Below are positions 1 to 64,000 of a stretch of DNA of 64,000 nt, in pieces (position 1 is the first letter of the stretch; the number at the start of each line of letters is the position of its first letter). The notes under the pieces are model-generated. The model was given only the letters and a program-made list of their open reading frames with translations. It was not told the origin of the DNA and did no database searches. Origin of the DNA: Stappia stellulata (GTDB lineage: Bacteria > Pseudomonadota > Alphaproteobacteria > Rhizobiales > Stappiaceae); the NCBI RefSeq assembly GCF_020176715.1, contig NZ_JAIVMF010000014.1:1-64000 (forward strand). The letters are read 5' to 3'. A program made the position numbers and the translations under genes.

Positions 1-96
1 TGGCTGATCAGCTTCATGAGCTATGATCTGGGATACATCGACCTGGAGCAGAGAACACTACAAACAATCGACAACCCGTTCGGCACGAGGTTGTAA
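1..96 (+). CDS. IS481-family transposase, C-terminal fragment
   Basis: Frame 1 from the window edge reads 31 residues and ends in TAA at 94-96. The reading (WLISFMSYDLGYIDLEQ, then NPFGTRL) matches the conserved C-terminus of IS481 transposases, which are DDE integrase-core enzymes that cut and join the element ends. The catalytic core lies upstream of the window, so only identity, not function, can be supported. The stop codon overlaps the first copy of the terminal repeat, a compact arrangement usual for these elements. Confidence 0.75.
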   Translation, partial: WLISFMSYDLGYIDLEQRTLQTIDNPFGTRL

Positions 97-142
97 CCCA
101 TGTCTCCGGTACAAACCGTGACCCATGTCTCCGGATCGGACA
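1..142 (+). mobile_element. IS481-family insertion sequence, right end (cut by window edge)
   Basis: The first 142 bases carry the end of an integrase-type transposase followed by IS481-style terminal sequence. The 14-base string ACCCATGTCTCCGG occurs twice, at 96-109 and 121-134, a 25-base period that I recall from the ends of this family. The outer end is probably near 142, where the strand reads ACA, the complement of the usual TGT tip. The left end and most of the element lie outside the window, so completeness and activity cannot be judged. It stops 10 bases before the tRNA-Met gene. Confidence 0.75.
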
Positions 143-152
143 TATTGGAAAG

Positions 153-229
153 TGGTAGCGGAGGAGGGACTCGAACCCCCGACACGCGGATTATGATTCC
201 GCTGCTCTAACCGGCTGAGCTACTCCGCC
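153..229 (-). tRNA. tRNA-Met (CAT anticodon), elongator type
   Basis: The reverse strand folds as a 77-nt tRNA with an encoded CCA end (153-155). The acceptor stem is GGCGGAG against CTCCGCT with a G-U first pair. The anticodon stem GCGGA/TCCGC closes a seven-base loop ATCATAA, giving anticodon CAT. The T-arm GGGGG-TTCGAGT-CCCTC is intact. The sequence matches the elongator tRNA-Met of Alphaproteobacteria from memory. A CAT anticodon could also be tRNA-Ile2 (lysidine-modified), which I think less likely; the initiator type is excluded because the acceptor first pair and anticodon stem are wrong for it. Confidence 0.93.
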
Positions 230-270
230 GTCCGTGCCGCGGAAATGGCTCCCGCGCGGATGTGAGCCGC

Positions 271-299
271 ATATAGTCGCCGGCGCGGCGAACTGTCAA
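271..299 (-). promoter_or_regulatory. Sigma-70 promoter of the tRNA-Met gene
   Basis: On the minus strand a perfect -35 box TTGACA (294-299) is followed by a 17-base spacer and a -10 box CTATAT (271-276). The expected start near 264 leaves a leader of about 35 nt before the mature tRNA 5' end at 229. This is one of the best promoter matches in the window, as expected for a stable RNA gene. Confidence 0.72.
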
Positions 300-811
300 G
301 CCACCTGATGCGTTTGCCGGGCGTTCTCCCCAGACCGGGGCCTTTCATCCGCGGTCCGCCCCGGACGGAAGGCATGGGACGGATGGACGGGGCCTGCGGA
401 AACGCCGTCGCCCGCGCGTGCCCAGAGCCCCCTCGGCAGGGACGGCGCCGCGTCCGCCACACCGGCCTCTCGGCGTGTCAGGCCCGCTCCCGGTCCGGCC
501 AGCGCCGCGGCGCCAATCGCTGGGGGCGGGGATGGCAAGACGCCTGTCGCCACGCCCGCTCCCGCCGCCGGTCCACGCGCGCACATGCCGCCAATGCTTG
601 CCCGCGCGCCAAGGGAAGGGTACGAGAAGGCCGCACCGTTTTGCTGCAAGGCGGGCTCCCGGGATGCCACCCGACGACGAACCGACGGCGGAGACGACCG
701 GGCACGGGCTTCGTCCTCGACAAGGCCGCTGGGAGACGGGCTTGCGAAAACGCGCGTTGCGGCTCTCCATTGAGGCGCGCGCGAGGCAACGCGTAATCAG
801 GGGAGCAACGC
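300..811. other. Long intergenic stretch with no supported gene
   Basis: About 510 bases lie between the tRNA promoter and the ABC transporter start. Several open frames exist on both strands, but their translations are arginine-, proline- and alanine-rich, without family resemblance, and they overlap each other. This is what chance produces in DNA of this GC content. A ribosome binding site (GGGGAG at about 801-806) at its right edge belongs to the following gene. I see no hairpin with a T-run and no clear repeat. Confidence 0.6.
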
Positions 812-2503
812 GTGAGCGCTGCGAAAGACACGAAATCGGCGGCGGGCAATCTCTTCCTGCTGTTTTCCTTCCTGATCCGGGACGGCAACCTGCTGCGCTC
901 GCCGGTGCTCGCCTACGCGATCCTTGCAAGCTTCACCCGGTCGGGAATGATTTTCGCCATCAACGCGATCGCCGGCGGGGCGGCCATCGCATTCGGCAAT
1001 GTCGCGCTGCTCGCCGTCACGGTGATCTCGACGCTGACCTTCTCGCATCTCGCCCGGGTCAATTCGTTCAAGCTCGTCGAAACCACCAAGCGGCGGATGC
1101 GGACCCGGCTGAGCCGCCGCCTGCTGGATGCGCGCGCGGACTATCTGGCGACCCGCGATCAGGGCAAGGTCTATTCCATCGTCACCCATGAGGTGAACCA
1201 GATCTCCAGCGCCTCGACCAATTTCATCGAATCGCTCGAGGCCTGCCTGCTGATCGCCTTCTGCATTCCCTATCTCTTCTACCTGTCGTGGCCGAGCGGC
1301 GCGGCGACGCTTGCGGCCGTCATCGTCGGCGGGCTCGGCTATCTTCTCGCGCAGGGGCCGGCCCAGGCCAGCGCGGAAGCCGCGTCGCGCATCGAATGGC
1401 AGTTCTTCGACCGGATCAACGACGTGCTGCGCGGCTACAAGGAATTGCGCCTGCGCGAAGCCCGCAAGGACGAGCTGCAGAACGACATCGTCGACATCTC
1501 CCTGCGCGAGCGCGCGCTGAAGCTCGTGGCGGAACGCTACTACAGCCTCGGCCAGGTCTTTGCCCAGGGGGCGATGATGGGACTGCTCTGCGCCATTGTC
1601 GTCGGCCTTCCGCTGCTGGCGGGAACCGAAACCGCCACCGTCCTGCAGATCCTCACCGTCGTGCTCCTGACCTACGGGCCGATCGAGACGGTAATGGGCA
1701 ATCTCTCCTCCTTTTCGCGCGCAACCGTTGCCAAGCGGCTGATCGACGGGCTGGAACGCGATCTCATCCGCGAGACGGAAGATCCGGCGACGCTCGACCG
1801 GACGGCCGGTCCCGCATCCTTCCGTCGCATCGAGCTCAAGGGCGCAACCACGATCCTGACGAGCACCAGCACCTCGGGCGACGACGAGACCTTCACGGTC
1901 GGCCCGCTCGACCTGACACTGGTGCCGGGCGAAGTCGTGTTCATCTGCGGCGGCAACGGCGCCGGCAAGTCGACGCTGATTTCATTGCTCACCGGTCTGC
2001 GCCAGCCGGACGGGGGCCAGATCCTGCTCGACGGCCAGCCGGTCGGCGACAGGGACCTTGCCCGCTACCGCAGTCTGTTCAGCGCGGTGTTCAGCGAGTT
2101 CCACCTGTTTTCGCGGCTCTATGGCCTGAGCGCGGACGAACGGGCCGCCATCCCGGGCCATCTGGCCGATCTGGACCTCGCCCACCGCGTTTCGGTGACC
2201 GACGAGAAGTTTTCCACGCTGGCGCTGTCGTCGGGCCAGAAGCGGCGGCTGGCACTTTCGGTGGCGCTCGCCGAAAAGCGCCCGATCATCGTGCTGGACG
2301 AATTCGCGGCCGATCAGGATCCGGTCCGCCGCGCGCTCTTCTATGACATTCTGGTGCCGCAGATGGCCCGCGACGGCCATCTCGTCCTCGCCGTGACCCA
2401 CGACGAACACCGCTTCGCGCAATGCGACCGGCTGATCCGGATGGAAGCGGGACAGATCGTCTCCGACGAACGCATGGACGGCGGCGCGCGCAAGGCCGTA
2501 TAG
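812..2503 (+). CDS. Cyclic-peptide-type ABC exporter (fused permease and ATPase; PvdE/SyrD-like)
   Basis: 563 residues, GTG start preceded by GGGGAG. The N-terminal ~330 residues hold about six membrane segments of the type-1 exporter fold. The C-terminal ATPase has Walker A GGNGAGKST (about residue 380), signature LSSGQKRRLAL (about 471) and Walker B IIVLDEFAADQDP (about 491). The last motif, with ADQDP after the catalytic Glu, is typical of the cyclic-peptide exporter family (PvdE, SyrD), which move siderophore precursors or lipopeptides into the periplasm. No peptide synthetase or siderophore gene is nearby, so the substrate is unknown. One chain would act as half of a homodimer in the inner membrane. 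Confidence 0.85.
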   Translation: MSAAKDTKSAAGNLFLLFSFLIRDGNLLRSPVLAYAILASFTRSGMIFAINAIAGGAAIAFGNVALLAVTVISTLTFSHLARVNSFKLVETTKRRMRTRLSRRLLDARADYLATRDQGKVYSIVTHEVNQISSASTNFIESLEACLLIAFCIPYLFYLSWPSGAATLAAVIVGGLGYLLAQGPAQASAEAASRIEWQFFDRINDVLRGYKELRLREARKDELQNDIVDISLRERALKLVAERYYSLGQVFAQGAMMGLLCAIVVGLPLLAGTETATVLQILTVVLLTYGPIETVMGNLSSFSRATVAKRLIDGLERDLIRETEDPATLDRTAGPASFRRIELKGATTILTSTSTSGDDETFTVGPLDLTLVPGEVVFICGGNGAGKSTLISLLTGLRQPDGGQILLDGQPVGDRDLARYRSLFSAVFSEFHLFSRLYGLSADERAAIPGHLADLDLAHRVSVTDEKFSTLALSSGQKRRLALSVALAEKRPIIVLDEFAADQDPVRRALFYDILVPQMARDGHLVLAVTHDEHRFAQCDRLIRMEAGQIVSDERMDGGARKAV

Positions 2504-2681
2504 CCCAGCGGGTGCGGGACGTGCGACCGGGCGGCGGCGTGCCCCCGGTCCGCCACACCCTTGCCCGACAACGGCCGTTTGCCGTTGGCGGAAATCTCCA
2601 TTAGGAAACGGACGCAGGACTAGCCTTGCCGACATGCGCGTCGAGCAGGAATCACCGGGATCATTTGGAGACACGCGTCAC

Positions 2682-3968
2682 ATGGCCGATCTTTTCGTCG
2701 ACGGCGGACATCCGATTGCGGGCACGGTCAGCCCGTCGGGAAACAAGAACGCCGTCCTTCCCATGTTGTGCGCCACATTGCTCACCGACGAGCCGGTGAC
2801 GCTGGAAAACGTTCCCGAAATCAGCGACGTGGAAAAGATCCTCGCCTATTTCGAGCGCATGGGCTCCACGGTGGCCCGCGCCGACGACGGCGCGACGCTG
2901 ACCATTCGTCACGATTTCGCGGCCTTTCGCGACGCAAAGGCAGAACTGCCGCTCGGCATCCGCTCCGCCGTGCTTTTGCTGGCGCCGGTGATGGTGCGCA
3001 CCGGCACCTTGCGCTTCGACACGGATGCAAAGGGCTGCGCGCTGGGCCTGCGCGAGATCGATCCGCATCTGGAAATCCTCGAGCAGTTCGGCAGCCGGAT
3101 CGTTGCGACGCAACCCTATGACATCCGCCGCGACGGCACGCTCGAAGGCCAGGAGATCTGGGCCGACTATGCCTCCGTCACCGCGACCGAGACCTTCGCC
3201 ATGATGGCGGCCACCGCCAGGGGCACCTCCGTCCTGATGAATGCCGCCTCCGAGCCGCATGTGCAGGCATTGTGCCGGATGCTCACCGACATGGGCGCGC
3301 GGATCGACGGCCTCGGCACTTCGCGGCTGACGATCACCGGCGTGGAGAAGCTCTCCGGCACCCGCGCGCGCGTTCCCGACGATCACCATGAGGTCGCGAC
3401 CTTCCTGGCGATCGGTGGCGTCACCGGCGGCCGGCTGACCGTCAAGACCGACGTGACCGAACACATGACGCTGATCCTGCGTCAGCTTTCCAAGCTCGGT
3501 CTGCAGTTCGAGGTGGAAGACGGCGCGATCACCGTGACCGGCTGGACGCGCGAGGTGCAGCGCCCCTACACCCGCGAGATGCTGCCGAAGATCGAGGCCG
3601 CGCCCTGGCCCTATTTCCCGGCCGATCTCCTGCCCCAGGCCATCGGCGTTGCGGTCGGCTGCAATTCGGAGATCATGTTCTGGAACAAGATCTACGAAGG
3701 CGCGCTGGGCTGGAGCTCCGAACTCGCCAAGTTCGGCGCACGTGTGCACCTATCCGACCCGCACCGGCTGATCGTCTTCGGCGGCAACTCCTTGCGCCCG
3801 GCGGTGGTGGAAGCGCCCTACATCATCCGCGTGGTGCTCGGGCTGTTCCTGGCCGCGATCCAGGTGGAAGGCCAGTCGCTGATCAAGAACGCCGATCCGA
3901 TCCGCCGCGCCCATCCGCGCTTCGTCGAAAAGCTCACGGAACTGGGCGCCAAGGTCCGCTGGACCTGA
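2682..3968 (+). CDS. MurA-family enolpyruvyl transferase (UDP-GlcNAc 1-carboxyvinyltransferase paralogue)
   Basis: 428 residues. I place the start at the ATG at 2682 rather than 2634 because it follows TTTGGAG by about 11 bases and because SGNKNA then puts Lys22 and Asn23 where Escherichia coli MurA has them. MurA transfers enolpyruvate from PEP to UDP-GlcNAc, the first step of murein synthesis. The fosfomycin-target Cys is present (C119 in KGCALG), as are Arg of CALGLR and Asp in PADLLP. The conserved Asp-Leu-Arg triad (D369-L370-R371 in E. coli) reads Ile-Ile-Arg (381-383). That replacement and the overall divergence suggest a paralogue rather than the housekeeping enzyme. It is followed 28 bases later by the next gene, probably co-transcribed. 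Confidence 0.82.
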   Translation: MADLFVDGGHPIAGTVSPSGNKNAVLPMLCATLLTDEPVTLENVPEISDVEKILAYFERMGSTVARADDGATLTIRHDFAAFRDAKAELPLGIRSAVLLLAPVMVRTGTLRFDTDAKGCALGLREIDPHLEILEQFGSRIVATQPYDIRRDGTLEGQEIWADYASVTATETFAMMAATARGTSVLMNAASEPHVQALCRMLTDMGARIDGLGTSRLTITGVEKLSGTRARVPDDHHEVATFLAIGGVTGGRLTVKTDVTEHMTLILRQLSKLGLQFEVEDGAITVTGWTREVQRPYTREMLPKIEAAPWPYFPADLLPQAIGVAVGCNSEIMFWNKIYEGALGWSSELAKFGARVHLSDPHRLIVFGGNSLRPAVVEAPYIIRVVLGLFLAAIQVEGQSLIKNADPIRRAHPRFVEKLTELGAKVRWT

Positions 3969-3996
3969 AAGCGTCCGCAAGCTGAAGGAGCCCCGG

Positions 3997-5223
3997 ATGA
4001 AACTTGCCGCACTCGAGACCTTCGTCGTCGGCAATCCGCCACCGGGCTTCGGCGGGCGCTACTTCGTCTTCGTCAAGCTGGCGACCGCCTGCGGGATCGT
4101 CGGCTACGGCGAGATCTATACGGCGGCGTTTTCGCCTTTCGTCGTGGAACAGATGGCGCTGGACCTTTTTGCCCGCTATCTCGACGGCGCCGATCCGTTT
4201 CGTTGCGAGGCCTTCTTTCGCCGCGCCTACGGCTCGGGCTTTTCACAGCGCCCCGATCCGTCGATGGCGGGGGTGGTCTCCGGGCTAGAGATGGCGATGT
4301 GGGACATCGTCGGCAAGGCGGTCGACAAACCCGTGCATGCGCTGTTGGGCGGCCGGGTGCATGAGCGCCTGCGCAGCTACACCTATCTCTATCCCTCGCA
4401 AGGCGAGGATCCGGCGACCTTCTACCATGATGCGGACCGGGCGGCGGAAACAGCAGAACGCTATGTCGCGCAGGGTTTCACCGCCGTAAAATTCGATCCC
4501 GCCGGCCCCTATTCCGTCTACGACGGCCGCCAGCCGGATCTGGACGCGCTTGAGCGGTGCGACGCCCTCTGTCGCAAGGTGCGCGAGGCGGTCGGCACCC
4601 GGGCGGACCTGCTGTTTGGAACGCACGGCCAATTCACCGCCTCGGGGGCGCTGCGCCTGGCGCGGCGGCTGGAGGCCCATGATCCGCTGTGGCTTGAGGA
4701 ACCCGTGCCGCCGGATGCACCGGAGGAAATGGCGAAGGTGGCGCGCGGAACATCCATTCCCGTGGCAACCGGCGAACGACTTTGCACCAAATGGGAGTTT
4801 GCGCGCGTGCTGACGAGCGGCGCCGCCTCCATCCTGCAGATGAACCTCGGTCGGGTCGGTGGACTGCTGGAGGCGAAGAAGATCGCCGGCATGGCGGAGG
4901 CCTTCCACGCCCAGATCGCGCCGCACCTCTACTGCGGGCCGATTGTGGCCGCCGCCAATATCCAGCTTGCCGCCTGTTCGCCCAACTTCCTGATCCTGGA
5001 AAGCATCGGAACCTTCGACGGTTTTCACACCCGGCTGCTCAAGACGCCGATTGTCTGGGAAAACGGCTACGTGGTGACGCCGACGGCGCCCGGCCTGGGC
5101 GTGGAGCTCGATGAGGAGGTCGCCCGCGCCCATCCCTACGAAGGGGAAGGCCTGCACCTCGACATGGCGCAGACCCCGGTCGATCCTACCCGCGACGCCC
5201 GTTTCGGCGTGCCGCGCCCCTGA
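3997..5223 (+). CDS. Mandelate racemase/muconate lactonizing enzyme family protein (enolase superfamily)
   Basis: 408 residues, ATG preceded by AAGGAG. The N-terminal capping domain is followed by a barrel resembling galactonate-dehydratase/RspA-type sugar-acid dehydratases. Two acidic metal ligands are visible, in WLEEPV (E234/E235) and ATGER (E260), and the catalytic His in APHLYCGP (about 310). The first metal-ligand position, Asp in the DxHG motif of galactonate dehydratase, is Gly here (FGTHG, G208), though the His survives. Either the family subgroup binds metal differently or activity has changed. The usual role is proton abstraction next to a carboxylate and dehydration of an aldonic acid. 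Substrate unknown. It converges on the amidase operon. Confidence 0.85.
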   Translation: MKLAALETFVVGNPPPGFGGRYFVFVKLATACGIVGYGEIYTAAFSPFVVEQMALDLFARYLDGADPFRCEAFFRRAYGSGFSQRPDPSMAGVVSGLEMAMWDIVGKAVDKPVHALLGGRVHERLRSYTYLYPSQGEDPATFYHDADRAAETAERYVAQGFTAVKFDPAGPYSVYDGRQPDLDALERCDALCRKVREAVGTRADLLFGTHGQFTASGALRLARRLEAHDPLWLEEPVPPDAPEEMAKVARGTSIPVATGERLCTKWEFARVLTSGAASILQMNLGRVGGLLEAKKIAGMAEAFHAQIAPHLYCGPIVAAANIQLAACSPNFLILESIGTFDGFHTRLLKTPIVWENGYVVTPTAPGLGVELDEEVARAHPYEGEGLHLDMAQTPVDPTRDARFGVPRP

Positions 5224-5244
5224 GGCCGCGGCACGCGGCGCACG

Positions 5245-6525
5245 TCAGCCGTTCAGGTCGCGGTCGAGGCGCGCACCGACGCTGAGGACACGCGTGTCCT
5301 GTCCTTTCGCGCCGCCGATCATCAGCGCTCCGGGACGTCCGGTGCCGGTCGTGCGCGTCGGCATGGTCATGGCGCAGGCATCGGCCAGATTGAGCAGCGA
5401 CGTGTTGCGCAGCATCGCCGCATTGACCCGGTCGAAGTCGGCTTCGGCCTCGCGGATCGTCGGCGGAAGGATCTGCAGGGTCGGCGCGATCAGCGCATCG
5501 AAGCCGGACAGCGCCTCGGCAAGGCGGGCAATCACCGCCCGGCGCTGCGCATAGGCCTCGGCAATCTCTTCGGCCGAGGACGCCTCGCTGATGCGGATGC
5601 GCGCCAGCACGCGCGGATCGCCGATCACAGCCAACTGATCCAGGTCGTCCTTGTAAACCTCATGCGCTTCCGCCGAAACCAGCAGGCGATTGAGACCGAG
5701 CGCTTCGTGCAGGAAGGTCAGGTCCAGTTCGACAAGCGTGTGGCCGCTGTCCTCAATCCGCGCCTTCGCCGCCTCGAAGTGACCACTCGACCAGCCATCG
5801 AGATCGTTGGTGAAGGCGCCTTTGGGCACCGCAAGCCGCAGCGGACCCGATGCCGCCTCGACCGCCTCGGCGGGTGTCGCGCTCATCACCGCAAAGGCGG
5901 CGAGCATGGTGGCGAAATTGCGGGCCAGCGGACCGCAGGAATCGAAGGAACCCGCCAGCGGATGCACGCCCTGGAGCGGCACCGCGTCCTGGCTCGGCTT
6001 GTGACCGTAAAGACCGTTGATGGCGGCCGGAATGCGCACCGACCCGCCCGTATCCGTTCCAAGCGCGACATCGGCAAGGCCGAGCCCCACGCTCACGGCA
6101 CCGCCGGAGGTGGACCCGCCCGGGATGCCCTCGTCGTCGAACACATTGGCCGGCGTTCCGTAGTGCGGATTAAGCCCGACGCCGGAATAGGCGAGCTCGC
6201 TCATCGTCGTTCGGGCGAAGGGAACGCCGCCGGCATCTTTGATCCGTTGCACAACCGGACAGTCAGCGGTTGCCGGCTCCCGGTCGCGCAGGAGGCGGGA
6301 GGCTGCAGTCGTGCGCTGGCCCGCCTCGTCGTACAAATCCTTGACGCTGACCAGAAGGCCTGCGAGCGGCAAGGGCCGGTCGGCGGCGGCAACACGGGCT
6401 TCCGCCCCGCTTGCGTCCCTGCGGATCCGCTCCGGATCGAACTGCGTGAACAGCTTGCCCGCGGCCTCGCCCATCGCCTCCACCCGAGCAATCGCGGCTT
6501 CGGCCTTGTTGACTATCTCTCCCAT
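5245..6525 (-). CDS. Amidase-signature hydrolase
   Basis: 426 residues. The start at 6525 is chosen over 6561 because it follows GGAGGGG directly upstream. The Ser-cisSer-Lys triad of the amidase-signature family is complete: Lys62 in SVKDLYD, Ser140 in GGSTSGGA and the nucleophile Ser162 in TDTGGSVRIP. Such enzymes hydrolyse amides in the cytoplasm. GatA is excluded because no gatB or gatC is near and the context is catabolic. It is the last gene of a minus-strand operon with a TRAP transporter, so it may deamidate the imported compound. Substrate cannot be read from sequence. Confidence 0.88.
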   Translation of the reverse strand: MGEIVNKAEAAIARVEAMGEAAGKLFTQFDPERIRRDASGAEARVAAADRPLPLAGLLVSVKDLYDEAGQRTTAASRLLRDREPATADCPVVQRIKDAGGVPFARTTMSELAYSGVGLNPHYGTPANVFDDEGIPGGSTSGGAVSVGLGLADVALGTDTGGSVRIPAAINGLYGHKPSQDAVPLQGVHPLAGSFDSCGPLARNFATMLAAFAVMSATPAEAVEAASGPLRLAVPKGAFTNDLDGWSSGHFEAAKARIEDSGHTLVELDLTFLHEALGLNRLLVSAEAHEVYKDDLDQLAVIGDPRVLARIRISEASSAEEIAEAYAQRRAVIARLAEALSGFDALIAPTLQILPPTIREAEADFDRVNAAMLRNTSLLNLADACAMTMPTRTTGTGRPGALMIGGAKGQDTRVLSVGARLDRDLNG

Positions 6526-6572
6526 GTCCCCTCCGGTCGGGCGACCGCGCGCCCATGTCAAACGAACGCCGA

Positions 6573-7244
6573 TCAGGATATGATCGGCAGTGTCCTGATC
6601 TGGTAGCGGTGCGCGATGGTGCGATCAAGCTCGGGATCGCGCAGCTCCATCCGGAAGGCGGCAGCCGGGCGCACTCCGCCGATGGCGCCGAAGGTTCCGC
6701 ACAAGACAGCAGCGGCCCCCCGGGCGGAAGACGCAAGCCCCGCACCGTCGATCAGCTCCTGCAGTGGCCGGATCGAGGCGATGCTCCCCTCCTGATAGAG
6801 GGTCCACTCCGCGTCCGGCGTTTCCTGGATCCAGGAGCGCAGCTCGAGGCTTTCCAGCCGCCCGGCGACCTCGGACAGGCGCCACAGATCGCGCGCGACC
6901 GGCTTGGCGCAGATCTGCTTGGACAGCGCGACCGAATGCGCTTCCAGCTCGCGGTCGGTGTGATCGGAGGCAAGGCCGAGATAGTATTCGCCGGCATGAG
7001 ACACGATGAAGGGTTCGACCTCGCCCGACGTGCCCTCCCCGACGACCTCGATTTCGGCCGCCTGGGTCAGCTGGGCGGCCGCGCAGCGATAATAGAGCGG
7101 CACGGTGGACGGCGGCGCCACGCCAAGCGCGGCAAGCTCGTCGATGTGATGGCGGATCGCCTCCGGATCGCGTCCCGTCCAGCCGGCAACGGTGAGATCG
7201 CGAACGTCGATGGAAATGACGCCATCGTCGAGAAAGAATTCCAT
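6573..7244 (-). CDS. DUF2848 family protein
   Basis: 223 residues with no signal peptide or membrane segment. The motif LGLASDHTDRELE and overall length match the DUF2848 family from memory, whose members sit beside amidases and TRAP or ABC importers and may share the fumarylacetoacetate-hydrolase-like fold. No biochemical activity is established to my knowledge. It lies between dctM (12-base gap) and the amidase (47-base gap) and is certainly co-transcribed. A role in breakdown of the TRAP substrate is inference from context only. Confidence 0.75.
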   Translation of the reverse strand: MEFFLDDGVISIDVRDLTVAGWTGRDPEAIRHHIDELAALGVAPPSTVPLYYRCAAAQLTQAAEIEVVGEGTSGEVEPFIVSHAGEYYLGLASDHTDRELEAHSVALSKQICAKPVARDLWRLSEVAGRLESLELRSWIQETPDAEWTLYQEGSIASIRPLQELIDGAGLASSARGAAAVLCGTFGAIGGVRPAAAFRMELRDPELDRTIAHRYQIRTLPIIS

Positions 7245-7256
7245 TTCAGACCCTTT

Positions 7257-8537
7257 TTAAAGACTGTTCGGAAGGAAGAGGGCGACATCCGGCACGAGGA
7301 CGAGCAGTGCCACCATCGCCAGCATCACCAGCACATAGGGAATGGTCCCGACCATCACCTCCGACAGGGTGCCGGATTTGCGCGCGCCTTGAACGACATA
7401 GAGGTTCAGCCCCACCGGCGGCGTGATCAGCGCCATTTCCACCAGCACGATCATCAGGATGCCGAACCAGACCGGATCGTATCCAAGGCCGATGACCACG
7501 GGCACGACGATGGGAATGGTCGCCACCATCAGCGACAGCGTCTCGATGAAGAACCCGAGCACGATGTAGAGCAGGATCACGACGAGGAGCGTGCCGACGG
7601 GCGGCAGGTCCAGGCCTGTGAGCATCGCCTGCAACTCCCGTCCAAGCCCCGCCGAGGCCAGCGTGAAATTGAGGAAATAGGCGCCGGTGATCACCAGCAT
7701 GATCATCGCGGTGATGCCGATGGTGCCGAGCAGGCTGTCGCGCATCATGCGCATCGACACACCGCCATGCGCGGCGGCGATGGCAAGCGCGATCGCCACA
7801 CCCACGGCTGCCGATTCCGTCGGCGTCGCCCAGCCGGCGTAGATCGTGCCGATCACCACGGTGAAGAGAATGATGATCGGAATGAGCTGCAGCAGGCTGG
7901 CGAAACGCTCGCCCCAGCCGAAGCTGCGGCTTTCGCCACCGAGCGAGGGCTTGATCTTGCACAGGATGGCTGTGATCACGATGAAGGCCAGCGCCATCAT
8001 CAGTCCCGGCAGCAGTCCGGCGAGGAAAAGCCGCGGGATCGAGGTCTGGGTCAGAAAGCCGTAGACGATCAGGTTGATCGACGGCGGGATCAAAATGCCC
8101 AGCGTTCCGCCTGCGGCAATCGCCCCGGAGAAGAGCCGCGGATCATAGCCGAGCCGTTCCGCCTGCGGCATGGCGACGGTGGCGACCGTCGCGGCGGTTG
8201 CCACCGACGATCCCGACGTCGCCGAAAACATCGTCGCCGTGCCGATGTTGGCGTGGATCAGCCCGCCCGGCAGCCATGAGAACCATTTGTCGAGCGAGGC
8301 ATAGGTCTTTTCCGCCACCCCGCCGCGCACCAGGATTTCGCCCAACAGCACGAAAAAGGGAATGGCGATCAGCGTGGCGTGATTGGAGGCGGACCAGACC
8401 ACCTGCCCCAAGCCGCGCATCAGCGGAAAGGCGGAGAAGAACTGGTCGATGCCGAACCCGAGCAGGAACAACACGATGCCGACGGGAATGGAGAGGGACA
8501 AGAGCCCAAGCAGCGCGACCGCGACGCTCCAGATCAT
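7257..8537 (-). CDS. dctM: TRAP transporter large permease (DctM-like)
   Basis: 426 residues, almost all hydrophobic, with the 11-12 membrane segments of the DctM family. Conserved stretches such as SGSSVATAATVATVAMP, PPSINLIVYG and PPVGLNLYVVQG are present. It is the channel-forming subunit of a sodium- or proton-driven tripartite importer and couples with the small permease upstream. Its ATG overlaps the dctQ stop as TAATG, so the two are translationally coupled. TRAP systems mostly import carboxylates or sulfonates. Confidence 0.93.
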   Translation of the reverse strand: MIWSVAVALLGLLSLSIPVGIVLFLLGFGIDQFFSAFPLMRGLGQVVWSASNHATLIAIPFFVLLGEILVRGGVAEKTYASLDKWFSWLPGGLIHANIGTATMFSATSGSSVATAATVATVAMPQAERLGYDPRLFSGAIAAGGTLGILIPPSINLIVYGFLTQTSIPRLFLAGLLPGLMMALAFIVITAILCKIKPSLGGESRSFGWGERFASLLQLIPIIILFTVVIGTIYAGWATPTESAAVGVAIALAIAAAHGGVSMRMMRDSLLGTIGITAMIMLVITGAYFLNFTLASAGLGRELQAMLTGLDLPPVGTLLVVILLYIVLGFFIETLSLMVATIPIVVPVVIGLGYDPVWFGILMIVLVEMALITPPVGLNLYVVQGARKSGTLSEVMVGTIPYVLVMLAMVALLVLVPDVALFLPNSL

Positions 8538-9082
8538 TACTCGGTCTCCACTTCAGATCCCGGCCCGACAAGGGCTTCCACCTTGGAAAAGTCTCGGCGC
8601 AGCAGAAGCGCGCAGGTCAATGCGACCAGCACGCAGGCCGAGACCGCGAACCAGACCCAGCCGGAGAACCACACGACCTGCGGGATCCACAGGGGCGTTT
8701 CCAGCGGCGTGTTCGCCCGCGACGACCGCGTGATCGATTTTTCCAGAACCGGCCAGGCCTGGAAGGCGATGATGCTGACGGTCGCGGCCAGGACGGTGAT
8801 CGCGAAAAGGTCCATCAGCGCCTTGCCGCCGGCGCGAAGCTTGTGGCGGATCAGGTCGATACGCACATGGGCAAGCTCGGTGAGCGCATAGGAGAGGCCC
8901 CAGCTCGCCACGCCGGCCATGACATAGCCGGAGATCTCGTCGGATCCGCCCAGCGAGCGGGCGAACTGGCGCATGGTGATGTCGACAATGATGAACCCGG
9001 CGGTGACGAGAAGCACCACTCCAAGGACCAGTGCGATCATCTTATTGAGACGGCGCAGGGCCGTTGCAATTGTATCGATCAT
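8537..9082 (-). CDS. dctQ: TRAP transporter small permease (DctQ-like)
   Basis: 181 residues with four hydrophobic segments, the length and topology of DctQ subunits. The first segment carries the usual aromatic-poor N-terminus (RRLNKMIALVLGVVLLV), and the second half ends in an acidic tail. It forms the inner-membrane complex with DctM and receives substrate from the periplasmic binding protein. It lies 28 bases after the dctP stop in the same operon. Confidence 0.9.
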   Translation of the reverse strand: MIDTIATALRRLNKMIALVLGVVLLVTAGFIIVDITMRQFARSLGGSDEISGYVMAGVASWGLSYALTELAHVRIDLIRHKLRAGGKALMDLFAITVLAATVSIIAFQAWPVLEKSITRSSRANTPLETPLWIPQVVWFSGWVWFAVSACVLVALTCALLLRRDFSKVEALVGPGSEVETE

Positions 9083-9110
9083 ATCTCGGTCTCCGCCGGG
9101 TTCCTTCTCA

Positions 9111-10160
9111 TCAGTTCAGCGGGATCGACACGCCGACAACCTGGCCGACGCTGTCGTTCCAGCGCTTGGCCCAGTCGTCGCCCGCGCGCTGCGCCCACTC
9201 AGGCAGAACCGTATCGGTGAGAATGGCACGGGCAGCCGCGATGTCCGCCTCGCTCGGCTCGACGAGCTTCAGCGATGCCGGATCGCCGGCGGCGCAGTCG
9301 CCGTTGCCGGTCAGGCAGGCGATGTCGCTCTCCAGCGAGCCTGCCGCCACATCCCACGCCGGGGCTTCGAACTTCGTGGCGACCTTATCCTGGATCAGGG
9401 TCTTGGTCTCATCCGACAGGCTATTCCAGCGGTCCATGTTCATCGCCGTCACGACGGCATCCCAGCCGCCGAGCGGCAGCGTCATCAGCGTGTCGGTGAC
9501 TTCCCACCAGCCGGCGGAATAGCCCGAACCGGAGCCGGTCACGGCGCAATCGATCACACCACGCTCCAGCGCGCCCGGCACTTCCGAGAAGCCGACGTTG
9601 ACGCCTTCGGCGCCCAGCGCCTCCAGGAACTTCGTCGTCATGCGGCCGGATCCGCGGATCTTCTTGCCTTCAAGATCGGCAAGCGACGACAGCTCGCCCT
9701 TGCAGAAGACGACCTGCGGCGGATAGGGCGCGATGGCGAGCAGCTTGGCGTTGAAGCGGTTCGCGAAGATTTCCTCCACCATCGGGCGGGCGGCGTCCAC
9801 CATCGCCTTGGCCTCTTCCGCGGTCGTCGCGAGCAGCGGCACATCGAGCCCTTCCAGCTCCGGCGCATCGCCCACGGCGTAGTCGGCGACCGTCATACCG
9901 ACGTCGAACACGCCGTCGCCCAGCATGCGGAAGACGTCGCCGCCCTTGATGCCCATCTGGTCGTGGGTGGTCAGCTGCACGGTAATGTCACCGCCGGACG
10001 CCTCGGGAAGCGTCTCGGTCCAGAACGGCGCCTCGAACTGCTTGTGCAGCGGCAGGCCGCTCCAGCTACCCACCACGGAAATCTCCTCGGCCGCGACCGG
10101 CGCGAGCGCCAGCAGGGATACCGCCGATGCGGCTGCGATGCGGGTTAGGGCATATTTCAT
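9111..10160 (-). CDS. dctP: TRAP transporter substrate-binding protein (DctP-like)
   Basis: 349 residues. A signal peptide (MKYALTRIAAAS, then a hydrophobic core and APVAA before EE at about residue 25) sends it to the periplasm. The DctP fold is shown by the block LADLEGKKIRGSGRM followed by LEALGAEGVNVGFSEV, which contains the conserved Arg that pairs with a carboxylate in most family members. The start follows GAGGAG. The substrate is therefore probably an organic acid; which one cannot be said. Confidence 0.92.
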   Translation of the reverse strand: MKYALTRIAAASAVSLLALAPVAAEEISVVGSWSGLPLHKQFEAPFWTETLPEASGGDITVQLTTHDQMGIKGGDVFRMLGDGVFDVGMTVADYAVGDAPELEGLDVPLLATTAEEAKAMVDAARPMVEEIFANRFNAKLLAIAPYPPQVVFCKGELSSLADLEGKKIRGSGRMTTKFLEALGAEGVNVGFSEVPGALERGVIDCAVTGSGSGYSAGWWEVTDTLMTLPLGGWDAVVTAMNMDRWNSLSDETKTLIQDKVATKFEAPAWDVAAGSLESDIACLTGNGDCAAGDPASLKLVEPSEADIAAARAILTDTVLPEWAQRAGDDWAKRWNDSVGQVVGVSIPLN

Positions 10161-10180
10161 GTCAACTCTCCTCTGGGTTT

Positions 10181-11044
10181 TCAGGTCGACGATTGGCGGG
10201 CGCCGCCGAGAGAAAACTCGGCCGCATCCGCGGATAGATCGGTGACGAGCATGTGGCCTGGCTCATGGGTGATCGCGAGGTCCGGGCGGGCCGCGCGGAT
10301 CGCCATTTGCGGGGTCACGCCGCAGGCCCAGAACACCGGAATATCACCGGGCTCAAGGGTCGGCACTTCGCCGAAGTCGGGGGACATGAGATCCGCGATG
10401 CCGATCTGGGCGGGATCGCCGATATGCACCGGCGCGCCATGGGCAAGACGATAGCGATCGGACAGAAGCACCGCCTGGATCGCGTCAGCGGCCTTGAAGG
10501 CGCGCATCGACACGACCATCGGGCCGGAAAACGGTCCGGCCGGCTCGGTCTGGATCGAGGTGATGTACATCGCAACATTCTGCTTGCGGGCGATATGCGG
10601 AAGCGGAATGCCGGCCCTTAGAATGGCCGCCTCGAAGGAAAAGGAACAGCCGAGCACGAAGGAGACGAGATCGTCCCGCCAGACCTCTTCGAGATCGGAC
10701 ACGCGGGCAAATCCCTCCTGATCGGCCTTGAAAACCCGGTAGGCGCCGATGTCGGTGCGAATGTCGAGATCGCGCCCGAGCGCGGGGATCCTCGGATCGC
10801 CCGGCTCCGAGATCCCGATCACCGGACAGGGCTTGGGGTTGCGCTGGCAGTAGCGCAGGAAATCCCCCGCAAGCGCGCTCGGCAGAATGGCGAGATTGCC
10901 TTGAAGGGCGCCCTCGGCGTAGCCGGATGTCGGGCTGCGAACGTCGCCTGCGCGAATGGCGCGGCGCAGGTCTTCCGGAGACATCCGCCGCGGGTCAAGC
11001 GCCGCCTCGAGGTGTGTCTTGGCTGTGGCCGTCACGGTCCGCAT
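10181..11044 (-). CDS. DUF1445 putative hydro-lyase (D-glutamate cyclase family)
   Basis: 287 residues, cytoplasmic. Motifs TSGYAEGALQGNLAILP and CSFSFEAAILRAGIP, plus the terminal WACGVTPQ and THEPGHMLVTD, identify the DUF1445/UPF0317 family, often labelled putative hydro-lyase and related to mitochondrial D-glutamate cyclase. It starts the TRAP operon, 20 bases before dctP. Together with an amidase this suggests use of an amino-acid-derived or cyclic amide compound, which is inference. A palindrome sits just upstream of its start. Confidence 0.86.
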   Translation of the reverse strand: MRTVTATAKTHLEAALDPRRMSPEDLRRAIRAGDVRSPTSGYAEGALQGNLAILPSALAGDFLRYCQRNPKPCPVIGISEPGDPRIPALGRDLDIRTDIGAYRVFKADQEGFARVSDLEEVWRDDLVSFVLGCSFSFEAAILRAGIPLPHIARKQNVAMYITSIQTEPAGPFSGPMVVSMRAFKAADAIQAVLLSDRYRLAHGAPVHIGDPAQIGIADLMSPDFGEVPTLEPGDIPVFWACGVTPQMAIRAARPDLAITHEPGHMLVTDLSADAAEFSLGGARQSST

Positions 11045-11051
11045 ACCCTCC

Positions 11052-11064
11052 CTTGTATGACAAG
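11052..11064. promoter_or_regulatory. Palindromic operator candidate upstream of the TRAP operon
   Basis: CTTGT-ATG-ACAAG is a perfect inverted repeat centred 14 bases before the DUF1445 start codon. A second, shorter copy CTTG-T-CAAG lies at 11089-11097 and overlaps a perfect minus-strand -35 box TTGACA (11091-11096). The shape resembles sites for GntR/FadR-type repressors rather than LysR boxes, although the adjacent regulator is LysR-type. Confidence 0.4.
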
Positions 11065-11114
11065 TGAAGGATTGCGGTCGAAATTGATCTTGTCAAGTTA
11101 TCGTCTGAAGATTT

Positions 11115-12020
11115 TTATGATCTATTTAAACGATCACTTTGATCGCAGGCCAGAGCGATCGAGGCCACTGCCGCGCCGAGCTCGGCATTGCGCTCGGGCA
11201 TATAGGCGACCATGAAGCGCAGATTTGCGAGCTTCGCCGCATCGACAACGGGCAAGGACTTGATGCGCTTGCCGAAGGGTTCGGCCTCCGCCATGCGCTC
11301 GGGCAGGACCCCGATGCCGAAGCCATCCGCGACCAGGTGAATGACGGTCGAGAGCGATGCGGACCCGTGCAGCTCGAGCGCTGGCAGGTCCGGCGCGGAG
11401 AGCAGAGCCTCAAGTTCGCGAAACGGCGGCGTCGCCTTGGGAAAGGTGACGATGGTATGGCCGGCCAGCTCCGCCAGCGACATCGGTTCGGCCGGCAGGT
11501 GCATGTCGAGGGTTCCGTACCAGCCGAGCTTCAGCGGGGTCAGGGCGACGGAGGCGGCACCGCGCGGAACGCTCTCGCGCAGCAGGATGGCGACATCCAG
11601 CTCATCGTCGGCAAGAGCCGCGCTCAATTGCCCGGATGTGTCCACCGACAGCTCAAAACGCACCTTCGGATGCGCGTTCTTGAGCTGCGCCAGAAGATCC
11701 GACAACAGCGTGTGAACGATGGTTTCCGCGACACCGATGCGCACGGTGCCGCTCAACCCGCCGGGCCGCGTGACCTCCTGCACCAGCCGGTCGCGCGCCG
11801 CGACCAGCCGATGCGCTTCCTCCAGAAAGCGGCGCCCGACGGGGGTCAGGCGCACCTGCCGCCGGGCCCGGTCGAAGATCTGGATCCCGAGGCGCTTTTC
11901 CAGCGCCAGCACCCGGTTGGAGATCGCCGACTGCGACAGGCCGTACTTTTGTGCCGCAGCGCGAAACCCGCCGGCGCGCACGATGTCCTGCAGGATCTCG
12001 ATATCTTTCAGTTCAAACAC
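11115..12020 (-). CDS. LysR-family transcriptional regulator
   Basis: 301 residues from a GTG at 12020, chosen because AGGAGG lies six bases upstream and because the helix-turn-helix then begins at the usual place (FELKDIEILQDIVRAGG). The winged helix (AAQKYGLSQSAISNRV, residues about 18-33) is followed by the periplasmic-binding-protein-like effector domain. The length is normal for the family. It precedes the TRAP operon on the same strand with 70 bases between and is its likely local regulator; the effector would be the imported compound or its product. Confidence 0.88.
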   Translation of the reverse strand: MFELKDIEILQDIVRAGGFRAAAQKYGLSQSAISNRVLALEKRLGIQIFDRARRQVRLTPVGRRFLEEAHRLVAARDRLVQEVTRPGGLSGTVRIGVAETIVHTLLSDLLAQLKNAHPKVRFELSVDTSGQLSAALADDELDVAILLRESVPRGAASVALTPLKLGWYGTLDMHLPAEPMSLAELAGHTIVTFPKATPPFRELEALLSAPDLPALELHGSASLSTVIHLVADGFGIGVLPERMAEAEPFGKRIKSLPVVDAAKLANLRFMVAYMPERNAELGAAVASIALACDQSDRLNRS

Positions 12021-12323
12021 CAACCGCCTCCTCGCGCGCACCGGTCCCCGCCACGGCGCAAGCACCTTAGCCAATTGCTGCGCCCTGTCACGCAGACAGC
12101 AAGCGTCCGCTGCAGAGGGCTTTAATCCGCCAGACGGTGGACACTGCGGATTTTCAAGACTTGATTGTCCTGAGCGGGATCGTTTTATCTTAAAGGTCCC
12201 CGCCCGGTGCCATCGCCTTTCCGGCGACATCACGCATCGCCCTCATGATCCGAAGCCGATCGCCAGAGTGTCGAACGCCGGCTTCCCCGCCCGCATCGCC
12301 TGAAAACCGAAACGAACCGCTCC
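12021..12323. other. Divergent intergenic region between lysR-type gene and lysE-type gene
   Basis: About 300 bases without a gene. A moderately AT-rich patch at 12160-12195 holds a possible plus-strand promoter for the LysE gene: TTGATT (12161-12166), 18 bases, then TTATCT (12185-12190). LysR sites are expected here, but I see no single convincing T-N11-A palindrome. Confidence 0.35.
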
Positions 12324-12935
12324 ATGCCCTTCGACCAGCTCTTTGCCTTCGCCACCTTCGCCTATGTGGCCTCGGCAACCCCCGGCCCGAACAACATCCT
12401 GTTGACCGCTGTCGGCGGCGCCGGCGGTATTCGCGGCGGGCTTCCGGTCTTGCTCGGCATCGTCTTCGGCTTTTCCGCGATGGTCTTCCTGCTGGCCTTC
12501 GGCCTCGGGCGCACGGTCTTCACCATGGACGCGGTGCTCGACACCATCCGATACGGCGGCCTCGCGGTGCTCGCCTGGCTTGCCTGGAAGATCGCCACCG
12601 CGCCCGTTGCACAGGCCGACGAACCCGTGCCGGACCTCGGTAGGCGCGGCAGTTTCCTGGGCGCGGCGCTGTTTCAATGGGTCAACCCGAAGGCCTGGAT
12701 CGTGGCGGCGGGCGCGATCACCTCGTTCCTGCAGCCGGACCTTCCGGTTCTCGCCCAGGCCACGACGCTCGCCGCCGTCTTCATCCTGGCCGGCGCTTTC
12801 GGCTGCCTGCCGTGGCTCGCCTTCGGCGCGGTGGTCAAGCGCTTCCTGCGCGATCCGCTGCATGCCCGCCTCTTCAATGTGGCGATGGCGTTGCTGCTCG
12901 TGATCTCGATGCTGCTGGTGGTCTTCGGCGGCTGA
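12324..12935 (+). CDS. LysE-family amino-acid exporter
   Basis: 203 residues with about six membrane segments. The N-terminal motif SATPGPNNILLTAVGGAGGIRGGLP is the hallmark of the LysE/RhtB family, which exports lysine, threonine, homoserine or related metabolites with proton exchange. The block FQWVNPKAWIVAAGAI is also conserved. Substrate within the family cannot be assigned. It is alone on its strand and converges with htpG. Confidence 0.9.
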   Translation: MPFDQLFAFATFAYVASATPGPNNILLTAVGGAGGIRGGLPVLLGIVFGFSAMVFLLAFGLGRTVFTMDAVLDTIRYGGLAVLAWLAWKIATAPVAQADEPVPDLGRRGSFLGAALFQWVNPKAWIVAAGAITSFLQPDLPVLAQATTLAAVFILAGAFGCLPWLAFGAVVKRFLRDPLHARLFNVAMALLLVISMLLVVFGG

Positions 12936-12976
12936 CGCGGGCATCGCGCCAGCCGCCCTTTTGTCACTCAAACGGA

Positions 12977-14974
12977 TCAGACGAGGCCCTTGCGCATGAC
13001 CTCGCCGAGACGGCGCGCGAAGGCCGCCGTATCGCTCGGGGCGTCGCCGTCCAGGATCCGCGCCTGATCGAAAAGCAGCCACGCCATGTCGGCGAGTTTG
13101 CCCTTGTCGCCATCGCCGCTCAGACGCCTGGACAGGCCCTCCACAAGGGCATGCGACGGGTTGAACTCAAGAACCGGCGCAAAGGCCCCGGACGCCGCCC
13201 CGGTCTGGCGGGCCATCAGCTTTTCCAGCTGCCGATCGGGACCATGCTCGGGCGCGACCAGACACACGGGGCTCTCCGAAAGCCTTGAGGACGAGCGCAC
13301 GTCGGACACGCTCTCGCCGAGCGTTTCCTTCAGGAACGCTGTGACCAGTCCGATATCGGCCTTCTCGCCGGCATCAGAGTCCTTGGCCTTGTCCTCCGTG
13401 TCCGCGTCGCCTTCGACGGGGATGGCATCAAGCGCCGCCGCGCCCTGGGTGACCGACTGGAACGGCTTTCCTTCAAACCCTTGAGCCATCTGCACCCAGA
13501 AGGCATCGACCGGATCGGCGAGATAGAGCACCTCGACGCCGCGCGCGCGAAAACCCTCCAGATGCGGGCTGGAGGCGATCGCCTCGACGCTCGACCCGGT
13601 CGCATAGAAGATCTGCGTCTGGTTTTCCTTCATGTCGGCGACATAGTCGGCAAGCGTGCGCCAGCCTTCACCCTTGTCCTTGCTGGAGCGGAAGCGGGCC
13701 AGCGCCAGCAGCTTGTCCTTGCGCTCGAAGTCCTCGTAGATGCCTTCCTTCAGCACCGGGCCGAAATTTTCCCAGATCTTGAGGAAGGTCTCGGGATCGT
13801 TGTCGGACAGCTTCTGCAGCTCGCTCAGGATGCGGTTGGTCACACCCTTGCGGATCGATTCCAGCACCGGATTGTGCTGCAGCATCTCGCGCGACAGGTT
13901 GAGCGGCAGATCGGCGCTGTCGATCACGCCGCGCGCAAACCTCAGCCAGGCCGGCAGCAGATCGACGTCGTCTGCAATGAACACCCGCCGCACATAGAGC
14001 TTCACCCGCCCCTTGCGGTCGGGATCGAACAGGTCGAAGGGTTTCATCGACGGCAGGAAGATGAGCACGGAATACTCGTGCCGGCCTTCCGCGCGGTAAT
14101 GCAGCGTCAGCGCCGGATCGTCGTATTGGCCGGACACATGGCCATAGAATTCCTTGTATTCCTCCGCCGAGACATCGGACTTCGACTTCGTCCAGAGCGC
14201 CGTGCCGTCGGCAAGCTGGCGTTCGGCCGGAGCCTTTGCCAGCTGTGCGTTCTCCTCGTCTTCCGTTGCCGCCTCCGGCGCGGCGTCCTCCGCCGCCTTG
14301 GCCTCAAGGTCGACGAGCAGGATCGGCACGGGGACATGGGCGGAATAGGACCGAACGACCCGCTCGACTTCGCCCGCCTTCGCATAGGACAGCGCATCGT
14401 CCTTCAGATGAAGCACGACACGCGAGCCGCGGGCGGGCGCCTCGGCAAGATCCACCGGCTCGACGGTGAACTCGCCCATGCCATCAGAGCTCCAGCGCCA
14501 AGCCTCGTCGCTGCCGGCCGCCCGGCTCACGACCTCCACCTGATCCGCCACCATGAAGGCGGAATAGAAGCCGACGCCGAACTGCCCGATCAGCGCGGAG
14601 CCGTCCTTGGCCTCGCCGAGCTTGTCCATGAAGGCGCGGGTGCCGGAGCGGGCGATGGTGCCGAGATTTCCGATCATCTCCTCCTGCGTCATGCCGATGC
14701 CGTTGTCGGCAACGACAAGACGCTTGGCCGCCTCATCCACCTCGAGGCGGATGGCGAACTCCGGATCGTCCTTGATCAGGTCGGGCGCGGTCAGCGCGCT
14801 GTGGCGCAGCCGCTCGCAGGCGTCCGCCGCGTTGGAAATCAGCTCCCGCAGGAAGATGTCCTTGTTGGAATAGACGGAATGCACCATCAGGTGCAGAAGA
14901 CGGGCCACCTCGGCCTGGAAGGCATGCGCCTTGGGGGCGGCATCGTCCGTCTTGGTCTTGGTTTCGGTCGTCAT
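12977..14974 (-). CDS. htpG: Molecular chaperone HtpG (Hsp90)
   Basis: 665 residues from the ATG at 14974; a longer frame upstream lacks homology, and an AGGAG precedes this start. The GHKL ATPase motifs are intact: ELISNAADACERLR, DNGIGMT and GQFGVGFYSAFMVAD. The middle domain holds the catalytic-loop Arg region (LPLNLSREMLQHNPVL). An acidic linker sits near residues 215-245. HtpG refolds clients with DnaK in the cytoplasm. An RpoH-type promoter lies about 70 bases upstream, so heat-shock control is likely. Confidence 0.97.
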   Translation of the reverse strand: MTTETKTKTDDAAPKAHAFQAEVARLLHLMVHSVYSNKDIFLRELISNAADACERLRHSALTAPDLIKDDPEFAIRLEVDEAAKRLVVADNGIGMTQEEMIGNLGTIARSGTRAFMDKLGEAKDGSALIGQFGVGFYSAFMVADQVEVVSRAAGSDEAWRWSSDGMGEFTVEPVDLAEAPARGSRVVLHLKDDALSYAKAGEVERVVRSYSAHVPVPILLVDLEAKAAEDAAPEAATEDEENAQLAKAPAERQLADGTALWTKSKSDVSAEEYKEFYGHVSGQYDDPALTLHYRAEGRHEYSVLIFLPSMKPFDLFDPDRKGRVKLYVRRVFIADDVDLLPAWLRFARGVIDSADLPLNLSREMLQHNPVLESIRKGVTNRILSELQKLSDNDPETFLKIWENFGPVLKEGIYEDFERKDKLLALARFRSSKDKGEGWRTLADYVADMKENQTQIFYATGSSVEAIASSPHLEGFRARGVEVLYLADPVDAFWVQMAQGFEGKPFQSVTQGAAALDAIPVEGDADTEDKAKDSDAGEKADIGLVTAFLKETLGESVSDVRSSSRLSESPVCLVAPEHGPDRQLEKLMARQTGAASGAFAPVLEFNPSHALVEGLSRRLSGDGDKGKLADMAWLLFDQARILDGDAPSDTAAFARRLGEVMRKGLV

Positions 14975-15048
14975 CGGGCTCGCGGCTCCTGTTGGATACG
15001 TCTCGATCAATCTGGGGGAGCGGCACGCGGGCCGCTCCGGCGGCTCAG

Positions 15049-15077
15049 ATATCGGTGAAGCGACGGGCCGTTTCAAG
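15049..15077 (-). promoter_or_regulatory. Heat-shock (RpoH) promoter of htpG
   Basis: On the minus strand CTTGAAA (15071-15077) and CCGATAT (15049-15055) are separated by 15 bases. This fits the alphaproteobacterial sigma-32 pattern (CTTGAA, about 16 bases, then a CC-ATAT type -10). The predicted start gives htpG a leader near 70 nt. Confidence 0.55.
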
Positions 15078-15089
15078 CGTCACGCGCAC

Positions 15090-15857
15090 TCACCACACGC
15101 CTTCTTCCTGCGCCACACGCTTGAGCACCGACGGCCGGTCGGTGACGATGCCGTTGACGCCGAGCCGGATGAGCCGGCGCATCTCCGCCTCCTCGTCGAT
15201 GGTCCACACGTGAACCGCAATGCCGTGGCGATTGCAGTGGCGCAGGAAGCCCCCGGTCGCCAGCGGCACGCCGTATTGCGACAACGGGATCTGCGCGCAG
15301 GCGACATCGGGAACGCCGACCGGCGCGCGCCAGGACCCGAACCGAAGCACGGCGACACTGCGCGGGCCGGAACTGAGGCAGACCCGCTCGCCGAAGCGGG
15401 CCCGCGCGGCGCGCAACCGGCTATCCGAAAAGGATGCAACACAAACCCGGTCGAGACAGTTCATCCGCTCAAGCAGGTCCAGCGTCGGCGCGAGCGCGTG
15501 ATCAGTCTTGATATCGATGTTGAAGCGCATCTCGGGCTGTTCTTCCAGCGCCTCCGCCAGGGTTAGCAGAGGCTCGCCGCCCGCAATCCGCACGCCCTGA
15601 AGATCCTGCATGCGCTGCGCGGAGACCACGCCGCGCCCGTCGGTGGTGCGCTCCAGCCGGTCGTCGTGAAAGACGACGACCGTTCCGTCGGAACTCGCCT
15701 GCACGTCGATCTCGATGAACCGGTAGCCCATCGCCGCCACGGTGGCAAAGGCGGCACGGCTGTTTTCCGGCTGCTCCAGCCCGCCGCCGCGATGGGCAAG
15801 GGCGGCAAACCGCTGGTCGGCCAGATAGGGGTGGACGGGGGAAAAGCCGTCGGCCAT
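15090..15857 (-). CDS. Glycerophosphodiester phosphodiesterase
   Basis: 255 residues from the ATG at 15857. The GDPD barrel motifs are in order: HRGGGLEQPENS, then EIDVQASSDGTVVVFHDD with the metal-binding Glu, Asp and catalytic His, and near the end VWTIDEEAEMRRLI and GVNGIVTDRP. It hydrolyses deacylated phospholipids to glycerol-3-phosphate and an alcohol. No signal peptide is evident, so it is probably cytoplasmic. It lies divergent from the caspase operon and upstream of htpG, with no evident functional link. Confidence 0.9.
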   Translation of the reverse strand: MADGFSPVHPYLADQRFAALAHRGGGLEQPENSRAAFATVAAMGYRFIEIDVQASSDGTVVVFHDDRLERTTDGRGVVSAQRMQDLQGVRIAGGEPLLTLAEALEEQPEMRFNIDIKTDHALAPTLDLLERMNCLDRVCVASFSDSRLRAARARFGERVCLSSGPRSVAVLRFGSWRAPVGVPDVACAQIPLSQYGVPLATGGFLRHCNRHGIAVHVWTIDEEAEMRRLIRLGVNGIVTDRPSVLKRVAQEEGVW

Positions 15858-15946
15858 GACACACTGATCCTGCTGGCGCCCGGCACGCGGGCCATCCTCC
15901 AAGTCCTAGGACCGGGGCGCGGGATGTGCAATCGGGAGCGGAAAGA

Positions 15947-15975
15947 TTGACGCCAATGTCCCGATCGGCTGCAAT
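15947..15975 (+). promoter_or_regulatory. Candidate sigma-70 promoter of the caspase-cyclase operon
   Basis: TTGACG (15947-15952), a 17-base spacer and TGCAAT (15970-15975) point toward the caspase-like gene, giving a leader of about 60 nt. It is the best match in the 180-base divergent gap shared with the glycerophosphodiesterase gene. Confidence 0.4.
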
Positions 15976-16039
15976 CGGCAAGAGTGCGGTCCTTGCGTGA
16001 AGGATACCGCAGACATTGGGCGGCAAGGGAGCTGACGTA

Positions 16040-18235
16040 ATGACACAGTCCTGGAAAAACGACGGCTCCCGCTGTCGCATCTCCGGCCTTGCAGCCATGC
16101 TCATGACCCTTCTGTTCGGCGTCTTGCACCCGGCGAGCGCCCTTGCCGCGGACAGACATGCGCTGGTCATCGGCAACGCCGACTACACGGGCGACACCCT
16201 GTCGGCCCTGAAGAACCCGGCGAACGATGCAGCGCTGATCGCCGATACGCTGGAAAAGGCCGGCTTCGAGGTGACGCTGGTACTGGACGCCGACCTGCGC
16301 GACATGAAGCGCGCGGTGCGCGATTTCACCGAAACACTCGGCGCGGCCGGTCCCGGCGCGCTGGCGGCCGTCTACTACTCCGGCCACGGTTTCCAGGCCG
16401 GCGGGCGAAACTATCTCGCTCCGCTCGGCGCGGACCTGCGCGACGAAGTCGATGCCGAATTCGAGGCGCTTTCCGTCGACTGGGTGCTGTCGCGGGTCGA
16501 AGCCGCCCATGACGGTGCAAACATCGTCATTCTGGACGCCTGCCGCAACACCGCGCTGAGCCGCTCCATCGGCACCGGCAGCGAAGGCTTTGCCCTGCTG
16601 CAAAGCACACCGCGCGGCAGCTTCATCTCCTTCGCCACCGCGCCGGGCAGCACGGCCGCCGACGGCACCGGCCTCAACAGCCCCTACACCTCGGCCATCG
16701 CGGCGGAAATGCTCGTGCCCGGCCGCACGGTGGAAGCCGTCTTCAAGGCCGTGCGCCGGCGCGTCGTGGAAACCACCGGCGGCGAACAGGTCCCCTGGGA
16801 CCACTCCTCGCTGACCGCCGACGTGGTGTTCCTCGCCGACGGCTCCAGCGATACGGCCCCGGGCGCTGCCACGGGTGCGGCCGTCTCGGACATGCAGATC
16901 GAGCTGCAGCTTTGGAACGACGTCAAGGACAGCAATGCGCCCGAGCAACTGCAAGCCTATCTCGACCGCTTCCCGCAAAGCGCCTTTGCGGCACTTGCCA
17001 GATCCCGGCTGGAAACGGCGCAACAGGGCGGCACCGGCGAGGTCGAGAAGCTCTTCGCGCAGCTTGCCAGCCGCTCGCTCCTCGTCGACAATCCGACCCG
17101 GCCGCATGAGTTCTACAGCAACGCGCGCCTGCGCGAGATCCGCGGCGACTACCCCAAGGCGCGGCAGGACTATCTGAAATACTTCGCCTTCGGCATGCCC
17201 CAGGTGGATCCGCACCTGCGGTTCCAGGCCGTCTTGAAGATCCAGGAGGGCCGCGAAGGGGCCCGGGAGGTCTACCGTGCGCTGTCGCAGGGCCGGCAGG
17301 ACCCGACAACCCTTTTTGCGGAGATCCTGCTCGCCGAGCGCGAGGAACGCGTGCGCCGGCTGACGGCCTTTCTCACGGCGAACCCGGAGTTCACGCCGGC
17401 ACATTATGCGCTGTCGCAGGACTTCAGCGAGGCCCGGCTTGGTCAACAGTCGACGACCGACAAGAAGCGCGAGCACGCGCTTCTGAGCCGCTTCATGGAG
17501 GGGGTCGAGGACGGACGTTTCCTGAGGTTTTATCTGGATCAGCAGATGGCCGCGGAGCAGATCGAGGACGCCAGGACACGCCTTGCGGCCTTGTCCTTCC
17601 TGAACACCGCCGCGCTTGCCAATCCGGTGAAGCTCAACGCCATGCGCAGCAATCAGGGCTGGATGCTGACGCTCGCCATCGCCGACCGGGCGCGGGAGAT
17701 CTTCGTCCAGCTTCCCGGCGAGGAGTTCAAGTCGACCGGATTTGTCAATGGCGCGCTCGACCCGACAACGGGCCAGAAGATCCCCTATCCGGCCTTCGAA
17801 CTGCCCGGAACCGTGGGGGACACCGAGATCAACGTGCGCTACCGCGACATCCGCGACGAGATGCAGGGCCCCTTCACCGTCAGCTTCACACCGGCGACCG
17901 CGCTTGTCGCAGGGCAGAAGGACATTCTGGAACGCCTGTCGAGCGGCTGGCTCAGCTTCCGCGACTGGGACGGCCAGATGTACGTCTATTTCTCGCATCT
18001 GATCAGCTATCGCTGCGCCATCGACAGCGTGATGTATGCGGTGGACAGCGACACGCCGGACACGCCCTTCGAGACCGGCCCTTGCGATCCGGAGAATCCG
18101 CACGCGGTGCCCCAGACCGGCCCCGGGTCGAAGATCCATATCATTGTGCCAAAGGCGACCGACTATGTGAGCGTCCAGCTCACCTATGCGGACGGAACCC
18201 GCTCCGAGATCAAACGCTTCGACGCACCGAAATGA
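16040..18235 (+). CDS. Exported caspase-like (peptidase C14) protein
   Basis: 731 residues from the ATG at 16040, preceded by AAGGGAG. A signal peptide ends at HPASALA before ADRHALVIGN. The caspase fold follows: ALVIGNADY, catalytic His116 in YYSGHGF and Cys168 in LDACRN, so both dyad residues are present. Residues ~290-731 are a long tail of mostly helical, TPR-like sequence (LYAPKARQDYLKYF type repeats) and a beta-rich end with two Cys (C-AIDSV and PCDPE). Export of a metacaspase-like protease is uncommon but known in Alphaproteobacteria. It heads a three-gene operon with a cyclase and a FecR-like protein, suggesting envelope signalling. Substrate unknown. Confidence 0.83.
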   Translation: MTQSWKNDGSRCRISGLAAMLMTLLFGVLHPASALAADRHALVIGNADYTGDTLSALKNPANDAALIADTLEKAGFEVTLVLDADLRDMKRAVRDFTETLGAAGPGALAAVYYSGHGFQAGGRNYLAPLGADLRDEVDAEFEALSVDWVLSRVEAAHDGANIVILDACRNTALSRSIGTGSEGFALLQSTPRGSFISFATAPGSTAADGTGLNSPYTSAIAAEMLVPGRTVEAVFKAVRRRVVETTGGEQVPWDHSSLTADVVFLADGSSDTAPGAATGAAVSDMQIELQLWNDVKDSNAPEQLQAYLDRFPQSAFAALARSRLETAQQGGTGEVEKLFAQLASRSLLVDNPTRPHEFYSNARLREIRGDYPKARQDYLKYFAFGMPQVDPHLRFQAVLKIQEGREGAREVYRALSQGRQDPTTLFAEILLAEREERVRRLTAFLTANPEFTPAHYALSQDFSEARLGQQSTTDKKREHALLSRFMEGVEDGRFLRFYLDQQMAAEQIEDARTRLAALSFLNTAALANPVKLNAMRSNQGWMLTLAIADRAREIFVQLPGEEFKSTGFVNGALDPTTGQKIPYPAFELPGTVGDTEINVRYRDIRDEMQGPFTVSFTPATALVAGQKDILERLSSGWLSFRDWDGQMYVYFSHLISYRCAIDSVMYAVDSDTPDTPFETGPCDPENPHAVPQTGPGSKIHIIVPKATDYVSVQLTYADGTRSEIKRFDAPK

Positions 18236-18250
18236 CGGTCGGCTAGAAAG

Positions 18251-20170
18251 ATGACACCCGCACCCGCGAGCCGCCACCGGCGGCTGCAGGCGCTCGCCGC
18301 TGTCTTCGTCGCGGCAGTGAGCGCCCTCGCCGCCGCCCCGTGGCTGGAACCGCGCGCCGGCGATCTGGCGCTGGCATTCGCCCCCTCGCCCGAGACGGCG
18401 GTCGCCGATCAAATCGTCGTGGTGGCGATCACCGAGGAGACGCTTGCCGGCTTTCCCTATCGCTCGCCCATCGACCGCGCGTTTCTCGCCGGACTGATCG
18501 AACGGCTGGACGCAGCCGGCGCGCGCGCCATCGGTCTCGATATCCTGATCGACCAGCCGAGCGATCCGCAAAAGGATGCGCGTTTCTTTCAGGCCCTCGA
18601 TGCATCAGCAACACCGGTGGTGCTGGCGCTGGCAACCCGCAACGACGGGCTGACAGACCGCCAGGCCGGCTATGTCGCGCGCGCAATCGCCCCCCGCCCC
18701 GCCGGACTGATCAAGCTGGCCCGCGACGAGATCGACGGCGTCCTGCGGCATCTGCCGGGCGCGCGCCCGGGCATGGCCACTTTCGCGGCAGTCCTTGCAG
18801 GTGCCGGACCGGAGATGCCATCGGGGCGGATCCTCTATTCGCGTGCCATCAACGACGCCAGCCCGTTTCCCGTCTATCCGGCGCATCTGGTCGCACAGCT
18901 TCCCGATGACTGGTTTGCCGGAAAGATCGTCCTGATCGGCACGGACCTGCCGACCATCGACCGCCATCCGACGCCAATGACGACGCTTGACGGGTCTGCC
19001 GCCGGCACCCTGCCCGGCGTCGTCATTCACGCGCATATCCTTGCGCAAGCACTCGCCGGCCTCAGCCTGCGCCCGCTGTCCCCCCTGGCGGTCGGTATCG
19101 CGATCCTGGCAGCCGCGATCCTTGCAGCCGTCGCCTTTTCCACCCGCGCCGCACCCCGGCATCTGGTTCTCGGCCTTGCGCTGGCACTTGTCGCCTATCT
19201 TGCCGTCGCCGGCATGCTGACTGCCCGCGCCGGCATCCTGCCGCCGCTCATCGCCCCGCCGCTAGCGGCCCTCGTCGCCGGTGGGCTGGTCGCGCTGGCG
19301 CGCTGGCGCGCGGATCATGCCGACCGCAGCTTTCTGCGCCATGCCTTCGCGCGCTACGTCAGTCCGTCGGTGGTGGAGCGGATCGCGAGCGGCCGACTGC
19401 AGCTCGCGCTCGGCGGGGAAAAGCGCGAGGTCACCTATCTCTTCACCGACCTGGAGGGCTTTACCAGCCTGTCGGAACGCCTGCCGCCCAACGAGGTCGC
19501 CGACCTGCTCAATGGCTATCTCGACCGCATGTGCGACCTGATCACCGAGCATGGCGCCACCATCGACAAGGTCATCGGCGATGCGGTCGTCTGTTTCTTC
19601 GGCGCACCCGACAACGACCCGGACCAGACGGAGCATGCGCTCGCACTCGCACTCGCCCTCGATGCCTTTGCCGAAACACATCGCGCACGGCAATTGGAGG
19701 AGAAAGGCATCGCGCTTGGCGTCACCCGCATCGGCGTGCATCGCGGCGAGGCGGTCATCGGCAATTTCGGAGGACGCCGCTTCTTCGATTACACCGGCGT
19801 CGGCGACACGGTGAACACCGCCGCCCGCCTGGAAGGCGCCAACAAGTATCTCGGCACGCGGATCCTGGTCAGCGAGACCGTCGCGCGGGCCTCCTCCTCC
19901 TGCCTCCTGCGCCCGGTTGGCAATCTGGTGCTCAAGGGACGCGCCAGCGCGCTCGCCTGTTTCGAACCGCGCCCGACGGAAGACGCACAGGCGGACTGGC
20001 TGGCGGCCTATGCCGTCGCCTTCGAGCTTCTCGAGACAAACAGCAAGGAAGCGCCGGCTGCCTTCGAAGCGGTGCTTGCGCTGAAGCCGGACGACCCGCT
20101 GGCGCGCCTGCATCTGGAGCGGTTGCGGCGGGGCGAGGAAGGCGCGACACTCACCCTTGGCGGGAAATAG
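18251..20170 (+). CDS. CHASE2-domain adenylate/guanylate cyclase (class III)
   Basis: 639 residues. One N-terminal membrane segment (about residues 12-30), an extracytoplasmic CHASE2 sensor (about 40-265, IVVVAITEETLAGFPYRSPIDR), three membrane segments (about 275-355), then the class III cyclase domain. The two metal-binding Asp are D400 in FTDLEGFT and D444 in DKVIGDAVVCFFG; the later VGDTVNTAARLEG block is also conserved. It makes cAMP or cGMP in response to a periplasmic cue. It starts 15 bases after the caspase stop and is followed by an exported FecR-like protein, so the operon may couple periplasmic proteolysis or polymer sensing to a cyclic nucleotide. Confidence 0.9.
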   Translation: MTPAPASRHRRLQALAAVFVAAVSALAAAPWLEPRAGDLALAFAPSPETAVADQIVVVAITEETLAGFPYRSPIDRAFLAGLIERLDAAGARAIGLDILIDQPSDPQKDARFFQALDASATPVVLALATRNDGLTDRQAGYVARAIAPRPAGLIKLARDEIDGVLRHLPGARPGMATFAAVLAGAGPEMPSGRILYSRAINDASPFPVYPAHLVAQLPDDWFAGKIVLIGTDLPTIDRHPTPMTTLDGSAAGTLPGVVIHAHILAQALAGLSLRPLSPLAVGIAILAAAILAAVAFSTRAAPRHLVLGLALALVAYLAVAGMLTARAGILPPLIAPPLAALVAGGLVALARWRADHADRSFLRHAFARYVSPSVVERIASGRLQLALGGEKREVTYLFTDLEGFTSLSERLPPNEVADLLNGYLDRMCDLITEHGATIDKVIGDAVVCFFGAPDNDPDQTEHALALALALDAFAETHRARQLEEKGIALGVTRIGVHRGEAVIGNFGGRRFFDYTGVGDTVNTAARLEGANKYLGTRILVSETVARASSSCLLRPVGNLVLKGRASALACFEPRPTEDAQADWLAAYAVAFELLETNSKEAPAAFEAVLALKPDDPLARLHLERLRRGEEGATLTLGGK

Positions 20171-20203
20171 GCAATCGGGGCCGGACAAACGCAGGAGATG
20201 GAC

Positions 20204-20983
20204 ATGAAACGGCTTTCTGGGAGGCGCCCGCGCCATGCCGCGCGCACGGCCTTCCGCGCCACGGTTGCGCTTGTGGCCCTGTCCCTGACCGTCGGCATGG
20301 CGCGTGCGGATTTCGTCGTGCTGGCCGCGAGCGGAGCGTCCGGCGCGCTCCAGCCGGGAGCGCGCCTTGCAGACGACGCGACGCTCACCTTGCCGGACGG
20401 CGCCAAGGTCACGCTGATGTCCAGGGATGGGCGCATGCTGACGCTCGAGGGCGCCTATTCCGGTCCGCTCGACCAGCCGTTGGAAGCGGCGGCAGCAGCC
20501 AAGGGCAACGACGGCGCCTTGCAGAAGCTCTCAAGGCTGTTGCAGGGAGGGGGTGCCCGCTCCACCGTGCTGGGCGCCGCCCGCGCCGGTGCGGGCGACA
20601 TTCCCCCTCCGCCGGGCATCTGGCACATCAGCGTCGACAGCTCGGGCCCGCGCTGCGTGCAACCGGGAGCGCTTCAGCTCTGGCGGCGCGATGCCGGGCA
20701 GGACAGCCCCGTCACCCTGCGCAGCGCCTCCGGCCGGCGCGACGGCCTCGCCTTCGCGAAGGACAGGCATGTGCTGGCGGTCGAGAATGCGGTGAGCGAA
20801 GACGACGACCGGCTGCTGGTCTCGCTCGGAGACGAGTTGCGCGACCTCGCGCTCGCCCACCGTCCGGACACGCTTGCCGACGCCTCTCCCGGCGAACTCC
20901 TCGTCTGGATGCTGGACAGCGACTGCAAGCGCCAGGCGCTCACCCTGATCGGACGCGTTCACGCCGGACAACCGCTCGACTGA
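20204..20983 (+). CDS. Exported FecR-like protein of unknown function
   Basis: 259 residues from the second of two close ATGs (20204), which lies seven bases after CAGGAG; the first is too near. A signal peptide runs to MARA before DFVVL. The central block ARLADDATLTLPDGAKVTLMSRDGRMLTLEGAYSGP resembles the FecR beta-domain found with CHASE2 cyclases, but I am only moderately sure. The C-terminal half has two Cys (RCVQPG, DSDCKRQ) that could form a disulfide. It is the last gene of the caspase-cyclase operon, 33 bases after the cyclase, and probably supplies or anchors the periplasmic signal. Confidence 0.7.
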   Translation: MKRLSGRRPRHAARTAFRATVALVALSLTVGMARADFVVLAASGASGALQPGARLADDATLTLPDGAKVTLMSRDGRMLTLEGAYSGPLDQPLEAAAAAKGNDGALQKLSRLLQGGGARSTVLGAARAGAGDIPPPPGIWHISVDSSGPRCVQPGALQLWRRDAGQDSPVTLRSASGRRDGLAFAKDRHVLAVENAVSEDDDRLLVSLGDELRDLALAHRPDTLADASPGELLVWMLDSDCKRQALTLIGRVHAGQPLD

Positions 20984-21019
20984 TCCGGCAAGCAGGGGCT
21001 TTCGCGAAGGGTATCTGTC

Positions 21020-22258
21020 TCAGGCGAGTGCCGGACGCGGGGTGCGGGTGCGCCACATCACCAGGCAGATGACCGCGATATTCAGCAGGTTCCAGGCGAT
21101 GCCATTGAGGAACGCCGCCTGATAGGACGCCGTCAGGTCGTAGATCCAGCCGGACATCCACCCGCCGAGCGCCATGCCGACGATTGTCGCGGTGATCACC
21201 ATGCCGACGCGCCGGCCGGCCTCGCGCGCGGGCATATATTCGCGCACCACGATTGCATAGCTCGACACGATGCCGCCCTGCGACAGACCGAAGATCAGCG
21301 ACACCATGTAGAGCGAAGCCAGTCCGTCGTAGGGAATGTAAAGCAGCAGCGCCAGGCACTGCAGCACGGCGCCGATCAGCAGCGTCGGAACGCCGCCGAT
21401 CTTGTCGGCCAGCACCCCCGAAATCAGCCGGCTGGCGATCCCGCCGGCAAGCATCAGCGACAGCATTTCCGCGCCCCGCGCCACGCCATAGCCGAGATCG
21501 ACGCAATAGGCGACGATATGAACCTGCGGCATCGACATGGCGACGCAGCAGCCGAGACCGGCGATGATCAAAAGCCCCTGCAGGGCACGCGGCGACATGG
21601 CGATCTGACGCGCCGGCGGGGCCTCGGGAACGGGCTGGGCAAGACCGCGCGATGTCATGTGCGGCGGCGGACGGCGCAACAGGAAGGCGACCGGGATCAG
21701 CACGCAGAGGCAAACGGTGCCGACGAAAAGATAGGCGCCGCGCCAGCCATGGTCCTGCATCACCGCCTGAAGCACCAGCGGCCAGATCGCGCCGGCGAAA
21801 TAATTGCCCGACGCGGTGGCGGCGACCGCAAGACCGCGCCGCTTGGCGAACCAGTGCGAGACATCGGCGAGCAGCGGGCCGAAGGTCGCGGCGGACCCGA
21901 AACCGATGAGTGCGCCCTGCAGGATCGCGAAAACGAGCAGGGACTGGGCCTGCGACGCGAGCAGGAACCCGGAGCCGAGCGCGGCGGAGGCAATGGCGAG
22001 CGGTGCGGTGACGCCGTAGCGATCGACGAAGCGGCCGATCAGCAGATTGCCGAGCGCGAAGCCCATCATCGTCGCTGTATAGGGAAGCGAGGCGTCCGCG
22101 CGGTCGACCCCGAACTCGGCTTCCACCGAGGGAAGCACGACGATCACCGACCACATGCCGACGCCGCCGACGGTGGCGAGCAGCATCGACAGGCCAAGGC
22201 GCAGCCAAGCATAGGCGCTATCGACGCCACCGGGCGTCGGGGTGTCCGCAGTCGACAT
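21020..22258 (-). CDS. MFS transporter
   Basis: 412 residues with about 12 membrane segments. The motif-A-like loop GRFVDRYGVTAPL after segment 2 and the segment-4/5 block (FGPLLADVSHWFAKRRGLAVA) place it near the oxalate/formate and monocarboxylate branch of the major facilitator superfamily. ATG follows GAGGAA. Substrate unknown, probably a small organic anion. It faces the caspase operon in opposite orientation and shares no operon with other transport or catabolic genes. Confidence 0.85.
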   Translation of the reverse strand: MSTADTPTPGGVDSAYAWLRLGLSMLLATVGGVGMWSVIVVLPSVEAEFGVDRADASLPYTATMMGFALGNLLIGRFVDRYGVTAPLAIASAALGSGFLLASQAQSLLVFAILQGALIGFGSAATFGPLLADVSHWFAKRRGLAVAATASGNYFAGAIWPLVLQAVMQDHGWRGAYLFVGTVCLCVLIPVAFLLRRPPPHMTSRGLAQPVPEAPPARQIAMSPRALQGLLIIAGLGCCVAMSMPQVHIVAYCVDLGYGVARGAEMLSLMLAGGIASRLISGVLADKIGGVPTLLIGAVLQCLALLLYIPYDGLASLYMVSLIFGLSQGGIVSSYAIVVREYMPAREAGRRVGMVITATIVGMALGGWMSGWIYDLTASYQAAFLNGIAWNLLNIAVICLVMWRTRTPRPALA

Positions 22259-22346
22259 GCGCGGGAGTTCCTCGGATCACTTCAGGCGTGGTCCTTTCGA
22301 GGTACAACCGCCTGATCGTTCTGGCAATCCCGGACCGACGGATTTC

Positions 22347-23414
22347 CTAGCAGGCTTTGACGGAAGCGTCGGTCGCCGCTTCCATGGTTTGCTCCGCCGC
22401 GCGCGGCGCCGGCTCGCCGGCCAGCCGTTTCATCAACCAGGCACCATCGCCGTCGCTGGAGCGGCGATAGGACATGTCCCGTTCCGGCGGGATCGACGCG
22501 ATGCCGTCCAGCGTGCGCTCACCGATGGCAAAGCGGAATGCGTAGCCGGGCGTCAGTCCCATGCGCAGGTCCGAGACCACCACCTTGCCGTCGGCTTCCT
22601 CGGCACGGAAAAACCCCCGGCTGAACCAGACGAGTTTCTCGAACGCATCGGAGCCGGACAGGCAGGCGACGAGATCGGGACGACGCGGGTGGGTGTAGAC
22701 CGGGGTGTCCGCCCCGTCGGGATCGAGCAGCGACAGATAGACATTGTGGTATCGGTCCTCTTCAAGCCCGATGACCTTCCAGACGACCGTTGTGAAGGGC
22801 GCTGCGATGGCGAAGACCCGGTCGGGTTCGACGCCGGCCCGCGCGAACACCGCCTTGGCCCGCGCCTCCATATGCCCCTGAAGGATGACCGACAGGCCGA
22901 GATAGGCCGTACTGACCACAAGTGCCGTCGTCAGCCCGCGCGCGAAGCTGCGCCCCCAATCACGCTTGAACAGCGCCCACACGGTCACAAAGAGAAGCGG
23001 CAGCGTGTAGAGCGGATCAATGATGAAAACCGATCCGACCCCCACCGGATCTGGATAAAGCGGCCAGAAGAGCCGCGTCCCGTAGACCGTCATCGCATCG
23101 ATGATCGCGTGGGTAGACAGACACAGATAGACGGTGAGCCAGACGAGCCAGCGCTTGTCGCGCAGCACGCGAAAGATCCGCATCAGCGCCTCGCCGATCA
23201 CCGGCGCGGCCAGCGCCTGGATGAACAGCGAATGCGTCGCTCCGCGATGCAGCACGAAACTGTCGACCGGATCGTCGAAGGGAATGAACACGTCGAGGTC
23301 CGGCAAGGTGCCGAGCACGCCGCCGACGAGAGCGGCCTTGCGCGGTCCGAGCGTCTTGCCGAGGCAGGCGGTGGAGACCGCCGCACCGAGGAGAAATTGG
23401 GTAAGCGAATCCAT
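22347..23414 (-). CDS. Membrane-bound metal-dependent hydrolase (YdjM/DUF457 family)
   Basis: 355 residues from the ATG at 23414. The N-terminus MDSLTQFLLGAAVSTACLG, then GTLPDLDVFIP, HRGATHSLF and LSTHAIIDAMTVYG, hold the His and Asp residues typical of this family, with four or five membrane segments in residues 1-190 and a soluble C-terminal half. Family members are predicted inner-membrane metal-dependent hydrolases; the physiological role is not known. It stands alone between the MFS gene and fadJ. Confidence 0.82.
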   Translation of the reverse strand: MDSLTQFLLGAAVSTACLGKTLGPRKAALVGGVLGTLPDLDVFIPFDDPVDSFVLHRGATHSLFIQALAAPVIGEALMRIFRVLRDKRWLVWLTVYLCLSTHAIIDAMTVYGTRLFWPLYPDPVGVGSVFIIDPLYTLPLLFVTVWALFKRDWGRSFARGLTTALVVSTAYLGLSVILQGHMEARAKAVFARAGVEPDRVFAIAAPFTTVVWKVIGLEEDRYHNVYLSLLDPDGADTPVYTHPRRPDLVACLSGSDAFEKLVWFSRGFFRAEEADGKVVVSDLRMGLTPGYAFRFAIGERTLDGIASIPPERDMSYRRSSDGDGAWLMKRLAGEPAPRAAEQTMEAATDASVKAC

Positions 23415-23563
23415 GCGGGTCTTTTCCGGGTCCGGAACGGGCGGCGGGCGGTCCGCCAAGCCGCCTCGCCCACGGCGAGCTGGCACGGCGACTTGACGCG
23501 ATCAGCCGAACATAGGGCATCGCCTCAGGGAGACCAGCCCGCAAACTGCCGGCCAGCCGCCCC

Positions 23564-25663
23564 TTACCCCTCGCTGTTAAGCGAGGCGAAGGTCTTTCCC
23601 TCCTCCGCCAGACGCACGAGCAACGGCGCCGGCTCCCAGAAGAAGGCATCTTCCTTCGCGAACTCGCGAAGATCGGCGAGGATGGTTTTCAGGCCCACCG
23701 TGTCGGCGTAATGCATCGGCCCGCCGCGCCAGCGCGGGAAGCCGTAGCCGAACAGCATCGTCACATCGACGTCGAGCGGACGCAGGGCAATGCCTTCCTC
23801 GACCGTCTTCGCCGCCTCGTTGATCATCGCGGCCATGTAGCGGCGGATGATCTCGGCGTCGCTGAAGTCGCGCGGCACGATCCCCTTGGCCTCGCGCTCG
23901 GCCGCGATGATCGCCTCCACCTCCGGGTCGGGCGTGCCCCGGCGTGCACCTTCCTCGTAGCGATAGAACCCGCGGCCCGTCTTCTGGCCGAACCACTCGC
24001 GCTCGCACAGCCGGTCGGCGAAACCGACGACACGCTCGCGCGGATCCCTGGTTGCCGCGCGCCGCTTGCGGCCGGCCCAGGCGATATCAAGACCGGCAAG
24101 GTCGCCGACCGCGAAAGGACCCATGGGAAAGCCGAAGTCCACCAGCGCGGCATCGATTCGGTAGGGGCTTGCCCCGTCCTCGACCATATAGTCGGCAGCC
24201 TTGCGATAGGTGTTCAGCAACCGGTTGCCGATGAAGCCGTCGCACACGCCGGCGCGCACCGCGACCTTCTTCATCCGCTTGGCGAGCGCAAAGCCGGTGA
24301 CGACCACGTCGGCGGCGGTCTTGTCGGCAACAACCACCTCCAGCAACCGCATGACATGTGCCGGCGAGAAGAAGTGAAACCCGATCACATCCTGCGGCCG
24401 GGTCGTCGCCGCCGCGATCTCGTTGACATCGAGATAGGAGGTGTTGGTCGCCAGGATCGCGCGGTCCTTGCACACCGCGTCGAGCTTGCGGAACACCTCC
24501 TTCTTGACCTCCATGTCCTCGAACACCGCCTCGATGACCAGATCGGCCTCCGCAAGCGCCGAGTAGTCCGTCGCAACCCGGAAAAGACCGGCCAGAATTC
24601 CGTCGCGCTTGGAAGCATCCATCTTCCCGCGCCGCACGCCATCGTCAAGGAGACGCGCCACCATTGCATGAGCGCGCTCGGCGCTCGCGTCGTCGCGCTC
24701 GACCAGGGTCACGTCGAGACCGCTTCCAAGTGCTGCGACCGCGATGCCGCTGCCCATGGTGCCGCCGCCGATGATGCCGACCGTATGGAGCGGGCGTGCC
24801 GTCGCCTGTCCGGCTTCCGGGATCTTGGCAACCGCACGTTCGGCGAAAAACGCATGGATCAGCCCGGCGCGCTGGTCGGAGGCCATCAGCTCGGTAAAGA
24901 GCGCCCGCTCGCGCGAAAGCCCCTCAAAGAATGGCAGGTCGTAGGCCGCCTCCACCGCGTCGATCGCGACCATCGGCGAGAGCTGCCCGCGCGCGCGCTT
25001 CTGCGTCGCCTTGCGCACGTCTGCGAACAGCGCCTCGCCCTTCGCCCCCGGATCGATCTCGCCCGTGCGCCTGAGCGCCGGGGCCTTGTCGAGATAGGCA
25101 CGGGCAAAGGCGAGACCGGCGTTGAGCGCATCGTCGTCGCGCGATACCGCATCGACGATCCCGAGCGTTTCGGCCTCGGCCGCACCGACATGGCGGCCCG
25201 AGGTGATCAGATCGAGTGCGGCCTTCGCGCCGGTGAGGCGCGGCAGCCGCTGGGTGCCGCCGGCGCCGGGAAGAATACCAAGCGTCACTTCCGGAAGCCC
25301 GACGCGGGCGCTTTCCAGTGCCACACGCGCATGGCAGCCGAGCGCGACCTCGAGCCCGCCGCCAAGCGCCGTGCCATGAAGGGCTGCGATAACCGGCTTG
25401 TCGCAGGCCTCGATACGGTTGATCACGTCCGGAAGAAACGGTTCGGCCATCGGCTTGCCGAACTCCTTGATATCGGCACCCGCAATGAAGGTTCGCCCGA
25501 CGCCGTAAAGCACCGCGATGCGGGCGCTTTCGTCCTGCGCAAAGCGGGCGAGCGCGTCGTCGAGCCCGGCCCGCACGGCCTGCGACAGGGCATTCACCGG
25601 CGGATTGTCCACCGCGATCTGCGCAATGCCATTTTCAACGGAGTAGCGAACGGGGTCTGTCAC
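23564..25663 (-). CDS. fadJ: Bifunctional enoyl-CoA hydratase / 3-hydroxyacyl-CoA dehydrogenase (FadJ-like)
   Basis: 699 residues from a GTG at 25663 with GGGAGA eight bases upstream. The N-terminal crotonase domain has both catalytic Glu: E105 in GGGLEVALGCH and E125 in GLPEVTLG. The NAD-binding domain starts at GIIGGGTMGSGIAVA (about 296), with VIGFHFFSPAHVMRLLEVV in the dehydrogenase core and a second dehydrogenase C-domain after residue 490. It performs two steps of fatty-acid beta-oxidation. No thiolase or acyl-CoA dehydrogenase is next to it, so it is a stand-alone alpha chain, with partners elsewhere. Confidence 0.93.
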   Translation of the reverse strand: MTDPVRYSVENGIAQIAVDNPPVNALSQAVRAGLDDALARFAQDESARIAVLYGVGRTFIAGADIKEFGKPMAEPFLPDVINRIEACDKPVIAALHGTALGGGLEVALGCHARVALESARVGLPEVTLGILPGAGGTQRLPRLTGAKAALDLITSGRHVGAAEAETLGIVDAVSRDDDALNAGLAFARAYLDKAPALRRTGEIDPGAKGEALFADVRKATQKRARGQLSPMVAIDAVEAAYDLPFFEGLSRERALFTELMASDQRAGLIHAFFAERAVAKIPEAGQATARPLHTVGIIGGGTMGSGIAVAALGSGLDVTLVERDDASAERAHAMVARLLDDGVRRGKMDASKRDGILAGLFRVATDYSALAEADLVIEAVFEDMEVKKEVFRKLDAVCKDRAILATNTSYLDVNEIAAATTRPQDVIGFHFFSPAHVMRLLEVVVADKTAADVVVTGFALAKRMKKVAVRAGVCDGFIGNRLLNTYRKAADYMVEDGASPYRIDAALVDFGFPMGPFAVGDLAGLDIAWAGRKRRAATRDPRERVVGFADRLCEREWFGQKTGRGFYRYEEGARRGTPDPEVEAIIAAEREAKGIVPRDFSDAEIIRRYMAAMINEAAKTVEEGIALRPLDVDVTMLFGYGFPRWRGGPMHYADTVGLKTILADLREFAKEDAFFWEPAPLLVRLAEEGKTFASLNSEG

Positions 25664-25813
25664 GAACCAAGTCTCCCTGACGAGTGTCTGAAGGCGGGTG
25701 TCACGCGCCGCGCAGTCTAAGCAGCGGCAGATTTGTTTCAATCTTAAAATATGTCGCGCGGGCTGCTGCGCAGGCTGCGCCTGCACGCCGAACGGCACGC
25801 AGGCCTTGCTCGC

Positions 25814-26644
25814 TCATGCGGTGATCTCAAGCGCGATATCGGCAAGCGGCACCCCCTCCACCCGGGTCGCCCAGGTCTCGCCCGGCGCGACGGGAAAGGC
25901 CCGCGTCAGCGTTCCCGTCGTCACGATCATGCCGGGACCGACAGGTTCGGCCAGCGCCGTCGCCGGCAGCCCGTCGACCATCGCCTTCAGGGCACTCAAT
26001 GGCCCGCCGAGCACATTCTCCGACGCCCCCCGGTCGATGACCTCGCCGTCCTTTGCCAAGGACAGCGTGAAGGCGGACAAGTCCGCGAACCAGCCATCGC
26101 GGTTGTCATCCGTCACCGCGACAAAAGGACGGTGTCTTAGCAATCCATGCAGCGCAAAGGCGGCAACCGTGTCGGGCGCGCGAAACCGCCAGTCGGGATA
26201 GGGGGACTGCACGAGTTCAAAGCCGAGCGCGACGCCGTCGATACAGGCAAGAAGCTCCGCCTCGCTCGATCCCGCACGCAGCGGCCTCGCCACCCGGAAC
26301 ACGATCTCCGGCTCGATCCGCGGTTCCATCAGCCGCGCAACGCCGCAGCTTGCCGTCGTATCATCCGTCGCGACATCGACGGTGCTGTCATAGACCGGGC
26401 CCCAGATCGGCGCATGCACGTCGTATTCGTCCCAGATCGTTCGGTTGGTGAAACCGATCTTCCAGCCGACCGGCGTCTCGCCGCCCGCGATCCGATGCGC
26501 CCGTATCTCAGCCGACACACCGTAGGCAGCCGCAAGATCGAAACCGGGGTCACGATCGGTGACCGGCGCGCTGGATCCCGCACGTCGGGCGACCTCGAGC
26601 AAGCTCCGGGCAATCTCGCCGCGCGTGGCGTCCTGGCCGTTCAT
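25814..26644 (-). CDS. 2-keto-4-pentenoate hydratase family protein
   Basis: 276 residues from the ATG at 26644 (GGGAG eight bases upstream). The fold of MhpD/fumarylacetoacetate-hydrolase-type hydratases is shown by GWKIGFTNRTIWDEY, the metal-binding block EPRIEPEIVFRV (three acidic residues) and GVALGFELVQSPYPDW. It would add water to a 2-hydroxypentadienoate or decarboxylate an oxo-acid in aromatic meta-cleavage, but no meta-cleavage genes are nearby. A divergent, exported member of the same fold occurs at 61821-62687. Confidence 0.84.
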   Translation of the reverse strand: MNGQDATRGEIARSLLEVARRAGSSAPVTDRDPGFDLAAAYGVSAEIRAHRIAGGETPVGWKIGFTNRTIWDEYDVHAPIWGPVYDSTVDVATDDTTASCGVARLMEPRIEPEIVFRVARPLRAGSSEAELLACIDGVALGFELVQSPYPDWRFRAPDTVAAFALHGLLRHRPFVAVTDDNRDGWFADLSAFTLSLAKDGEVIDRGASENVLGGPLSALKAMVDGLPATALAEPVGPGMIVTTGTLTRAFPVAPGETWATRVEGVPLADIALEITA

Positions 26645-26891
26645 GGCGTCACTCCCGTTCCCCGGTCGGCGTGCGAGGCGCCCCAGGCAATTGTTTCGCG
26701 CGCAACGATGCCGAGCCGGGCGGCGATTGGCAAGCCATGCTTCGGTCAAGATTGCAAGGGAAGAGGGATTGCTAGGGCGCTTGCGCTTGCGCCCCCGACG
26801 GCGCGCGCTAATGTGCGCCCGCTTTGCAACATGATCGCGTTCCGGCGAGCCGCCGGAATTTCAAAAGATATTCAAGCCCCTGCGAGGACCC

Positions 26892-27278
26892 ATGAAACGT
26901 TTGCTGACCGCGCTGAGCGCCCTTTTCCTCACGGTCGCGCCGGTGGCCGCGGCCGACCTGCAAGTGACCGACGTTGCTGTCGGCAGCGGCGCCGAAGCCG
27001 TGCCCGGCTCGACGGTCTCGGTGCATTACACCGGCTGGCTGATGGACGGCACGAAATTCGATTCCAGCCGCGACCGGGGCGAGCCCTTCTCCTTCCCGCT
27101 CGGCGCCGGCCGCGTGATCCGCGGATGGGACGAAGGCGTTGCCGGGATGAAGGTCGGCGGACGCCGCGAACTCGTCATCCCGCCGGAAATGGGTTATGGC
27201 GCGCGCGGTGCGGGCGGCGTGATCCCGCCGAACGCCACGCTAAAGTTCGACGTGGAACTCCTCGACGTCTCCAACTGA
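26892..27278 (+). CDS. FKBP-type peptidyl-prolyl cis-trans isomerase, exported
   Basis: 128 residues. A signal peptide ([21 protein letters not shown]) sends it to the periplasm, followed by a single FKBP domain: [44 protein letters not shown] and IPPEMGYG, all the ligand-pocket positions intact. It accelerates prolyl isomerisation during folding of envelope proteins. A GAGGAC-like site precedes the ATG. A hairpin terminator follows. No chaperone dimerisation domain, so it is the minimal type. Confidence 0.94.
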
Positions 27279-27288
27279 TCCTGGCAAG

Positions 27289-27307
27289 GGAGGCGACCGC
27301 CTCCTTT
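27289..27307 (+). terminator. Rho-independent terminator after the FKBP gene
   Basis: GGAGGC (27289-27294), loop GACC, GCCTCC (27299-27304), then TTT. The stem is short and the T-run is only three bases, but it sits ten bases after the stop codon and before a convergent gene, as a terminator should. Confidence 0.5.
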
Positions 27308-27341
27308 GGGAGACCATCCGCCGGGCCGGAGGACCTCCGCG

Positions 27342-27992
27342 TCACTCCGGCCCGGCCTCCTCTTGCCTGGTGTTGTCGCTGTCGGCCGCCCGAAGCAGCC
27401 CAACGGCGCGCCGCATACGCTGCACGGCTGTCAGATGCGACAGCACGCCGTAGACGCCAAGGCCCGCGGCAATCACGCTTGCCCCGGCAATGCCGGCAAG
27501 CGGCGCGGCCCCGGCCGCCAGCAACATCGCGCACAGAAAGATGATCCGCTCCAGCCGCTCGAAAAAGTCCGGCCAGGCCTCGTTGCTGATCGGGATCTCG
27601 ATGGCGGTGCGCGCCTTGGCGTAGCTCGTCAGCACACCACCGGAAAACGCAAAGAGCGCCAGTCCCCACATGTCCTGCGCGGCGGCGATTGCCGCGAGCA
27701 CCACGAGCTCCTGGTAACGGTCGACCATCGCATCAAAATAGCCGCCCGAGCGCGTGCACATGTCGCGCCGCCGTGCCACCGCCCCGTCCAGCGCATCGAA
27801 GGCGAAGGACACAGCCAGTGTCACCCCGAAAAGCGCGGCATTGCCGTGCCAGAGATAGGCGAGCGAGGCAAGGCAGATCAGCACGAGACCCGTTGCGGTC
27901 ACCTGGTTCGGCGTCATCCGCGCGCGCACCAGCGGCGTCGACAGGCTTTCCCACAAAGGGTCGATATGGCGCTTGAACAATCCGTCGATCAT
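27342..27992 (-). CDS. CDP-alcohol phosphatidyltransferase (PgsA/PIP-synthase-like)
   Basis: 216 residues with about six membrane segments. The CDP-alcohol transferase signature is perfect: D66-x2-D69-G70-x2-A73-R74-x8-G83-x3-D87-x3-D91, which binds CDP-lipid and metal. The later block SYAKARTAIE resembles archaetidyl- and phosphatidylinositol-phosphate synthases, where basic residues bind inositol phosphate. With a myo-inositol-phosphate synthase and a PgpA-like phosphatase in the same island, I infer transfer of phosphatidyl (or ceramide-like) groups to inositol phosphate. Phosphatidylglycerophosphate or other head groups remain possible. It lies 66 bases after the FGGY kinase on the same strand. 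Confidence 0.85.
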   Translation of the reverse strand: MIDGLFKRHIDPLWESLSTPLVRARMTPNQVTATGLVLICLASLAYLWHGNAALFGVTLAVSFAFDALDGAVARRRDMCTRSGGYFDAMVDRYQELVVLAAIAAAQDMWGLALFAFSGGVLTSYAKARTAIEIPISNEAWPDFFERLERIIFLCAMLLAAGAAPLAGIAGASVIAAGLGVYGVLSHLTAVQRMRRAVGLLRAADSDNTRQEEAGPE

Positions 27993-28058
27993 CGGTGCTG
28001 AATCCCTTGAAGGCGCCGCGCCGGGCGGCGATTTCGGTTTGAAGACATGCGTCCGGCC

Positions 28059-29618
28059 CTATCGGTAAAGGGACAGAAGCCCCTTGCGGTGACGGTCGAG
28101 CCGCGCCGCGCGGGCCGCGCAGCGCGCAACGCCGGCGGGCTCGGGATCATAGATCTCGACCGGGCCGGAGGACAGAGCGGGCGCCGCCGCCTGAACGCTG
28201 TCGAACCAGCCAAGCGCCGCGCCGGCAATGGCCGCGGCTCCGCGCACGCCCGCATGGCGCGGCGCGCGCACCTCGACCCTGCGGTCAAGCGCATCGGCGA
28301 GCAATTGGGCGAAGCGGGGATTGACGGCGGCACCGCCGACCAGCGGCAACGGCAGGTCGTGGCGCACGCCCTTCTGGCGCGCGACCTTCGACATTGCCCA
28401 GCGCAGATTCAGCGCAACGCCCTCCAGGGTCGCCCGCAAAACCGCGTTTCGGTCGTGGCGCACGCTCAAACCGTACAGCACCCCGCGCAGACGATCGTCG
28501 TCGACGGGAACGCGCTCACCGGCGAGCCACGGCACGAACAGCGGGTCGTCGTCCTGCATCTCGCCGATGCCGTCATAGAGCGTGTCCAGCGCGCTGTCGC
28601 TGTCGCCGGCGGATTCGCCGACGAGACGGGCAGCCCAGGCGAAAGCCGTTCCAGCACTTTCCTGGGTCGCGATCAGAAGCGGCCGGAACCCGACGCTGCT
28701 GGCAATGGTGGCGTAGGAGTGGAACACATCGAGCCGGCGGGACGGAAAAAAGCCGCTCAGCCACGCGCTCGTGCCGGCATAGACGTGAAGTTGGCCGTCC
28801 TCCACCGCCCCCGAACCGATCGCCGTCGCCCCGACATCGCCGGCGCCGGCGACGACGGGAAGCCCCGCCGAAAGCCCAAGGTCGACCGCCGCCCGCTCGG
28901 CGAGACGGCCTGCAATAGAGGCGCCGTCGACAATCTCCGGCAGCTTGTCGAGCGGAATTCCGAGCCGGCCGGCGAGAAAGGGCGACCAGCCTTCCCGCCC
29001 CGGACGCGTGTCCATCATCCACGTCAGGTTCGCGCTGTCGGCGGTCGTGGTGAGAGCGCCGGTGGCGCGGAAGATCAGCCAGTCCTTGACGTCGAGAAGC
29101 TTGTGCGACGCAGCCCAGACCTCCGGTTCATGGGTCTTGATCCACAGCATCTTGGCCGGCGGGTCCATGCCGTTGTGCGACGGCGCGCCATTGGCGATCC
29201 TTGTCCAGGTGAACAATTTGTCCGCCCGGTATCCGGCGACCGTGGGAAATCCGCCGTTCATCTTGCGCGACAGAGTACCGGCGCGCTTGTCGAGCGAGAT
29301 CAGGGCCGGGCGCAGCACATCGCCCGCGCGGTCGACGCACACCAGCCCGCACATCTGCGCGCAAGGGACCAGCGCCACCGCGCGCTTCCTCAGGTCCGGG
29401 ATCTGGTCGTGCAGCGCGGCAACGCCTCGGCGCAGGGCCTGCCACCAGTCGTCCGGCTGTTGTTCGGCCATGTCCGGGCCGGGAAAGGAAAGCGGGTAGG
29501 ATTCGGCCGCGGTCGCCAGGAGTGCCAGCGAGCGGTCGAGCGCTGCAAGCTTGACGCCTGACGTGCCGAAATCGGCGGCAATGACCAGTTCCCGGCTGTT
29601 CTGCTTGTCCCGTGTCAC
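28059..29618 (-). CDS. FGGY-family carbohydrate kinase
   Basis: About 519 residues. The start is uncertain: two adjacent GTG codons (29621, 29618) follow a GGGGGG run, and I use the second, with spacing of six. The N-terminal phosphate loop AADFGTSGVKLAALD, the catalytic Asp in GAGDVGATAIGSG and the C-terminal block PLVGGAAVNPRFAQLLADAL are those of xylulose- and glycerol-kinase relatives. It phosphorylates a sugar or polyol in the cytoplasm. Co-transcription with a CDP-alcohol phosphatidyltransferase is unusual and raises the possibility that the product becomes a lipid head group, which is inference. Confidence 0.85.
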   Translation of the reverse strand: MTRDKQNSRELVIAADFGTSGVKLAALDRSLALLATAAESYPLSFPGPDMAEQQPDDWWQALRRGVAALHDQIPDLRKRAVALVPCAQMCGLVCVDRAGDVLRPALISLDKRAGTLSRKMNGGFPTVAGYRADKLFTWTRIANGAPSHNGMDPPAKMLWIKTHEPEVWAASHKLLDVKDWLIFRATGALTTTADSANLTWMMDTRPGREGWSPFLAGRLGIPLDKLPEIVDGASIAGRLAERAAVDLGLSAGLPVVAGAGDVGATAIGSGAVEDGQLHVYAGTSAWLSGFFPSRRLDVFHSYATIASSVGFRPLLIATQESAGTAFAWAARLVGESAGDSDSALDTLYDGIGEMQDDDPLFVPWLAGERVPVDDDRLRGVLYGLSVRHDRNAVLRATLEGVALNLRWAMSKVARQKGVRHDLPLPLVGGAAVNPRFAQLLADALDRRVEVRAPRHAGVRGAAAIAGAALGWFDSVQAAAPALSSGPVEIYDPEPAGVARCAARAARLDRHRKGLLSLYR

Positions 29619-29788
29619 CACTCGCCCCCCGGCCTCGTTCGGCCATATATTTGCCCATGCGCCGGGACCGGGTTTATAGAGGTCGGCGACAAAAATGAAC
29701 TCCCCAACGCACCGGGCGCGCAAGGCGCTTCAACAGGAGCCTCGGCTCCCGCTTCCGCACCGGACCGAAGAGAGAGAAAGCGGGTAAA

Positions 29789-30778
29789 ATGTCCGAGGGC
29801 GAAACGACCGGGTGCGGGGCACCCCGGGTCGACGTGGTCTACACATGGGTCGACGACACGTTTCCCGGATATGCCGAGACGCTGCGGCAATTCGCGACCA
29901 ACCGCCACGACACCAATCCCAACCGGACACGCGACAATCTGGAGATGCTGCGCTATTCGCTGCGCTCGCTCGAGCGTCACGTGCCCTTCGTCGGCCGCGT
30001 GCATCTGCTGACCTGCCGACCGCAGGTGCCGGACTGGTTGAACGCAGAACACCTCGACATTTCGATCGTGCACCACGACGAGATCATGGCGCCGGAGATC
30101 CTGCCGACCTTCAATTCCTTCGCCATCGTCAGCCATCTGGGCAAGCTGCCCGGCGTGAGCGAGCGCTTTCTCTATTGCGAGGACGACATGCTGTTCCTGG
30201 CGCCGGCGACCCTCGCGGACTTCGTCGAGGACGACGGCCGCACGCGCGTCTTCACCAAGAACAAGGATGCCCCCGTCCAGGCGCGGACGAAGCCCGAAGA
30301 CAGCCCGTGGAACCGGTCCATGGCAAACGCCAATGCGGCTCTCGACCGCGAATTTGCGTCGCATCGCCGGCGGTTCCTCGCCCATGGCCCGCGGCTGATC
30401 GAGCGCAGCGCGTTCGAGGAGATGTGCAATCGCTTCCCGGGCGAGATCGCGGCGACGCGGGCATCGCGTTTCCGCGGTGGCGACAACGTGCCGCCAGAGT
30501 ATCTTTATCCGCACTATCTGCTGGAGAAAGACGCGGGTGGTCTTGCGTCCGACGCCGAGACGCGGCGGATGACCGGCTATGCCTCGATCGACAATTTCCT
30601 GCCCTGGACCTGGCTGCAGCTTGCGAGGCTTGACCGCCTGCGCCCCGTCACGGCAACGCTCAACGACAATTTCAACGACCGTCCGAACCCGCGTGTCGTT
30701 GCCCATCTCCGCAAGCGGCTGAACCGCTGGTTTCCCGAGCCGTCGCGCTTCGAGCGCCCCGACCGCCCGCCGGCCTGA
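29789..30778 (+). CDS. Stealth-family sugar-phosphotransferase
   Basis: 329 residues, no signal peptide. Stealth conserved regions are visible in order: CR1 VDVVYTWVDD near residue 12, CR2 with RDNLEMLRYSLRSLERHVPFVG, LPTFNSFAI, and FLYCEDDMLFLAP near residues 128-140. Stealth proteins, which include GlcNAc-1-phosphotransferase and capsule polymerases, move hexose-1-phosphate from a nucleotide sugar to an acceptor. It is divergent from the kinase and its stop directly abuts that of the GT4 gene on the other strand. It could decorate a glycolipid or capsule; the acceptor is unknown. Confidence 0.84.
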   Translation: MSEGETTGCGAPRVDVVYTWVDDTFPGYAETLRQFATNRHDTNPNRTRDNLEMLRYSLRSLERHVPFVGRVHLLTCRPQVPDWLNAEHLDISIVHHDEIMAPEILPTFNSFAIVSHLGKLPGVSERFLYCEDDMLFLAPATLADFVEDDGRTRVFTKNKDAPVQARTKPEDSPWNRSMANANAALDREFASHRRRFLAHGPRLIERSAFEEMCNRFPGEIAATRASRFRGGDNVPPEYLYPHYLLEKDAGGLASDAETRRMTGYASIDNFLPWTWLQLARLDRLRPVTATLNDNFNDRPNPRVVAHLRKRLNRWFPEPSRFERPDRPPA

Positions 30779-31906
30779 TCAGGAGCGCAACGCGTTTCGG
30801 TAGATCTCCACGAAGGCCGGCCCCGTCGCCTCGACGCCGAAGGAAAGCGCATGCGGCAACGCCCAGGCGGTGAGCGCCCGGCGCGCCGATGCATCGCCGC
30901 ATACCTCGATCAGCTTCGCCGCGAGCGCCGGTGCATCGCCCGGCGGCACCAGCAGCCGCTCGCCCGGCCCGGTAAGCACGGTGCGATAGCCCTCGTTGGC
31001 GGCCGCCACCGGCAGGGTTCCGGCCGCCATCGCCTCGATCAGGATGAGCCCGAAGCTTTCGCCGTATAGGGACGGCGCCACCAGCAGATCCGCCTCCGCG
31101 ACAAGCCGGCGCGCGCTCTCCGCATCCGGCGAGGGAACGAACCGGATGCGCTCACCTTCCGTGCCCTGCATGGCCGCATGCAGCAGATCCTCCTGCGGGC
31201 CGCCCCCGGCGACGGTCAGCCGAACGCCGGGAAGCCGTGCCGCCACCTCCGGCCATGCCCCGAGCAGGACGCCCAGCCCCTTGCGCGCCTCGAAGCGGCC
31301 GAGAAAAACGATCTCCGGGTCCGTGGCGCTATCCGCCCGCCGCGGTTGGGCGCCGGCAGCCTGCCAGGGGGCGAGATCGATGGCCGGCGGCAGGACATGC
31401 GCTGCGACCCCGGCATCCTGCGGCCGCAAATGGGCAAGCGGCGTGGCGGAAGGAACGATGGCGGCGCGCGAATGCGTCAGGAAATGCCTCGCGGCCCGGC
31501 GCAGGGCGCGCGCGGCAAGGCCGCCCGTCCTGTCCTGCGGCAAGGTCGCATGAAAGGTGGTGACGGTCGGCAGGTCGAGATCGCGCCAGACCTGCCAGGC
31601 CATGAAAGGGGTCCAGGGCGTGTGCAGGTGAACAAGCTCCGCACCCCAGTCGCGCAACGAGGCAACCAGCGCGCGACGGTCGCGCGAGCGGGCATGGCTG
31701 ACCTCGAAGCCGGTTCCGAAGAGCTGCGCCTTGACGGCCCGCCCGCAATGATCGACCCCGGCAAGCGGCGCCCTGTCAAGCGGATAAGGCGCGACGACGC
31801 GCACGTCGTGACCGGCCCGCACGAGCCACGCGGAGAGGTCGCGGACATGCGCCTGCACGCCGCCCGGACGGGCAAGGTCATAGGGGCAGATCTGGACGAT
31901 CTTCAT
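30779..31906 (-). CDS. Glycosyltransferase family 4, PimA-like
   Basis: 375 residues from the ATG at 31906. The N-terminus MKIVQICPYDLARPGGVQAH is strikingly like mycobacterial PimA, the phosphatidylinositol mannosyltransferase. The C-terminal GT-B domain has VFLGRFEARKGL and the EX7E motif in YGESFGLILIEAMAAG. It transfers a nucleotide-activated sugar with retention of configuration, probably at the inner face of the membrane. Placement next to a CDP-alcohol phosphatidyltransferase (overlapping or nearly touching it) and in an island with inositol-phosphate synthase supports a glycosylated inositol-lipid product. An alternative start at 31924 would overlap the upstream gene. Confidence 0.85.
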   Translation of the reverse strand: MKIVQICPYDLARPGGVQAHVRDLSAWLVRAGHDVRVVAPYPLDRAPLAGVDHCGRAVKAQLFGTGFEVSHARSRDRRALVASLRDWGAELVHLHTPWTPFMAWQVWRDLDLPTVTTFHATLPQDRTGGLAARALRRAARHFLTHSRAAIVPSATPLAHLRPQDAGVAAHVLPPAIDLAPWQAAGAQPRRADSATDPEIVFLGRFEARKGLGVLLGAWPEVAARLPGVRLTVAGGGPQEDLLHAAMQGTEGERIRFVPSPDAESARRLVAEADLLVAPSLYGESFGLILIEAMAAGTLPVAAANEGYRTVLTGPGERLLVPPGDAPALAAKLIEVCGDASARRALTAWALPHALSFGVEATGPAFVEIYRNALRS

Positions 31907-31916
31907 CGCGCGCGCA

Positions 31917-32654
31917 TCATCCATCGCGCCGGGCAAGCGTTTCGACCAGACCCTCGGCGACATCGGCAAGCGCATAGACGAGCAGGAAGACGATCAGCCA
32001 GCTCAACGTCCCGCTCCACCAGGCAAGCAGCAGAGCCGGCGGGATCGCCCCGCTCAGCCCGGCAAAGAACCAGAGCACGATATCCAGCGGGCCGGCCGGC
32101 CGTTTCTCACCGGCCGCATCGGCCGCGTGGACCGCGTCGGCGCCGCCCGCGCCGGCATCGCGCACGACCCTGGCATAGAGCCGGACCCAGGCGGCCGCGC
32201 AGCCTACCGCCGTCCAGAGCGCGCCGGTGTCGAGCACCCGGTCCGCCAGGAGCCCGATGCTACCGTAGAGCAGGCCCCACTGCGCCATGTCGATGAGGAA
32301 GTCGAGCGTTCCGCCAAGCCGTGACGTACGCCCGGTGCAGCGGGCGAGCCCGCCGTCGACGCAATCGAGGATCTGAAACACAATCGCGACCAGCCCCACC
32401 CCGAGAGCGGCCTGCTCGAGCGGCAGCGTCAGCGCCAGCACCGGCATGGACAGGGCCAGCGGCACGGAGGACAGCGTGACGGCGGTCGGCGAGACAGGCG
32501 TGCGCGCGAGCAGCCAGATAAGCGGAAAACTCCAGATGCGATAGAACAGCAAGACGGCCCAGTCGCCCCGCAACTCCCCCTGCCGCTTGTCCCGTCCATA
32601 GTCCCGAAGGACGCTGGCGAAGGTCGGGGCGCCATTCAATCCCGTGTTGCTCAC
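31917..32654 (-). CDS. CDP-alcohol phosphatidyltransferase family membrane protein
   Basis: 245 residues with about six membrane segments. The signature is complete: D97-x2-D100-G101-x2-A104-R105-x8-G114-x3-D118-x3-D122. It joins a CDP- or CMP-activated group to an alcohol in the membrane. The start lies 69 bases from the divergent LicC-like nucleotidyltransferase, so the two may form an activation-transfer pair. Given the phosphonate genes in the island, CMP-aminoethylphosphonate is one plausible donor. It is followed at once by the PimA-like glycosyltransferase. Which head group it uses cannot be decided from sequence. Confidence 0.84.
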   Translation of the reverse strand: MSNTGLNGAPTFASVLRDYGRDKRQGELRGDWAVLLFYRIWSFPLIWLLARTPVSPTAVTLSSVPLALSMPVLALTLPLEQAALGVGLVAIVFQILDCVDGGLARCTGRTSRLGGTLDFLIDMAQWGLLYGSIGLLADRVLDTGALWTAVGCAAAWVRLYARVVRDAGAGGADAVHAADAAGEKRPAGPLDIVLWFFAGLSGAIPPALLLAWWSGTLSWLIVFLLVYALADVAEGLVETLARRDG

Positions 32655-32723
32655 CTGCCCTCTCTTGCCCCGTTGCCGGGCCTCGCTTATGACAGGATCG
32701 ACTTATCATATTCCGGCGGTTCA

Positions 32724-33494
32724 ATGGTCGACATCACTGCAATTTTTCTGGCCGCCGGGCGTGGCATGCGCATGGGCGAACGCGGACGCATGATCCCCAA
32801 GGGATTGCTGTCGATCGGCGAGGCGACCTTCGTCGAGGAAGCGGCCAGCACCTTGCGCGCGCACGGGATTTCGGCGCCGCGCATCGTCACCGGCCACCTG
32901 GCGGACCAATATGCAACGCTGGCGAGCGAGCGCCTGCCCGACGCCGAGCTGCGCCACAATCCCGACTTCGCCACCAAGGGATCGCTCCACAGCCTGCTCG
33001 TGGGACTGCGAGGCCAGACCGGACCGTGCCTGCTGCTGGAATCCGACCTGATTTTCGAGCCGCGCGCCGTGGCGGCCGCGATTGCGGACCCGTCGCAGGC
33101 CGCCCTGCTTGTATCCGGCGCAACGGGCGCGGGCGACGAGGTCTATGTCTGGGCCGACGAGAAAGCCGGCCAGAACTGCCTGCGCGACATGTCCAAGGAC
33201 GCCGCGCGCTGGCCGGATCGCCACCATGGCGAGCTGGTCGGGCTGACCTATCTGACGGAACGGGCCGTGGCGCATCTGAACGCCATCGGCGCCGCAATGG
33301 TCGCCCAGGACCCGATGGCGGACTATGAAAGCGGCATCGTCGCCCTCGCCGGTGAGGAGCCCGTCGCCTGCCCTCGGATCGACGATCTCGCATGGGCGGA
33401 AGTCGACAACGAGGCAATGCTGGAACGCGCCGCGACCCTTGTCTATCCGCGCATTGACGCAGCCCGCCGGGCACACCCGCTAATGCGGGCGTGA
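32724..33494 (+). CDS. Nucleotidyltransferase (LicC/CTP:phosphocholine-cytidylyltransferase-like)
   Basis: 256 residues from the ATG at 32724. The nucleotide-binding loop FLAAGRGMRMGE and PKGLLSIG are followed by HNPDFATKGSLHSL and the metal-binding block LLLESDLIFEP. These are closer to LicC, inositol-phosphate and aminoethylphosphonate cytidylyltransferases than to MobA. It would activate a phospho- or phosphono-alcohol as the CMP/CDP derivative in the cytoplasm. The neighbouring divergent CDP-alcohol transferase supports a role in head-group activation. Its 3' end overlaps the lptG-like gene by 15 bases, convergently. Confidence 0.8.
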   Translation: MVDITAIFLAAGRGMRMGERGRMIPKGLLSIGEATFVEEAASTLRAHGISAPRIVTGHLADQYATLASERLPDAELRHNPDFATKGSLHSLLVGLRGQTGPCLLLESDLIFEPRAVAAAIADPSQAALLVSGATGAGDEVYVWADEKAGQNCLRDMSKDAARWPDRHHGELVGLTYLTERAVAHLNAIGAAMVAQDPMADYESGIVALAGEEPVACPRIDDLAWAEVDNEAMLERAATLVYPRIDAARRAHPLMRA

Positions 33495-34706
33495 CAGGAC
33501 GGCCTGCGCGACAAGCGTTCCGACAAGCGCGAAGACGACGGCGATCCAACTGCTGGTGAAACCGGACAGCGCGCCGATCTCGCCCATTGCCCAGGAAACC
33601 TTGGTGGCCACGAGCGCGAAATACCCGCAAAGCGCCAGCCCGACGATCCGCCCCGGCGAGACGATCCGGCCGGAGCCCGCGATCGGCGCCAGACTGGCCC
33701 CAAGCAACGCATAGGCTCCGGGAAGGAAAAACGCCGCAATGCGCCGCCACAAGGCAGCCTCGACGTCCGGCCCCTTCAACGGATTGTCGTCTGCCGCCAG
33801 CCGTTCAAGCGGCTGTTGCGGCAGATAGAAAGCCGGAATGTCGAAATACGTCAGCGTTGACGGAAGCACATCCAGACGAATGTCGAGCGTTGCGTAGCGC
33901 GAGATCAGATAGAGCGGTTGCTCCGCATAGCCCTCCGATCCCGGCTCTCCCTCGTCCCCGCTTCTGTCGTCGGGCGGCAAGCTCGCCCAAAGGTCCACAT
34001 CATGGAACCGCCAGAAACCGCCCTGCCCCAGGGGCTCTGCCTTGCGCGCAACGATCACGTCACGCAAGTCGCCGGAAACCACCCCTCGATAGAGTTCAAC
34101 ATCCCTGAATTCCGGCCGATCGGCACGCACGATCCGTGCCCTCAGCGTCGTATCGTTGACCACGAGCCAGCGCTTGTCCGCGAGCACGCCCCGTTTGAAA
34201 CGGCCACCATAGGCGCCAAGCTCGAGATCCGCCTGGGCGAAGACGGCCGCCGGTCGCCACCAGCGTTCCAGCGAGCCCTGCAACGCGCCGCTGAGGCAGG
34301 CAAAGGCGGCAACGGCCACCAGCGTCTGCCGCGGCGACCAGCCGGCGGCGGCAAGGATCGTCGTCTCGCGATTGAACAGACGATAGAGTTCCGCCGCGAA
34401 CACCCCGATGAAACAGGCGACCGGAAAGAGCCGCGTTACAATATCGACCGTGCGAAACCCGAGGTAGGTCGCAAGAAGCACAGGGCCGGACCGCTCGAGC
34501 TCGACGGCGCGGGCGAGCACGCCGTCGAGGTTCTGCGCCAGATCGATCGCCCAGGCGATGATCAGGAACATCGCCATCACGAGCGCCGTCACTTTCACGT
34601 AGAGCGCAAGCGCCCGGCGGGCGGCAATGCCGAACAGCGCCACGGGAGGCCCGGCGGCGATCCGCCACCCGTAGCTGCCTTTTGCCTGCGCCGCCCCCAT
34701 GCTCAT
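33480..34706 (-). CDS. lptG: YjgP/YjgQ-family permease (LptG-like)
   Basis: 408 residues from the ATG at 34706, which overlaps the stop of the upstream lptF-like gene as ATGA. Topology is that of LptG: three membrane segments near the N-terminus, a periplasmic beta-jellyroll insert (about 150-300), and three segments at the end. LptF/G form the membrane part of the ABC machine that extracts lipopolysaccharide from the inner membrane. The usual alphaproteobacterial neighbours (lptD, surA, ksgA) are absent. The pair lies within lipid-synthesis genes, so it may export another lipid. It may also be the only lptFG pair of the genome. Confidence 0.83.
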   Translation of the reverse strand: MSMGAAQAKGSYGWRIAAGPPVALFGIAARRALALYVKVTALVMAMFLIIAWAIDLAQNLDGVLARAVELERSGPVLLATYLGFRTVDIVTRLFPVACFIGVFAAELYRLFNRETTILAAAGWSPRQTLVAVAAFACLSGALQGSLERWWRPAAVFAQADLELGAYGGRFKRGVLADKRWLVVNDTTLRARIVRADRPEFRDVELYRGVVSGDLRDVIVARKAEPLGQGGFWRFHDVDLWASLPPDDRSGDEGEPGSEGYAEQPLYLISRYATLDIRLDVLPSTLTYFDIPAFYLPQQPLERLAADDNPLKGPDVEAALWRRIAAFFLPGAYALLGASLAPIAGSGRIVSPGRIVGLALCGYFALVATKVSWAMGEIGALSGFTSSWIAVVFALVGTLVAQAVLSRPH

Positions 34707-35929
34707 GCCCGTTCGTTCACCGGACGCAGCAACGCCGCCGATCGCGCCCCGACCGTCAGCACCAGGAGCAACGCAAGGCCGAGCCCGGTGACGGATCCAA
34801 GCGACACCATGGCGGCGGGCTGGGCAAGCGCCACCGAGCCAAGCAGCGTCCGCAGGCCGACGTCGAGGGCAAGAAGGACCGCGCAGGCGAACGGCATTGC
34901 GAAATAACCGGTCAAGCCCCCGGAGGCGAAGGAACAGGCCAGCAACGCCAGAAGCGGCGCCAGAAAGGCGGCGATCGCCCTGGCGAAGCGTTCGCCGGCA
35001 ATCTGACGCGCGGCCGCCCCGGCCTCCGACCCGGCCGATCCCGGATCGAGCGCCTCGAAGAAGGTCCATTCCTGCGCCACCTCGCCGCGGGCGGCGTGGT
35101 GCAGGATGTTGGTCAGGCTGACGGGAACGGACACATTCTCCACCTTCATGCGCGGAAGCACGGGTACACTCTCCAGATCCGGCGTGCCGAGCGCGCGCAG
35201 GTTCGACCCGCGCCCGCTGCGCAAGACCCCGCCAGCGCGGTCTTCGGGCGCGACGCGCACGAAATCATAGGCGATCACCCGGCCAAGCCCCAGATTGTAG
35301 TTGCCCTTATCGTCGGGCCCCTCGAGGTTCCAGTTGCCGGCCTGGGTCACGCGCCAGGTGCCCTCCTCGCCCGGCTGATGCACGAACAGGCTCTCGTGCG
35401 GCGGCGAGACCGACGTGTCACTCAAGGCGGCGAATGTCTTTCCCCGGATCGTCTCGATCAGCGTGCCTTCGCTGGGCTCGGTGATGCGGCGAAACAGGAG
35501 ATCGCTCTTCAGGGTGAAGATGACGGTCCGGGTGGCGTTCTTCGCCAGCGGATTGACGAAACCGGACACGGCAAGACTTGCGCCGAAAGCGCAGACCCCG
35601 AGGACAAGCGCGACCTTGAGCGGCAGCGCCGAGGAGACGCCGGCTGCGGAGAGCGCAACCATCTCGCGCTCCTCGCGCGCCGCGACAAAGGCGAAATAGC
35701 CGCCGATGACGCAGGCAAGCGCCAGCGCGAAATCGAAGATCTCAGGAGACGAAAGCAAAAGGATGAACACGGCCGACAGCACGTCGCCGCCGTTGCCGAG
35801 CACCTGTTCCAGGATGCCGGTCAGCTCTTCCGCCAGAAACACCACCTCGATCGTCACCAGAACGATCAGCACCCTTGCGAGCACCCGCAAAAATAGCGAG
35901 CGGGTGGCGAGCGACCAGCCTCTCATCAC
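34703..35929 (-). CDS. lptF: YjgP/YjgQ-family permease (LptF-like)
   Basis: 408 residues. The N-terminus (LFLRVLARVLIVLVTIEVVFLAEELTGILEQV) and the block REEREMVALSAAGVSS, the coupling-helix region of LptF, identify the family. A periplasmic beta-domain spans about 145-290 and three segments follow. It pairs with the downstream LptG-like protein and needs an LptB-type ATPase that is not encoded nearby. It is divergent from pgpA with 196 bases between. Its location in the lipid island is the reason to question whether lipopolysaccharide is the cargo. Confidence 0.84.
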   Translation of the reverse strand: MMRGWSLATRSLFLRVLARVLIVLVTIEVVFLAEELTGILEQVLGNGGDVLSAVFILLLSSPEIFDFALALACVIGGYFAFVAAREEREMVALSAAGVSSALPLKVALVLGVCAFGASLAVSGFVNPLAKNATRTVIFTLKSDLLFRRITEPSEGTLIETIRGKTFAALSDTSVSPPHESLFVHQPGEEGTWRVTQAGNWNLEGPDDKGNYNLGLGRVIAYDFVRVAPEDRAGGVLRSGRGSNLRALGTPDLESVPVLPRMKVENVSVPVSLTNILHHAARGEVAQEWTFFEALDPGSAGSEAGAAARQIAGERFARAIAAFLAPLLALLACSFASGGLTGYFAMPFACAVLLALDVGLRTLLGSVALAQPAAMVSLGSVTGLGLALLLVLTVGARSAALLRPVNERA

Positions 35930-36125
35930 GCACCACCACGGGACCGGCGCGCTGCACGGCCGCCGGCGGTGTGGCGTTGATCGTCAGTGCGTCGCGGCAT
36001 CGCTCCCAATTCCGTTTCGTGCTAAAGCACCGGTCGAACCGGCATCCTCCTGGCAGGATCCATCACGGACCCGCTCCGCGAGAAAACAGACCCTGATTCC
36101 CTCGCGCCATCATAGGCCGCAGCCC

Positions 36126-36578
36126 ATGCGACGTCTTGCCCATATCCTTGCCCTGTCCTTCGGTGCCGGTCTGTCGCCGGTCTGGCCGGGAACCGTTGGC
36201 GCGGCCGTCGGACTTGTGTTTGCCGCCGCGCTCCTGCCGCTCGCGCCGGCGCTTCAGGCCGGACTGCTGGCCGCCTTGCTCCTGATCGGCATCTGGGCCT
36301 CCGCGATCGTTGCCGCCGACACCGGCGAGGACGATCCGCAGATCGTGGTGATCGACGAAAGCTTCGGCGCCGCGGCCGTCGTGCTCGCGCTTCCCGCCGA
36401 ACCGCTCTGGTGGATTGCCGGTTTCATCGCCTTCCGCGCCTTCGACATTCTCAAGCCCTGGCCGGTCAACTGGGTGCAGGACAGCGTTCCGGGTGGGACC
36501 GGCATCATGCTCGACGATGCCGCCGCCTCCGTCTTCGCTCTGGTCGTGCTGCTACCGCTTGTCTATCTGCTTCGCTAG
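36126..36578 (+). CDS. pgpA: Phosphatidylglycerophosphatase A family protein (PgpA-like)
   Basis: 150 residues with about four membrane segments. The PgpA motifs are present: SPVWPGTVGAAVG, DDPQIVVIDESFGAAAV and FRAFDILKPWP. PgpA removes the phosphate from phosphatidylglycerophosphate in the inner membrane; a homologue in inositol-lipid clusters of Bacteroides is thought to remove it from phosphatidylinositol phosphate. Its position opposite the myo-inositol-phosphate synthase operon makes the second role possible. The gene is on its own strand, with its stop eight bases from that of the convergent CdsA-like gene. A longer in-frame extension upstream is Ser/Arg-rich and not credible. Confidence 0.88.
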   Translation: MRRLAHILALSFGAGLSPVWPGTVGAAVGLVFAAALLPLAPALQAGLLAALLLIGIWASAIVAADTGEDDPQIVVIDESFGAAAVVLALPAEPLWWIAGFIAFRAFDILKPWPVNWVQDSVPGGTGIMLDDAAASVFALVVLLPLVYLLR

Positions 36579-36586
36579 GTCTCAGC

Positions 36587-37537
36587 TCACCCGGCAACCG
36601 CAGCCAGCAGAACAAGCGCCGGCCCGGCGATCAACCAGGCATCGGCGATATCGAGCGCGCCGCCCTGGCGCGGCAGCACCGCCGGATAGTCCTTGACACC
36701 CGAGGCGCGCTTCAGCCGCGACCCGGCAAGATCGCCGCCGACGGCGGCCACCGCGATGAGCGCGGCTGCAAGCAGGGAGGCGGCAAGGCTCCAGCCGAAC
36801 ACCAACGGCCCGACAAAGCCCGCCGTCAGCGCCATCATCGCCCCGCCAACCGCCAGACCCTCCACCGTCTTTTTCGGGCTCAGCACGGGAAAGGCCGGAC
36901 GGCGCCCGAAGAGCTTGCCGCCGAGCAGCGCGTAGCTGTCGTAGGTCTCGACCAGCAGGAAGGCGAGGAGCAGCAGCCCGGCGTTGGATGCATCCCCCGC
37001 CGCCGCCATGAACAGAACCAGCGGCACGGCCGGAAACACCAGCAGTTCCAGCGTGACGGCAAGCGGCTGACCGGCATGTGTCAGGAAAGACCGCCACAGG
37101 ATGGCAAGGCCCGCCAGCAGCGCCCCGGCACCGGCAACAACGGGAAAGGAAACCCGTGCGGCAAGCATGCCGGCAAGCGCCAGACCGCCACCGGCTGCCA
37201 GCGGAAGCAGCCACCTGAGCAAGAGGTCGCCCGGTCGCCCCCCGGCGGGAGCAAATCGCAGCAACGCCACCTGCGTCGCCTCATAGCCGACCCGGACCGC
37301 CAGCAGGACAAGCGCCAGATCGAGCAGGGCACCGCCGGCAACGAAGGGCAGAACCGCGACCGCGACGATCACCATCTCGGTTGCAAACACCGGCCAGATC
37401 GGCCGCGCCTTGCGCGAGGTCGCGGGCAGAACGCTTGCAAGGGCCAGCGCGAGACCGCCGAGCGCAAGCCCCGCGGCCACCGTTGCGGCAACGAGCATCA
37501 TCGGGACGGGGGTCAGGGAAAGCAGCGGCAAGGACAT
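36587..37537 (-). CDS. CdsA-like phosphatidate cytidylyltransferase family protein, divergent signature
   Basis: 316 residues with about eight membrane segments. The C-terminal block GGDLAGSRLKRASGVKD matches the CDS family, including SRLKR and KD. The following catalytic stretch, normally LPGHGGxxDRxDS, reads LPRQGGALDIADA, with His to Gln and Arg to Ile. CdsA makes CDP-diacylglycerol from CTP and phosphatidate. The changed residues may mean another acceptor lipid (for example a ceramide phosphate) or loss of activity. It abuts the stop of the ketosphinganine-reductase-like gene, so it is the last gene of that operon. Confidence 0.8.
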   Translation of the reverse strand: MSLPLLSLTPVPMMLVAATVAAGLALGGLALALASVLPATSRKARPIWPVFATEMVIVAVAVLPFVAGGALLDLALVLLAVRVGYEATQVALLRFAPAGGRPGDLLLRWLLPLAAGGGLALAGMLAARVSFPVVAGAGALLAGLAILWRSFLTHAGQPLAVTLELLVFPAVPLVLFMAAAGDASNAGLLLLAFLLVETYDSYALLGGKLFGRRPAFPVLSPKKTVEGLAVGGAMMALTAGFVGPLVFGWSLAASLLAAALIAVAAVGGDLAGSRLKRASGVKDYPAVLPRQGGALDIADAWLIAGPALVLLAAVAG

Positions 37538-38365
37538 TCAGCGATCGTGCTTTCTCGCGATCCGCGCCTGATAGACGCGCAGCAGCGGCGACAGGAGACT
37601 GTGCCCGTGGGCAAGCAGCCGCATCTGCGCGCCGGGTGTCACCAGAAAGCGGCGGCGGCGTGCGGCCGCGATGATCTGTGACGCGACCCTGTCCGCCGGC
37701 CACAGGCCGCCGCCGGCGGTGATGGCCTTGGTTGCCGCCGGTTTGGTGCGGCATTCCTCCGCCAGTTGCGGCGTGTCGGTATCGGGCGGATAGGCAAGCG
37801 TCACATGAATGCCCCGGGGCGCGAGTTCCACCCTGAGCACCTCGGCCAGCCCGCGCATGGCGAATTTCGACGGCGCATAGGCGCCATATCCGTAGATCCC
37901 GAAAAACGCCGCGCCGGAGGAGACGAAGACCATATGACCGCTTCCGGCTTCAGCCATCGCGGGAGCAACCGCATGCGCGACATGCAGGGCCCCGAGATAG
38001 TTGGTGCGCATCTGGTCGAGATGATCGTCAAGCGGCTGTTCCAGGAACCGGCCGGGACGGGCGATGCCGGCATTGAGCACGACCCAGGCCGGAGGCCCCA
38101 TTTGCGCGATCACGGTTTGGACGGCACCGGAGGCCGCCGCCACGTCGCCGACATCCGCCGGATAGCAGTTTACCGTCGCCTCAGGTACCGCGGCACCGAC
38201 GAGGCGCCGGGTTTCCTCCAGTCGCTCGATGCCCCGGGCGAGCAACGCCAGGTCAAAGCCGTCGCGTGCAAGCCTGAGCGCAAGGGCGCGACCGATGCCG
38301 CTGCTGCCGCCGGTGATCAGCGCCACCGGCCGGCGCGATTGGTGCGACGCGCCGGCAGCGCTCAT
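37538..38365 (-). CDS. SDR-family oxidoreductase, 3-ketodihydrosphingosine-reductase-like
   Basis: 275 residues from the ATG at 38365. NADP-binding GGSSGIG (19-25), catalytic Ser149/150, Tyr163 and Lys167 (YAPSKFAMRGLAEVLR) are all present. The block AYPPDTDTP (191-199), followed by ECRTKP, is a hallmark of eukaryotic ketosphinganine reductases (KDSR/TSC10), more specific than a generic SDR. It would reduce 3-ketosphinganine to sphinganine. It sits four bases after the inositol-phosphate synthase and shares the operon with a serine-palmitoyltransferase-like gene, which strengthens the assignment. Confidence 0.82.
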   Translation of the reverse strand: MSAAGASHQSRRPVALITGGSSGIGRALALRLARDGFDLALLARGIERLEETRRLVGAAVPEATVNCYPADVGDVAAASGAVQTVIAQMGPPAWVVLNAGIARPGRFLEQPLDDHLDQMRTNYLGALHVAHAVAPAMAEAGSGHMVFVSSGAAFFGIYGYGAYAPSKFAMRGLAEVLRVELAPRGIHVTLAYPPDTDTPQLAEECRTKPAATKAITAGGGLWPADRVASQIIAAARRRRFLVTPGAQMRLLAHGHSLLSPLLRVYQARIARKHDR

Positions 38366-38369
38366 CGGC

Positions 38370-39482
38370 TCACGCCTCCGTTTCACCCGCGAAGGCCAGC
38401 AAACGAGCATAGCCTTCCGCATCCTCGAACTGAACCGGCGGATGCTTGAACAGGAAGGCGCTGGCATCGTCCACCGGACCGGACAGCCCCTTGTCTCGGG
38501 CGATTGCCGCGCAGCGGATGGCGATCAGCGCCATGGCCGCTGCATTCGGCGAATCCTCGACCTCAAGGCGCATCTCCACATGGGTGCGCACGCCGCCGAA
38601 GAGCCGCCCTTCCAGCCGGACATAGGCGACCTTGCGGTCCTCCAGCCACGGCACGTAATCCGACGGGCCGATGCGGATCTCGTTGTCCGACAGCCGCGAA
38701 TTCATCGCCGTCTGCACGGCCTCGGTCTTGGATTCCCGCTTCATGGTGAGGCGGTCCATATCCATCATGTTGAGGAAGTCGGTGTTGCCGCCAACGTTCA
38801 ACTGATAGGTCTTGTCGATCTTAACGCCGCGCATGTCGGCAAGACGCGCCAGCGCGCGGTGGGTGATCGTGGCGCCGAACTGCGCCTTGAAATCGTCGCC
38901 GACGATGGGCACGCCCGCCTTGCGGAACCGCTCCGCCCAGGCGGGATCGGAGGCGATGAACACCGGGATACCGTTGACGAAGGCGCAGCCGGCCTCAAGC
39001 GCGCAGGCGGCATAAAACTCCGTCGCCTCGATGGAGCCGACCGGCAGGAAGTTGATCATCACCTCGGCACGGGCCTCGCGCAATGCGGCGACCACACCGG
39101 CCTTGTCGAGCGCGGGCTCCTGCGAGACCACGAAACTGCGGTCCGGCGCCTGGTTGCGCATGAAGGCGGACACGCCGTCGAGATCGGGACCGCGCATCAC
39201 AGGCGCGGTCATCGTCCCGAGGTCCTTGTGGAAGACCTCCGTGCAATTGGGCAGCGCGAGCGCCGCCTCGCCGACGGTCCGGCCGACCTTGCGCGCATCG
39301 ACGTCGAAGGCCGCGACAATTTCCACATCTTCCGGGCGATAGCCGCCAAGCGTGGGGAAAGCCACACCGATCGCCTCGTCACCCAGAGCGCGGCAATAGG
39401 CAATGCCCTGAACCAGGGAACTGGCGCAATTGCCTGCTCCAACGATCGCCGTACGGATCGGCCTGGCGGAAGAACCTGTCAT
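38370..39482 (-). CDS. ino1: myo-Inositol-1-phosphate synthase (INO1, actinobacterial type)
   Basis: 370 residues. The sequence follows mycobacterial Ino1 closely: AIVGAGNCASSLVQG (NAD loop), INFLPVGSIEATEFYA, FVNGIPVFIASDP, GDDFKAQFGATITHR, LNVGGNTDFLNM and KVAYVRLEGRLFGG. It converts glucose-6-phosphate to inositol-3-phosphate using bound NAD, the committed step for inositol lipids. Lipid use of inositol is uncommon in Alphaproteobacteria, where it more often feeds other solutes. The operon position between the DUF4833 and KDSR-like genes points to lipid use here. Confidence 0.95.
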   Translation of the reverse strand: MTGSSARPIRTAIVGAGNCASSLVQGIAYCRALGDEAIGVAFPTLGGYRPEDVEIVAAFDVDARKVGRTVGEAALALPNCTEVFHKDLGTMTAPVMRGPDLDGVSAFMRNQAPDRSFVVSQEPALDKAGVVAALREARAEVMINFLPVGSIEATEFYAACALEAGCAFVNGIPVFIASDPAWAERFRKAGVPIVGDDFKAQFGATITHRALARLADMRGVKIDKTYQLNVGGNTDFLNMMDMDRLTMKRESKTEAVQTAMNSRLSDNEIRIGPSDYVPWLEDRKVAYVRLEGRLFGGVRTHVEMRLEVEDSPNAAAMALIAIRCAAIARDKGLSGPVDDASAFLFKHPPVQFEDAEGYARLLAFAGETEA

Positions 39483-39619
39483 GATCTGCTTCTTTTCCCC
39501 TGCGCGTCGTCCGATGCGGCGACGGTCGCCGGCACCGGCAGGTCTTGTGTTCTGGCGCGCCGTTCCCTTGCGCGACCAGCCGAAATGCTGTGAACCGAGC
39601 TCCCTCGGCCGGTGCAGCG

Positions 39620-40267
39620 TTACTCTATCTGGATGCGTTCGACCAGCGCCTTGCCGGTGGCGAGATCGCGGCCCATCACCCGCACCTCGCGCACGCTCGG
39701 CATGAGCCCGTCCTCATTGACGTCGACATAGGCGTAGAGCGGCCGGAACGTCCGCTCGCCGGCGGTCGCGGTGACTTCCGCACGCCCCGGTTCCACCAGT
39801 TTCAGCGTCGCCATCCGCTCCGGGTAGGACACCACATAAAGCTTGAAGACGTTCGGATCGCCGGTCGCCTGGGCGCGGACGCCGAAGGCAAAATTGTCCT
39901 CCACCATCTTCAGCGCCTTGCGCTCCCCGGTGGTGTTGAACCGGCGCCAATAGGCAACCACGGGCTCGTCCGGATCAAGCGTCCCGTCGTCGCGGAAGTT
40001 CGCCACATAGACAATGGTGTTGGAGTTGGTCGAGCGCTGCAGGTAAAACAGCATGCCGGTCTCGTCAGGCACCGGAAAGTCGGGGCGCACGACCGGAACC
40101 TCCTCGACAAGCGTGACGCTGGACCCGGCAACGGCCTGTTCGGTTCCCGGACGGATGCGCGTGCCTTCCTGCGCCTGCGACAGCGACCCGACCACGAGAA
40201 CCCCGAACGCCAGCGCAAAGGCGCCAAGCCTTGCAACGGCGCGCCGACGCGTGACGACCCGTGTCAT
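39620..40267 (-). CDS. Exported DUF4833 family protein
   Basis: 215 residues from the ATG at 40267. A signal peptide (AVARLGAFALAFGVLVVGSLSQA before QEG) targets it to the periplasm. The core, MLFYLQRSTNSNTIVYVANF, then VAYWRRF and DNFAFGV, matches DUF4833, a small beta-rich family that I recall next to inositol-phosphate synthase and CDP-alcohol transferase genes in Bacteroidetes. Function is unknown. Placement between the SPT-like and inositol-synthase genes supports a link with the lipid pathway, perhaps in lipid handling or transport on the periplasmic side. Confidence 0.75.
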   Translation of the reverse strand: MTRVVTRRRAVARLGAFALAFGVLVVGSLSQAQEGTRIRPGTEQAVAGSSVTLVEEVPVVRPDFPVPDETGMLFYLQRSTNSNTIVYVANFRDDGTLDPDEPVVAYWRRFNTTGERKALKMVEDNFAFGVRAQATGDPNVFKLYVVSYPERMATLKLVEPGRAEVTATAGERTFRPLYAYVDVNEDGLMPSVREVRVMGRDLATGKALVERIQIE

Positions 40268-40332
40268 CGGCGTCGGTCTCCAGTCCTGTTCGCTCTCTGC
40301 CGGCATTGTCTGCTGTACCGCTGGACGGGCGA

Positions 40333-41571
40333 TCAGGCGCCCGCGATCGCCGGGCGCGGCTCCGCGTCGGCGCCGTCGAAGCTCGCCACGATCTCGGCGA
40401 TGAGCCCGATGGTCTTTTCCATCTGGTCCCGGGTGTGTTCGGCGGAAATGAAGAAGCGGATGCGGGGAAGATCTTTCGGCACGCCCACCTGGACGATCGG
40501 CGGCGCGTAGATCCCGGCGTCGAGCAGCGTCTGCGAGACGATCATCGTCTGCTCGGGCGTGGCGAAGAGGATCGGCACAACGCCACAGCCGATGGCATCG
40601 CCCGTGTTCAAGCCACAGTCGCGGGCGTGGTCGCGGAAGAACAGCGAATTCTCATGCAGCCGGGCAACCCGTTGCGGATTTGCCTTGAGGTGGGTCAGCG
40701 CGCCTTGCGCCGCACCAAGGGTCGCAGGCGACAGACCGACACTGTAGACGAAGCCCGGCAGACAGAACCGGAGCCAGTCGATGACGCTCTTATCCGCGCA
40801 GACGAAGCCGCCGGAGGACACGAAGGATTTCGACAAGGTGCCGACGCCGAGTTCGATCCGGCGCGGGTCTATCCCGAAATGCTCGCACAGGCCGCGACCG
40901 GTCTCGCCGAGCACGCCGTAGGAATGGGCTTCGTCGACCAGGAGCCAGGCGTCGTGCTTCTCCTTCATCTCGACAAGGCGGGGAAGATCGGGGATGTCGC
41001 CATCCATCGAGTAGAGACCCTCGACGACGACGAGCACGTTCCGGTACTCGCCGCGACACTCTTCGAGCTGGCGCTCAAGGTCGTCGAGATTGTTGTGATC
41101 GAAGGTCCGGTATTCGTAGCGCCCGTTCTTCGCTCCGACGAAAATCGAGTTGTGAGCAAGTTCGTCGATCAGCACCAGGTCGCGCGGCCCCATCAGGAAG
41201 TTGATGAGGGAGACATTGACCAGATAGCCGCTGACCAGCGTCATGACGTCGCCGACGCCTAGAAATTCCGCCAACTCCGTCTCGAAGGCGCGGTGGCCGC
41301 TGCGCTCGCCGCCGACAAGCCGCGACGCACCGACGCCGCTTCCCAGCCGGTGCAATTCGGCGCTCGACGTCTCGATGATATCGGGATGCTGGCTCAGGCC
41401 GAGATAGTCGTAATGCGCGAAACTGATGAAGGGGATACCGTTGCGTTCGCAGATTTCCCGTTGCCGGTCGACCGGCAGAAAATACGGATTGTGGCGCTCG
41501 ATGATCGCCTTTCCGGCCAAGCGGAAACGGCGCTCGGCAACCACGGAAAAACTTGGCCGCTCAGGCTTCAT
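40333..41571 (-). CDS. Serine-palmitoyltransferase-like aminotransferase (alpha-oxoamine synthase)
   Basis: 412 residues, PLP-dependent. The internal-aldimine Lys is K248 in LGVGTLSKSFVSSGG; DEAHSYG (D213, H216) and ELAHNS (H140, ring-stacking) are present. The family covers serine palmitoyltransferase, KBL, AONS and ALAS. I choose the first because a ketosphinganine-reductase-like gene is in the same operon and there are no biotin or threonine genes. It would condense serine (or alanine) with an acyl-CoA/ACP to 3-ketosphinganine. First gene of a five-gene operon (SPT, DUF4833, ino1, KDSR-like, CdsA-like). Confidence 0.83.
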   Translation of the reverse strand: MKPERPSFSVVAERRFRLAGKAIIERHNPYFLPVDRQREICERNGIPFISFAHYDYLGLSQHPDIIETSSAELHRLGSGVGASRLVGGERSGHRAFETELAEFLGVGDVMTLVSGYLVNVSLINFLMGPRDLVLIDELAHNSIFVGAKNGRYEYRTFDHNNLDDLERQLEECRGEYRNVLVVVEGLYSMDGDIPDLPRLVEMKEKHDAWLLVDEAHSYGVLGETGRGLCEHFGIDPRRIELGVGTLSKSFVSSGGFVCADKSVIDWLRFCLPGFVYSVGLSPATLGAAQGALTHLKANPQRVARLHENSLFFRDHARDCGLNTGDAIGCGVVPILFATPEQTMIVSQTLLDAGIYAPPIVQVGVPKDLPRIRFFISAEHTRDQMEKTIGLIAEIVASFDGADAEPRPAIAGA

Positions 41572-41597
41572 TCTCGTCTACCCCCAACACCCGATCA

Positions 41598-41626
41598 ACT
41601 GTCGAAAACAAGCCGGGCCTTGTCAA
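41598..41626 (-). promoter_or_regulatory. Candidate promoter of the sphingolipid-inositol operon
   Basis: On the minus strand TTGACA (41621-41626), 17 bases, then GACAGT (41598-41603). The -35 box is perfect and the -10 weak, common in Alphaproteobacteria. The predicted start is about 20 bases before the SPT-like ATG. Confidence 0.35.
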
Positions 41627-42151
41627 ATTTCTGTCTCGCAAATCGCCGACGCGTGATGCGCGGTCTTGCGGACCACAAGATGGTCGGGACCTCGACGGAC
41701 AGAACCAGCGAGGCGCTCGCGCAGAGCCAGCCGGTTCGCCAAAGCCCAAAACTGTGGCCGACCCGCCAAGGCTTTTTTTTGATGTTTATCAGGCGGATTT
41801 CGCTAAATAACCGAAAGCACCCGGCCTGTCGAGTAAGCCGACCAAGGGTTGGCCGCCTACCACGGACCGGCCGATTGCCGGCTTGCCCGAAACGCGCGGC
41901 ACGAATGCCGCCTGCCGGGGCCGGGGTCCGCGTCTCTCCCGACCGGTTCAAGAGATCCGCAACGTCAGAAACTGCGCTCAAACTCCCGGCATATCAGAAA
42001 TTATCACAAGGGTTTCCCTTGCCCGCGCCCGCACCTTCCGCGTGGCGGCGCCCCGGCCCGCGCCTGCCGGCGAAGGGGTCGCAGGAGCGGGAGACACGGA
42101 CAAGCGCGAGCCGCGCTCCCGCCGAAGACCCGCACGCGACCTCGCGGATCG
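41627..42151. other. Intergenic region between the phosphonate and sphingolipid operons
   Basis: About 525 bases. A patch at 41766-41815 is much more AT-rich than its surroundings and holds a run of eight T. No ORF in it resembles a known protein. Its AT-rich core could be a regulatory site controlling the downstream operon on the minus strand, or a protein-binding boundary. I see no convincing terminator hairpin for the phosphonate operon. Confidence 0.4.
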
Positions 42152-43312
42152 TCACGAGATCACTTTCTGTTTCATCTCTGACACAACCTCGCCCGCCGCC
42201 AGAAGGAACGCGTCGATGGTGACAGGATCGATCGCTCCGATGACGCCGACGCGAAACGTGCCGCGGCCGGTCATCTTGCCGGCATAGATCGCAAAGCCGC
42301 GCGCGCGCAGCGCCTCATAAAAGGCCGGGAAGGCAAACCAGCGTTCGTGCGGTTCGACGAAGGAGGCAATCACCGGCGCCTGGCGCGCCGGATCGAGCGC
42401 CGGGTAAAACCCGAGATCCGCCATTCCCGACAGGAGCGTGTCGAGATTGCGCGAATAGCGCGCCAGCCGCGCGGGCGGACCGCCCTCCGCCTCCAGTTCG
42501 GCGAGCGCCGCATCGAGCGCGGCAATCACATGCGTTGGCGGGGTGAACCGCCACTGCCCGCCGTTGGCGAGCGCCTCCGCCTGCGCCTGGAGATCGAGCA
42601 CCACGGACGGCGAGCGTCCCCGCGCCGCCTCCAGCAGATCCTTGCGGCACACCACGAAGCCGAGACCCGGAACGCCTTGCAGGCACTTGTTGGAGGATGC
42701 GGCCATTGCCGCCAGCTCCAGCCCGCTCATATCGACCGGCAACGCGCCGAAACCGCTCATGCTGTCGACCAGAAGCCAGCGCCCTTCGGCGCGCACACAG
42801 CTTGCGATTTCCTCCAGGGGATTGAGCAGGCCCGAGGTCGTCTCGCAATGGACCATCGCAACGAAACCGATTTTCGGATCCGCGCGAAGCCGGCGCGTAA
42901 TTTCGGCGGCGTCATGCACGTCGGTTTCCGCGACCTCATAGATCTCGACGGCGCGACCGCTCTTGCGACAGATGTCGGCCATGCGATGGCCGTAGGCACC
43001 GTTGACCAGCAGCAAAACCCGCTCTCCCGCGCCGACGAAGGTCGTCAGCATCGCCTCCACGGCGAATGTGCCACTGCCCTGCAAGGGAACGCAGACATGC
43101 GCCGCCTCCGTTCCGCCGGCAAGCGCGCGAATGCGCTCGAACACGGTATGGGACAGATCGACGAAGGCTGGATCCCGCGATCCCCAGTCGCGAAGCATGG
43201 CTTCCTTGACGCGGGCGCTCGTCGTCAGCGGTCCGGGCGTCAGCAGCACGGGCGTCTGCGCATCGTCGCTCGACCGGCTGGCGGCGGTCTTCGCGTATGT
43301 TGGGCTGCTCAT
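42152..43312 (-). CDS. phnW: 2-Aminoethylphosphonate:pyruvate transaminase (PhnW-like)
   Basis: 386 residues, fold-type I PLP enzyme. LLTPGPLTTSARVKEAML and RDPAFVDL are typical of PhnW, with LVDSMSGFGALPVD (D183) and the PLP Lys K209 in SSNKCLQGVPGLGFV. In degradation it removes the amino group of AEP; in a cluster with PEP mutase and phosphonopyruvate decarboxylase it runs the other way, turning phosphonoacetaldehyde into AEP. Its ATG overlaps the stop of the decarboxylase gene as ATGA, so the two are coupled. Absence of phosphonoacetaldehyde hydrolase supports synthesis. Confidence 0.9.
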   Translation of the reverse strand: MSSPTYAKTAASRSSDDAQTPVLLTPGPLTTSARVKEAMLRDWGSRDPAFVDLSHTVFERIRALAGGTEAAHVCVPLQGSGTFAVEAMLTTFVGAGERVLLLVNGAYGHRMADICRKSGRAVEIYEVAETDVHDAAEITRRLRADPKIGFVAMVHCETTSGLLNPLEEIASCVRAEGRWLLVDSMSGFGALPVDMSGLELAAMAASSNKCLQGVPGLGFVVCRKDLLEAARGRSPSVVLDLQAQAEALANGGQWRFTPPTHVIAALDAALAELEAEGGPPARLARYSRNLDTLLSGMADLGFYPALDPARQAPVIASFVEPHERWFAFPAFYEALRARGFAIYAGKMTGRGTFRVGVIGAIDPVTIDAFLLAAGEVVSEMKQKVIS

Positions 43313-44454
43313 AACGTCTGTTCCCCCAGATAGGTCCGAAAGCGGCGCGCCACCTCGCGCGGGGCAACCGTCGGCCGGCCAAGTCCCTCCACCGGATCCG
43401 TCGACACCCTGACGTGGAGCAACCGGGGCCCGGGGGCCGCAAGCGCTGCCTGAAGAGCCGCAGCCGCACCGCCGAGGCCTGCGGCCCGGGCGGCGAAACG
43501 ATAGCCGCAGGCGGCCGCAACCTGCGCGAAATCGACGTTCGGCGAAACCGTCGCCTGCCCGCCGGTCGACAGGTGGCAGCCGTTGTCCAGCACGATATGG
43601 GTCAGGTTTTCCGGCGCCTGCGCGCCGATGGTCGCCATATTGCCGAGCTTCATCAAAGCCGCGCCGTCGCCGTCGAGGACGACAATCTCGCGGCCGCTGT
43701 TCAGGGCCGCTCCCAGGCCGATTGCGCTGGCCCCGCCCATCGAACCGACGCAGTAGAGATTGCGCGCCTCATCGCCGAGGGTGAAGAGCTCGCGCCCCGT
43801 GTGCCCGGTCGTGGCGATCACGCCCGCGCCCTCTGGCAGGAGCCGCAAGAGCGCCTGGAGCGTGTCGATGCGCCGTGCCGCCGCGGCGGCCGCATCGAAA
43901 TCGGCAATTTGTGAAGGCGCGCGTTTTTCAAGACCCGGCTCCTCCCGCGGTGCTGCGGCAACCGCGCCCTTGGGCTGGACCAGCGCCACCGGCTGTCCGG
44001 TCTCGCGCATCAGGCGCGCGGCCTGTGCGAGGCAGCTCTCCACATCGGCGGCATTTTCGGGAAAATCGAGACGCCGCGCGCCGATCAGATCGAGCATCGG
44101 TTGGGTGATCCGCCCCATCAGCTCGTGCTGCGGTTCGTCCGTCAGCCCCGGCGCGCCGCGCCAGGTGACGATCATCAGCGTCGGGATGGCGAAGGGATGG
44201 TTGAGCGAGGTGATCGGATTGACCGCATTGCCAAGGCCGGAGTTCTGGCACATGACGGCGGTGTCCCGCCCGGCAAGCCAGGCACCGGCGGCAATCGCCA
44301 CGGCCTCGCCCTCGCTGGTCGCGCCGACATAGCGGGTCTGCACATCCGAGATCGCCGCATTCATCAAGGGCGTCAGGAAACTGCAGGGAACCCCGGCGAA
44401 AAAACCGATGCCCTGCCGCTTGGCGGCATCGAGAAACTGTCCGGCTTCGATCAT
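43309..44454 (-). CDS. aepY: Phosphonopyruvate decarboxylase
   Basis: 381 residues, thiamine-diphosphate enzyme. GVPCSFLTPLMNA and GATSEGEAVAIAAGAWLAG (catalytic Glu) lie at the N-terminus; the TPP motif GDGAALMKLGNMATIGA with the distal Asn (VLDNGCH) lies near residue 255. Ppd decarboxylates phosphonopyruvate to phosphonoacetaldehyde, making PEP mutase thermodynamically irreversible. Gap to the PEP-mutase gene is seven bases and it overlaps the transaminase by four, so the operon order is the order of the pathway. Confidence 0.93.
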   Translation of the reverse strand: MIEAGQFLDAAKRQGIGFFAGVPCSFLTPLMNAAISDVQTRYVGATSEGEAVAIAAGAWLAGRDTAVMCQNSGLGNAVNPITSLNHPFAIPTLMIVTWRGAPGLTDEPQHELMGRITQPMLDLIGARRLDFPENAADVESCLAQAARLMRETGQPVALVQPKGAVAAAPREEPGLEKRAPSQIADFDAAAAAARRIDTLQALLRLLPEGAGVIATTGHTGRELFTLGDEARNLYCVGSMGGASAIGLGAALNSGREIVVLDGDGAALMKLGNMATIGAQAPENLTHIVLDNGCHLSTGGQATVSPNVDFAQVAAACGYRFAARAAGLGGAAAALQAALAAPGPRLLHVRVSTDPVEGLGRPTVAPREVARRFRTYLGEQTL

Positions 44455-44461
44455 CTTGCGC

Positions 44462-46105
44462 TCACACCGCGTCCCGCGCCTGGGCGAGGTCCATGAGGTC
44501 GTTCACATTGCCCCAGTAACCGCGCACGTAAACGACCCCGATCCGCTCGCCCTCGCCGGCCAACCGGGTCAGGACCGCACCGAGATCGGCGGTGTCGAGG
44601 GTCCCCTCGACCTCCATCGCTGCCAGCGTCTCGCGGATCCGGCTCACGCCCTCGGCGTTTGCGCGCATCAAGCCGATAAAGGTGCCGTTGGCAGCCGTGC
44701 CATCGGTAACGAAGCTCGTGAGGAAGACCGGCGCACCGGTCACCTCGAGATCGGCATCATGAGGCTGCGAACACGCGACCGCGTCGCGGAGGAGCTGACC
44801 GCCGGCAGCGGGATCCGCCTGCGGATCGACCAGAAGCACAATGTCGGCCTGCGCCTCTTCCAGGAGCGACAGAAAGAACGGCCGGTAGAGAATGTCGCCA
44901 TAGGAAACGATCGTGTCGCCTTCGCCCTGCGTGAGCGCAAGCGCCAGCGACCGGGCCTCGCCGGAGGAGGCATGAGCCGGGTTTTCCACCTTGCGAATGC
45001 CCGGTACGACCACCGCATCCTCGCGGTAGCCGACGACAACGGAAATCTCCGACACTCCGTGTCGGCCCAGCGCCTCGACCTGGCGGCCGAGCAGCGACTG
45101 TCCGCGCACGGGCACCATGCACTTGGGGCGATCCGCGGTCAGCTCGCCCAGCCCCTCTCCCCGCGTCGCCGCCAGAATGACGGCCCGCGCCGGGTCGCGT
45201 GTCGAGAGGTAGCGCTTTTCCGCCTGTTCCAGTTCCTGCGCGCCGGCGAGGGCGAAGACGTCGGCGAGCGGCGCAACCGCATCCTCGACCTCCAGCAGCG
45301 TTTCCTGCGCCTTCAGCTTGGCGCAAGTGTCGCGCATGGCCTGGATCGAGCTTCTGAGATTGTGGTTGGCCCAGATCACCATCGCCGCATTGGCATCGCG
45401 GAACCGGTCCGTCGGGGTGCGGTAGTATTTGGTCGGAATGAGCACCACCGGCGCACGGTTCTCCCATTGCCGGCAGAACTCGAGGATCTCGTCGGCGGTG
45501 CTCTTCTTGGAGTGAATGACGATCGCATCCGCGCCGGCCTCGACATAGGCATGGGCGCGCGTCAGCGCCTCATCCACGCCCCGCCCCGCGATCAGCGCCT
45601 CGACCCGTGCAACCACAGTGAAATCCGGATGCGTCTGCGTGTCCTTGCCGGCCTTGATCTTTCCGCAGAACTCGTCGACGTCGGCCAGCGGCTGGTTTTC
45701 GCCGAGGAAAGAATTCGTCTTGGGAAAGATCTTGTCCTCGATGCAAACGCCGGCGATGCCGCGCTCGCAGAGCTTTTGCACGAAGCGGCGGAAATTGTTG
45801 AAATTGCCGTAGCCGGTGTCGCCATCGACGAGGATGGGCAGCGACGTCGCGTCGGACATATATTCCAGCATGTCGAGGACCTGCGTCCAGGACAGTTCGT
45901 TGTTGTCCCTGACCCCCAGCATCGCCGACATCGACAGGCCGGACGCCCAGATCCCCTCAAACCCCGCCTCCTCGGCGATGCGGGCCGACAAGCCGCTGTG
46001 CGCTTCCATCAGGAAGGCGAGCTCGGGGCGGGTCAACATCTGCCGCAAGCGGGTGAATCTCGATGCCTGGGTCGGCAGCCGATCGGGGAAGCCATCGAAA
46101 TGCAA
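44462..46105 (-). CDS. aepX: Phosphoenolpyruvate mutase fused to a nucleotidyltransferase
   Basis: 547 residues from a TTG (46105); the next ATG would remove 22 residues and is an alternative. The N-terminal PEP mutase has VDGDTGYGN (D94, D96) and [10 protein letters not shown] (123-132), the loop that distinguishes mutase from isocitrate-lyase relatives. It forms the C-P bond. The C-terminal domain starts near 307 ([23 protein letters not shown]) with the metal Asp in VSYGDILY and GNVNDLMDL at the end. PntC-type fusions activate AEP as CMP-AEP for transfer to lipids or glycans. The loop reads LAATRG rather than LAAGxG, which I recall in other PEP-mutase fusions. Confidence 0.93.
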
Positions 46106-46193
46106 GGGAATGCCCTTTCTGGATACTCAGGATCGTCGGCGAAAAGACGGTGCAACGACAGGCCGACGGGTCAGGGTGCGAAGAAATGGAGCC

Positions 46194-47000
46194 TCAGACG
46201 CGGAATGTATAGTCGCCGGACGGGTTCCGCTCCACATCGGGCGGGTAGGCTGCATGTTTATCGGCATAATAGGCATCCAGATGGTCGCCCTCGGATGCGC
46301 GATTATAGGTCGCGAAATAGAGCCGGCGCTGCTCTTGCGCGCGATTGACGGAAGAGCGGTGCGGACAAAAGCTGTCGATCAGGACCACATCGCCGGGCCG
46401 GGTTTCCACGGGCACGAATGTCATTGTCTTCATGTCGTCCTCGCTCAGCGGTTCCCATTCGCGGAACATGCCGTCGCGATGATGCCCGGCGGCGAACTCT
46501 ACGCAGCCGTTTTCCTCCGTCGATGCATCGATCGACACCATGATCGACACGAACCGGCTGGCATAGTTCCACCAGCCCGCCTGCTGATCCTGATGCGGGG
46601 TGAAACCGGCGCCCCCCGGGCGTTTGAAATTGAGTTTTTCCTTGAAGAGCACCGCGGGCTCCTCGAGTGCCACCGTCGCATAGGCCGTCAGCGCGCGGCT
46701 GAGCGTTGAAAACACGGGAGAATGGCGTTCGAGATACTCCATCCGGCTGATGACCCGCCGTGCTTCAGGGTCACAGACCGTCTCGCCATAGACCCAGTGC
46801 TGGCCAGGCTTTTCCGGCATGGATTCCAGCCGCCGCACTTCCTGTTCGATCATCTGGAGCGCCGCCGGGGGAAAAGCCTGCTCGAGCAGGAGATAACCGT
46901 CGTCGTGATAGCGACGGGCTTCGTCGTCCGTCATGCTGCGCAGGGCAAACGTCGGTGCGTCCGGTGAGGACGAGGCGGTCCCCTTGCCTGAATGTGTCAT
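46194..47000 (-). CDS. Phytanoyl-CoA dioxygenase (PhyH) family oxygenase
   Basis: 268 residues from the ATG at 47000, ten bases after GGAGGAG. The Fe(II) facial triad is visible: H136-Q-D138 in TPHQDQQ and H214 in CPHRSSVN; downstream Arg residues can bind 2-oxoglutarate. In phosphonate clusters such enzymes hydroxylate the carbon next to phosphorus. First gene of the phosphonate operon, 88 bases before PEP mutase. I infer 1-hydroxy-2-aminoethylphosphonate as a possible product, but fatty-acid or sphingoid hydroxylation is not excluded. Confidence 0.85.
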   Translation of the reverse strand: MTHSGKGTASSSPDAPTFALRSMTDDEARRYHDDGYLLLEQAFPPAALQMIEQEVRRLESMPEKPGQHWVYGETVCDPEARRVISRMEYLERHSPVFSTLSRALTAYATVALEEPAVLFKEKLNFKRPGGAGFTPHQDQQAGWWNYASRFVSIMVSIDASTEENGCVEFAAGHHRDGMFREWEPLSEDDMKTMTFVPVETRPGDVVLIDSFCPHRSSVNRAQEQRRLYFATYNRASEGDHLDAYYADKHAAYPPDVERNPSGDYTFRV

Positions 47001-47301
47001 CGCGACGTCTCCTCCAGCAGTCAAACGACATGACCGGTCGAAACTGAAAGACCCATTGCCGCCGACAGTGCGCGCCCGCGCGCCAGCCAAGTTCGCTCGG
47101 ACACCAGTCCTAGCGAACTCTCGCACTGAAGAAAAGAATGCAGAACGATTGTTGCCGATCCCGCGACGCCATCCTGCCGCAAGCGCGCCCCGGACCGACC
47201 TGCGTCCCGAGACCCAGCGACACCCAACGACGCTGATCCGCGAGCCGGCGGTTCGTCCGCCCGTCCCCGCGGGAAACGCAGGGACGGGCGCCGGCTTTTG
47301 G
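47001..47301. other. Intergenic region upstream of the phosphonate operon
   Basis: About 300 bases between the PhyH start and the AcuI-like stop. It must hold the promoter of the phosphonate operon. No clear -35/-10 pair or palindrome stands out; frames within it are short and lack homology. Confidence 0.4.
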
Positions 47302-48294
47302 TCAGGCGTTGACGTCGACGACGACGCGGCCGCGCACTTCGCCCTTGAGAATGGCGCGGCCCAGGTCCGGCAGGTCGGCGAGCGTCGCCGGCTGGATCAT
47401 GTCGGCGAGCTTGTCCATCGGCAGGTCCTGCGCGATGCGCGACCAGGCCCTGACCCGGTCCTCATAGGGCCGCATGACGGAATCGATGCCGAGCAGATTG
47501 ACCCCGCGCAGCAGGAAGGGAATGACCGTGGCAGGCAGGCCCGCACCGCCGGCAAGGCCGACGGCAGCAACGCTTGCGCCATATTTCATCTGCCCGAGCA
47601 CCCGCGCCAGCATCGCCCCGCCGACCGCATCGACGCAGCCGGCCCAGGTTTCCGCTTCGAGCGGGCGCTTGACCGTTTCGTTGATATCCGCGCGCGGAAC
47701 GATGCTCTTCGCACCGAGCCCCTTGAGATAGGCCTCCGTTTCCGGACGTCCGGTCACCGCCGCCACCTCGTGGCCGAGCTTTGCAAGAATGGCGGTTGCC
47801 ACCGAACCGACGCCGCCGGCCGCACCGGTCACGAGAACCGGGCCGGATCCGGGCGTCAGCCCGTGATCCTCAAGCGCCATCACCGCCAGCATTGCGGTAA
47901 AGCCGGCCGTACCGACCGCCATCGCATCGCGGGTGGACAGCCCCTCGGGCAGCGGCACCAGCCAGTCGGCCTTGACCCGGGCCTTCTGGGCGTAGCCGCC
48001 CCACCAGACCTCGCCGACGCGCCAGCCGGTGAGAACGACCTTGTCGCCGGGCTTGTAGCGGGGATCGTCGGAGGCCTCCACCGTGCCGGCGAAATCGATC
48101 CCCGGCACATGCGGATAGCTCCGTACCAGCCCGCCGCCCGGTCCGAGACACAGGCCATCCTTGTAGTTCACGGTGGAATAGTCCACCGCCACCGTAACAT
48201 CGCCGTCGGGCAGACGGCTTTCATCGATGGACTGAATGCCGGCAGACGTCGATCCATCCTCGGCCTTTTCGACGATCAAAGCGTTGAAGCTCAT
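47302..48294 (-). CDS. acuI: AcuI/YhdH-type acryloyl-CoA reductase (MDR family)
   Basis: 330 residues from the ATG at 48294 (AAGGA seven bases upstream). Zinc-free medium-chain reductase with VAVDYSTVNYKDGL, HVPGIDFAGTV, GWRVGEVWWGGYAQ and the NADP loop VTGAAGGVGSVATA. The WRVGEVWWGG block is characteristic of AcuI, which reduces acryloyl-CoA to propionyl-CoA in dimethylsulfoniopropionate and 3-hydroxypropionate metabolism and protects against acrylate. No DMSP lyase is nearby. It is monocistronic. Confidence 0.88.
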   Translation of the reverse strand: MSFNALIVEKAEDGSTSAGIQSIDESRLPDGDVTVAVDYSTVNYKDGLCLGPGGGLVRSYPHVPGIDFAGTVEASDDPRYKPGDKVVLTGWRVGEVWWGGYAQKARVKADWLVPLPEGLSTRDAMAVGTAGFTAMLAVMALEDHGLTPGSGPVLVTGAAGGVGSVATAILAKLGHEVAAVTGRPETEAYLKGLGAKSIVPRADINETVKRPLEAETWAGCVDAVGGAMLARVLGQMKYGASVAAVGLAGGAGLPATVIPFLLRGVNLLGIDSVMRPYEDRVRAWSRIAQDLPMDKLADMIQPATLADLPDLGRAILKGEVRGRVVVDVNA

Positions 48295-48340
48295 GCCTTC
48301 GTCCTTTCCTGTCTCTTCGCGTTGGAGTGCGTGCCGGCGC

Positions 48341-48952
48341 TCAGCCTTGCCCGCCCCAGTCGATTTGGCAAATCTCGGCACTGCGGCCATCGAAATCCCA
48401 GACGCGGCCAAAGGCCCGCACCCGCCCCTTGCTGGCGGTCGCGATGGTGATGTCCGGTCCCATCCAGTAGCCGGTGTTGGTGACCATCACGTCGGTGTCC
48501 GGGTCGGGCCCGGCAATCGGCGCGACCTCGCCCTGGATCGCCTTGCCGACGGTCAGCCGGCGCGTCTTGCCCTCGGTCTGGAAGTCGACCGGCGCGCGCT
48601 CGGCGCCGAGAAATTCCGATACGAGCAGCTTGAACAGCCCTGTGGTTCCCCGCGCCCGGCCCGAGAAGATCTCGATCAGCCCGTCGTAGGCCCGATCGGA
48701 CGCGCGCTCGTCGATATAGGCGGCGCATTTCCAATTGCCGCGCGCCATATTGCCCGGAATGTCGAGCACCAGGCCGACGTTCAGCCCCGAGAGGTCCTCC
48801 CCCTTGTAATGCCCGCTGTCGATGCGCACCCCCGCCCAGGCCTGGCAATAGCCCTCCGTCGGCGGATGCTTGCCGAGCGACACGACGCAGGGACAAAACA
48901 CCGTGCAGTTGCAATTGAGGATCAATTCCCCCTTGATCGCCCAGTCCGCCAT
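48341..48952 (-). CDS. DUF1326 family protein
   Basis: 203 residues from the ATG at 48952, with GGGAGAAG just before it. The N-terminus ELILNCNCTVFCPCVVSLGKHPPTEGYC carries five Cys and the C-terminal half has YWMGPDITIA and VWDFDGRSAEICQIDW, as in DUF1326. The Cys pattern suggests metal binding. Function is not known. It is encoded 14 bases after a DUF2182 membrane protein, a pairing I recall from many proteobacteria and actinobacteria, so the two likely act together. Confidence 0.85.
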   Translation of the reverse strand: MADWAIKGELILNCNCTVFCPCVVSLGKHPPTEGYCQAWAGVRIDSGHYKGEDLSGLNVGLVLDIPGNMARGNWKCAAYIDERASDRAYDGLIEIFSGRARGTTGLFKLLVSEFLGAERAPVDFQTEGKTRRLTVGKAIQGEVAPIAGPDPDTDVMVTNTGYWMGPDITIATASKGRVRAFGRVWDFDGRSAEICQIDWGGQG

Positions 48953-48966
48953 TTTTCTTCTCCCGA

Positions 48967-49791
48967 TCAGATGACGTTTGTCAGACGCAGCGCGTCCATA
49001 AGTCCGGCGACGATCAGCACCGCCGCCAGCGGCCGGGTGAGCAGACGGCCCACATCCGGCAGTTTCTCCAGGACCATCACCAGCGTGGCGAGCCCCATGA
49101 ACGCCAGGTTCATGGTTCCCCCGACGAAGGCGAGCAACATCAAGGCCCAGCAACAGCCGACGCACACGAGCCCGAGCCTGAGGCCCATGGCAGCCGCACC
49201 AGCCGTTCCCTCGCGCCAGTTCGCGACAAAGAAGGTCAAGGGCGCGCGGCACTTGCTGAGGCATGCAGCCTTCGCCGGAGACAGCTGGTAAAGGCCGGCG
49301 AGGACCAGCAGCGCGGCACTCGCCCCCGGCGCGAACAGGACGCCGTCTGGCCGCAGCCATCCGGCCGAGGCAAGGCCGAGCTGCAGCGCCGCCGCCAGGA
49401 CCGAAAATCCCATCCACGCGAACAGATAGCCCGCAATCAGAGCCCAGAAGCCCGCCGAAGATCCCGCCCCGGCGTATCCAAGATCGAGATAGGTTCGAAA
49501 CGCGGGAAGAGCGGTCGGCGCCATCATCGCGGCGCTCATCACCGCCCACATGCCGAAGACCGCCGGAAAGCCGGCAATGCCGGGCGAGACCGCACAGATC
49601 GACCGCCAGTAGTCGGCGCCGAACACCTCGCTGCCCGGCGGCAACTGCGAGGCCGCCGACATCCACATCAAGACGCCCCAAGCGCCGAGCACCAGGGCGA
49701 AAAACCCGAGCCAGAGTGTTGCCCGACCGCCACCTGCGAACCGCGAGCCGCGCGCGGCGGAACGTTGCCCGGACAAGGGGTGAGCGGTCAT
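48967..49791 (-). CDS. DUF2182 integral membrane protein
   Basis: 274 residues from the ATG at 49791; the ATG two codons earlier is too close to GGGAGG. Six or seven membrane segments. The block AVMSAAMMAPTALPAF and the CLSKCRAPLTFF motif are those of DUF2182, described as predicted metal-binding integral membrane proteins. Met-rich and Cys-containing segments fit copper or another soft metal, which is inference. Probably in operon with the DUF1326 gene. Divergent from the GntR regulator. Confidence 0.85.
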   Translation of the reverse strand: MTAHPLSGQRSAARGSRFAGGGRATLWLGFFALVLGAWGVLMWMSAASQLPPGSEVFGADYWRSICAVSPGIAGFPAVFGMWAVMSAAMMAPTALPAFRTYLDLGYAGAGSSAGFWALIAGYLFAWMGFSVLAAALQLGLASAGWLRPDGVLFAPGASAALLVLAGLYQLSPAKAACLSKCRAPLTFFVANWREGTAGAAAMGLRLGLVCVGCCWALMLLAFVGGTMNLAFMGLATLVMVLEKLPDVGRLLTRPLAAVLIVAGLMDALRLTNVI

Positions 49792-49963
49792 TGGCATTGC
49801 CTCCCGATGCGGATGCGCTTCGGCACAAGCCGGCGATCCGTCCGTTTTCCAACCGCCGTCACTGCCTGCGAGCGACCGTCCTCTCGGCGGCTCTTTGCCT
49901 CAAAGACGCCCCCGGACCGGGGTGGCGGCGTGTTGCAGCCAACTTCGAAAACGCGCCTTCAAT

Positions 49964-49987
49964 TGTCAAACATTATTTTGTCTGACA
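49964..49987. promoter_or_regulatory. Inverted repeat upstream of the GntR gene (operator candidate)
   Basis: Arms TGTCAAACA (49964-49972) and TGTCTGACA (49979-49987) are inverted copies with one mismatch and six bases between. The left arm overlaps a -35-like TTGTCA. It lies in a short AT-rich patch in the divergent gap between the DUF2182 and GntR genes, so autoregulation by the GntR protein is a natural reading. Confidence 0.45.
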
Positions 49988-50054
49988 TTTATTGGATAGA
50001 CATTTGACCCTCTTCCGGGACACCCTTATGGTCGCGGCGTCAAAGAGGATGTCC

Positions 50055-50777
50055 ATGTCGATCGAGTATACGGGAATCACGCGCGAGGGCCTGTCGAAGC
50101 AGATCGCCGACGCGATCCGCACCGCCATCATCGACGGCCGGCTGATGGTCGATGAACGGCTGCCCAGCGAGACCGAGCTTGCCGACCGCTTCGGCGTGTC
50201 GCGGCCGACCGTGCGCGAGGCCTTGAAGCGTCTGGCCGCTCAGAACCTGATCCGCACCCAGCGCGGCCCGACCGGCGGCGCTTTCGTCAACCGGCTGACC
50301 TGGTCGGAAGCGCATGACGCGCTGGTGACGACCTCCACACTCCTGATCGGCATGAACGACATCCCCTTCGAGGAAGCCATCGAGGCCCGATTCGCGCTGG
50401 AGGCGGCCTGTCTGCCCTTCGCGGTCGAACGGCGCAGCGACGACCAGCTGGAGAGCCTGCGTCAAGAGATCGAAAAGCAACGTCGCGGCGGAATGTCGGA
50501 CGAGGCGTTTTGTGCCTCCGACGTGCGCTTCCACCGGGTGCTGGTGGATGCGGCCGATAATCCTGTGCTGTCCTTCCAGATGGCCGGGGTCATCGAGGCG
50601 ATGCAGCCGCTGATGAACATGCTGACCTACCGGATGCGCGACCGCACGAGGATCGCCCGGCTGCATGCCACCCTTGCCGACGCCCTTGAGACCCGCGACG
50701 CCCCCGCCGCGCTGGCGACGCTCAAGGAGCTTGGCGACTACACCCAGGACCTCGCCCGCGCCCGCCGCGAAGGGTAG
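50055..50777 (+). CDS. FadR-subfamily GntR transcriptional regulator
   Basis: 240 residues from the ATG at 50055 (AAGAGG seven bases upstream). The winged helix is at residues about 13-75 (LPSETELADRFGVSRPTVREALKRL). The C-terminal FCD domain has conserved His and Asp positions for a metal-bound carboxylate effector (ASDVRFHRVLVDAADN). Such repressors sense organic acids or acyl-CoAs. It is followed by a CoA-transferase gene on the same strand, which may be its target. Confidence 0.9.
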   Translation: MSIEYTGITREGLSKQIADAIRTAIIDGRLMVDERLPSETELADRFGVSRPTVREALKRLAAQNLIRTQRGPTGGAFVNRLTWSEAHDALVTTSTLLIGMNDIPFEEAIEARFALEAACLPFAVERRSDDQLESLRQEIEKQRRGGMSDEAFCASDVRFHRVLVDAADNPVLSFQMAGVIEAMQPLMNMLTYRMRDRTRIARLHATLADALETRDAPAALATLKELGDYTQDLARARREG

Positions 50778-50899
50778 CCGCGACCGGCGCCCTGCAGGAC
50801 GCCTGGGAATGATGTCGCCACCGCAAGTCATTGGACGTAGTCGCCTGCGCGGGCTAAGACCGCAGCCAAGCTCGTTCATTCCAAATGGTGAGAGACTTC

Positions 50900-52129
50900 A
50901 TGACCGGCCCCCTGTCGCACCTGCGCGTCCTCGATCTGTCCCGCGTTCTCGCCGGCCCCTGGTCGACGCAGACGCTTGCCGACATGGGCGCGGAGGTGAT
51001 CAAGATCGAGCGTCCCGGCACCGGCGACGACACCCGCGGCTGGGGTCCCCCTTTCGTGGAGGACGGCCCCGCCGCCGGTGAAAGCGCCTATTTCATGGCG
51101 GCAAACCGGGGAAAGAAGTCGGTCGCCGTCGACATTTCGACCGAAGCCGGCCGAAACCTGCTCGTCGATCTCGCCAGGAAGTCGGACATTCTGGTGGAGA
51201 ACTACAAGGTCGGGGGCCTGAAGAAATACGGTCTCGACTATGCGAGCCTCGCGGAGATCAACCCGTCGCTCATCTATTGTTCGATCACCGGTTTCGGCCA
51301 GACCGGCCCCTACGCCCAGCGCGCCGGCTACGACTTCATGATCCAGGGCATGGGCGGGCTCATGTCCGTCACGGGCGAGCGCGACGCGGTGCCAGGCGGC
51401 GGCCCGCAGAAGGCAGGCGTGGCGCTTGCCGACGTGCTCACGGGGCTGAATGCCACCATCGCCATCCTCGGCGCGCTGGCCCACCGCGAGCGCAGCGGCG
51501 AGGGTCAGCATATCGACATGGCCCTCTTCGACGTGCAGGTCGCCTCGCTCGCCAACCAGGCGCTCAGCTATCTGGTCTCGGGCACATCGCCCGTACGCAT
51601 GGGCAACGCCCACACCGCCATCGTTCCGTATCAGGCCTTCGAGACCGCGGACGGCCACATCATCCTCGCGGTGGGCAACGACGGCCAGTTCCAGCGCTTC
51701 TGCGAGATCGCCGGCCGTCTTGACCTTCCCGCCGACCCGCGCTTTGCCCTCAACCGCGACAGGGTCAGGAACCGCGAGGTTCTGGTGCCGGTGATCGCCG
51801 AGATCATCAAGACGCGCAGCACCCGCGACTGGATCGACGTTCTGGAGGCGGCAGCCGTTCCCTGCGGCCCGATCAACACCATCGCGGAAGTTTTCGAGGA
51901 ACCGCAGGCCAAGGCCCGCGGACTGCTGAACCCGGCCCTGCCCCACGCCAGCGGCGGAACAGTGCCCGGCGTTGCCAGCCCCTTGCGGTTTTCGAAAACG
52001 CCGGTCAACGACACCGTCGCGCCGCCCGTTCTCGGCCAGCACACACGGGACGTCCTGTCGGGCGTTCTCGGCCTCGACGACGACGCGATTTCCGCCCTTC
52101 TGGCCTGCGGTGCCGTGGAGTGCATGTGA
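50900..52129 (+). CDS. CaiB/BaiF-family (class III) CoA-transferase
   Basis: 409 residues from the ATG at 50900. N-terminal HLRVLDLSRVLAGPWSTQTLADMGAEVIKIE and the catalytic Asp D178 in VALADVLTG are canonical for class III transferases, which move CoA between organic acids through an aspartyl-CoA anhydride. Acceptor cannot be determined; family members use oxalate, carnitine, succinate or aromatic acids. It follows the GntR gene by about 120 bases, on the same strand, and precedes the urea transporter genes, with which it probably has no functional link. Confidence 0.9.
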   Translation: MTGPLSHLRVLDLSRVLAGPWSTQTLADMGAEVIKIERPGTGDDTRGWGPPFVEDGPAAGESAYFMAANRGKKSVAVDISTEAGRNLLVDLARKSDILVENYKVGGLKKYGLDYASLAEINPSLIYCSITGFGQTGPYAQRAGYDFMIQGMGGLMSVTGERDAVPGGGPQKAGVALADVLTGLNATIAILGALAHRERSGEGQHIDMALFDVQVASLANQALSYLVSGTSPVRMGNAHTAIVPYQAFETADGHIILAVGNDGQFQRFCEIAGRLDLPADPRFALNRDRVRNREVLVPVIAEIIKTRSTRDWIDVLEAAAVPCGPINTIAEVFEEPQAKARGLLNPALPHASGGTVPGVASPLRFSKTPVNDTVAPPVLGQHTRDVLSGVLGLDDDAISALLACGAVECM

Positions 52130-52285
52130 CGCTGCGGCACGCTGCGGTGCAACATTTTTGTGCAGTGCGCAGGCCTGCCGCTTAATTTTGCAACGCCGGC
52201 CGCGCGACAGACCGACACGCAAGGTCACCGGAAAAGCCTTTAGAAAACAATTTCCTCAGCGGAAACTCTCCCTGCGTTTTCCGCA

Positions 52286-52301
52286 TGGCACGGTTCTTGA
52301 T
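52286..52301 (+). promoter_or_regulatory. Sigma-54-like promoter of the urt operon
   Basis: TGGCAC-GGTTC-TTGAT has the -24 GG and correct spacing of the sigma-54 pattern (TGGCAC-N5-TTGC-); the -12 C is A here. It ends about 50 bases before urtA. A partial palindrome with TGCAAC and TGTGCA around 52147-52165 is where an NtrC site might lie. Nitrogen control of urea uptake is well known, so this is plausible but unproven. Confidence 0.4.
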
Positions 52302-52353
52302 CCTCTTGCTGACGTCTCTTCCTCCCAGGGAGACGCGACAGAGGGGAAAAACA

Positions 52354-53652
52354 ATGACCGTCAAACACACGAAATCCTTGTCCGGCCTTGCGCTCGCCGC
52401 GATGCTCGCCTCCACCGCCTTCACCGGAGTTCAGGCCCAGGAAGAGACCATCAAGGTCGGCATCCTGCATTCGCTGTCCGGCACCATGGCGATCTCCGAG
52501 ACCACGCTCAAGGACGCCATGCTTATGCTCATCGAGGAGCAGAACAAGAAGGGCGGACTGCTCGGCAAGAAGCTTGAGGCCGTGGTCGTCGATCCGGCGT
52601 CCGACTGGCCGCTCTTCGCCGAAAAGGCCCGCGAGCTGATCGAAGTGAACGGCGTTTCCGCCGTCTTCGGCTGCTGGACGTCGGTGTCGCGCAAGTCCGT
52701 CCTGCCCGTCTTCGAGGAGCTGAACAGCCTGCTGTTCTATCCGGTCCAGTATGAGGGCGAGGAAAGCCAGCGCAACGTCTTCTACACGGGTGCGGCGCCC
52801 AACCAGCAGGCCATTCCCGCCGTCGACTACCTGATGAACGAGGAAGGCGTCGAGCGCTGGGTGCTGGCCGGCACCGACTACGTCTATCCGCGCACCACCA
52901 ACAAGATCCTCGAGGCCTACCTGAAGTCCAAGGGCGTGGCGGATGAGGACATCATGATCAACTACACGCCGTTCGGACATTCCGACTGGCAGACGATCGT
53001 GTCCGACATCAAGACCTTCGGCTCCGCCGGCAAGAAGACCGCGGTGGTCTCCACCATCAACGGCGACGCCAATGTGCCCTTCTACAAGGAACTGGGCAAC
53101 GCCGGCATCAAGGCGGAAGACATTCCCGTCGTCGCCTTCTCGGTCGGCGAGGAGGAGCTTGCCGGCCTCGACACCGGTCCGCTCGTCGGCCATCTGGCCG
53201 CGTGGAACTATTTCCAGTCCGTCGACACCGAGGTCAACGCCGAGTTCATCGACGCCTGGCATGCCTATATCGGCGACGACACGCGCGTGACCAACGATCC
53301 GATGGAAGCACATTTCATCGGCTTCAACATGTGGGTCAAGGCGGTCGAGAAGGCCGGCACCACGGACCCCGACGCGGTGATCGATTCCATCATCGGCGTG
53401 ACGGTGCCCAACCTCACCGGCGGATATTCCGCGATGATGCCGAACCACCACATCACCAAGCCCGTGCTGATCGGCGAGATCCAGGACGACGGCCAGTTCG
53501 AGACCGTGTGGGAAACCTCGGGTCTTGTCGTCGGCGATGCCTGGTCGGATTATCTGGAAGGCTCCAAGGACCTGATCGCCGACTGGCGCGCGCCGATGTC
53601 CTGCGGAAACTTCAACACCGCCACCGGAAAATGCGGCGGCTCGGGCAGCTAA
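52354..53652 (+). CDS. urtA: Urea ABC transporter substrate-binding protein UrtA
   Basis: 432 residues from the ATG at 52354 (GAGGGG upstream). Signal peptide ends at GVQA before QEETIKVGILHSLSGTMAISE. Motifs VVDPASDWPLFAEKARELI, FGCWTSVSRKSVLPVFEE and YPVQYEGEESQRNVFYTGAAPNQQ are the urea-specific version of the type-1 periplasmic binding fold, distinguishing it from branched-chain amino-acid receptors. First gene of urtABCDE. A stable hairpin follows it. Confidence 0.96.
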   Translation: MTVKHTKSLSGLALAAMLASTAFTGVQAQEETIKVGILHSLSGTMAISETTLKDAMLMLIEEQNKKGGLLGKKLEAVVVDPASDWPLFAEKARELIEVNGVSAVFGCWTSVSRKSVLPVFEELNSLLFYPVQYEGEESQRNVFYTGAAPNQQAIPAVDYLMNEEGVERWVLAGTDYVYPRTTNKILEAYLKSKGVADEDIMINYTPFGHSDWQTIVSDIKTFGSAGKKTAVVSTINGDANVPFYKELGNAGIKAEDIPVVAFSVGEEELAGLDTGPLVGHLAAWNYFQSVDTEVNAEFIDAWHAYIGDDTRVTNDPMEAHFIGFNMWVKAVEKAGTTDPDAVIDSIIGVTVPNLTGGYSAMMPNHHITKPVLIGEIQDDGQFETVWETSGLVVGDAWSDYLEGSKDLIADWRAPMSCGNFNTATGKCGGSGS

Positions 53653-53677
53653 TCCCGGCCTTCGCATCCAGAGGGGA

Positions 53678-53704
53678 GGGAGGCGGGCAAAGCACCCGCC
53701 TCCC
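53678..53704 (+). terminator. Strong hairpin between urtA and urtB (attenuator or mRNA stabiliser)
   Basis: Ten perfect pairs, GGGAGGCGGG (53678-53687) with CCCGCCTCCC (53695-53704), seven-base loop, no T-run after it. It lies 25 bases after the urtA stop and 120 before urtB. This arrangement in ABC operons usually protects the upstream message and lowers expression of the permease genes. Confidence 0.55.
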
Positions 53705-53825
53705 CCATCCCCGTCGCCGGACCGCAAGCCTTGGGGCCTCCGCCCTTGCGCGGTACCACGCATCGCGACCGGCGCGTCATCCCGCGCCCGTCCCTTGACC
53801 TTCCCACCCCGGGGTCCTGCCAATC

Positions 53826-55478
53826 ATGCCGATTAGCCCGCGACGCCACCTTGCCGCCCTGAGAGCTCTCGCCGCCTTGCTGGCGCTCACGCTGCTGTGC
53901 GCCGTCTTCGCCGGCACGGTGCAGGCTCAGTCCGCCGACGACGACCTGCGGGCGCGACTGAACGCGCTCGCCTCCGGCGGCTTCGACGAGACCCAGCGCC
54001 AGATCGACGCGATCGCCGCAACGGGCGATCCGCGCGCAGCTCCCGCATTGGAAGCTCTTTCGGAGGGCGACCTCTATTTCCGGCAATCGGACACCGCTGT
54101 CTTCATCGTGCGCAAAGAGGGCTCCGGCTACAGGCTCCAGGATCCGCTGACACTGGAAGACACCGGCACGGCCGGACGGCGCGAGGTCAAGAAGATCCGC
54201 GTCAACAACCGCCTGCGCCGGGCGATCCGCACCGCGCTCGGCACGCTGACGCTGCGCGCGCCCGACCCGGCCGCGCGCATCGAGGCCGCCGACGCCATCT
54301 TCAAGGCGCAGGATGTCGACAGCATCGAGCCGCTGGACGCCGCCCTTGCCGCCGAGACCGACACGGACGTGGCGCGGCACATGCGCGAGGCCCGCGCCGC
54401 CGCAGTGCTTGCCTCCGACCGTCCGACGCAAGACAAGCTCGAGGCAATCGCCACCATTGCCGCGCGCGGCGACCGCGATGCCCGCTCCCTGCTCACCGGC
54501 ATTTCCAACGGCCCCGACACCGCCCTGCATGAGGCGGCCAATGCGGCGATCGCCAAGGTGGAGCGCGTGCAGGGTCTGTGGGACACGGCCAGAAACATCT
54601 GGTTCGGACTGTCGCTCGGCTCCGTGCTGCTACTGGCCGCCATCGGCCTTGCAATCACCTTCGGCGTGATGGGCGTGATCAACATGGCGCATGGCGAGAT
54701 GGTCATGCTCGGCGCCTACACGACCTTCGTCGTCCAGAGCCTGTTTCGCACGGCCGCACCCGAATACTTCGACTATTCGCTGATCGTGGCGCTTCCCGCC
54801 GCTTTCCTCGTCGCCGGGCTCGTCGGAATCGCCATCGAGCGCGGCATCATCCGCTTCCTGCACGACCGTCCGCTCGAAACCCTGCTGGCGACCTGGGGCG
54901 TCTCGCTGATCCTCCAACAAAGCGTGCGCACGATCTTCGGACCGACCAACCAGGAGGTCGGCAATCCCTCCTTCATGTCCGGCGCCTTCGAGATCGGCCA
55001 GCTCACCATCACCTACAACCGGCTGTGGATCGTCGTCTTCGCGCTTGTCGTCTTCACCGTTTTACTGGTGGCGATGAAGGCGACCCGCTTCGGCCTCTAT
55101 GTGCGCGCGGTCACCCAGAACCGGCGCATGTCCGCCTCCATGGGCATCCGCACCCCGCTGGTCGACGCGCTCACCTTCGGCCTCGGCTCGGGGATCGCCG
55201 GGATCGCCGGCGTGGCGCTCTCCCAGATCGACAATGTTTCGCCCAACCTCGGCCAGTCCTACATCATCGACAGTTTCATGGTCGTCGTCTTCGGCGGGGT
55301 CGGAAACCTCTGGGGCACACTGCTCGGCGCCTTCACGCTCGGGATCGCCAACAAGTTCCTGGAACCGGTCGCCGGGGCGGTTCTGGCCAAGATCCTGGTG
55401 CTCGTCTTCATCATCCTCTTCATCCAGAAGCGCCCGCGCGGCCTGTTCGCGCTCAAGGGCCGGGCGGTGGACGCATGA
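53826..55478 (+). CDS. urtB: Urea ABC transporter permease UrtB
   Basis: 550 residues. UrtB differs from LivH by a long N-terminal extracytoplasmic region: here a signal-like segment (ALAALLALTLLCAVFAGTVQA) and about 220 residues of helical repeats, then about eight membrane segments from residue ~255. The EAA-type and LivH motifs (GVMGVINMAHGEMVMLGAYT, GNLWGTLLGAFTLG) are present. Forms the channel with UrtC. Ends 28 bases before urtC. Confidence 0.95.
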   Translation: MPISPRRHLAALRALAALLALTLLCAVFAGTVQAQSADDDLRARLNALASGGFDETQRQIDAIAATGDPRAAPALEALSEGDLYFRQSDTAVFIVRKEGSGYRLQDPLTLEDTGTAGRREVKKIRVNNRLRRAIRTALGTLTLRAPDPAARIEAADAIFKAQDVDSIEPLDAALAAETDTDVARHMREARAAAVLASDRPTQDKLEAIATIAARGDRDARSLLTGISNGPDTALHEAANAAIAKVERVQGLWDTARNIWFGLSLGSVLLLAAIGLAITFGVMGVINMAHGEMVMLGAYTTFVVQSLFRTAAPEYFDYSLIVALPAAFLVAGLVGIAIERGIIRFLHDRPLETLLATWGVSLILQQSVRTIFGPTNQEVGNPSFMSGAFEIGQLTITYNRLWIVVFALVVFTVLLVAMKATRFGLYVRAVTQNRRMSASMGIRTPLVDALTFGLGSGIAGIAGVALSQIDNVSPNLGQSYIIDSFMVVVFGGVGNLWGTLLGAFTLGIANKFLEPVAGAVLAKILVLVFIILFIQKRPRGLFALKGRAVDA

Positions 55479-55506
55479 GCCGCGCCGTCACCGGGAGGAC
55501 CTCGTC

Positions 55507-56688
55507 ATGACGCTCCGCTTTCTCTCCGGCGGCCTGACCGGCGGGCGCATCGTCATGCTGGCGCTGCTCGTCGCCGCCGCGATCCTCGTGCCGGTGCTGA
55601 ACCTTGCCTTGCCCGAAAGCCACCCGCTGCATGTGCCAACCTATGCCGTCACGCTGATGGGCAAATACCTCACCTATGCGCTGCTTGCGCTGGCGCTCGA
55701 TCTGGTGTGGGGCTATTGCGGCATTCTCTCGCTCGGCCACGCCGCCTTCTTCGCGCTCGGCGGCTACGCCATGGGCATGTATCTGATGCGCCAGATCGGC
55801 ACGCGCGGCGTCTATGGCGATCCGGTCCTCCCGGATTTCATGGTCTTTCTCAACTGGCAGGAGCTGCCCTGGTACTGGTACGGCTTCGACGCCTTTCCCT
55901 TCGCGATGCTGATCGCGCTGGCGGCCCCCGGTCTGCTTGCCTTCATCTTCGGCTGGTTCGCCTTCCGCTCGCGGGTGACCGGCGTCTATCTCTCCATCAT
56001 CACCCAGGCGATGACCTATGCGCTGCTGCTCGCCTTCTTCCGCAATGACATGGGCTTTGGCGGCAACAACGGCCTGACCGACTTCAAGGACATTCTCGGC
56101 TTCGACATCCAGTCGGACGCCACCCGCGCCGGGCTTTTCGCGGCCTCCGCGCTGGCGCTCGCGGGCGGACTGGTGATCGCGGTGGCCATCACCGCCTCCA
56201 AGCTCGGCAAGGTGCTGATCGCCGTGCGCGACGCGGAAAGCCGCACCCGGTTTCTCGGCTACCGGGTCGAGCACTACAAGCTCTTCGTCTGGACGGTGTC
56301 GGCGATGATGGCAGGCCTTGCCGGCGCGCTCTACGTGCCGCAGGTCGGGATCATCAATCCGGGCGAATTCGCCCCCGCCAACTCGATCGAAGCCGTGATC
56401 TGGGTCGCCGTCGGCGGGCGCGGCACGCTCGTCGGTCCGATCATCGGCGCGGTTCTCGTCAATTTCGCCAAGAGCTGGTTCACCGCCGCCCTGCCGGAGT
56501 TCTGGCTGTTCGCGCTTGGCGGGCTCTTTGTCTTCGTCACGCTGTTCCTGCCGAAGGGCATCGTCGGGCTCGCAAAATCGGCCGTGCAGCGCCTGCGCCG
56601 CATGCGGGAGCCGCAGACGCCCGGCCGCGAAACGAAGACGCCTCGCGAGATGGCGGCAGCCCGCCCAAGCGAACAGGCGGCGGAGTAA
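55507..56688 (+). CDS. urtC: Urea ABC transporter permease UrtC
   Basis: 393 residues from the ATG at 55507 (GGGAGG upstream). Ten or so membrane segments with LDLVWGYCGILSLGHAAFFALGGYAMGMYLM and MGFGGNNGLTDFKDILGFD, typical of UrtC, and the ABC-coupling block VRDAESRTRFLGYRVEHYKLF. The hydrophilic C-terminus (about 30 residues, EPQTPGRETKTPRE) is lineage-specific. Followed four bases later by urtD. Confidence 0.95.
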   Translation: MTLRFLSGGLTGGRIVMLALLVAAAILVPVLNLALPESHPLHVPTYAVTLMGKYLTYALLALALDLVWGYCGILSLGHAAFFALGGYAMGMYLMRQIGTRGVYGDPVLPDFMVFLNWQELPWYWYGFDAFPFAMLIALAAPGLLAFIFGWFAFRSRVTGVYLSIITQAMTYALLLAFFRNDMGFGGNNGLTDFKDILGFDIQSDATRAGLFAASALALAGGLVIAVAITASKLGKVLIAVRDAESRTRFLGYRVEHYKLFVWTVSAMMAGLAGALYVPQVGIINPGEFAPANSIEAVIWVAVGGRGTLVGPIIGAVLVNFAKSWFTAALPEFWLFALGGLFVFVTLFLPKGIVGLAKSAVQRLRRMREPQTPGRETKTPREMAAARPSEQAAE

Positions 56689-56692
56689 CCCA

Positions 56693-57439
56693 ATGGCAAA
56701 AGCGGAAAACCTTCTCTATCTTGACGGAGTCAGCGTTTCCTTCGATGGCTTCAAGGCGCTGAACAATCTGTCGTTCCTGATCGGCCGCAACGAGATGCGG
56801 GCGATCATCGGGCCGAATGGCGCAGGCAAGACCACGATGATGGATGTCATCACCGGCAAGACGCGGCCCGACGAGGGAACGCTGCGCTTCGACGGCAAAA
56901 TCGACCTCACCGCCCATGACGAGGCGGAAATCGCCGGTTTCGGCATCGGCCGCAAGTTTCAAAAACCCACCGTCTTCGAAAATCAAAGCGTGCGCGACAA
57001 TCTGAAACTGGCGTTGAAGGCGCCGCGCGGCCCCTTCGCCACGCTGTTTCACCGCGACGACGCGGCCCAGCGCGCCCGGATCGACGAATTGCTTGCAACG
57101 ATCAGGCTTCGCGACCGCGAGACCGATCTGGCCGGCGACCTGAGCCACGGCCAGAAGCAGTGGCTCGAGATCGGCATGCTGCTCGCGCAGGATCCGGAAC
57201 TGCTCCTGATCGACGAGCCGGCCGCCGGCATGACAGATGCGGAGACGGCGGCGACCGCCGACCTGCTGCGCGAGATCGCCAGGACCCATTCCGTTGTCGT
57301 GGTGGAACACGACATGACCTTCGTGCGCGCGCTTGGCGTGAAAGTCACCGTCCTGCACGAGGGCTCGGTTCTGGCCGAAGGCTCGCTTGATCACGTCTCC
57401 AGCGACCAGAAGGTCATCGATGTCTACCTCGGACGCTGA
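56693..57439 (+). CDS. urtD: Urea ABC transporter ATP-binding protein UrtD
   Basis: 248 residues from the ATG at 56693. Walker A GPNGAGKTT (about residues 40-48), signature LSHGQKQWLEIGMLL and Walker B LLLIDEPAAGM. LSHGQKQWLEIG is the version seen in urea transport ATPases. Hydrolyses ATP in the cytoplasm together with UrtE. A 24-base gap separates it from urtE. Confidence 0.95.
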   Translation: MAKAENLLYLDGVSVSFDGFKALNNLSFLIGRNEMRAIIGPNGAGKTTMMDVITGKTRPDEGTLRFDGKIDLTAHDEAEIAGFGIGRKFQKPTVFENQSVRDNLKLALKAPRGPFATLFHRDDAAQRARIDELLATIRLRDRETDLAGDLSHGQKQWLEIGMLLAQDPELLLIDEPAAGMTDAETAATADLLREIARTHSVVVVEHDMTFVRALGVKVTVLHEGSVLAEGSLDHVSSDQKVIDVYLGR

Positions 57440-57463
57440 CGTTTCCCCGGAAGGTCCCGCCTC

Positions 57464-58159
57464 ATGCTGACCGTCGACGCAATCGATCTCCACTATGGCG
57501 CGGCCCAAGCGCTGAAACAGGTGAGCCTCACCGCAAAGACCGGCGAGATCACCTGTGTGATGGGCCGCAATGGCGTCGGCAAGACCTCGACGCTGCGCGC
57601 CATCGCCGGCCAGCATCCGGTCAGCCGCGGTTCGATCCATTGGGAAGGCACCGATATCACCCGCCTGTCGGCGTTCCAGCGCGCCAGACGCGGCATTTCC
57701 ATCGTGCCGCAGGGGCGCGACATCTTTCCGCTTCTGAGCGTGAAGGAAAACCTGGAGACCGGTTTCGCGCCGCTTCCCCGCAAGGACCGCTTCGTGCCCG
57801 ACACGGTGTTCGAACTCTTCCCGGTCCTGAAGGACATGCTGTCGCGGCGCGGCGGCGATCTTTCGGGCGGACAACAGCAGCAGCTTGCCATCGGGCGCGC
57901 CATCGTCATGCGGCCGCGCCTGCTGATCCTGGACGAGCCGACGGAAGGGATCCAGCCCTCGATCATCAAGGACATCGGTCGCGCCATCGCCTTCCTGCGC
58001 GAAAGCGGCGACATGGCAATCGTGCTCGTCGAACAGTATTTCGAGTTCGCCCGCGACCTTGCCGACAGCTTCGCCGTGATGGATCGCGGCGAGGTCGTGC
58101 TCGCCGGCGCGCGAGACACGCTCGACGAACAGGAAGTCCGCGCCCATCTCACCGTTTGA
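57464..58159 (+). CDS. urtE: Urea ABC transporter ATP-binding protein UrtE
   Basis: 231 residues. Walker A GRNGVGKTS, signature LSGGQQQQLAIGRA and Walker B LLILDEPTEGIQPSII are intact; the Q-loop region is IVPQGRDIFPLLSVKENLETG. The length and GIQPSII block fit UrtE. It completes the set of five; no urease genes follow in the window, so urea breakdown is encoded elsewhere. Confidence 0.95.
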   Translation: MLTVDAIDLHYGAAQALKQVSLTAKTGEITCVMGRNGVGKTSTLRAIAGQHPVSRGSIHWEGTDITRLSAFQRARRGISIVPQGRDIFPLLSVKENLETGFAPLPRKDRFVPDTVFELFPVLKDMLSRRGGDLSGGQQQQLAIGRAIVMRPRLLILDEPTEGIQPSIIKDIGRAIAFLRESGDMAIVLVEQYFEFARDLADSFAVMDRGEVVLAGARDTLDEQEVRAHLTV

Positions 58160-58197
58160 GGCGTCCCCCGCGCGGGGTATTGGGCCCAAGGGCGCGC

Positions 58198-58956
58198 CTA
58201 GCCGCGCCCGATGTACGGCATGCTCGTCGCCATCACCGTCATGAACTGCACGTTGGCGTCGAGCGGCAGGCCCGCCATATGCAGCACGGAGCTTGCCACA
58301 TGAGCTGCGTCCATGACCGGTTCCGCGCGCACCGAGCCGTCCGGCTGCGGGACGCCCTGCGGCATCTTGGCGGTCATGTCGGAGGCGGCATTGCCGATGT
58401 CGATCTGCCCGCAGGCAATGTTACAGGCCCGCCCGTCGAGCGAAATCGAGCGCGTCAGCCCGGTGATGGCATGTTTTGAAGCGGTGTAGGCAACAGACCC
58501 CGGGCGGGGCACATGGGCGGAAATCGAGCCGTTGTTGATGATGCGCCCGCCCTGCGGATCCTGCCCGCGCATCTGGATGAAGGCGCCGCGCGCGACCAGA
58601 AACGCACCGTCGACATTGACCGACATAACCTTGCGCCAGTCGGCAAAGGAGAGATCCCCGATCGGCGTGCCGAGCACCGAAGTGCCGGCATTGTTGAAGA
58701 CGACATCAAGCCGACCGAAGCGCTCCTTGATGGCCGCGAAGAGCGCATCGACGGCTTGCGGATCGCTGACGTCGCAGGGAACGCACAGCGCCGCGTCCCG
58801 GTCGACGCCGGCCTCCGTAACCGCGCTGTCGAGAAGCTCGGCGCGCCGGCCGGCGAGCACCACCCGGTATCCCGCCCGCATGAAGGCGATCGCACAGGCG
58901 CGCCCGACCCCCGCCGTTGCCCCCGTCACAAGCGCCACATCGCCCTGCTCCGCCAT
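58198..58956 (-). CDS. SDR-family NAD(P)-dependent oxidoreductase
   Basis: 252 residues, classical short-chain fold. Cofactor loop [10 protein letters not shown] (11-20), NNAGTS, catalytic Ser in NNGSISAH and YTASK. It oxidises or reduces an alcohol/ketone; substrate not evident. Gene ends just after the convergent urtE. Its closest features are those of dehydrogenases annotated as short-chain alcohol type in Alphaproteobacteria. It is unrelated in motif detail to the KDSR-like enzyme of the lipid island. Confidence 0.86.
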
Positions 58957-59062
58957 CGATGACCTCCCGCTGCTGAATTGTTCTGGGCGTCACAATGCGC
59001 GAGGGCGATCCGTCAAGGCAAGCCCGCAAAGGCTTGCCGGTCAACGGCCAAGGATCGGGAGG

Positions 59063-59461
59063 TCAGACGAAATTGCGGGCCACCATGTATCCAGCCCAAG
59101 CGGAGACGCCGGTGACGAAGGTGCCCCAAGTCACATCGACGAGGGTCACGACCACCGGCCAGTCGCGCAGCGTCGCCAGATTGGTGAAATCATAGGTCGC
59201 GTAGGCGAAGAAGCCGAAGAGCAACCCGTAGATCAGCGCATCCTGCCAATTGCCCGACTTGAGCGCCGGACTGACGGCGAAAATCACGATGCCGACGACA
59301 TAGACGGTGTAGAACGCCCCCGCGACGGCGAAATTCACCTCGTCGGCCATCAGCGCCCCGACGCGATCCCGATAGAAGGATCCGGCGATGCGCGTCAGCC
59401 ACACATAATCGATGGCGAAAAAGACGACCGCAGTCGCAAGATAGGCAATCGCGTAGGACAT
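59063..59461 (-). CDS. DUF2177 family membrane protein
   Basis: 132 residues with four membrane segments. FFAIDYVWLTRIAGSFYRDRVG, LIYGLLFGFFAYATYDFTNLATLRDW and VDVTWGTFVTGVSAW match DUF2177, small integral membrane proteins of unknown role. Alone on its strand, between the SDR and bfr, with a 239-base gap to bfr. Confidence 0.85.
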   Translation of the reverse strand: MSYAIAYLATAVVFFAIDYVWLTRIAGSFYRDRVGALMADEVNFAVAGAFYTVYVVGIVIFAVSPALKSGNWQDALIYGLLFGFFAYATYDFTNLATLRDWPVVVTLVDVTWGTFVTGVSAWAGYMVARNFV

Positions 59462-59612
59462 GTCTCAAACCCTTGTCAGTGTCATACACGTTAGACGCAA
59501 CGGGATAGCGATCGGTTCACCTTGAGGCGCGGACAGGGGCGACAGCAAGCGACCAATCGCCTCAGTCGGCACCGATATCGGGGGAGCAGGCGACAAAGCC
59601 GCCGCGTCCCCC

Positions 59613-59641
59613 TTCACAAGACTTTGGAATGATTCTAATTT
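59613..59641 (+). promoter_or_regulatory. bfr promoter
   Basis: TTCACA (59613-59618), 17-base spacer, TAATTT (59636-59641). The predicted start gives bfr a leader of about 50 nt, and the spacer contains an Irr-type box, so the promoter would be blocked when Irr binds. Confidence 0.5.
59623..59639. promoter_or_regulatory. Iron-control element (Irr box) at the bfr promoter
   Basis: TTTGGAA-TGA-TTCTAAT matches the ICE consensus TTTAGAA-N3-TTCTAAA at 12 of 14 positions and lies between the -35 and -10 of the bfr promoter. Irr represses iron-storage genes under iron limitation in Rhizobiales, so iron-sparing control of bacterioferritin is expected. Confidence 0.6.
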
Positions 59642-59700
59642 GAGAAATGTGTTCGCGCATCGCCACCGATGCCGTCGGACCGCAAACGCAGGAGATTTTT

Positions 59701-60189
59701 ATGAAGGGCAGTGAAAAGGTTATCGAGCGACTGAACGAGGCGCTCTTGCTCGAACTCGGAGCCGTCAATCAGTACTGGCTTCACTACCGCATGCTCGACG
59801 ACTGGGGCCTTGGAAAACTGGCCAAGAAGGAGCGTGAGGAATCCATCGAGGAAATGCACCACGCCGACAAGATCATCGAGCGGATCATTTTCCTCGAAGG
59901 CCACCCGAACCTTCAAAAGGTCGGCGCGCTGCGCATCGGCCAGGACGTCCGGGAAGTGCTGGAATCGGACCTTGCCGGCGAACATGACGCCCGCGCCTCC
60001 TATTCCAAGTCCCGCGACATCTGCCATGACGAAGGCGACTATGTCTCCATGAAGCTCTTCGAAGAGCTTCTGAAGGACGAGGAAGGCCATATCGACTTCC
60101 TCGAAACCCAGCTCGACCTTCTCGACAAGCTCGGCGTGGAGCGCTACTCGCTCCTCAACGCGACATCCGCCGACGAAGGCGAAGAGTGA
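59701..60189 (+). CDS. bfr: Bacterioferritin
   Basis: 162 residues, the usual length. All key positions line up with E. coli Bfr numbering: ferroxidase ligands E18, E51, H54, E94, E127, H130 and heme ligand M52 in [21 protein letters not shown]. It forms a 24-subunit iron-storage shell. AGGAG precedes the ATG. The gene is monocistronic, with an Irr box upstream and a hairpin downstream. No bacterioferritin-associated ferredoxin is adjacent. Confidence 0.97.
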
Positions 60190-60195
60190 GTTTCC

Positions 60196-60225
60196 GACCG
60201 CCGCGCTCCATCGGGTGCGGCGGTC
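60196..60225 (+). terminator. Hairpin after bfr (terminator candidate)
   Basis: GACCGCCGC (60196-60204) pairs with GCGGCGGTC (60217-60225) over a 12-base loop, seven bases after the bfr stop. There is no T-run, so intrinsic termination is uncertain. Confidence 0.35.
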
Positions 60226-60541
60226 GAACGTCTCGGGGCCGCATCCGTCGCCGCTCTGTCGCGCGGCCCGGCAGTCTCCGGTGCCCGCGCCCTTCGCAAC
60301 GCCACATCCCGCCTGCCCCTCCCCCTCGCTCACGTCCTTGTCAGCCGTCCGCCCCCGGTCTCGGCCATCCTGAGCCGAAAACCTCGCGCATAAAGAGCGT
60401 CTGACGTTTTCGGCAACCCTTGCCATCCATTGTGGTCTATCATCGCCAGACTGTCGGTCGACCGCGGCGGATGCGCGCTGGCCGGTCGCGGGCGAAAACG
60501 GCAACCGAAGAGGACCGCCGCACACAAAGGGGGAGATGGTC
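60226..60541. other. Intergenic region with no supported gene
   Basis: About 315 bases between the bfr hairpin and the lipase-like gene. No ORF with homology, no repeat. GGGGGAG at its right end is the lipase ribosome binding site; no strong promoter is seen. Confidence 0.4.
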
Positions 60542-61702
60542 ATGGCATTCCAGCCCGGATTCGACGTCACCGAGGCAACCGCGACGCTGGCGCTGTCGCA
60601 GGCGATCTATGGCGTTCCCGCCATTCCGGTTCCGACCCCTGACCCGCACTCGCTGGGCTGGTCGAAGGTCGACGCCTTGTCGCCGAGCGGTCCGACGCTG
60701 CTCGACAATCTCTGGCAGGTGTGGCGCGACGACACCCGCCCCAACCGGTATGCGATCGTGGTGCGCGGCACGGTCGACAGCGATGCGAGCATTCTCGCCG
60801 ACCTGCTGTTTCCGCTGGTCGATGCCAGGCTCGACCTTGCCATCGAGACCGGCGGGTTCAGGCTCGAATTCCCGTTTCATCTCGCCCGCGACGAAGCCGG
60901 CAGCGCCGTCGTGGCCGGCACCCATCTGGGCTTCAGCCTGAGCCTCTTCCTGATGCTCCTGACGACGGACCGCCCGCTCCTGACAACCCTCGTCGCGCTT
61001 TCGCTCGACCCGGAGGCGGAGATCCTCATCACCGGCCACAGCCAGGGAGCCTCGATTGCAACGCTCCTGACCTCCTTCGTGCGCCACGCCTCCGGGATCT
61101 TCGCGAATATCGCGAAGCCCTCCTACAAGACCTATGTCTTCGCGCCCGCCAAGCCCGGCAACGATCACTACGGCTATGACTATGCCGGCATCGCCGGTGT
61201 TGCGGGCAGGGGCTGGAGCGTTGTCAGCACGCAAGGCTGGGTGCCGCAGGTGCCCTTTACCCTGCAGCTTCCGGGCGACATCAACACGCCCAACCCCTTG
61301 CGCGATTATCGCGGCGCCCGCAACCTCGATATCGACCCGCGCGTCGCCGCGCTCTGCGCGACCGTCGAGCCGTCGGTCGAGGATGCGCAGCGGCAGGTCG
61401 TCGCCCATGCCTATCGGGTCGCCGGAACCCTCAAGGACCGGCTCGCGGAGGAAAAGCTCACGCTCGACACAAGGCTGCTGGGCGCGCCGGAGACTGTCGC
61501 GCTCGACGGCACATCCCTCGCCGGCGGGATCGACAGCATACTGTCGCACATCCAGACATCACTGAACTTCGCAACCGCCGGCAATCTGGTGCCGCTCTTC
61601 GCCGTTCCCGGCGAGAACCCGGACGATCCGACCGACTTCTTCTGGCAACATCACCTTGGCAACTATTGGAAATACTTGCAGGCGCAATACGGCGCCACCT
61701 GA
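60542..61702 (+). CDS. Lipase (class 3-like) / alpha-beta hydrolase family protein
   Basis: 386 residues from the second ATG (60542), with GGGGGAG seven bases upstream. The nucleophile elbow GHSQGAS (S167) follows ILITGHSQG as in class 3 lipases; a conserved His lies near the end (DFFWQHHLGNYW). No signal peptide is visible, so it is cytoplasmic or released by an unusual route. FGLSLFLMLL next to the elbow is hydrophobic. Substrate not known. Followed about 120 bases later by an exported hydratase-fold protein. Confidence 0.78.
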   Translation: MAFQPGFDVTEATATLALSQAIYGVPAIPVPTPDPHSLGWSKVDALSPSGPTLLDNLWQVWRDDTRPNRYAIVVRGTVDSDASILADLLFPLVDARLDLAIETGGFRLEFPFHLARDEAGSAVVAGTHLGFSLSLFLMLLTTDRPLLTTLVALSLDPEAEILITGHSQGASIATLLTSFVRHASGIFANIAKPSYKTYVFAPAKPGNDHYGYDYAGIAGVAGRGWSVVSTQGWVPQVPFTLQLPGDINTPNPLRDYRGARNLDIDPRVAALCATVEPSVEDAQRQVVAHAYRVAGTLKDRLAEEKLTLDTRLLGAPETVALDGTSLAGGIDSILSHIQTSLNFATAGNLVPLFAVPGENPDDPTDFFWQHHLGNYWKYLQAQYGAT

Positions 61703-61820
61703 CCCGAACCTCGTCAAGACGTGCAGGAGCCGACGCCACACAACCTGCTTGTCATTGCACGTTTCGCACGGCACTCTCCAGCAAACGGGGGCTTTTCGTG
61801 CCCCGCCGGGGGATATGCGC

Positions 61821-62687
61821 ATGCGATTGATCGGTCTTGCTCTGGCGCTTGGCGCCACTCTTCTTCACACTCCGCTGGCGCAAGCTGCCTGCCCGGATGC
61901 GGCAACGGTCGACACCTTCATCGCCGATCGTGCCGCCGCGCGACCGGCCATGCCGCCGATCGCCGCCGGCTCCTCGCTGGACGACGGGCTCTGCGCACAG
62001 GCGATGGTCGTCGAGCGCCTGTCGAAAGACCTCGGTCCGGTGGTCGGCTACAAGGCGGGCCTCACATCGCCCCCGGCGCAGCAGGCCTTCGGTGTCGACG
62101 AACCTGTGTTCGGCACGCTTCTGCGCGACATGTTGCTCAAGCCCGGCGCAAGCGTTCGCGCAGCCGACGCGGTGCGCTCCCTGTTCGAGGCGGACCTGAT
62201 CGTCGAGATCGGCGACGCCGCCGTCAACGACGCGACGACGCCGGCAGACGTGCTGGCCGCCATTCGCGGCGTTCGGCCGTTTCTCGAGCTTCCGGCCCTG
62301 GTCGCGCCGCTCGATATCCAGCTCGACGGCCCGATGATCACGGCGATCAACGTCGGCGCCTGGCGCGGCGTGATGGGCGAACTGATCGCGGTGCCGGCGG
62401 ATGAAACAGGCGTGGCGATGCTAGCGGATTTCACCGCCAGGCTGACCGACGAGACGACCGGCGAAACCATCTCCGCCGCCCCGGGCAAGGCCGTGCTCGG
62501 CCATCCGCTGAACGCGGTGATCTGGATCGCCGGCGTGCTCAAGGCACAAGGCAAGGCCCTGAAACCCGGCGATCTCGTCTCGGTCGGCTCCATCGGCCCG
62601 CTCAATCCGATGAAGCCGGGACAAAAGATCCGCCTCACCTATGAGGGGCTGCCGGGCACACCGGGCGTCTCCGCCGCCTTCGAGTGA
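61821..62687 (+). CDS. Exported 2-keto-4-pentenoate hydratase-like protein (FAH-like fold)
   Basis: 288 residues from the second of two close ATGs (61821), with GGGGGAT eight bases upstream. A clear signal peptide (MRLIGLALALGATLLHTPLAQA before ACPDAAT) sends it to the periplasm. The body has VVGYKAGLTSPPAQQAFGVDEPVFG, FEADLIVEIGDAAVN and PLNAVIWIAGVLKAQGKALKPGDLVSVGSIGP, the MhpD-type hydratase blocks. Such enzymes are normally cytoplasmic. The acidic metal ligands look partly preserved (ADLIVEIGD). It could be a periplasmic enzyme or a repurposed binding fold. Confidence 0.8.
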   Translation: MRLIGLALALGATLLHTPLAQAACPDAATVDTFIADRAAARPAMPPIAAGSSLDDGLCAQAMVVERLSKDLGPVVGYKAGLTSPPAQQAFGVDEPVFGTLLRDMLLKPGASVRAADAVRSLFEADLIVEIGDAAVNDATTPADVLAAIRGVRPFLELPALVAPLDIQLDGPMITAINVGAWRGVMGELIAVPADETGVAMLADFTARLTDETTGETISAAPGKAVLGHPLNAVIWIAGVLKAQGKALKPGDLVSVGSIGPLNPMKPGQKIRLTYEGLPGTPGVSAAFE

Positions 62688-62697
62688 TTGGGAAGGG

Positions 62698-64000
62698 TCA
62701 GCGCTTCTTCTTGTTGAAGGCCGCCGCAAGCGCCGCCGCCATCGCGCCGTCCCCCGAGCCACCGTCGGAGCCGCGCCCCTGCGACCCGCCGCCGCCCTTC
62801 GGCCGCGGCTTGGTCGGCGCGCCGCCTTTCGGGCCGCTCCCGCGCGGATCGCGACCTCCAGGACCAGAGCCGCGCGTGCCCGGCTGGCCGGCGTCGGCGC
62901 CGCCGTCCTTGCGCATGGTCAGCGCGATGCGCTTGCGCGGCATGTCGACCTCAAGCACCCGCACCCGCACGATCTCGCCGGCCTTCACCACCTCGGCAGG
63001 GTCGCGCACGAAGCGGTCTGCAATCTGCGAGACATGCACCAGCCCGTCCTGATGGACGCCGATATCGACGAAGGCGCCAAAGTTGGTGACATTGGTGACG
63101 GTGCCCTCAAGCGCCATTCCGGGCTTGAGATCGGCCATCGTTTCCACCCCGTCCTGAAGCTTCGCGGTGCGAAACTCCGGGCGCGGGTCGCGGCCGGGCT
63201 TTTCCAGCTCGGCGAGAATGTCGCGCACCGTGGGCAAGCCGAAGACCGCGTCGACGAAGTCCTCGGGATCGAGCGCCTTGAGCCGCTGCGCATTGCCCAT
63301 GACCTCCGACAGCGGCCGCCCGCAAGCCTTCACGATCCGCTCGGCCACCGGATAGGCTTCCGGGTGGACGGCCGACGCATCGAGCGGGTTGTCGCCGCCT
63401 GGAATGCGCAGGAAGCCGGCGCATTGCTCGAAGGCCTTCGGCCCGAGCCGGGGAACGGACAGCAGATCCTTGCGCGAGCGGAATGCGCCGTTCGCGTCGC
63501 GATGCGCCACCACCGCATCGGCAAGCCCGGCGGACAGGCCCGACACACGGGTCAGAAGCGGCGCCGAGGCGGTGTTGAGATCGACGCCGACCGCATTCAC
63601 CGCATCCTCGACCACCGCATCGAGCGCACGGGCGAGCTTGGTCTGGTTCACGTCGTGCTGATACTGGCCGACACCGATGGACTTCGGCTCGATCTTGACC
63701 AGTTCCGCCAACGGATCCTGCAGGCGGCGGGCAATCGAGGCCGCGCCGCGCAGCGACACGTCGACGTCGGGCATCTCGCGCGCAGCCAGCGCGCTCGCCG
63801 AATAGATCGAGGCCCCCGCCTCATTGACGATCACCTTGACCGGACGTGCTGCGACAGGGACGTCGCCGAGAAGGTCGCCGACCAGCCGGTCGGTCTCGCG
63901 GCTCGCGGTGCCGTTGCCGATCGCGACCAGCGCGATCTTGTGTTTCGCGATCAGCGCGAGCAGCGTGTTGCGGGTCCCCGCCACGTCGTTGCGCGGCTGG
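62698..64000 (-). CDS. tex: Tex-family S1 RNA-binding transcription accessory protein, N-terminus beyond window
   Basis: The reading frame is open to the window edge and continues as QPRNDVAG; at least 434 residues are visible. [13 protein letters not shown] (YqgF-like RNase H fold), helix-hairpin-helix blocks ([38 protein letters not shown]), then the S1 domain [27 protein letters not shown]. The C-terminus is a Gly/Pro/Arg-rich tail of about 60 residues ending in KKKR. Tex binds nucleic acids and affects transcription and stress survival. Overall family length is near 770 residues. Confidence 0.94.

Follow-up and report, generated by a model that had tools for sequence, protein, structure and literature searches.

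Sphingophosphonolipids have been described for Bacteriovorax (Bdellovibrio) stolpii, as the original prediction had stated and a review confirms (PMC6148460). The phosphosphingolipid locus of Caulobacter crescentus is reported to carry LptC2/F2/G2 and a flippase as well (PMC11324152), and yghO is listed as the counterpart of CC_1154, which is required for dihydroceramide (PMC9386255). In the cytidylyltransferase Tde-PntC, E104 and E196 are described as contacting the amine of aminoethylphosphonate (AEP), and R15, K25, and K153 as catalytic (PMC6697681). The PKS-linked alpha-oxoamine synthase (AOS) PfSgaB is reported to prefer serine, and 3-keto-sphinganines are given as the product of the one PKS-linked AOS tested biochemically (PMC12134224).

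The window, a stretch of 64,000 nucleotides from Stappia stellulata, was compared with these systems. Genes were called with a gene finder, whose choice of gene starts was kept, and families were assigned with Pfam and NCBIfam (Table 1). Every gene named in the original prediction was recovered, and both CDP-alcohol phosphatidyltransferases carry the complete motif, in agreement with their predicted perfect signatures. Additionally, a CdsA-like enzyme, a second LptF/LptG pair, an FGGY kinase, and a Stealth phosphotransferase were found beyond that list. Judged from its sequence, the block of 17 genes at 27342-46039 is a new combination of known parts.

Table 1. Features of the block and its surroundings (bit scores with cut-offs where given).
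Feature	Coordinates	Strand	Evidence
ABC exporter	812..2503	+	PF00005 over cut-off, PF00664 just under
CDP-alcohol phosphatidyltransferase, phosphatidylinositol-phosphate (PIP) synthase-like	27342..27992	-	PF01066 52 bits
FGGY kinase	28059..29621	-	PF00370/PF02782
Stealth-family phosphotransferase	29789..30778	+	Stealth CR2/CR3 over cut-off, CR1/CR4 under
GT4 glycosyltransferase, candidate inositol-lipid glycosyltransferase	30779..31906	-	PF13692/PF00534 ~92 bits
Second CDP-alcohol phosphotransferase, candidate AEP transferase to lipid	31917..32654	-	PF01066 32 bits
PntC-like cytidylyltransferase, predicted CMP-AEP synthase	32724..33494	+	best PDB 6pd1 (Tde1415 PntC-AEPT), 131 bits, residues 6-247
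LptG-like permease, second Lpt pair	33480..34706	-	PF03739 88.6 bits
LptF-like permease, second Lpt pair	34703..35872	-	PF03739 57.5 bits
PgpA family, candidate inositol-phosphate lipid phosphatase	36126..36578	+	PF04608 126.5 bits
CdsA-like CTP:lipid-phosphate cytidylyltransferase	36587..37537	-	PF01148 104 bits
SDR, candidate 3-keto reductase	37538..38326	-	PF00106 144 bits
Ino1-type myo-inositol-phosphate synthase	38370..39365	-	PF01658 116 bits (over cut-off)
DUF4833, all-beta protein, N-terminal hydrophobic stretch	39620..40267	-	
AOS, SPT-like/RkpG-like; predicted first step, amino acid + acyl thioester	40333..41544	-	PF00155
PhnW / AEP transaminase	42152..43312	-	TIGR02326 406 bits, cut-off 401
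Phosphonopyruvate decarboxylase Ppd	43309..44454	-	TIGR03297 405 bits, cut-off 312.5
PEP mutase fused to NTP_transf_3 domain	44462..46039	-	TIGR02320 386 bits, cut-off ~320; EDKx5NS motif
PhyH-type oxygenase, variable accessory, possible phosphonate hydroxylase	46194..46934	-	PF05721 98.5 bits

Gene content, family assignments, synteny, and co-occurrence of the block were determined by observation. DUF4833, used as block marker, was found in 16 of 87 Stappiaceae genomes, namely 15 carriers whose region was fetched and the window's own, all of them carrying the block. Gene order and relative strands were kept in 15/15 of the other genomes; thus, synteny is identical in 16 genomes of two genera, g1 and g7, while the flanks of the block differ between these genera. 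Since the order and strands of 17 genes are constant in all other carriers, the arrangement is not due to chance. Furthermore, the core of the block recurs in the Pseudooceanicola family, which belongs to another order of the same class. Among 19 further loci of this family Ino1 was present in 19, SDR in 17, and AOS in 16; in the 18 loci not cut by an adjacent contig end CdsA, LptF, and LptG were found in 18 each, GT4 in 17, and FGGY kinase and PIP synthase in 15 each. Three more genomes (G061, G062, G088) also contain the core, and PgpA was not found in 22/22 loci of the family. The core is not special to this host. The families do co-occur in neighborhoods, and the proposal of one lipid system is borne out by the synteny, the core in another order, and the second LptF/LptG pair accompanying the carriers. 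The 17 genes very probably form one envelope-lipid system.

An accidental cluster of two separate glycerophospholipid pathways, for phosphatidylinositol and for an AEP-diacylglycerol, with an unrelated AOS appears quite improbable. The CdsA-like enzyme and both CDP-alcohol enzymes come from families whose usual substrates are CDP-diacylglycerol or diacylglycerol, which would suit such pathways, as would the lack of AOS beside DUF4833 in 3/19 loci; in two of these (G595, G746) SDR is gone as well and the remaining genes stay. Against this stand the constant order and strands between differing flanks and the recurrence of the order AOS-DUF4833-Ino1-SDR-CdsA-LptFG in another order of the class. 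Because the rest of the block stays where AOS is missing, some versions of the single system may be glycerolipid-based.

The LptF/LptG pair of the block does not score as a canonical LPS pair: both proteins stay below the equivalog cut-offs (TIGR04407, 64 of 230 bits for LptF; TIGR04408, 76 of 240 bits for LptG), and another pair reaching 208-220 bits against PF03739 is located elsewhere in the genome (G000:C2:257262-259521). Among the Stappiaceae searched, PF03739 gave 4-5 matches in 15/15 carriers and two in 10/10 non-carriers; the second pair was thus found in 15/15 and 0/10, respectively. Extra copies are not unique to the block, since more than two matches were likewise counted in three of 16 genomes of the order outside the family (G042, G047, G050). 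In genus g7 and in the Pseudooceanicola family, the block is bordered by relatives of the ABC exporter; the Stappia exporter lies ~25 kb away.

An inositol-phosphate head group on the block lipid is probable. Ino1 scores 365 bits with TIGR03450, under the equivalog cut-off of 638; the PIP synthase-like protein matches PDB entries 4mnd and 6h53 and has a complete CDP-alcohol motif, and it does not reach the equivalog cut-offs for inositol-phosphate synthases (NF040950, 116 of 180 bits). The PIP phosphatase BT_1525 (PMC9246714) belongs to the PgpA family, as does the Stappia protein, which may also be a housekeeping enzyme. A scan of the 20 proteins at 27342-48952 found no inositol-phosphoceramide synthase of the AUR1/PAP2 type. 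GT4 scores 62 bits with the MshA model, below its cut-off, and the FGGY kinase 227 bits with XylB (cut-off 380). The DUF4833 protein is probably secreted.

The AOS had been proposed as an SPT-like enzyme. Lys239, which binds PLP, Asp204, His207, and His131 are intact in an alignment with SPT, BioF, and Kbl; we take these to be the active-site residues of fold-type I enzymes. By these residues the protein is assigned to the alpha-oxoamine synthase family. Its best PDB matches are SPTs; however, it was rejected as an SPT family member, with scores below the cut-offs of all three NCBIfam SPT equivalog models (276/500, 269/640, and 206/670 bits). In a tree with flagged long branches, which held two characterized SPTs (3a2b, 2x8u) and neither CC_1162 nor PfSgaB, it grouped with support 100/99 with a clade that we call RkpG-like, apart from both SPTs. 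The HNS signature is common to the island AOS and the RkpG-like enzymes. The SDR stays below the cut-offs of all 25 NCBIfam models listed; we infer a KDSR role for it.

No ceramide synthase of the CC_1154/YghO type was found in the window, the fetched Stappia loci, or any block locus examined, and no Pfam family for ACP or acyl-ACP synthetase occurs among the 20 scanned proteins. Hence, the term sphingolipid cannot be read from the block itself, as had been done, and rests on its relatives. YghO homologues lie within ~2 kb of non-block AOS relatives in 6/9 loci. The surroundings of the AOS in L086 additionally include PgpA and Ino1, together with a PAP2_3 protein and a desaturase that has a Lipid_DES domain. 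The query was the K-12 protein, named putative transcriptional regulator in RefSeq, so that a ceramide-synthase function here rests on PMC9386255. Because AOS relatives elsewhere adjoin homologues of this ceramide-synthase family, a sphingoid product is likely and ceramide unproven: we consider a sphingoid-type base reasonably likely, and the chance of an N-acylated ceramide slightly less than even. AOS and SDR might rather make an anchor that is not N-acylated, for example an amino alcohol or amino ketone with a long chain, with inositol on this anchor or on diacylglycerol; the lipid part of rhizobial K-antigens has been proposed to be of this kind. The sister position to RkpG-like enzymes, the common HNS signature, and the missing YghO-type synthase point in this direction, whereas the YghO homologues beside AOS relatives and the 3-keto-sphinganines made by the tested PKS-linked enzyme (PMC12134224) speak against it, and we regard it as rather unlikely. 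A Stappia RkpG-like paralogue adjoins a PKS like that of the PfSgaB type, at a locus of the same genome separate from the island AOS, beside which there is no PKS.

The predicted full set for AEP synthesis is present, with PEP mutase, Ppd, and PhnW all exceeding NCBIfam equivalog cut-offs; the start of the fused NTP_transf_3 domain departs from the usual GxGxR pattern. PF13714 fails to separate PEP mutase from isocitrate-lyase relatives; therefore, the EDKx5NS motif and TIGR02320 (cut-off 319.55) were used. As part of one system these genes hold for the Stappia block and not for the core, since 17/28 carriers have no PEP mutase over cut-off; AEP synthesis is an add-on to the block. PEP mutase was found in 4/14 carriers and 2/380 non-carriers (Fisher P = 1.5e-5; 2.7e-4 without G061), P-values that overstate independence because the genomes are related. 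Two genomes scored in between (G866, 310.7 bits; G665, 216.5 bits); with G866 taken as positive, P = 3.3e-5. Among the four carriers counted with PEP mutase, the type of enzyme is PhnW-associated in G061 and G782 and a CTP_transf_like fusion in G626 and G652, adjoining an iron alcohol dehydrogenase in the latter; given this fusion type, not all PEP mutase carriers need make AEP. The PhyH protein lies outside the constant block, beside it in 6/13 carriers of genus g1 (the window's own included) and 0/3 of genus g7, and reaches 134 bits with the methylphosphonate hydroxylase model NF052437 (cut-off 500).

The nucleotidyltransferase described as LicC-like turned out to be closer to the AEP cytidylyltransferase PntC by its PDB match 6pd1 and its catalytic and AEP-contact residues: R15, K25, E104, D106, K153, and E196 of Tde-PntC are kept in 20/20 orthologues aligned, which supports its prediction as a CMP-AEP-forming enzyme. 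The motif of the second CDP-alcohol transferase is intact in 19/19 orthologues found, and its gene is present in 17/18 assessed carriers with the PntC-like gene and 0/9 without. Stealth occurs in 15/18 PntC-like carriers (absent from G626, G652, G1115), and a 34% match in G595 stands without a PntC-like gene. Confinement of these three genes to AEP makers was rejected, as 8/18 PntC-like carriers have no PEP mutase over cut-off; G088 fits the idea, lacking all three, and EDKx5NS is missing from both of its PF13714 matches. PEP mutase is present in one of nine carriers without the PntC-like gene (G782). The association of both genes gave P = 0.04, and P = 0.18 with Stappiaceae collapsed to two; these counts comprise six of 16 Stappiaceae carriers and leave out G859, whose contig ends early. 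Phosphoethanolamine, or AEP from the environment, may replace synthesized AEP in PntC-like carriers.

Placement of AEP on the block lipid is somewhat favored. The AEP genes could instead serve a surface glycan (capsule, LPS, or exopolysaccharide), with Stealth or another transferase making the link, adjacency reflecting a shared envelope role and the lipid being phosphonate-free. Described AEP clusters often contain LicD-like transferases or glycosyltransferases (PMC6697681); of the five non-Stappiaceae carriers that possess PEP mutase, G782 has the gene next to the block, whereas in G061, G062, G626, and G652 block and gene are on separate contigs; and no transferase confined to AEP carriers was found in the block loci compared, nor was any known AEP-lipid transferase identified. 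Nevertheless, PEP mutase is enriched in carriers despite operons of different kinds, and the PntC-like gene lies within the block as the partner of a CDP-alcohol transferase, which is an enzyme of lipid type; we consider a glycan destination possible and not likely.

With AEP on the lipid, our best reading of the sequence is a glycosylated (sphingo)lipid with inositol phosphate, which would bear AEP and be exported by its own LptFG. AOS would join an amino acid, most likely serine, to an acyl thioester, and SDR would reduce the ketone to a sphingoid-like base. Ino1 is predicted to form inositol-3-phosphate and the CdsA-like enzyme a CDP-lipid, both joined by the PIP synthase-like transferase; PgpA, by its family, would strip the extra phosphate. 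Sugar or phosphate groups may be attached by GT4, possibly also by Stealth acting with the FGGY kinase. Formation of AEP by PEP mutase, Ppd, and PhnW is well supported by family and that of putative CMP-AEP by residues; the neighboring CDP-alcohol transferase, or Stealth, would then transfer AEP to the lipid. The second LptF/LptG, shared Lpt machinery, and the ABC exporter may carry the lipid to the outer membrane, following Caulobacter, itself a proposal. On balance we lean toward synthesis and export of one outer-membrane glycolipid by this pathway. More tentatively, the product might be a counterpart of protozoan glycoinositol-phospholipids, an inositol-phosphoceramide glycolipid with (hydroxy)AEP, encoded by a patchy, perhaps transferable block with its own Lpt-type bridge and with PntC and CDP-alcohol transferase as a Kennedy-like route for C-P head groups.

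To our knowledge, neither genes for bacterial sphingophosphonolipids nor those for the AEP-to-lipid step have been established; the block points to specific candidate genes for both, in marine Stappia species that can be cultured. It marks a lineage whose members inherit inositol, AOS-derived, and phosphonate chemistry along with a second Lpt pair, and it joins Caulobacter as a further possible example of Lpt-type export of a non-LPS lipid. If AEP goes onto the block lipid, it would be a phosphorus store and a surface feature of these bacteria, one of which, S. stellulata, is reported to import AEP and to use it for growth (PMC8316502).

The Caulobacter locus (CC_1152-CC_1168) resembles the block in combining AOS, reductase, second LptF/LptG, and a flippase-type transporter in one region; it is likewise alphaproteobacterial, with a product proposed for the outer membrane. 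The Stappia block differs in that no ACP, acyl-ACP synthetase, or ceramide synthase was found, its AOS falls in a clade other than the SPTs compared (CC_1162 not in the tree), and inositol and AEP head groups are predicted instead of phosphoglycerate. The B. thetaiotaomicron cluster BT_1522-BT_1526 likewise unites myo-inositol-phosphate synthase, CDP-alcohol PIP synthase, and a PgpA-family phosphatase, whereas the Stappia block has no AUR1/PAP2-type inositol-phosphoceramide synthase, has additional LptFG, GT4, Stealth, and AEP genes, and contains its own AOS. The PKS and AOS clusters SgaAB and RkpA-RkpG share the AOS super-clade (RkpG-like rows of the tree) and the pairing of AOS with SDR, although the island AOS has no adjacent PKS. 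The B. stolpii lipid, compared here as a product, carries phosphonate on a sphingoid base, the kind of product predicted here; the review passages describing it do not mention inositol (PMC6148460). The phosphonyl tailoring clusters of T. denticola Tde1415 PntC type share PEP mutase, Ppd, AEP transaminase, and a PntC-type cytidylyltransferase, with fused and separate nucleotidyltransferases in a single cluster; in Stappia the partners of the AEP genes are not LicD or glycan genes but those for inositol lipids, the AOS, and a CDP-alcohol transferase.

The surroundings of the α-oxoamine synthase (AOS) gene were fetched from 15 other Stappiaceae genomes. Each of the 15 has the 17-gene stretch that runs from the PIP synthase to the PEP-mutase fusion in identical order and with identical relative strands; the genes for the Stealth phosphotransferase, the PntC-like cytidylyltransferase and PgpA are oriented opposite to the remaining 14. 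The block is one inherited unit. The original prediction of one lipid system is supported by this conservation and by recurrence of the core in Pseudooceanicola, in genome G088 and in 19 further loci, which speaks against an accidental arrangement. That the block constitutes one envelope-lipid system is well supported.

DUF4833 was detected in 16 of 87 Stappiaceae genomes, every one a carrier of the block, and is a marker of it; across the class, 2/385 genomes, the window's own counted, exceeded the cut-off. Neither an AOS orthologue nor DUF4833 was found in G001, a genome of the window's genus (89% complete, 7% contaminated). In the second carrier genus, g7, searches beside the block recovered none of the window's flanking genes other than an ABC exporter, apart from partial matches that were weak. 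Flanking the block in g7 and across the Pseudooceanicola family are an ABC exporter and a membrane protein of the Frag1/DRAM/Sfk1 family (PF10277), joined in g7 and in Pseudooceanicola itself by a conserved protein of about 360-385 residues with no Pfam match; of these, only the ABC gene was found in Stappia, about 25 kb from the block.

Furthermore, in the family to which Pseudooceanicola nanhaiensis belongs (Rhodobacteraceae), DUF4833 occurred in 14/394 genomes; in the order of G088 it occurred in 10/292, partially overlapping the 14. The order AOS-DUF4833-Ino1-SDR-CdsA-LptF-LptG-GT4-FGGY-PIP synthase was retained in Pseudooceanicola and G088. The 19 further loci contained Ino1 (19/19), SDR (17/19) and AOS (16/19); both AOS and SDR were missing in G595 and G746, and AOS in G652. 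When one locus truncated at the end of its contig was set aside, CdsA, LptF and LptG were present in 18/18, GT4 in 17/18, FGGY and PIP synthase in 15/18. PgpA was found in none of these 22 loci. A distant DUF4833 in L122 (G042:C31) accompanies an AOS and a YghO homologue as well as an LptF-like gene and an ABC-type protein, so that the associations recur in a different arrangement.

The genome from which the window derives measures 4.5 Mb, and the window lies on its contig 14. Gene finder, Pfam and NCBIfam confirmed every gene originally listed and additionally revealed a CdsA-like enzyme, an LptF/LptG-like pair, an FGGY kinase and the Stealth phosphotransferase. NCBIfam equivalog cut-offs were passed by three proteins, PEP mutase, Ppd and PhnW; scores below the specific cut-offs were obtained for the AOS, Ino1, the LptF/LptG pair and the PIP-synthase-like enzyme. 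All enzyme families of the block except DUF4833 include known members. A scan of named genomes identified the AOS in MAG SP118 (99%), Stappia stellulata DSM 5886 (95%) and other Stappia species, on which basis the host is regarded as a Stappia.

Positions of the features discussed
Feature	Sequence	Position	Strand
ABC gene	window	812-2503	
Block, 17 genes	window	27342-46039	
PIP synthase	window	27342-27992	-
Second CDP-alcohol transferase	window	31917-32654	-
PntC-like cytidylyltransferase	window	32724-33494	+
AOS	window	40333-41544	-
PhyH-type oxygenase	window	46194-46934	
AcuI-type acrylyl-CoA reductase, then DUF1326 protein and PpoB2 (copper chaperone) family protein, adjoining block	window	47302-49668	
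Region with second AOS and PKS (L063, L064)	G000:C1	388000-420000	
PEP mutase frame with stop codon (L034, L203)	G006:C45	95951-96760	
ABC exporter and PF10277 protein, examples	L057	3009-6756	
	L111	13516-17492	

The AOS had been called SPT-like. Its best PDB matches are indeed SPTs (205 bits, BioF/Kbl close behind at 188 bits), but it fell below all three SPT cut-offs, so that a plain SPT assignment does not hold. A 38-protein tree, with long branches flagged and PfSgaB left out, grouped it with RkpG-like synthases (support 100/99), apart from the two characterised SPTs that served as comparison. Lys, Asp and both His of the active site are conserved; at the position of the HAS shared by BioF, Kbl and the two SPTs, the AOS carries HNS. 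The RkpG-like copy of Stappia, a second AOS in the window's genome that is 43% identical to that of the block, directly follows a 2523-residue type I PKS, with capsule-synthesis and polysaccharide-export genes nearby; this PKS+AOS layout matches the sphinganine-making SgaAB. PfSgaB, an AOS linked to a PKS, is almost exclusive for serine, and a KDSR-like SDR has been put forward for the next step (PMC12134224). A homologue of YghO (query: the K-12 protein, named putative regulator in RefSeq) was located near non-block relatives of the AOS in 6/9 loci (33-38% identity); PMC9386255 gives yghO as the counterpart of CC_1154, which is required for dihydroceramide. One AOS neighbourhood, L086, contains PgpA, Ino1, a PAP2_3 protein and a desaturase with a Lipid_DES domain. 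The serine preference of PfSgaB, the YghO neighbours and the L086 gene set together suggest a sphingoid product. No YghO homologue was found in block loci among 234 sequences searched, window included. The block lipid is likely built on a sphingoid base, with ceramide as a candidate.

The separate nucleotidyltransferase, predicted to be LicC-like, instead matched best the PntC domain of Tde1415 (131 bits, almost full length), the enzyme acting on aminoethylphosphonate (AEP). R15, K25, K153, E104 and E196 were kept in 20/20 aligned orthologues. The first three were mutated by Rice et al.; E104 and E196 lie near the AEP amine and are aspartates in LicC (PMC6697681). The nucleotidyltransferase domain fused to PEP mutase gave a weak LicC match (29 bits) and has an altered start motif; the PEP mutase contains EDKx5NS. 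The second CDP-alcohol transferase was present in 17/18 carriers with the PntC-like gene and 0/9 without; Stappiaceae entered this count with 6 of their 16 carriers, and G859 was left out.

True PEP mutase is rare in the P. nanhaiensis family (6/394 genomes), occurring in 4/14 carriers versus 2/380 non-carriers (Fisher p=1.5e-5; p=2.7e-4 without G061, on which the sample was centred). It was found in 11 of 28 carriers tested and in 0/12 Stappiaceae without the block; outside Stappiaceae it adjoins the block in G782 only. A strict link between the PntC-like enzyme and PEP mutase is disfavoured, since 8/18 assessed carriers with the PntC-like gene had no PEP mutase; one relative that lacks it is G633. 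Because the PntC-like residues are conserved there too, the substrate in these carriers may be scavenged AEP or phosphoethanolamine. A PhyH-type oxygenase, possibly an AEP hydroxylase, neighbours PEP mutase in 6/13 carriers of the window's genus and 0/3 of g7. In the near-identical genome G006, no PhyH was found beside PEP mutase, whose frame is interrupted by a stop codon that may reflect sequencing error or decay. AEP may plausibly be placed on the block lipid.

Additionally, all 15 Stappiaceae carriers searched showed 4 or 5 PF03739 matches, whereas all 10 genomes without the block showed 2; hence, LptF/LptG of the block represent a second pair. More than two matches also occurred in 3/16 genomes of other families of the order (G042, G047, G050).

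New to us are the way the genes are combined, the fact that they are inherited as one block, and a candidate route to a phosphonolipid via PntC and a CDP-alcohol transferase; an open-literature search found no paper describing this combination. Protozoan glycoinositol-phospholipids bearing AEP provide a comparison for the predicted block product; related work concerns Acanthamoeba. The PIP-synthase-like enzyme has a complete CDP-alcohol motif and PDB relatives 4mnd and 6h53. Bacteroides employs MIPS, PIPS and a PgpA-type PIP phosphatase (PMC9246714), a logic matched by Ino1, the PIP-synthase-like enzyme, PgpA and CdsA of the Stappia block; the Bacteroides cluster has an AUR1-like synthase, whereas a Pfam scan revealed none in the block. 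An inositol-phosphate head group is likely. The Caulobacter phosphosphingolipid region, like the Stappia block, carries an LptF/LptG-type pair: it encodes LptC2, LptF2, LptG2 and a flippase, for which lipid transport was proposed by the authors (PMC11324152).
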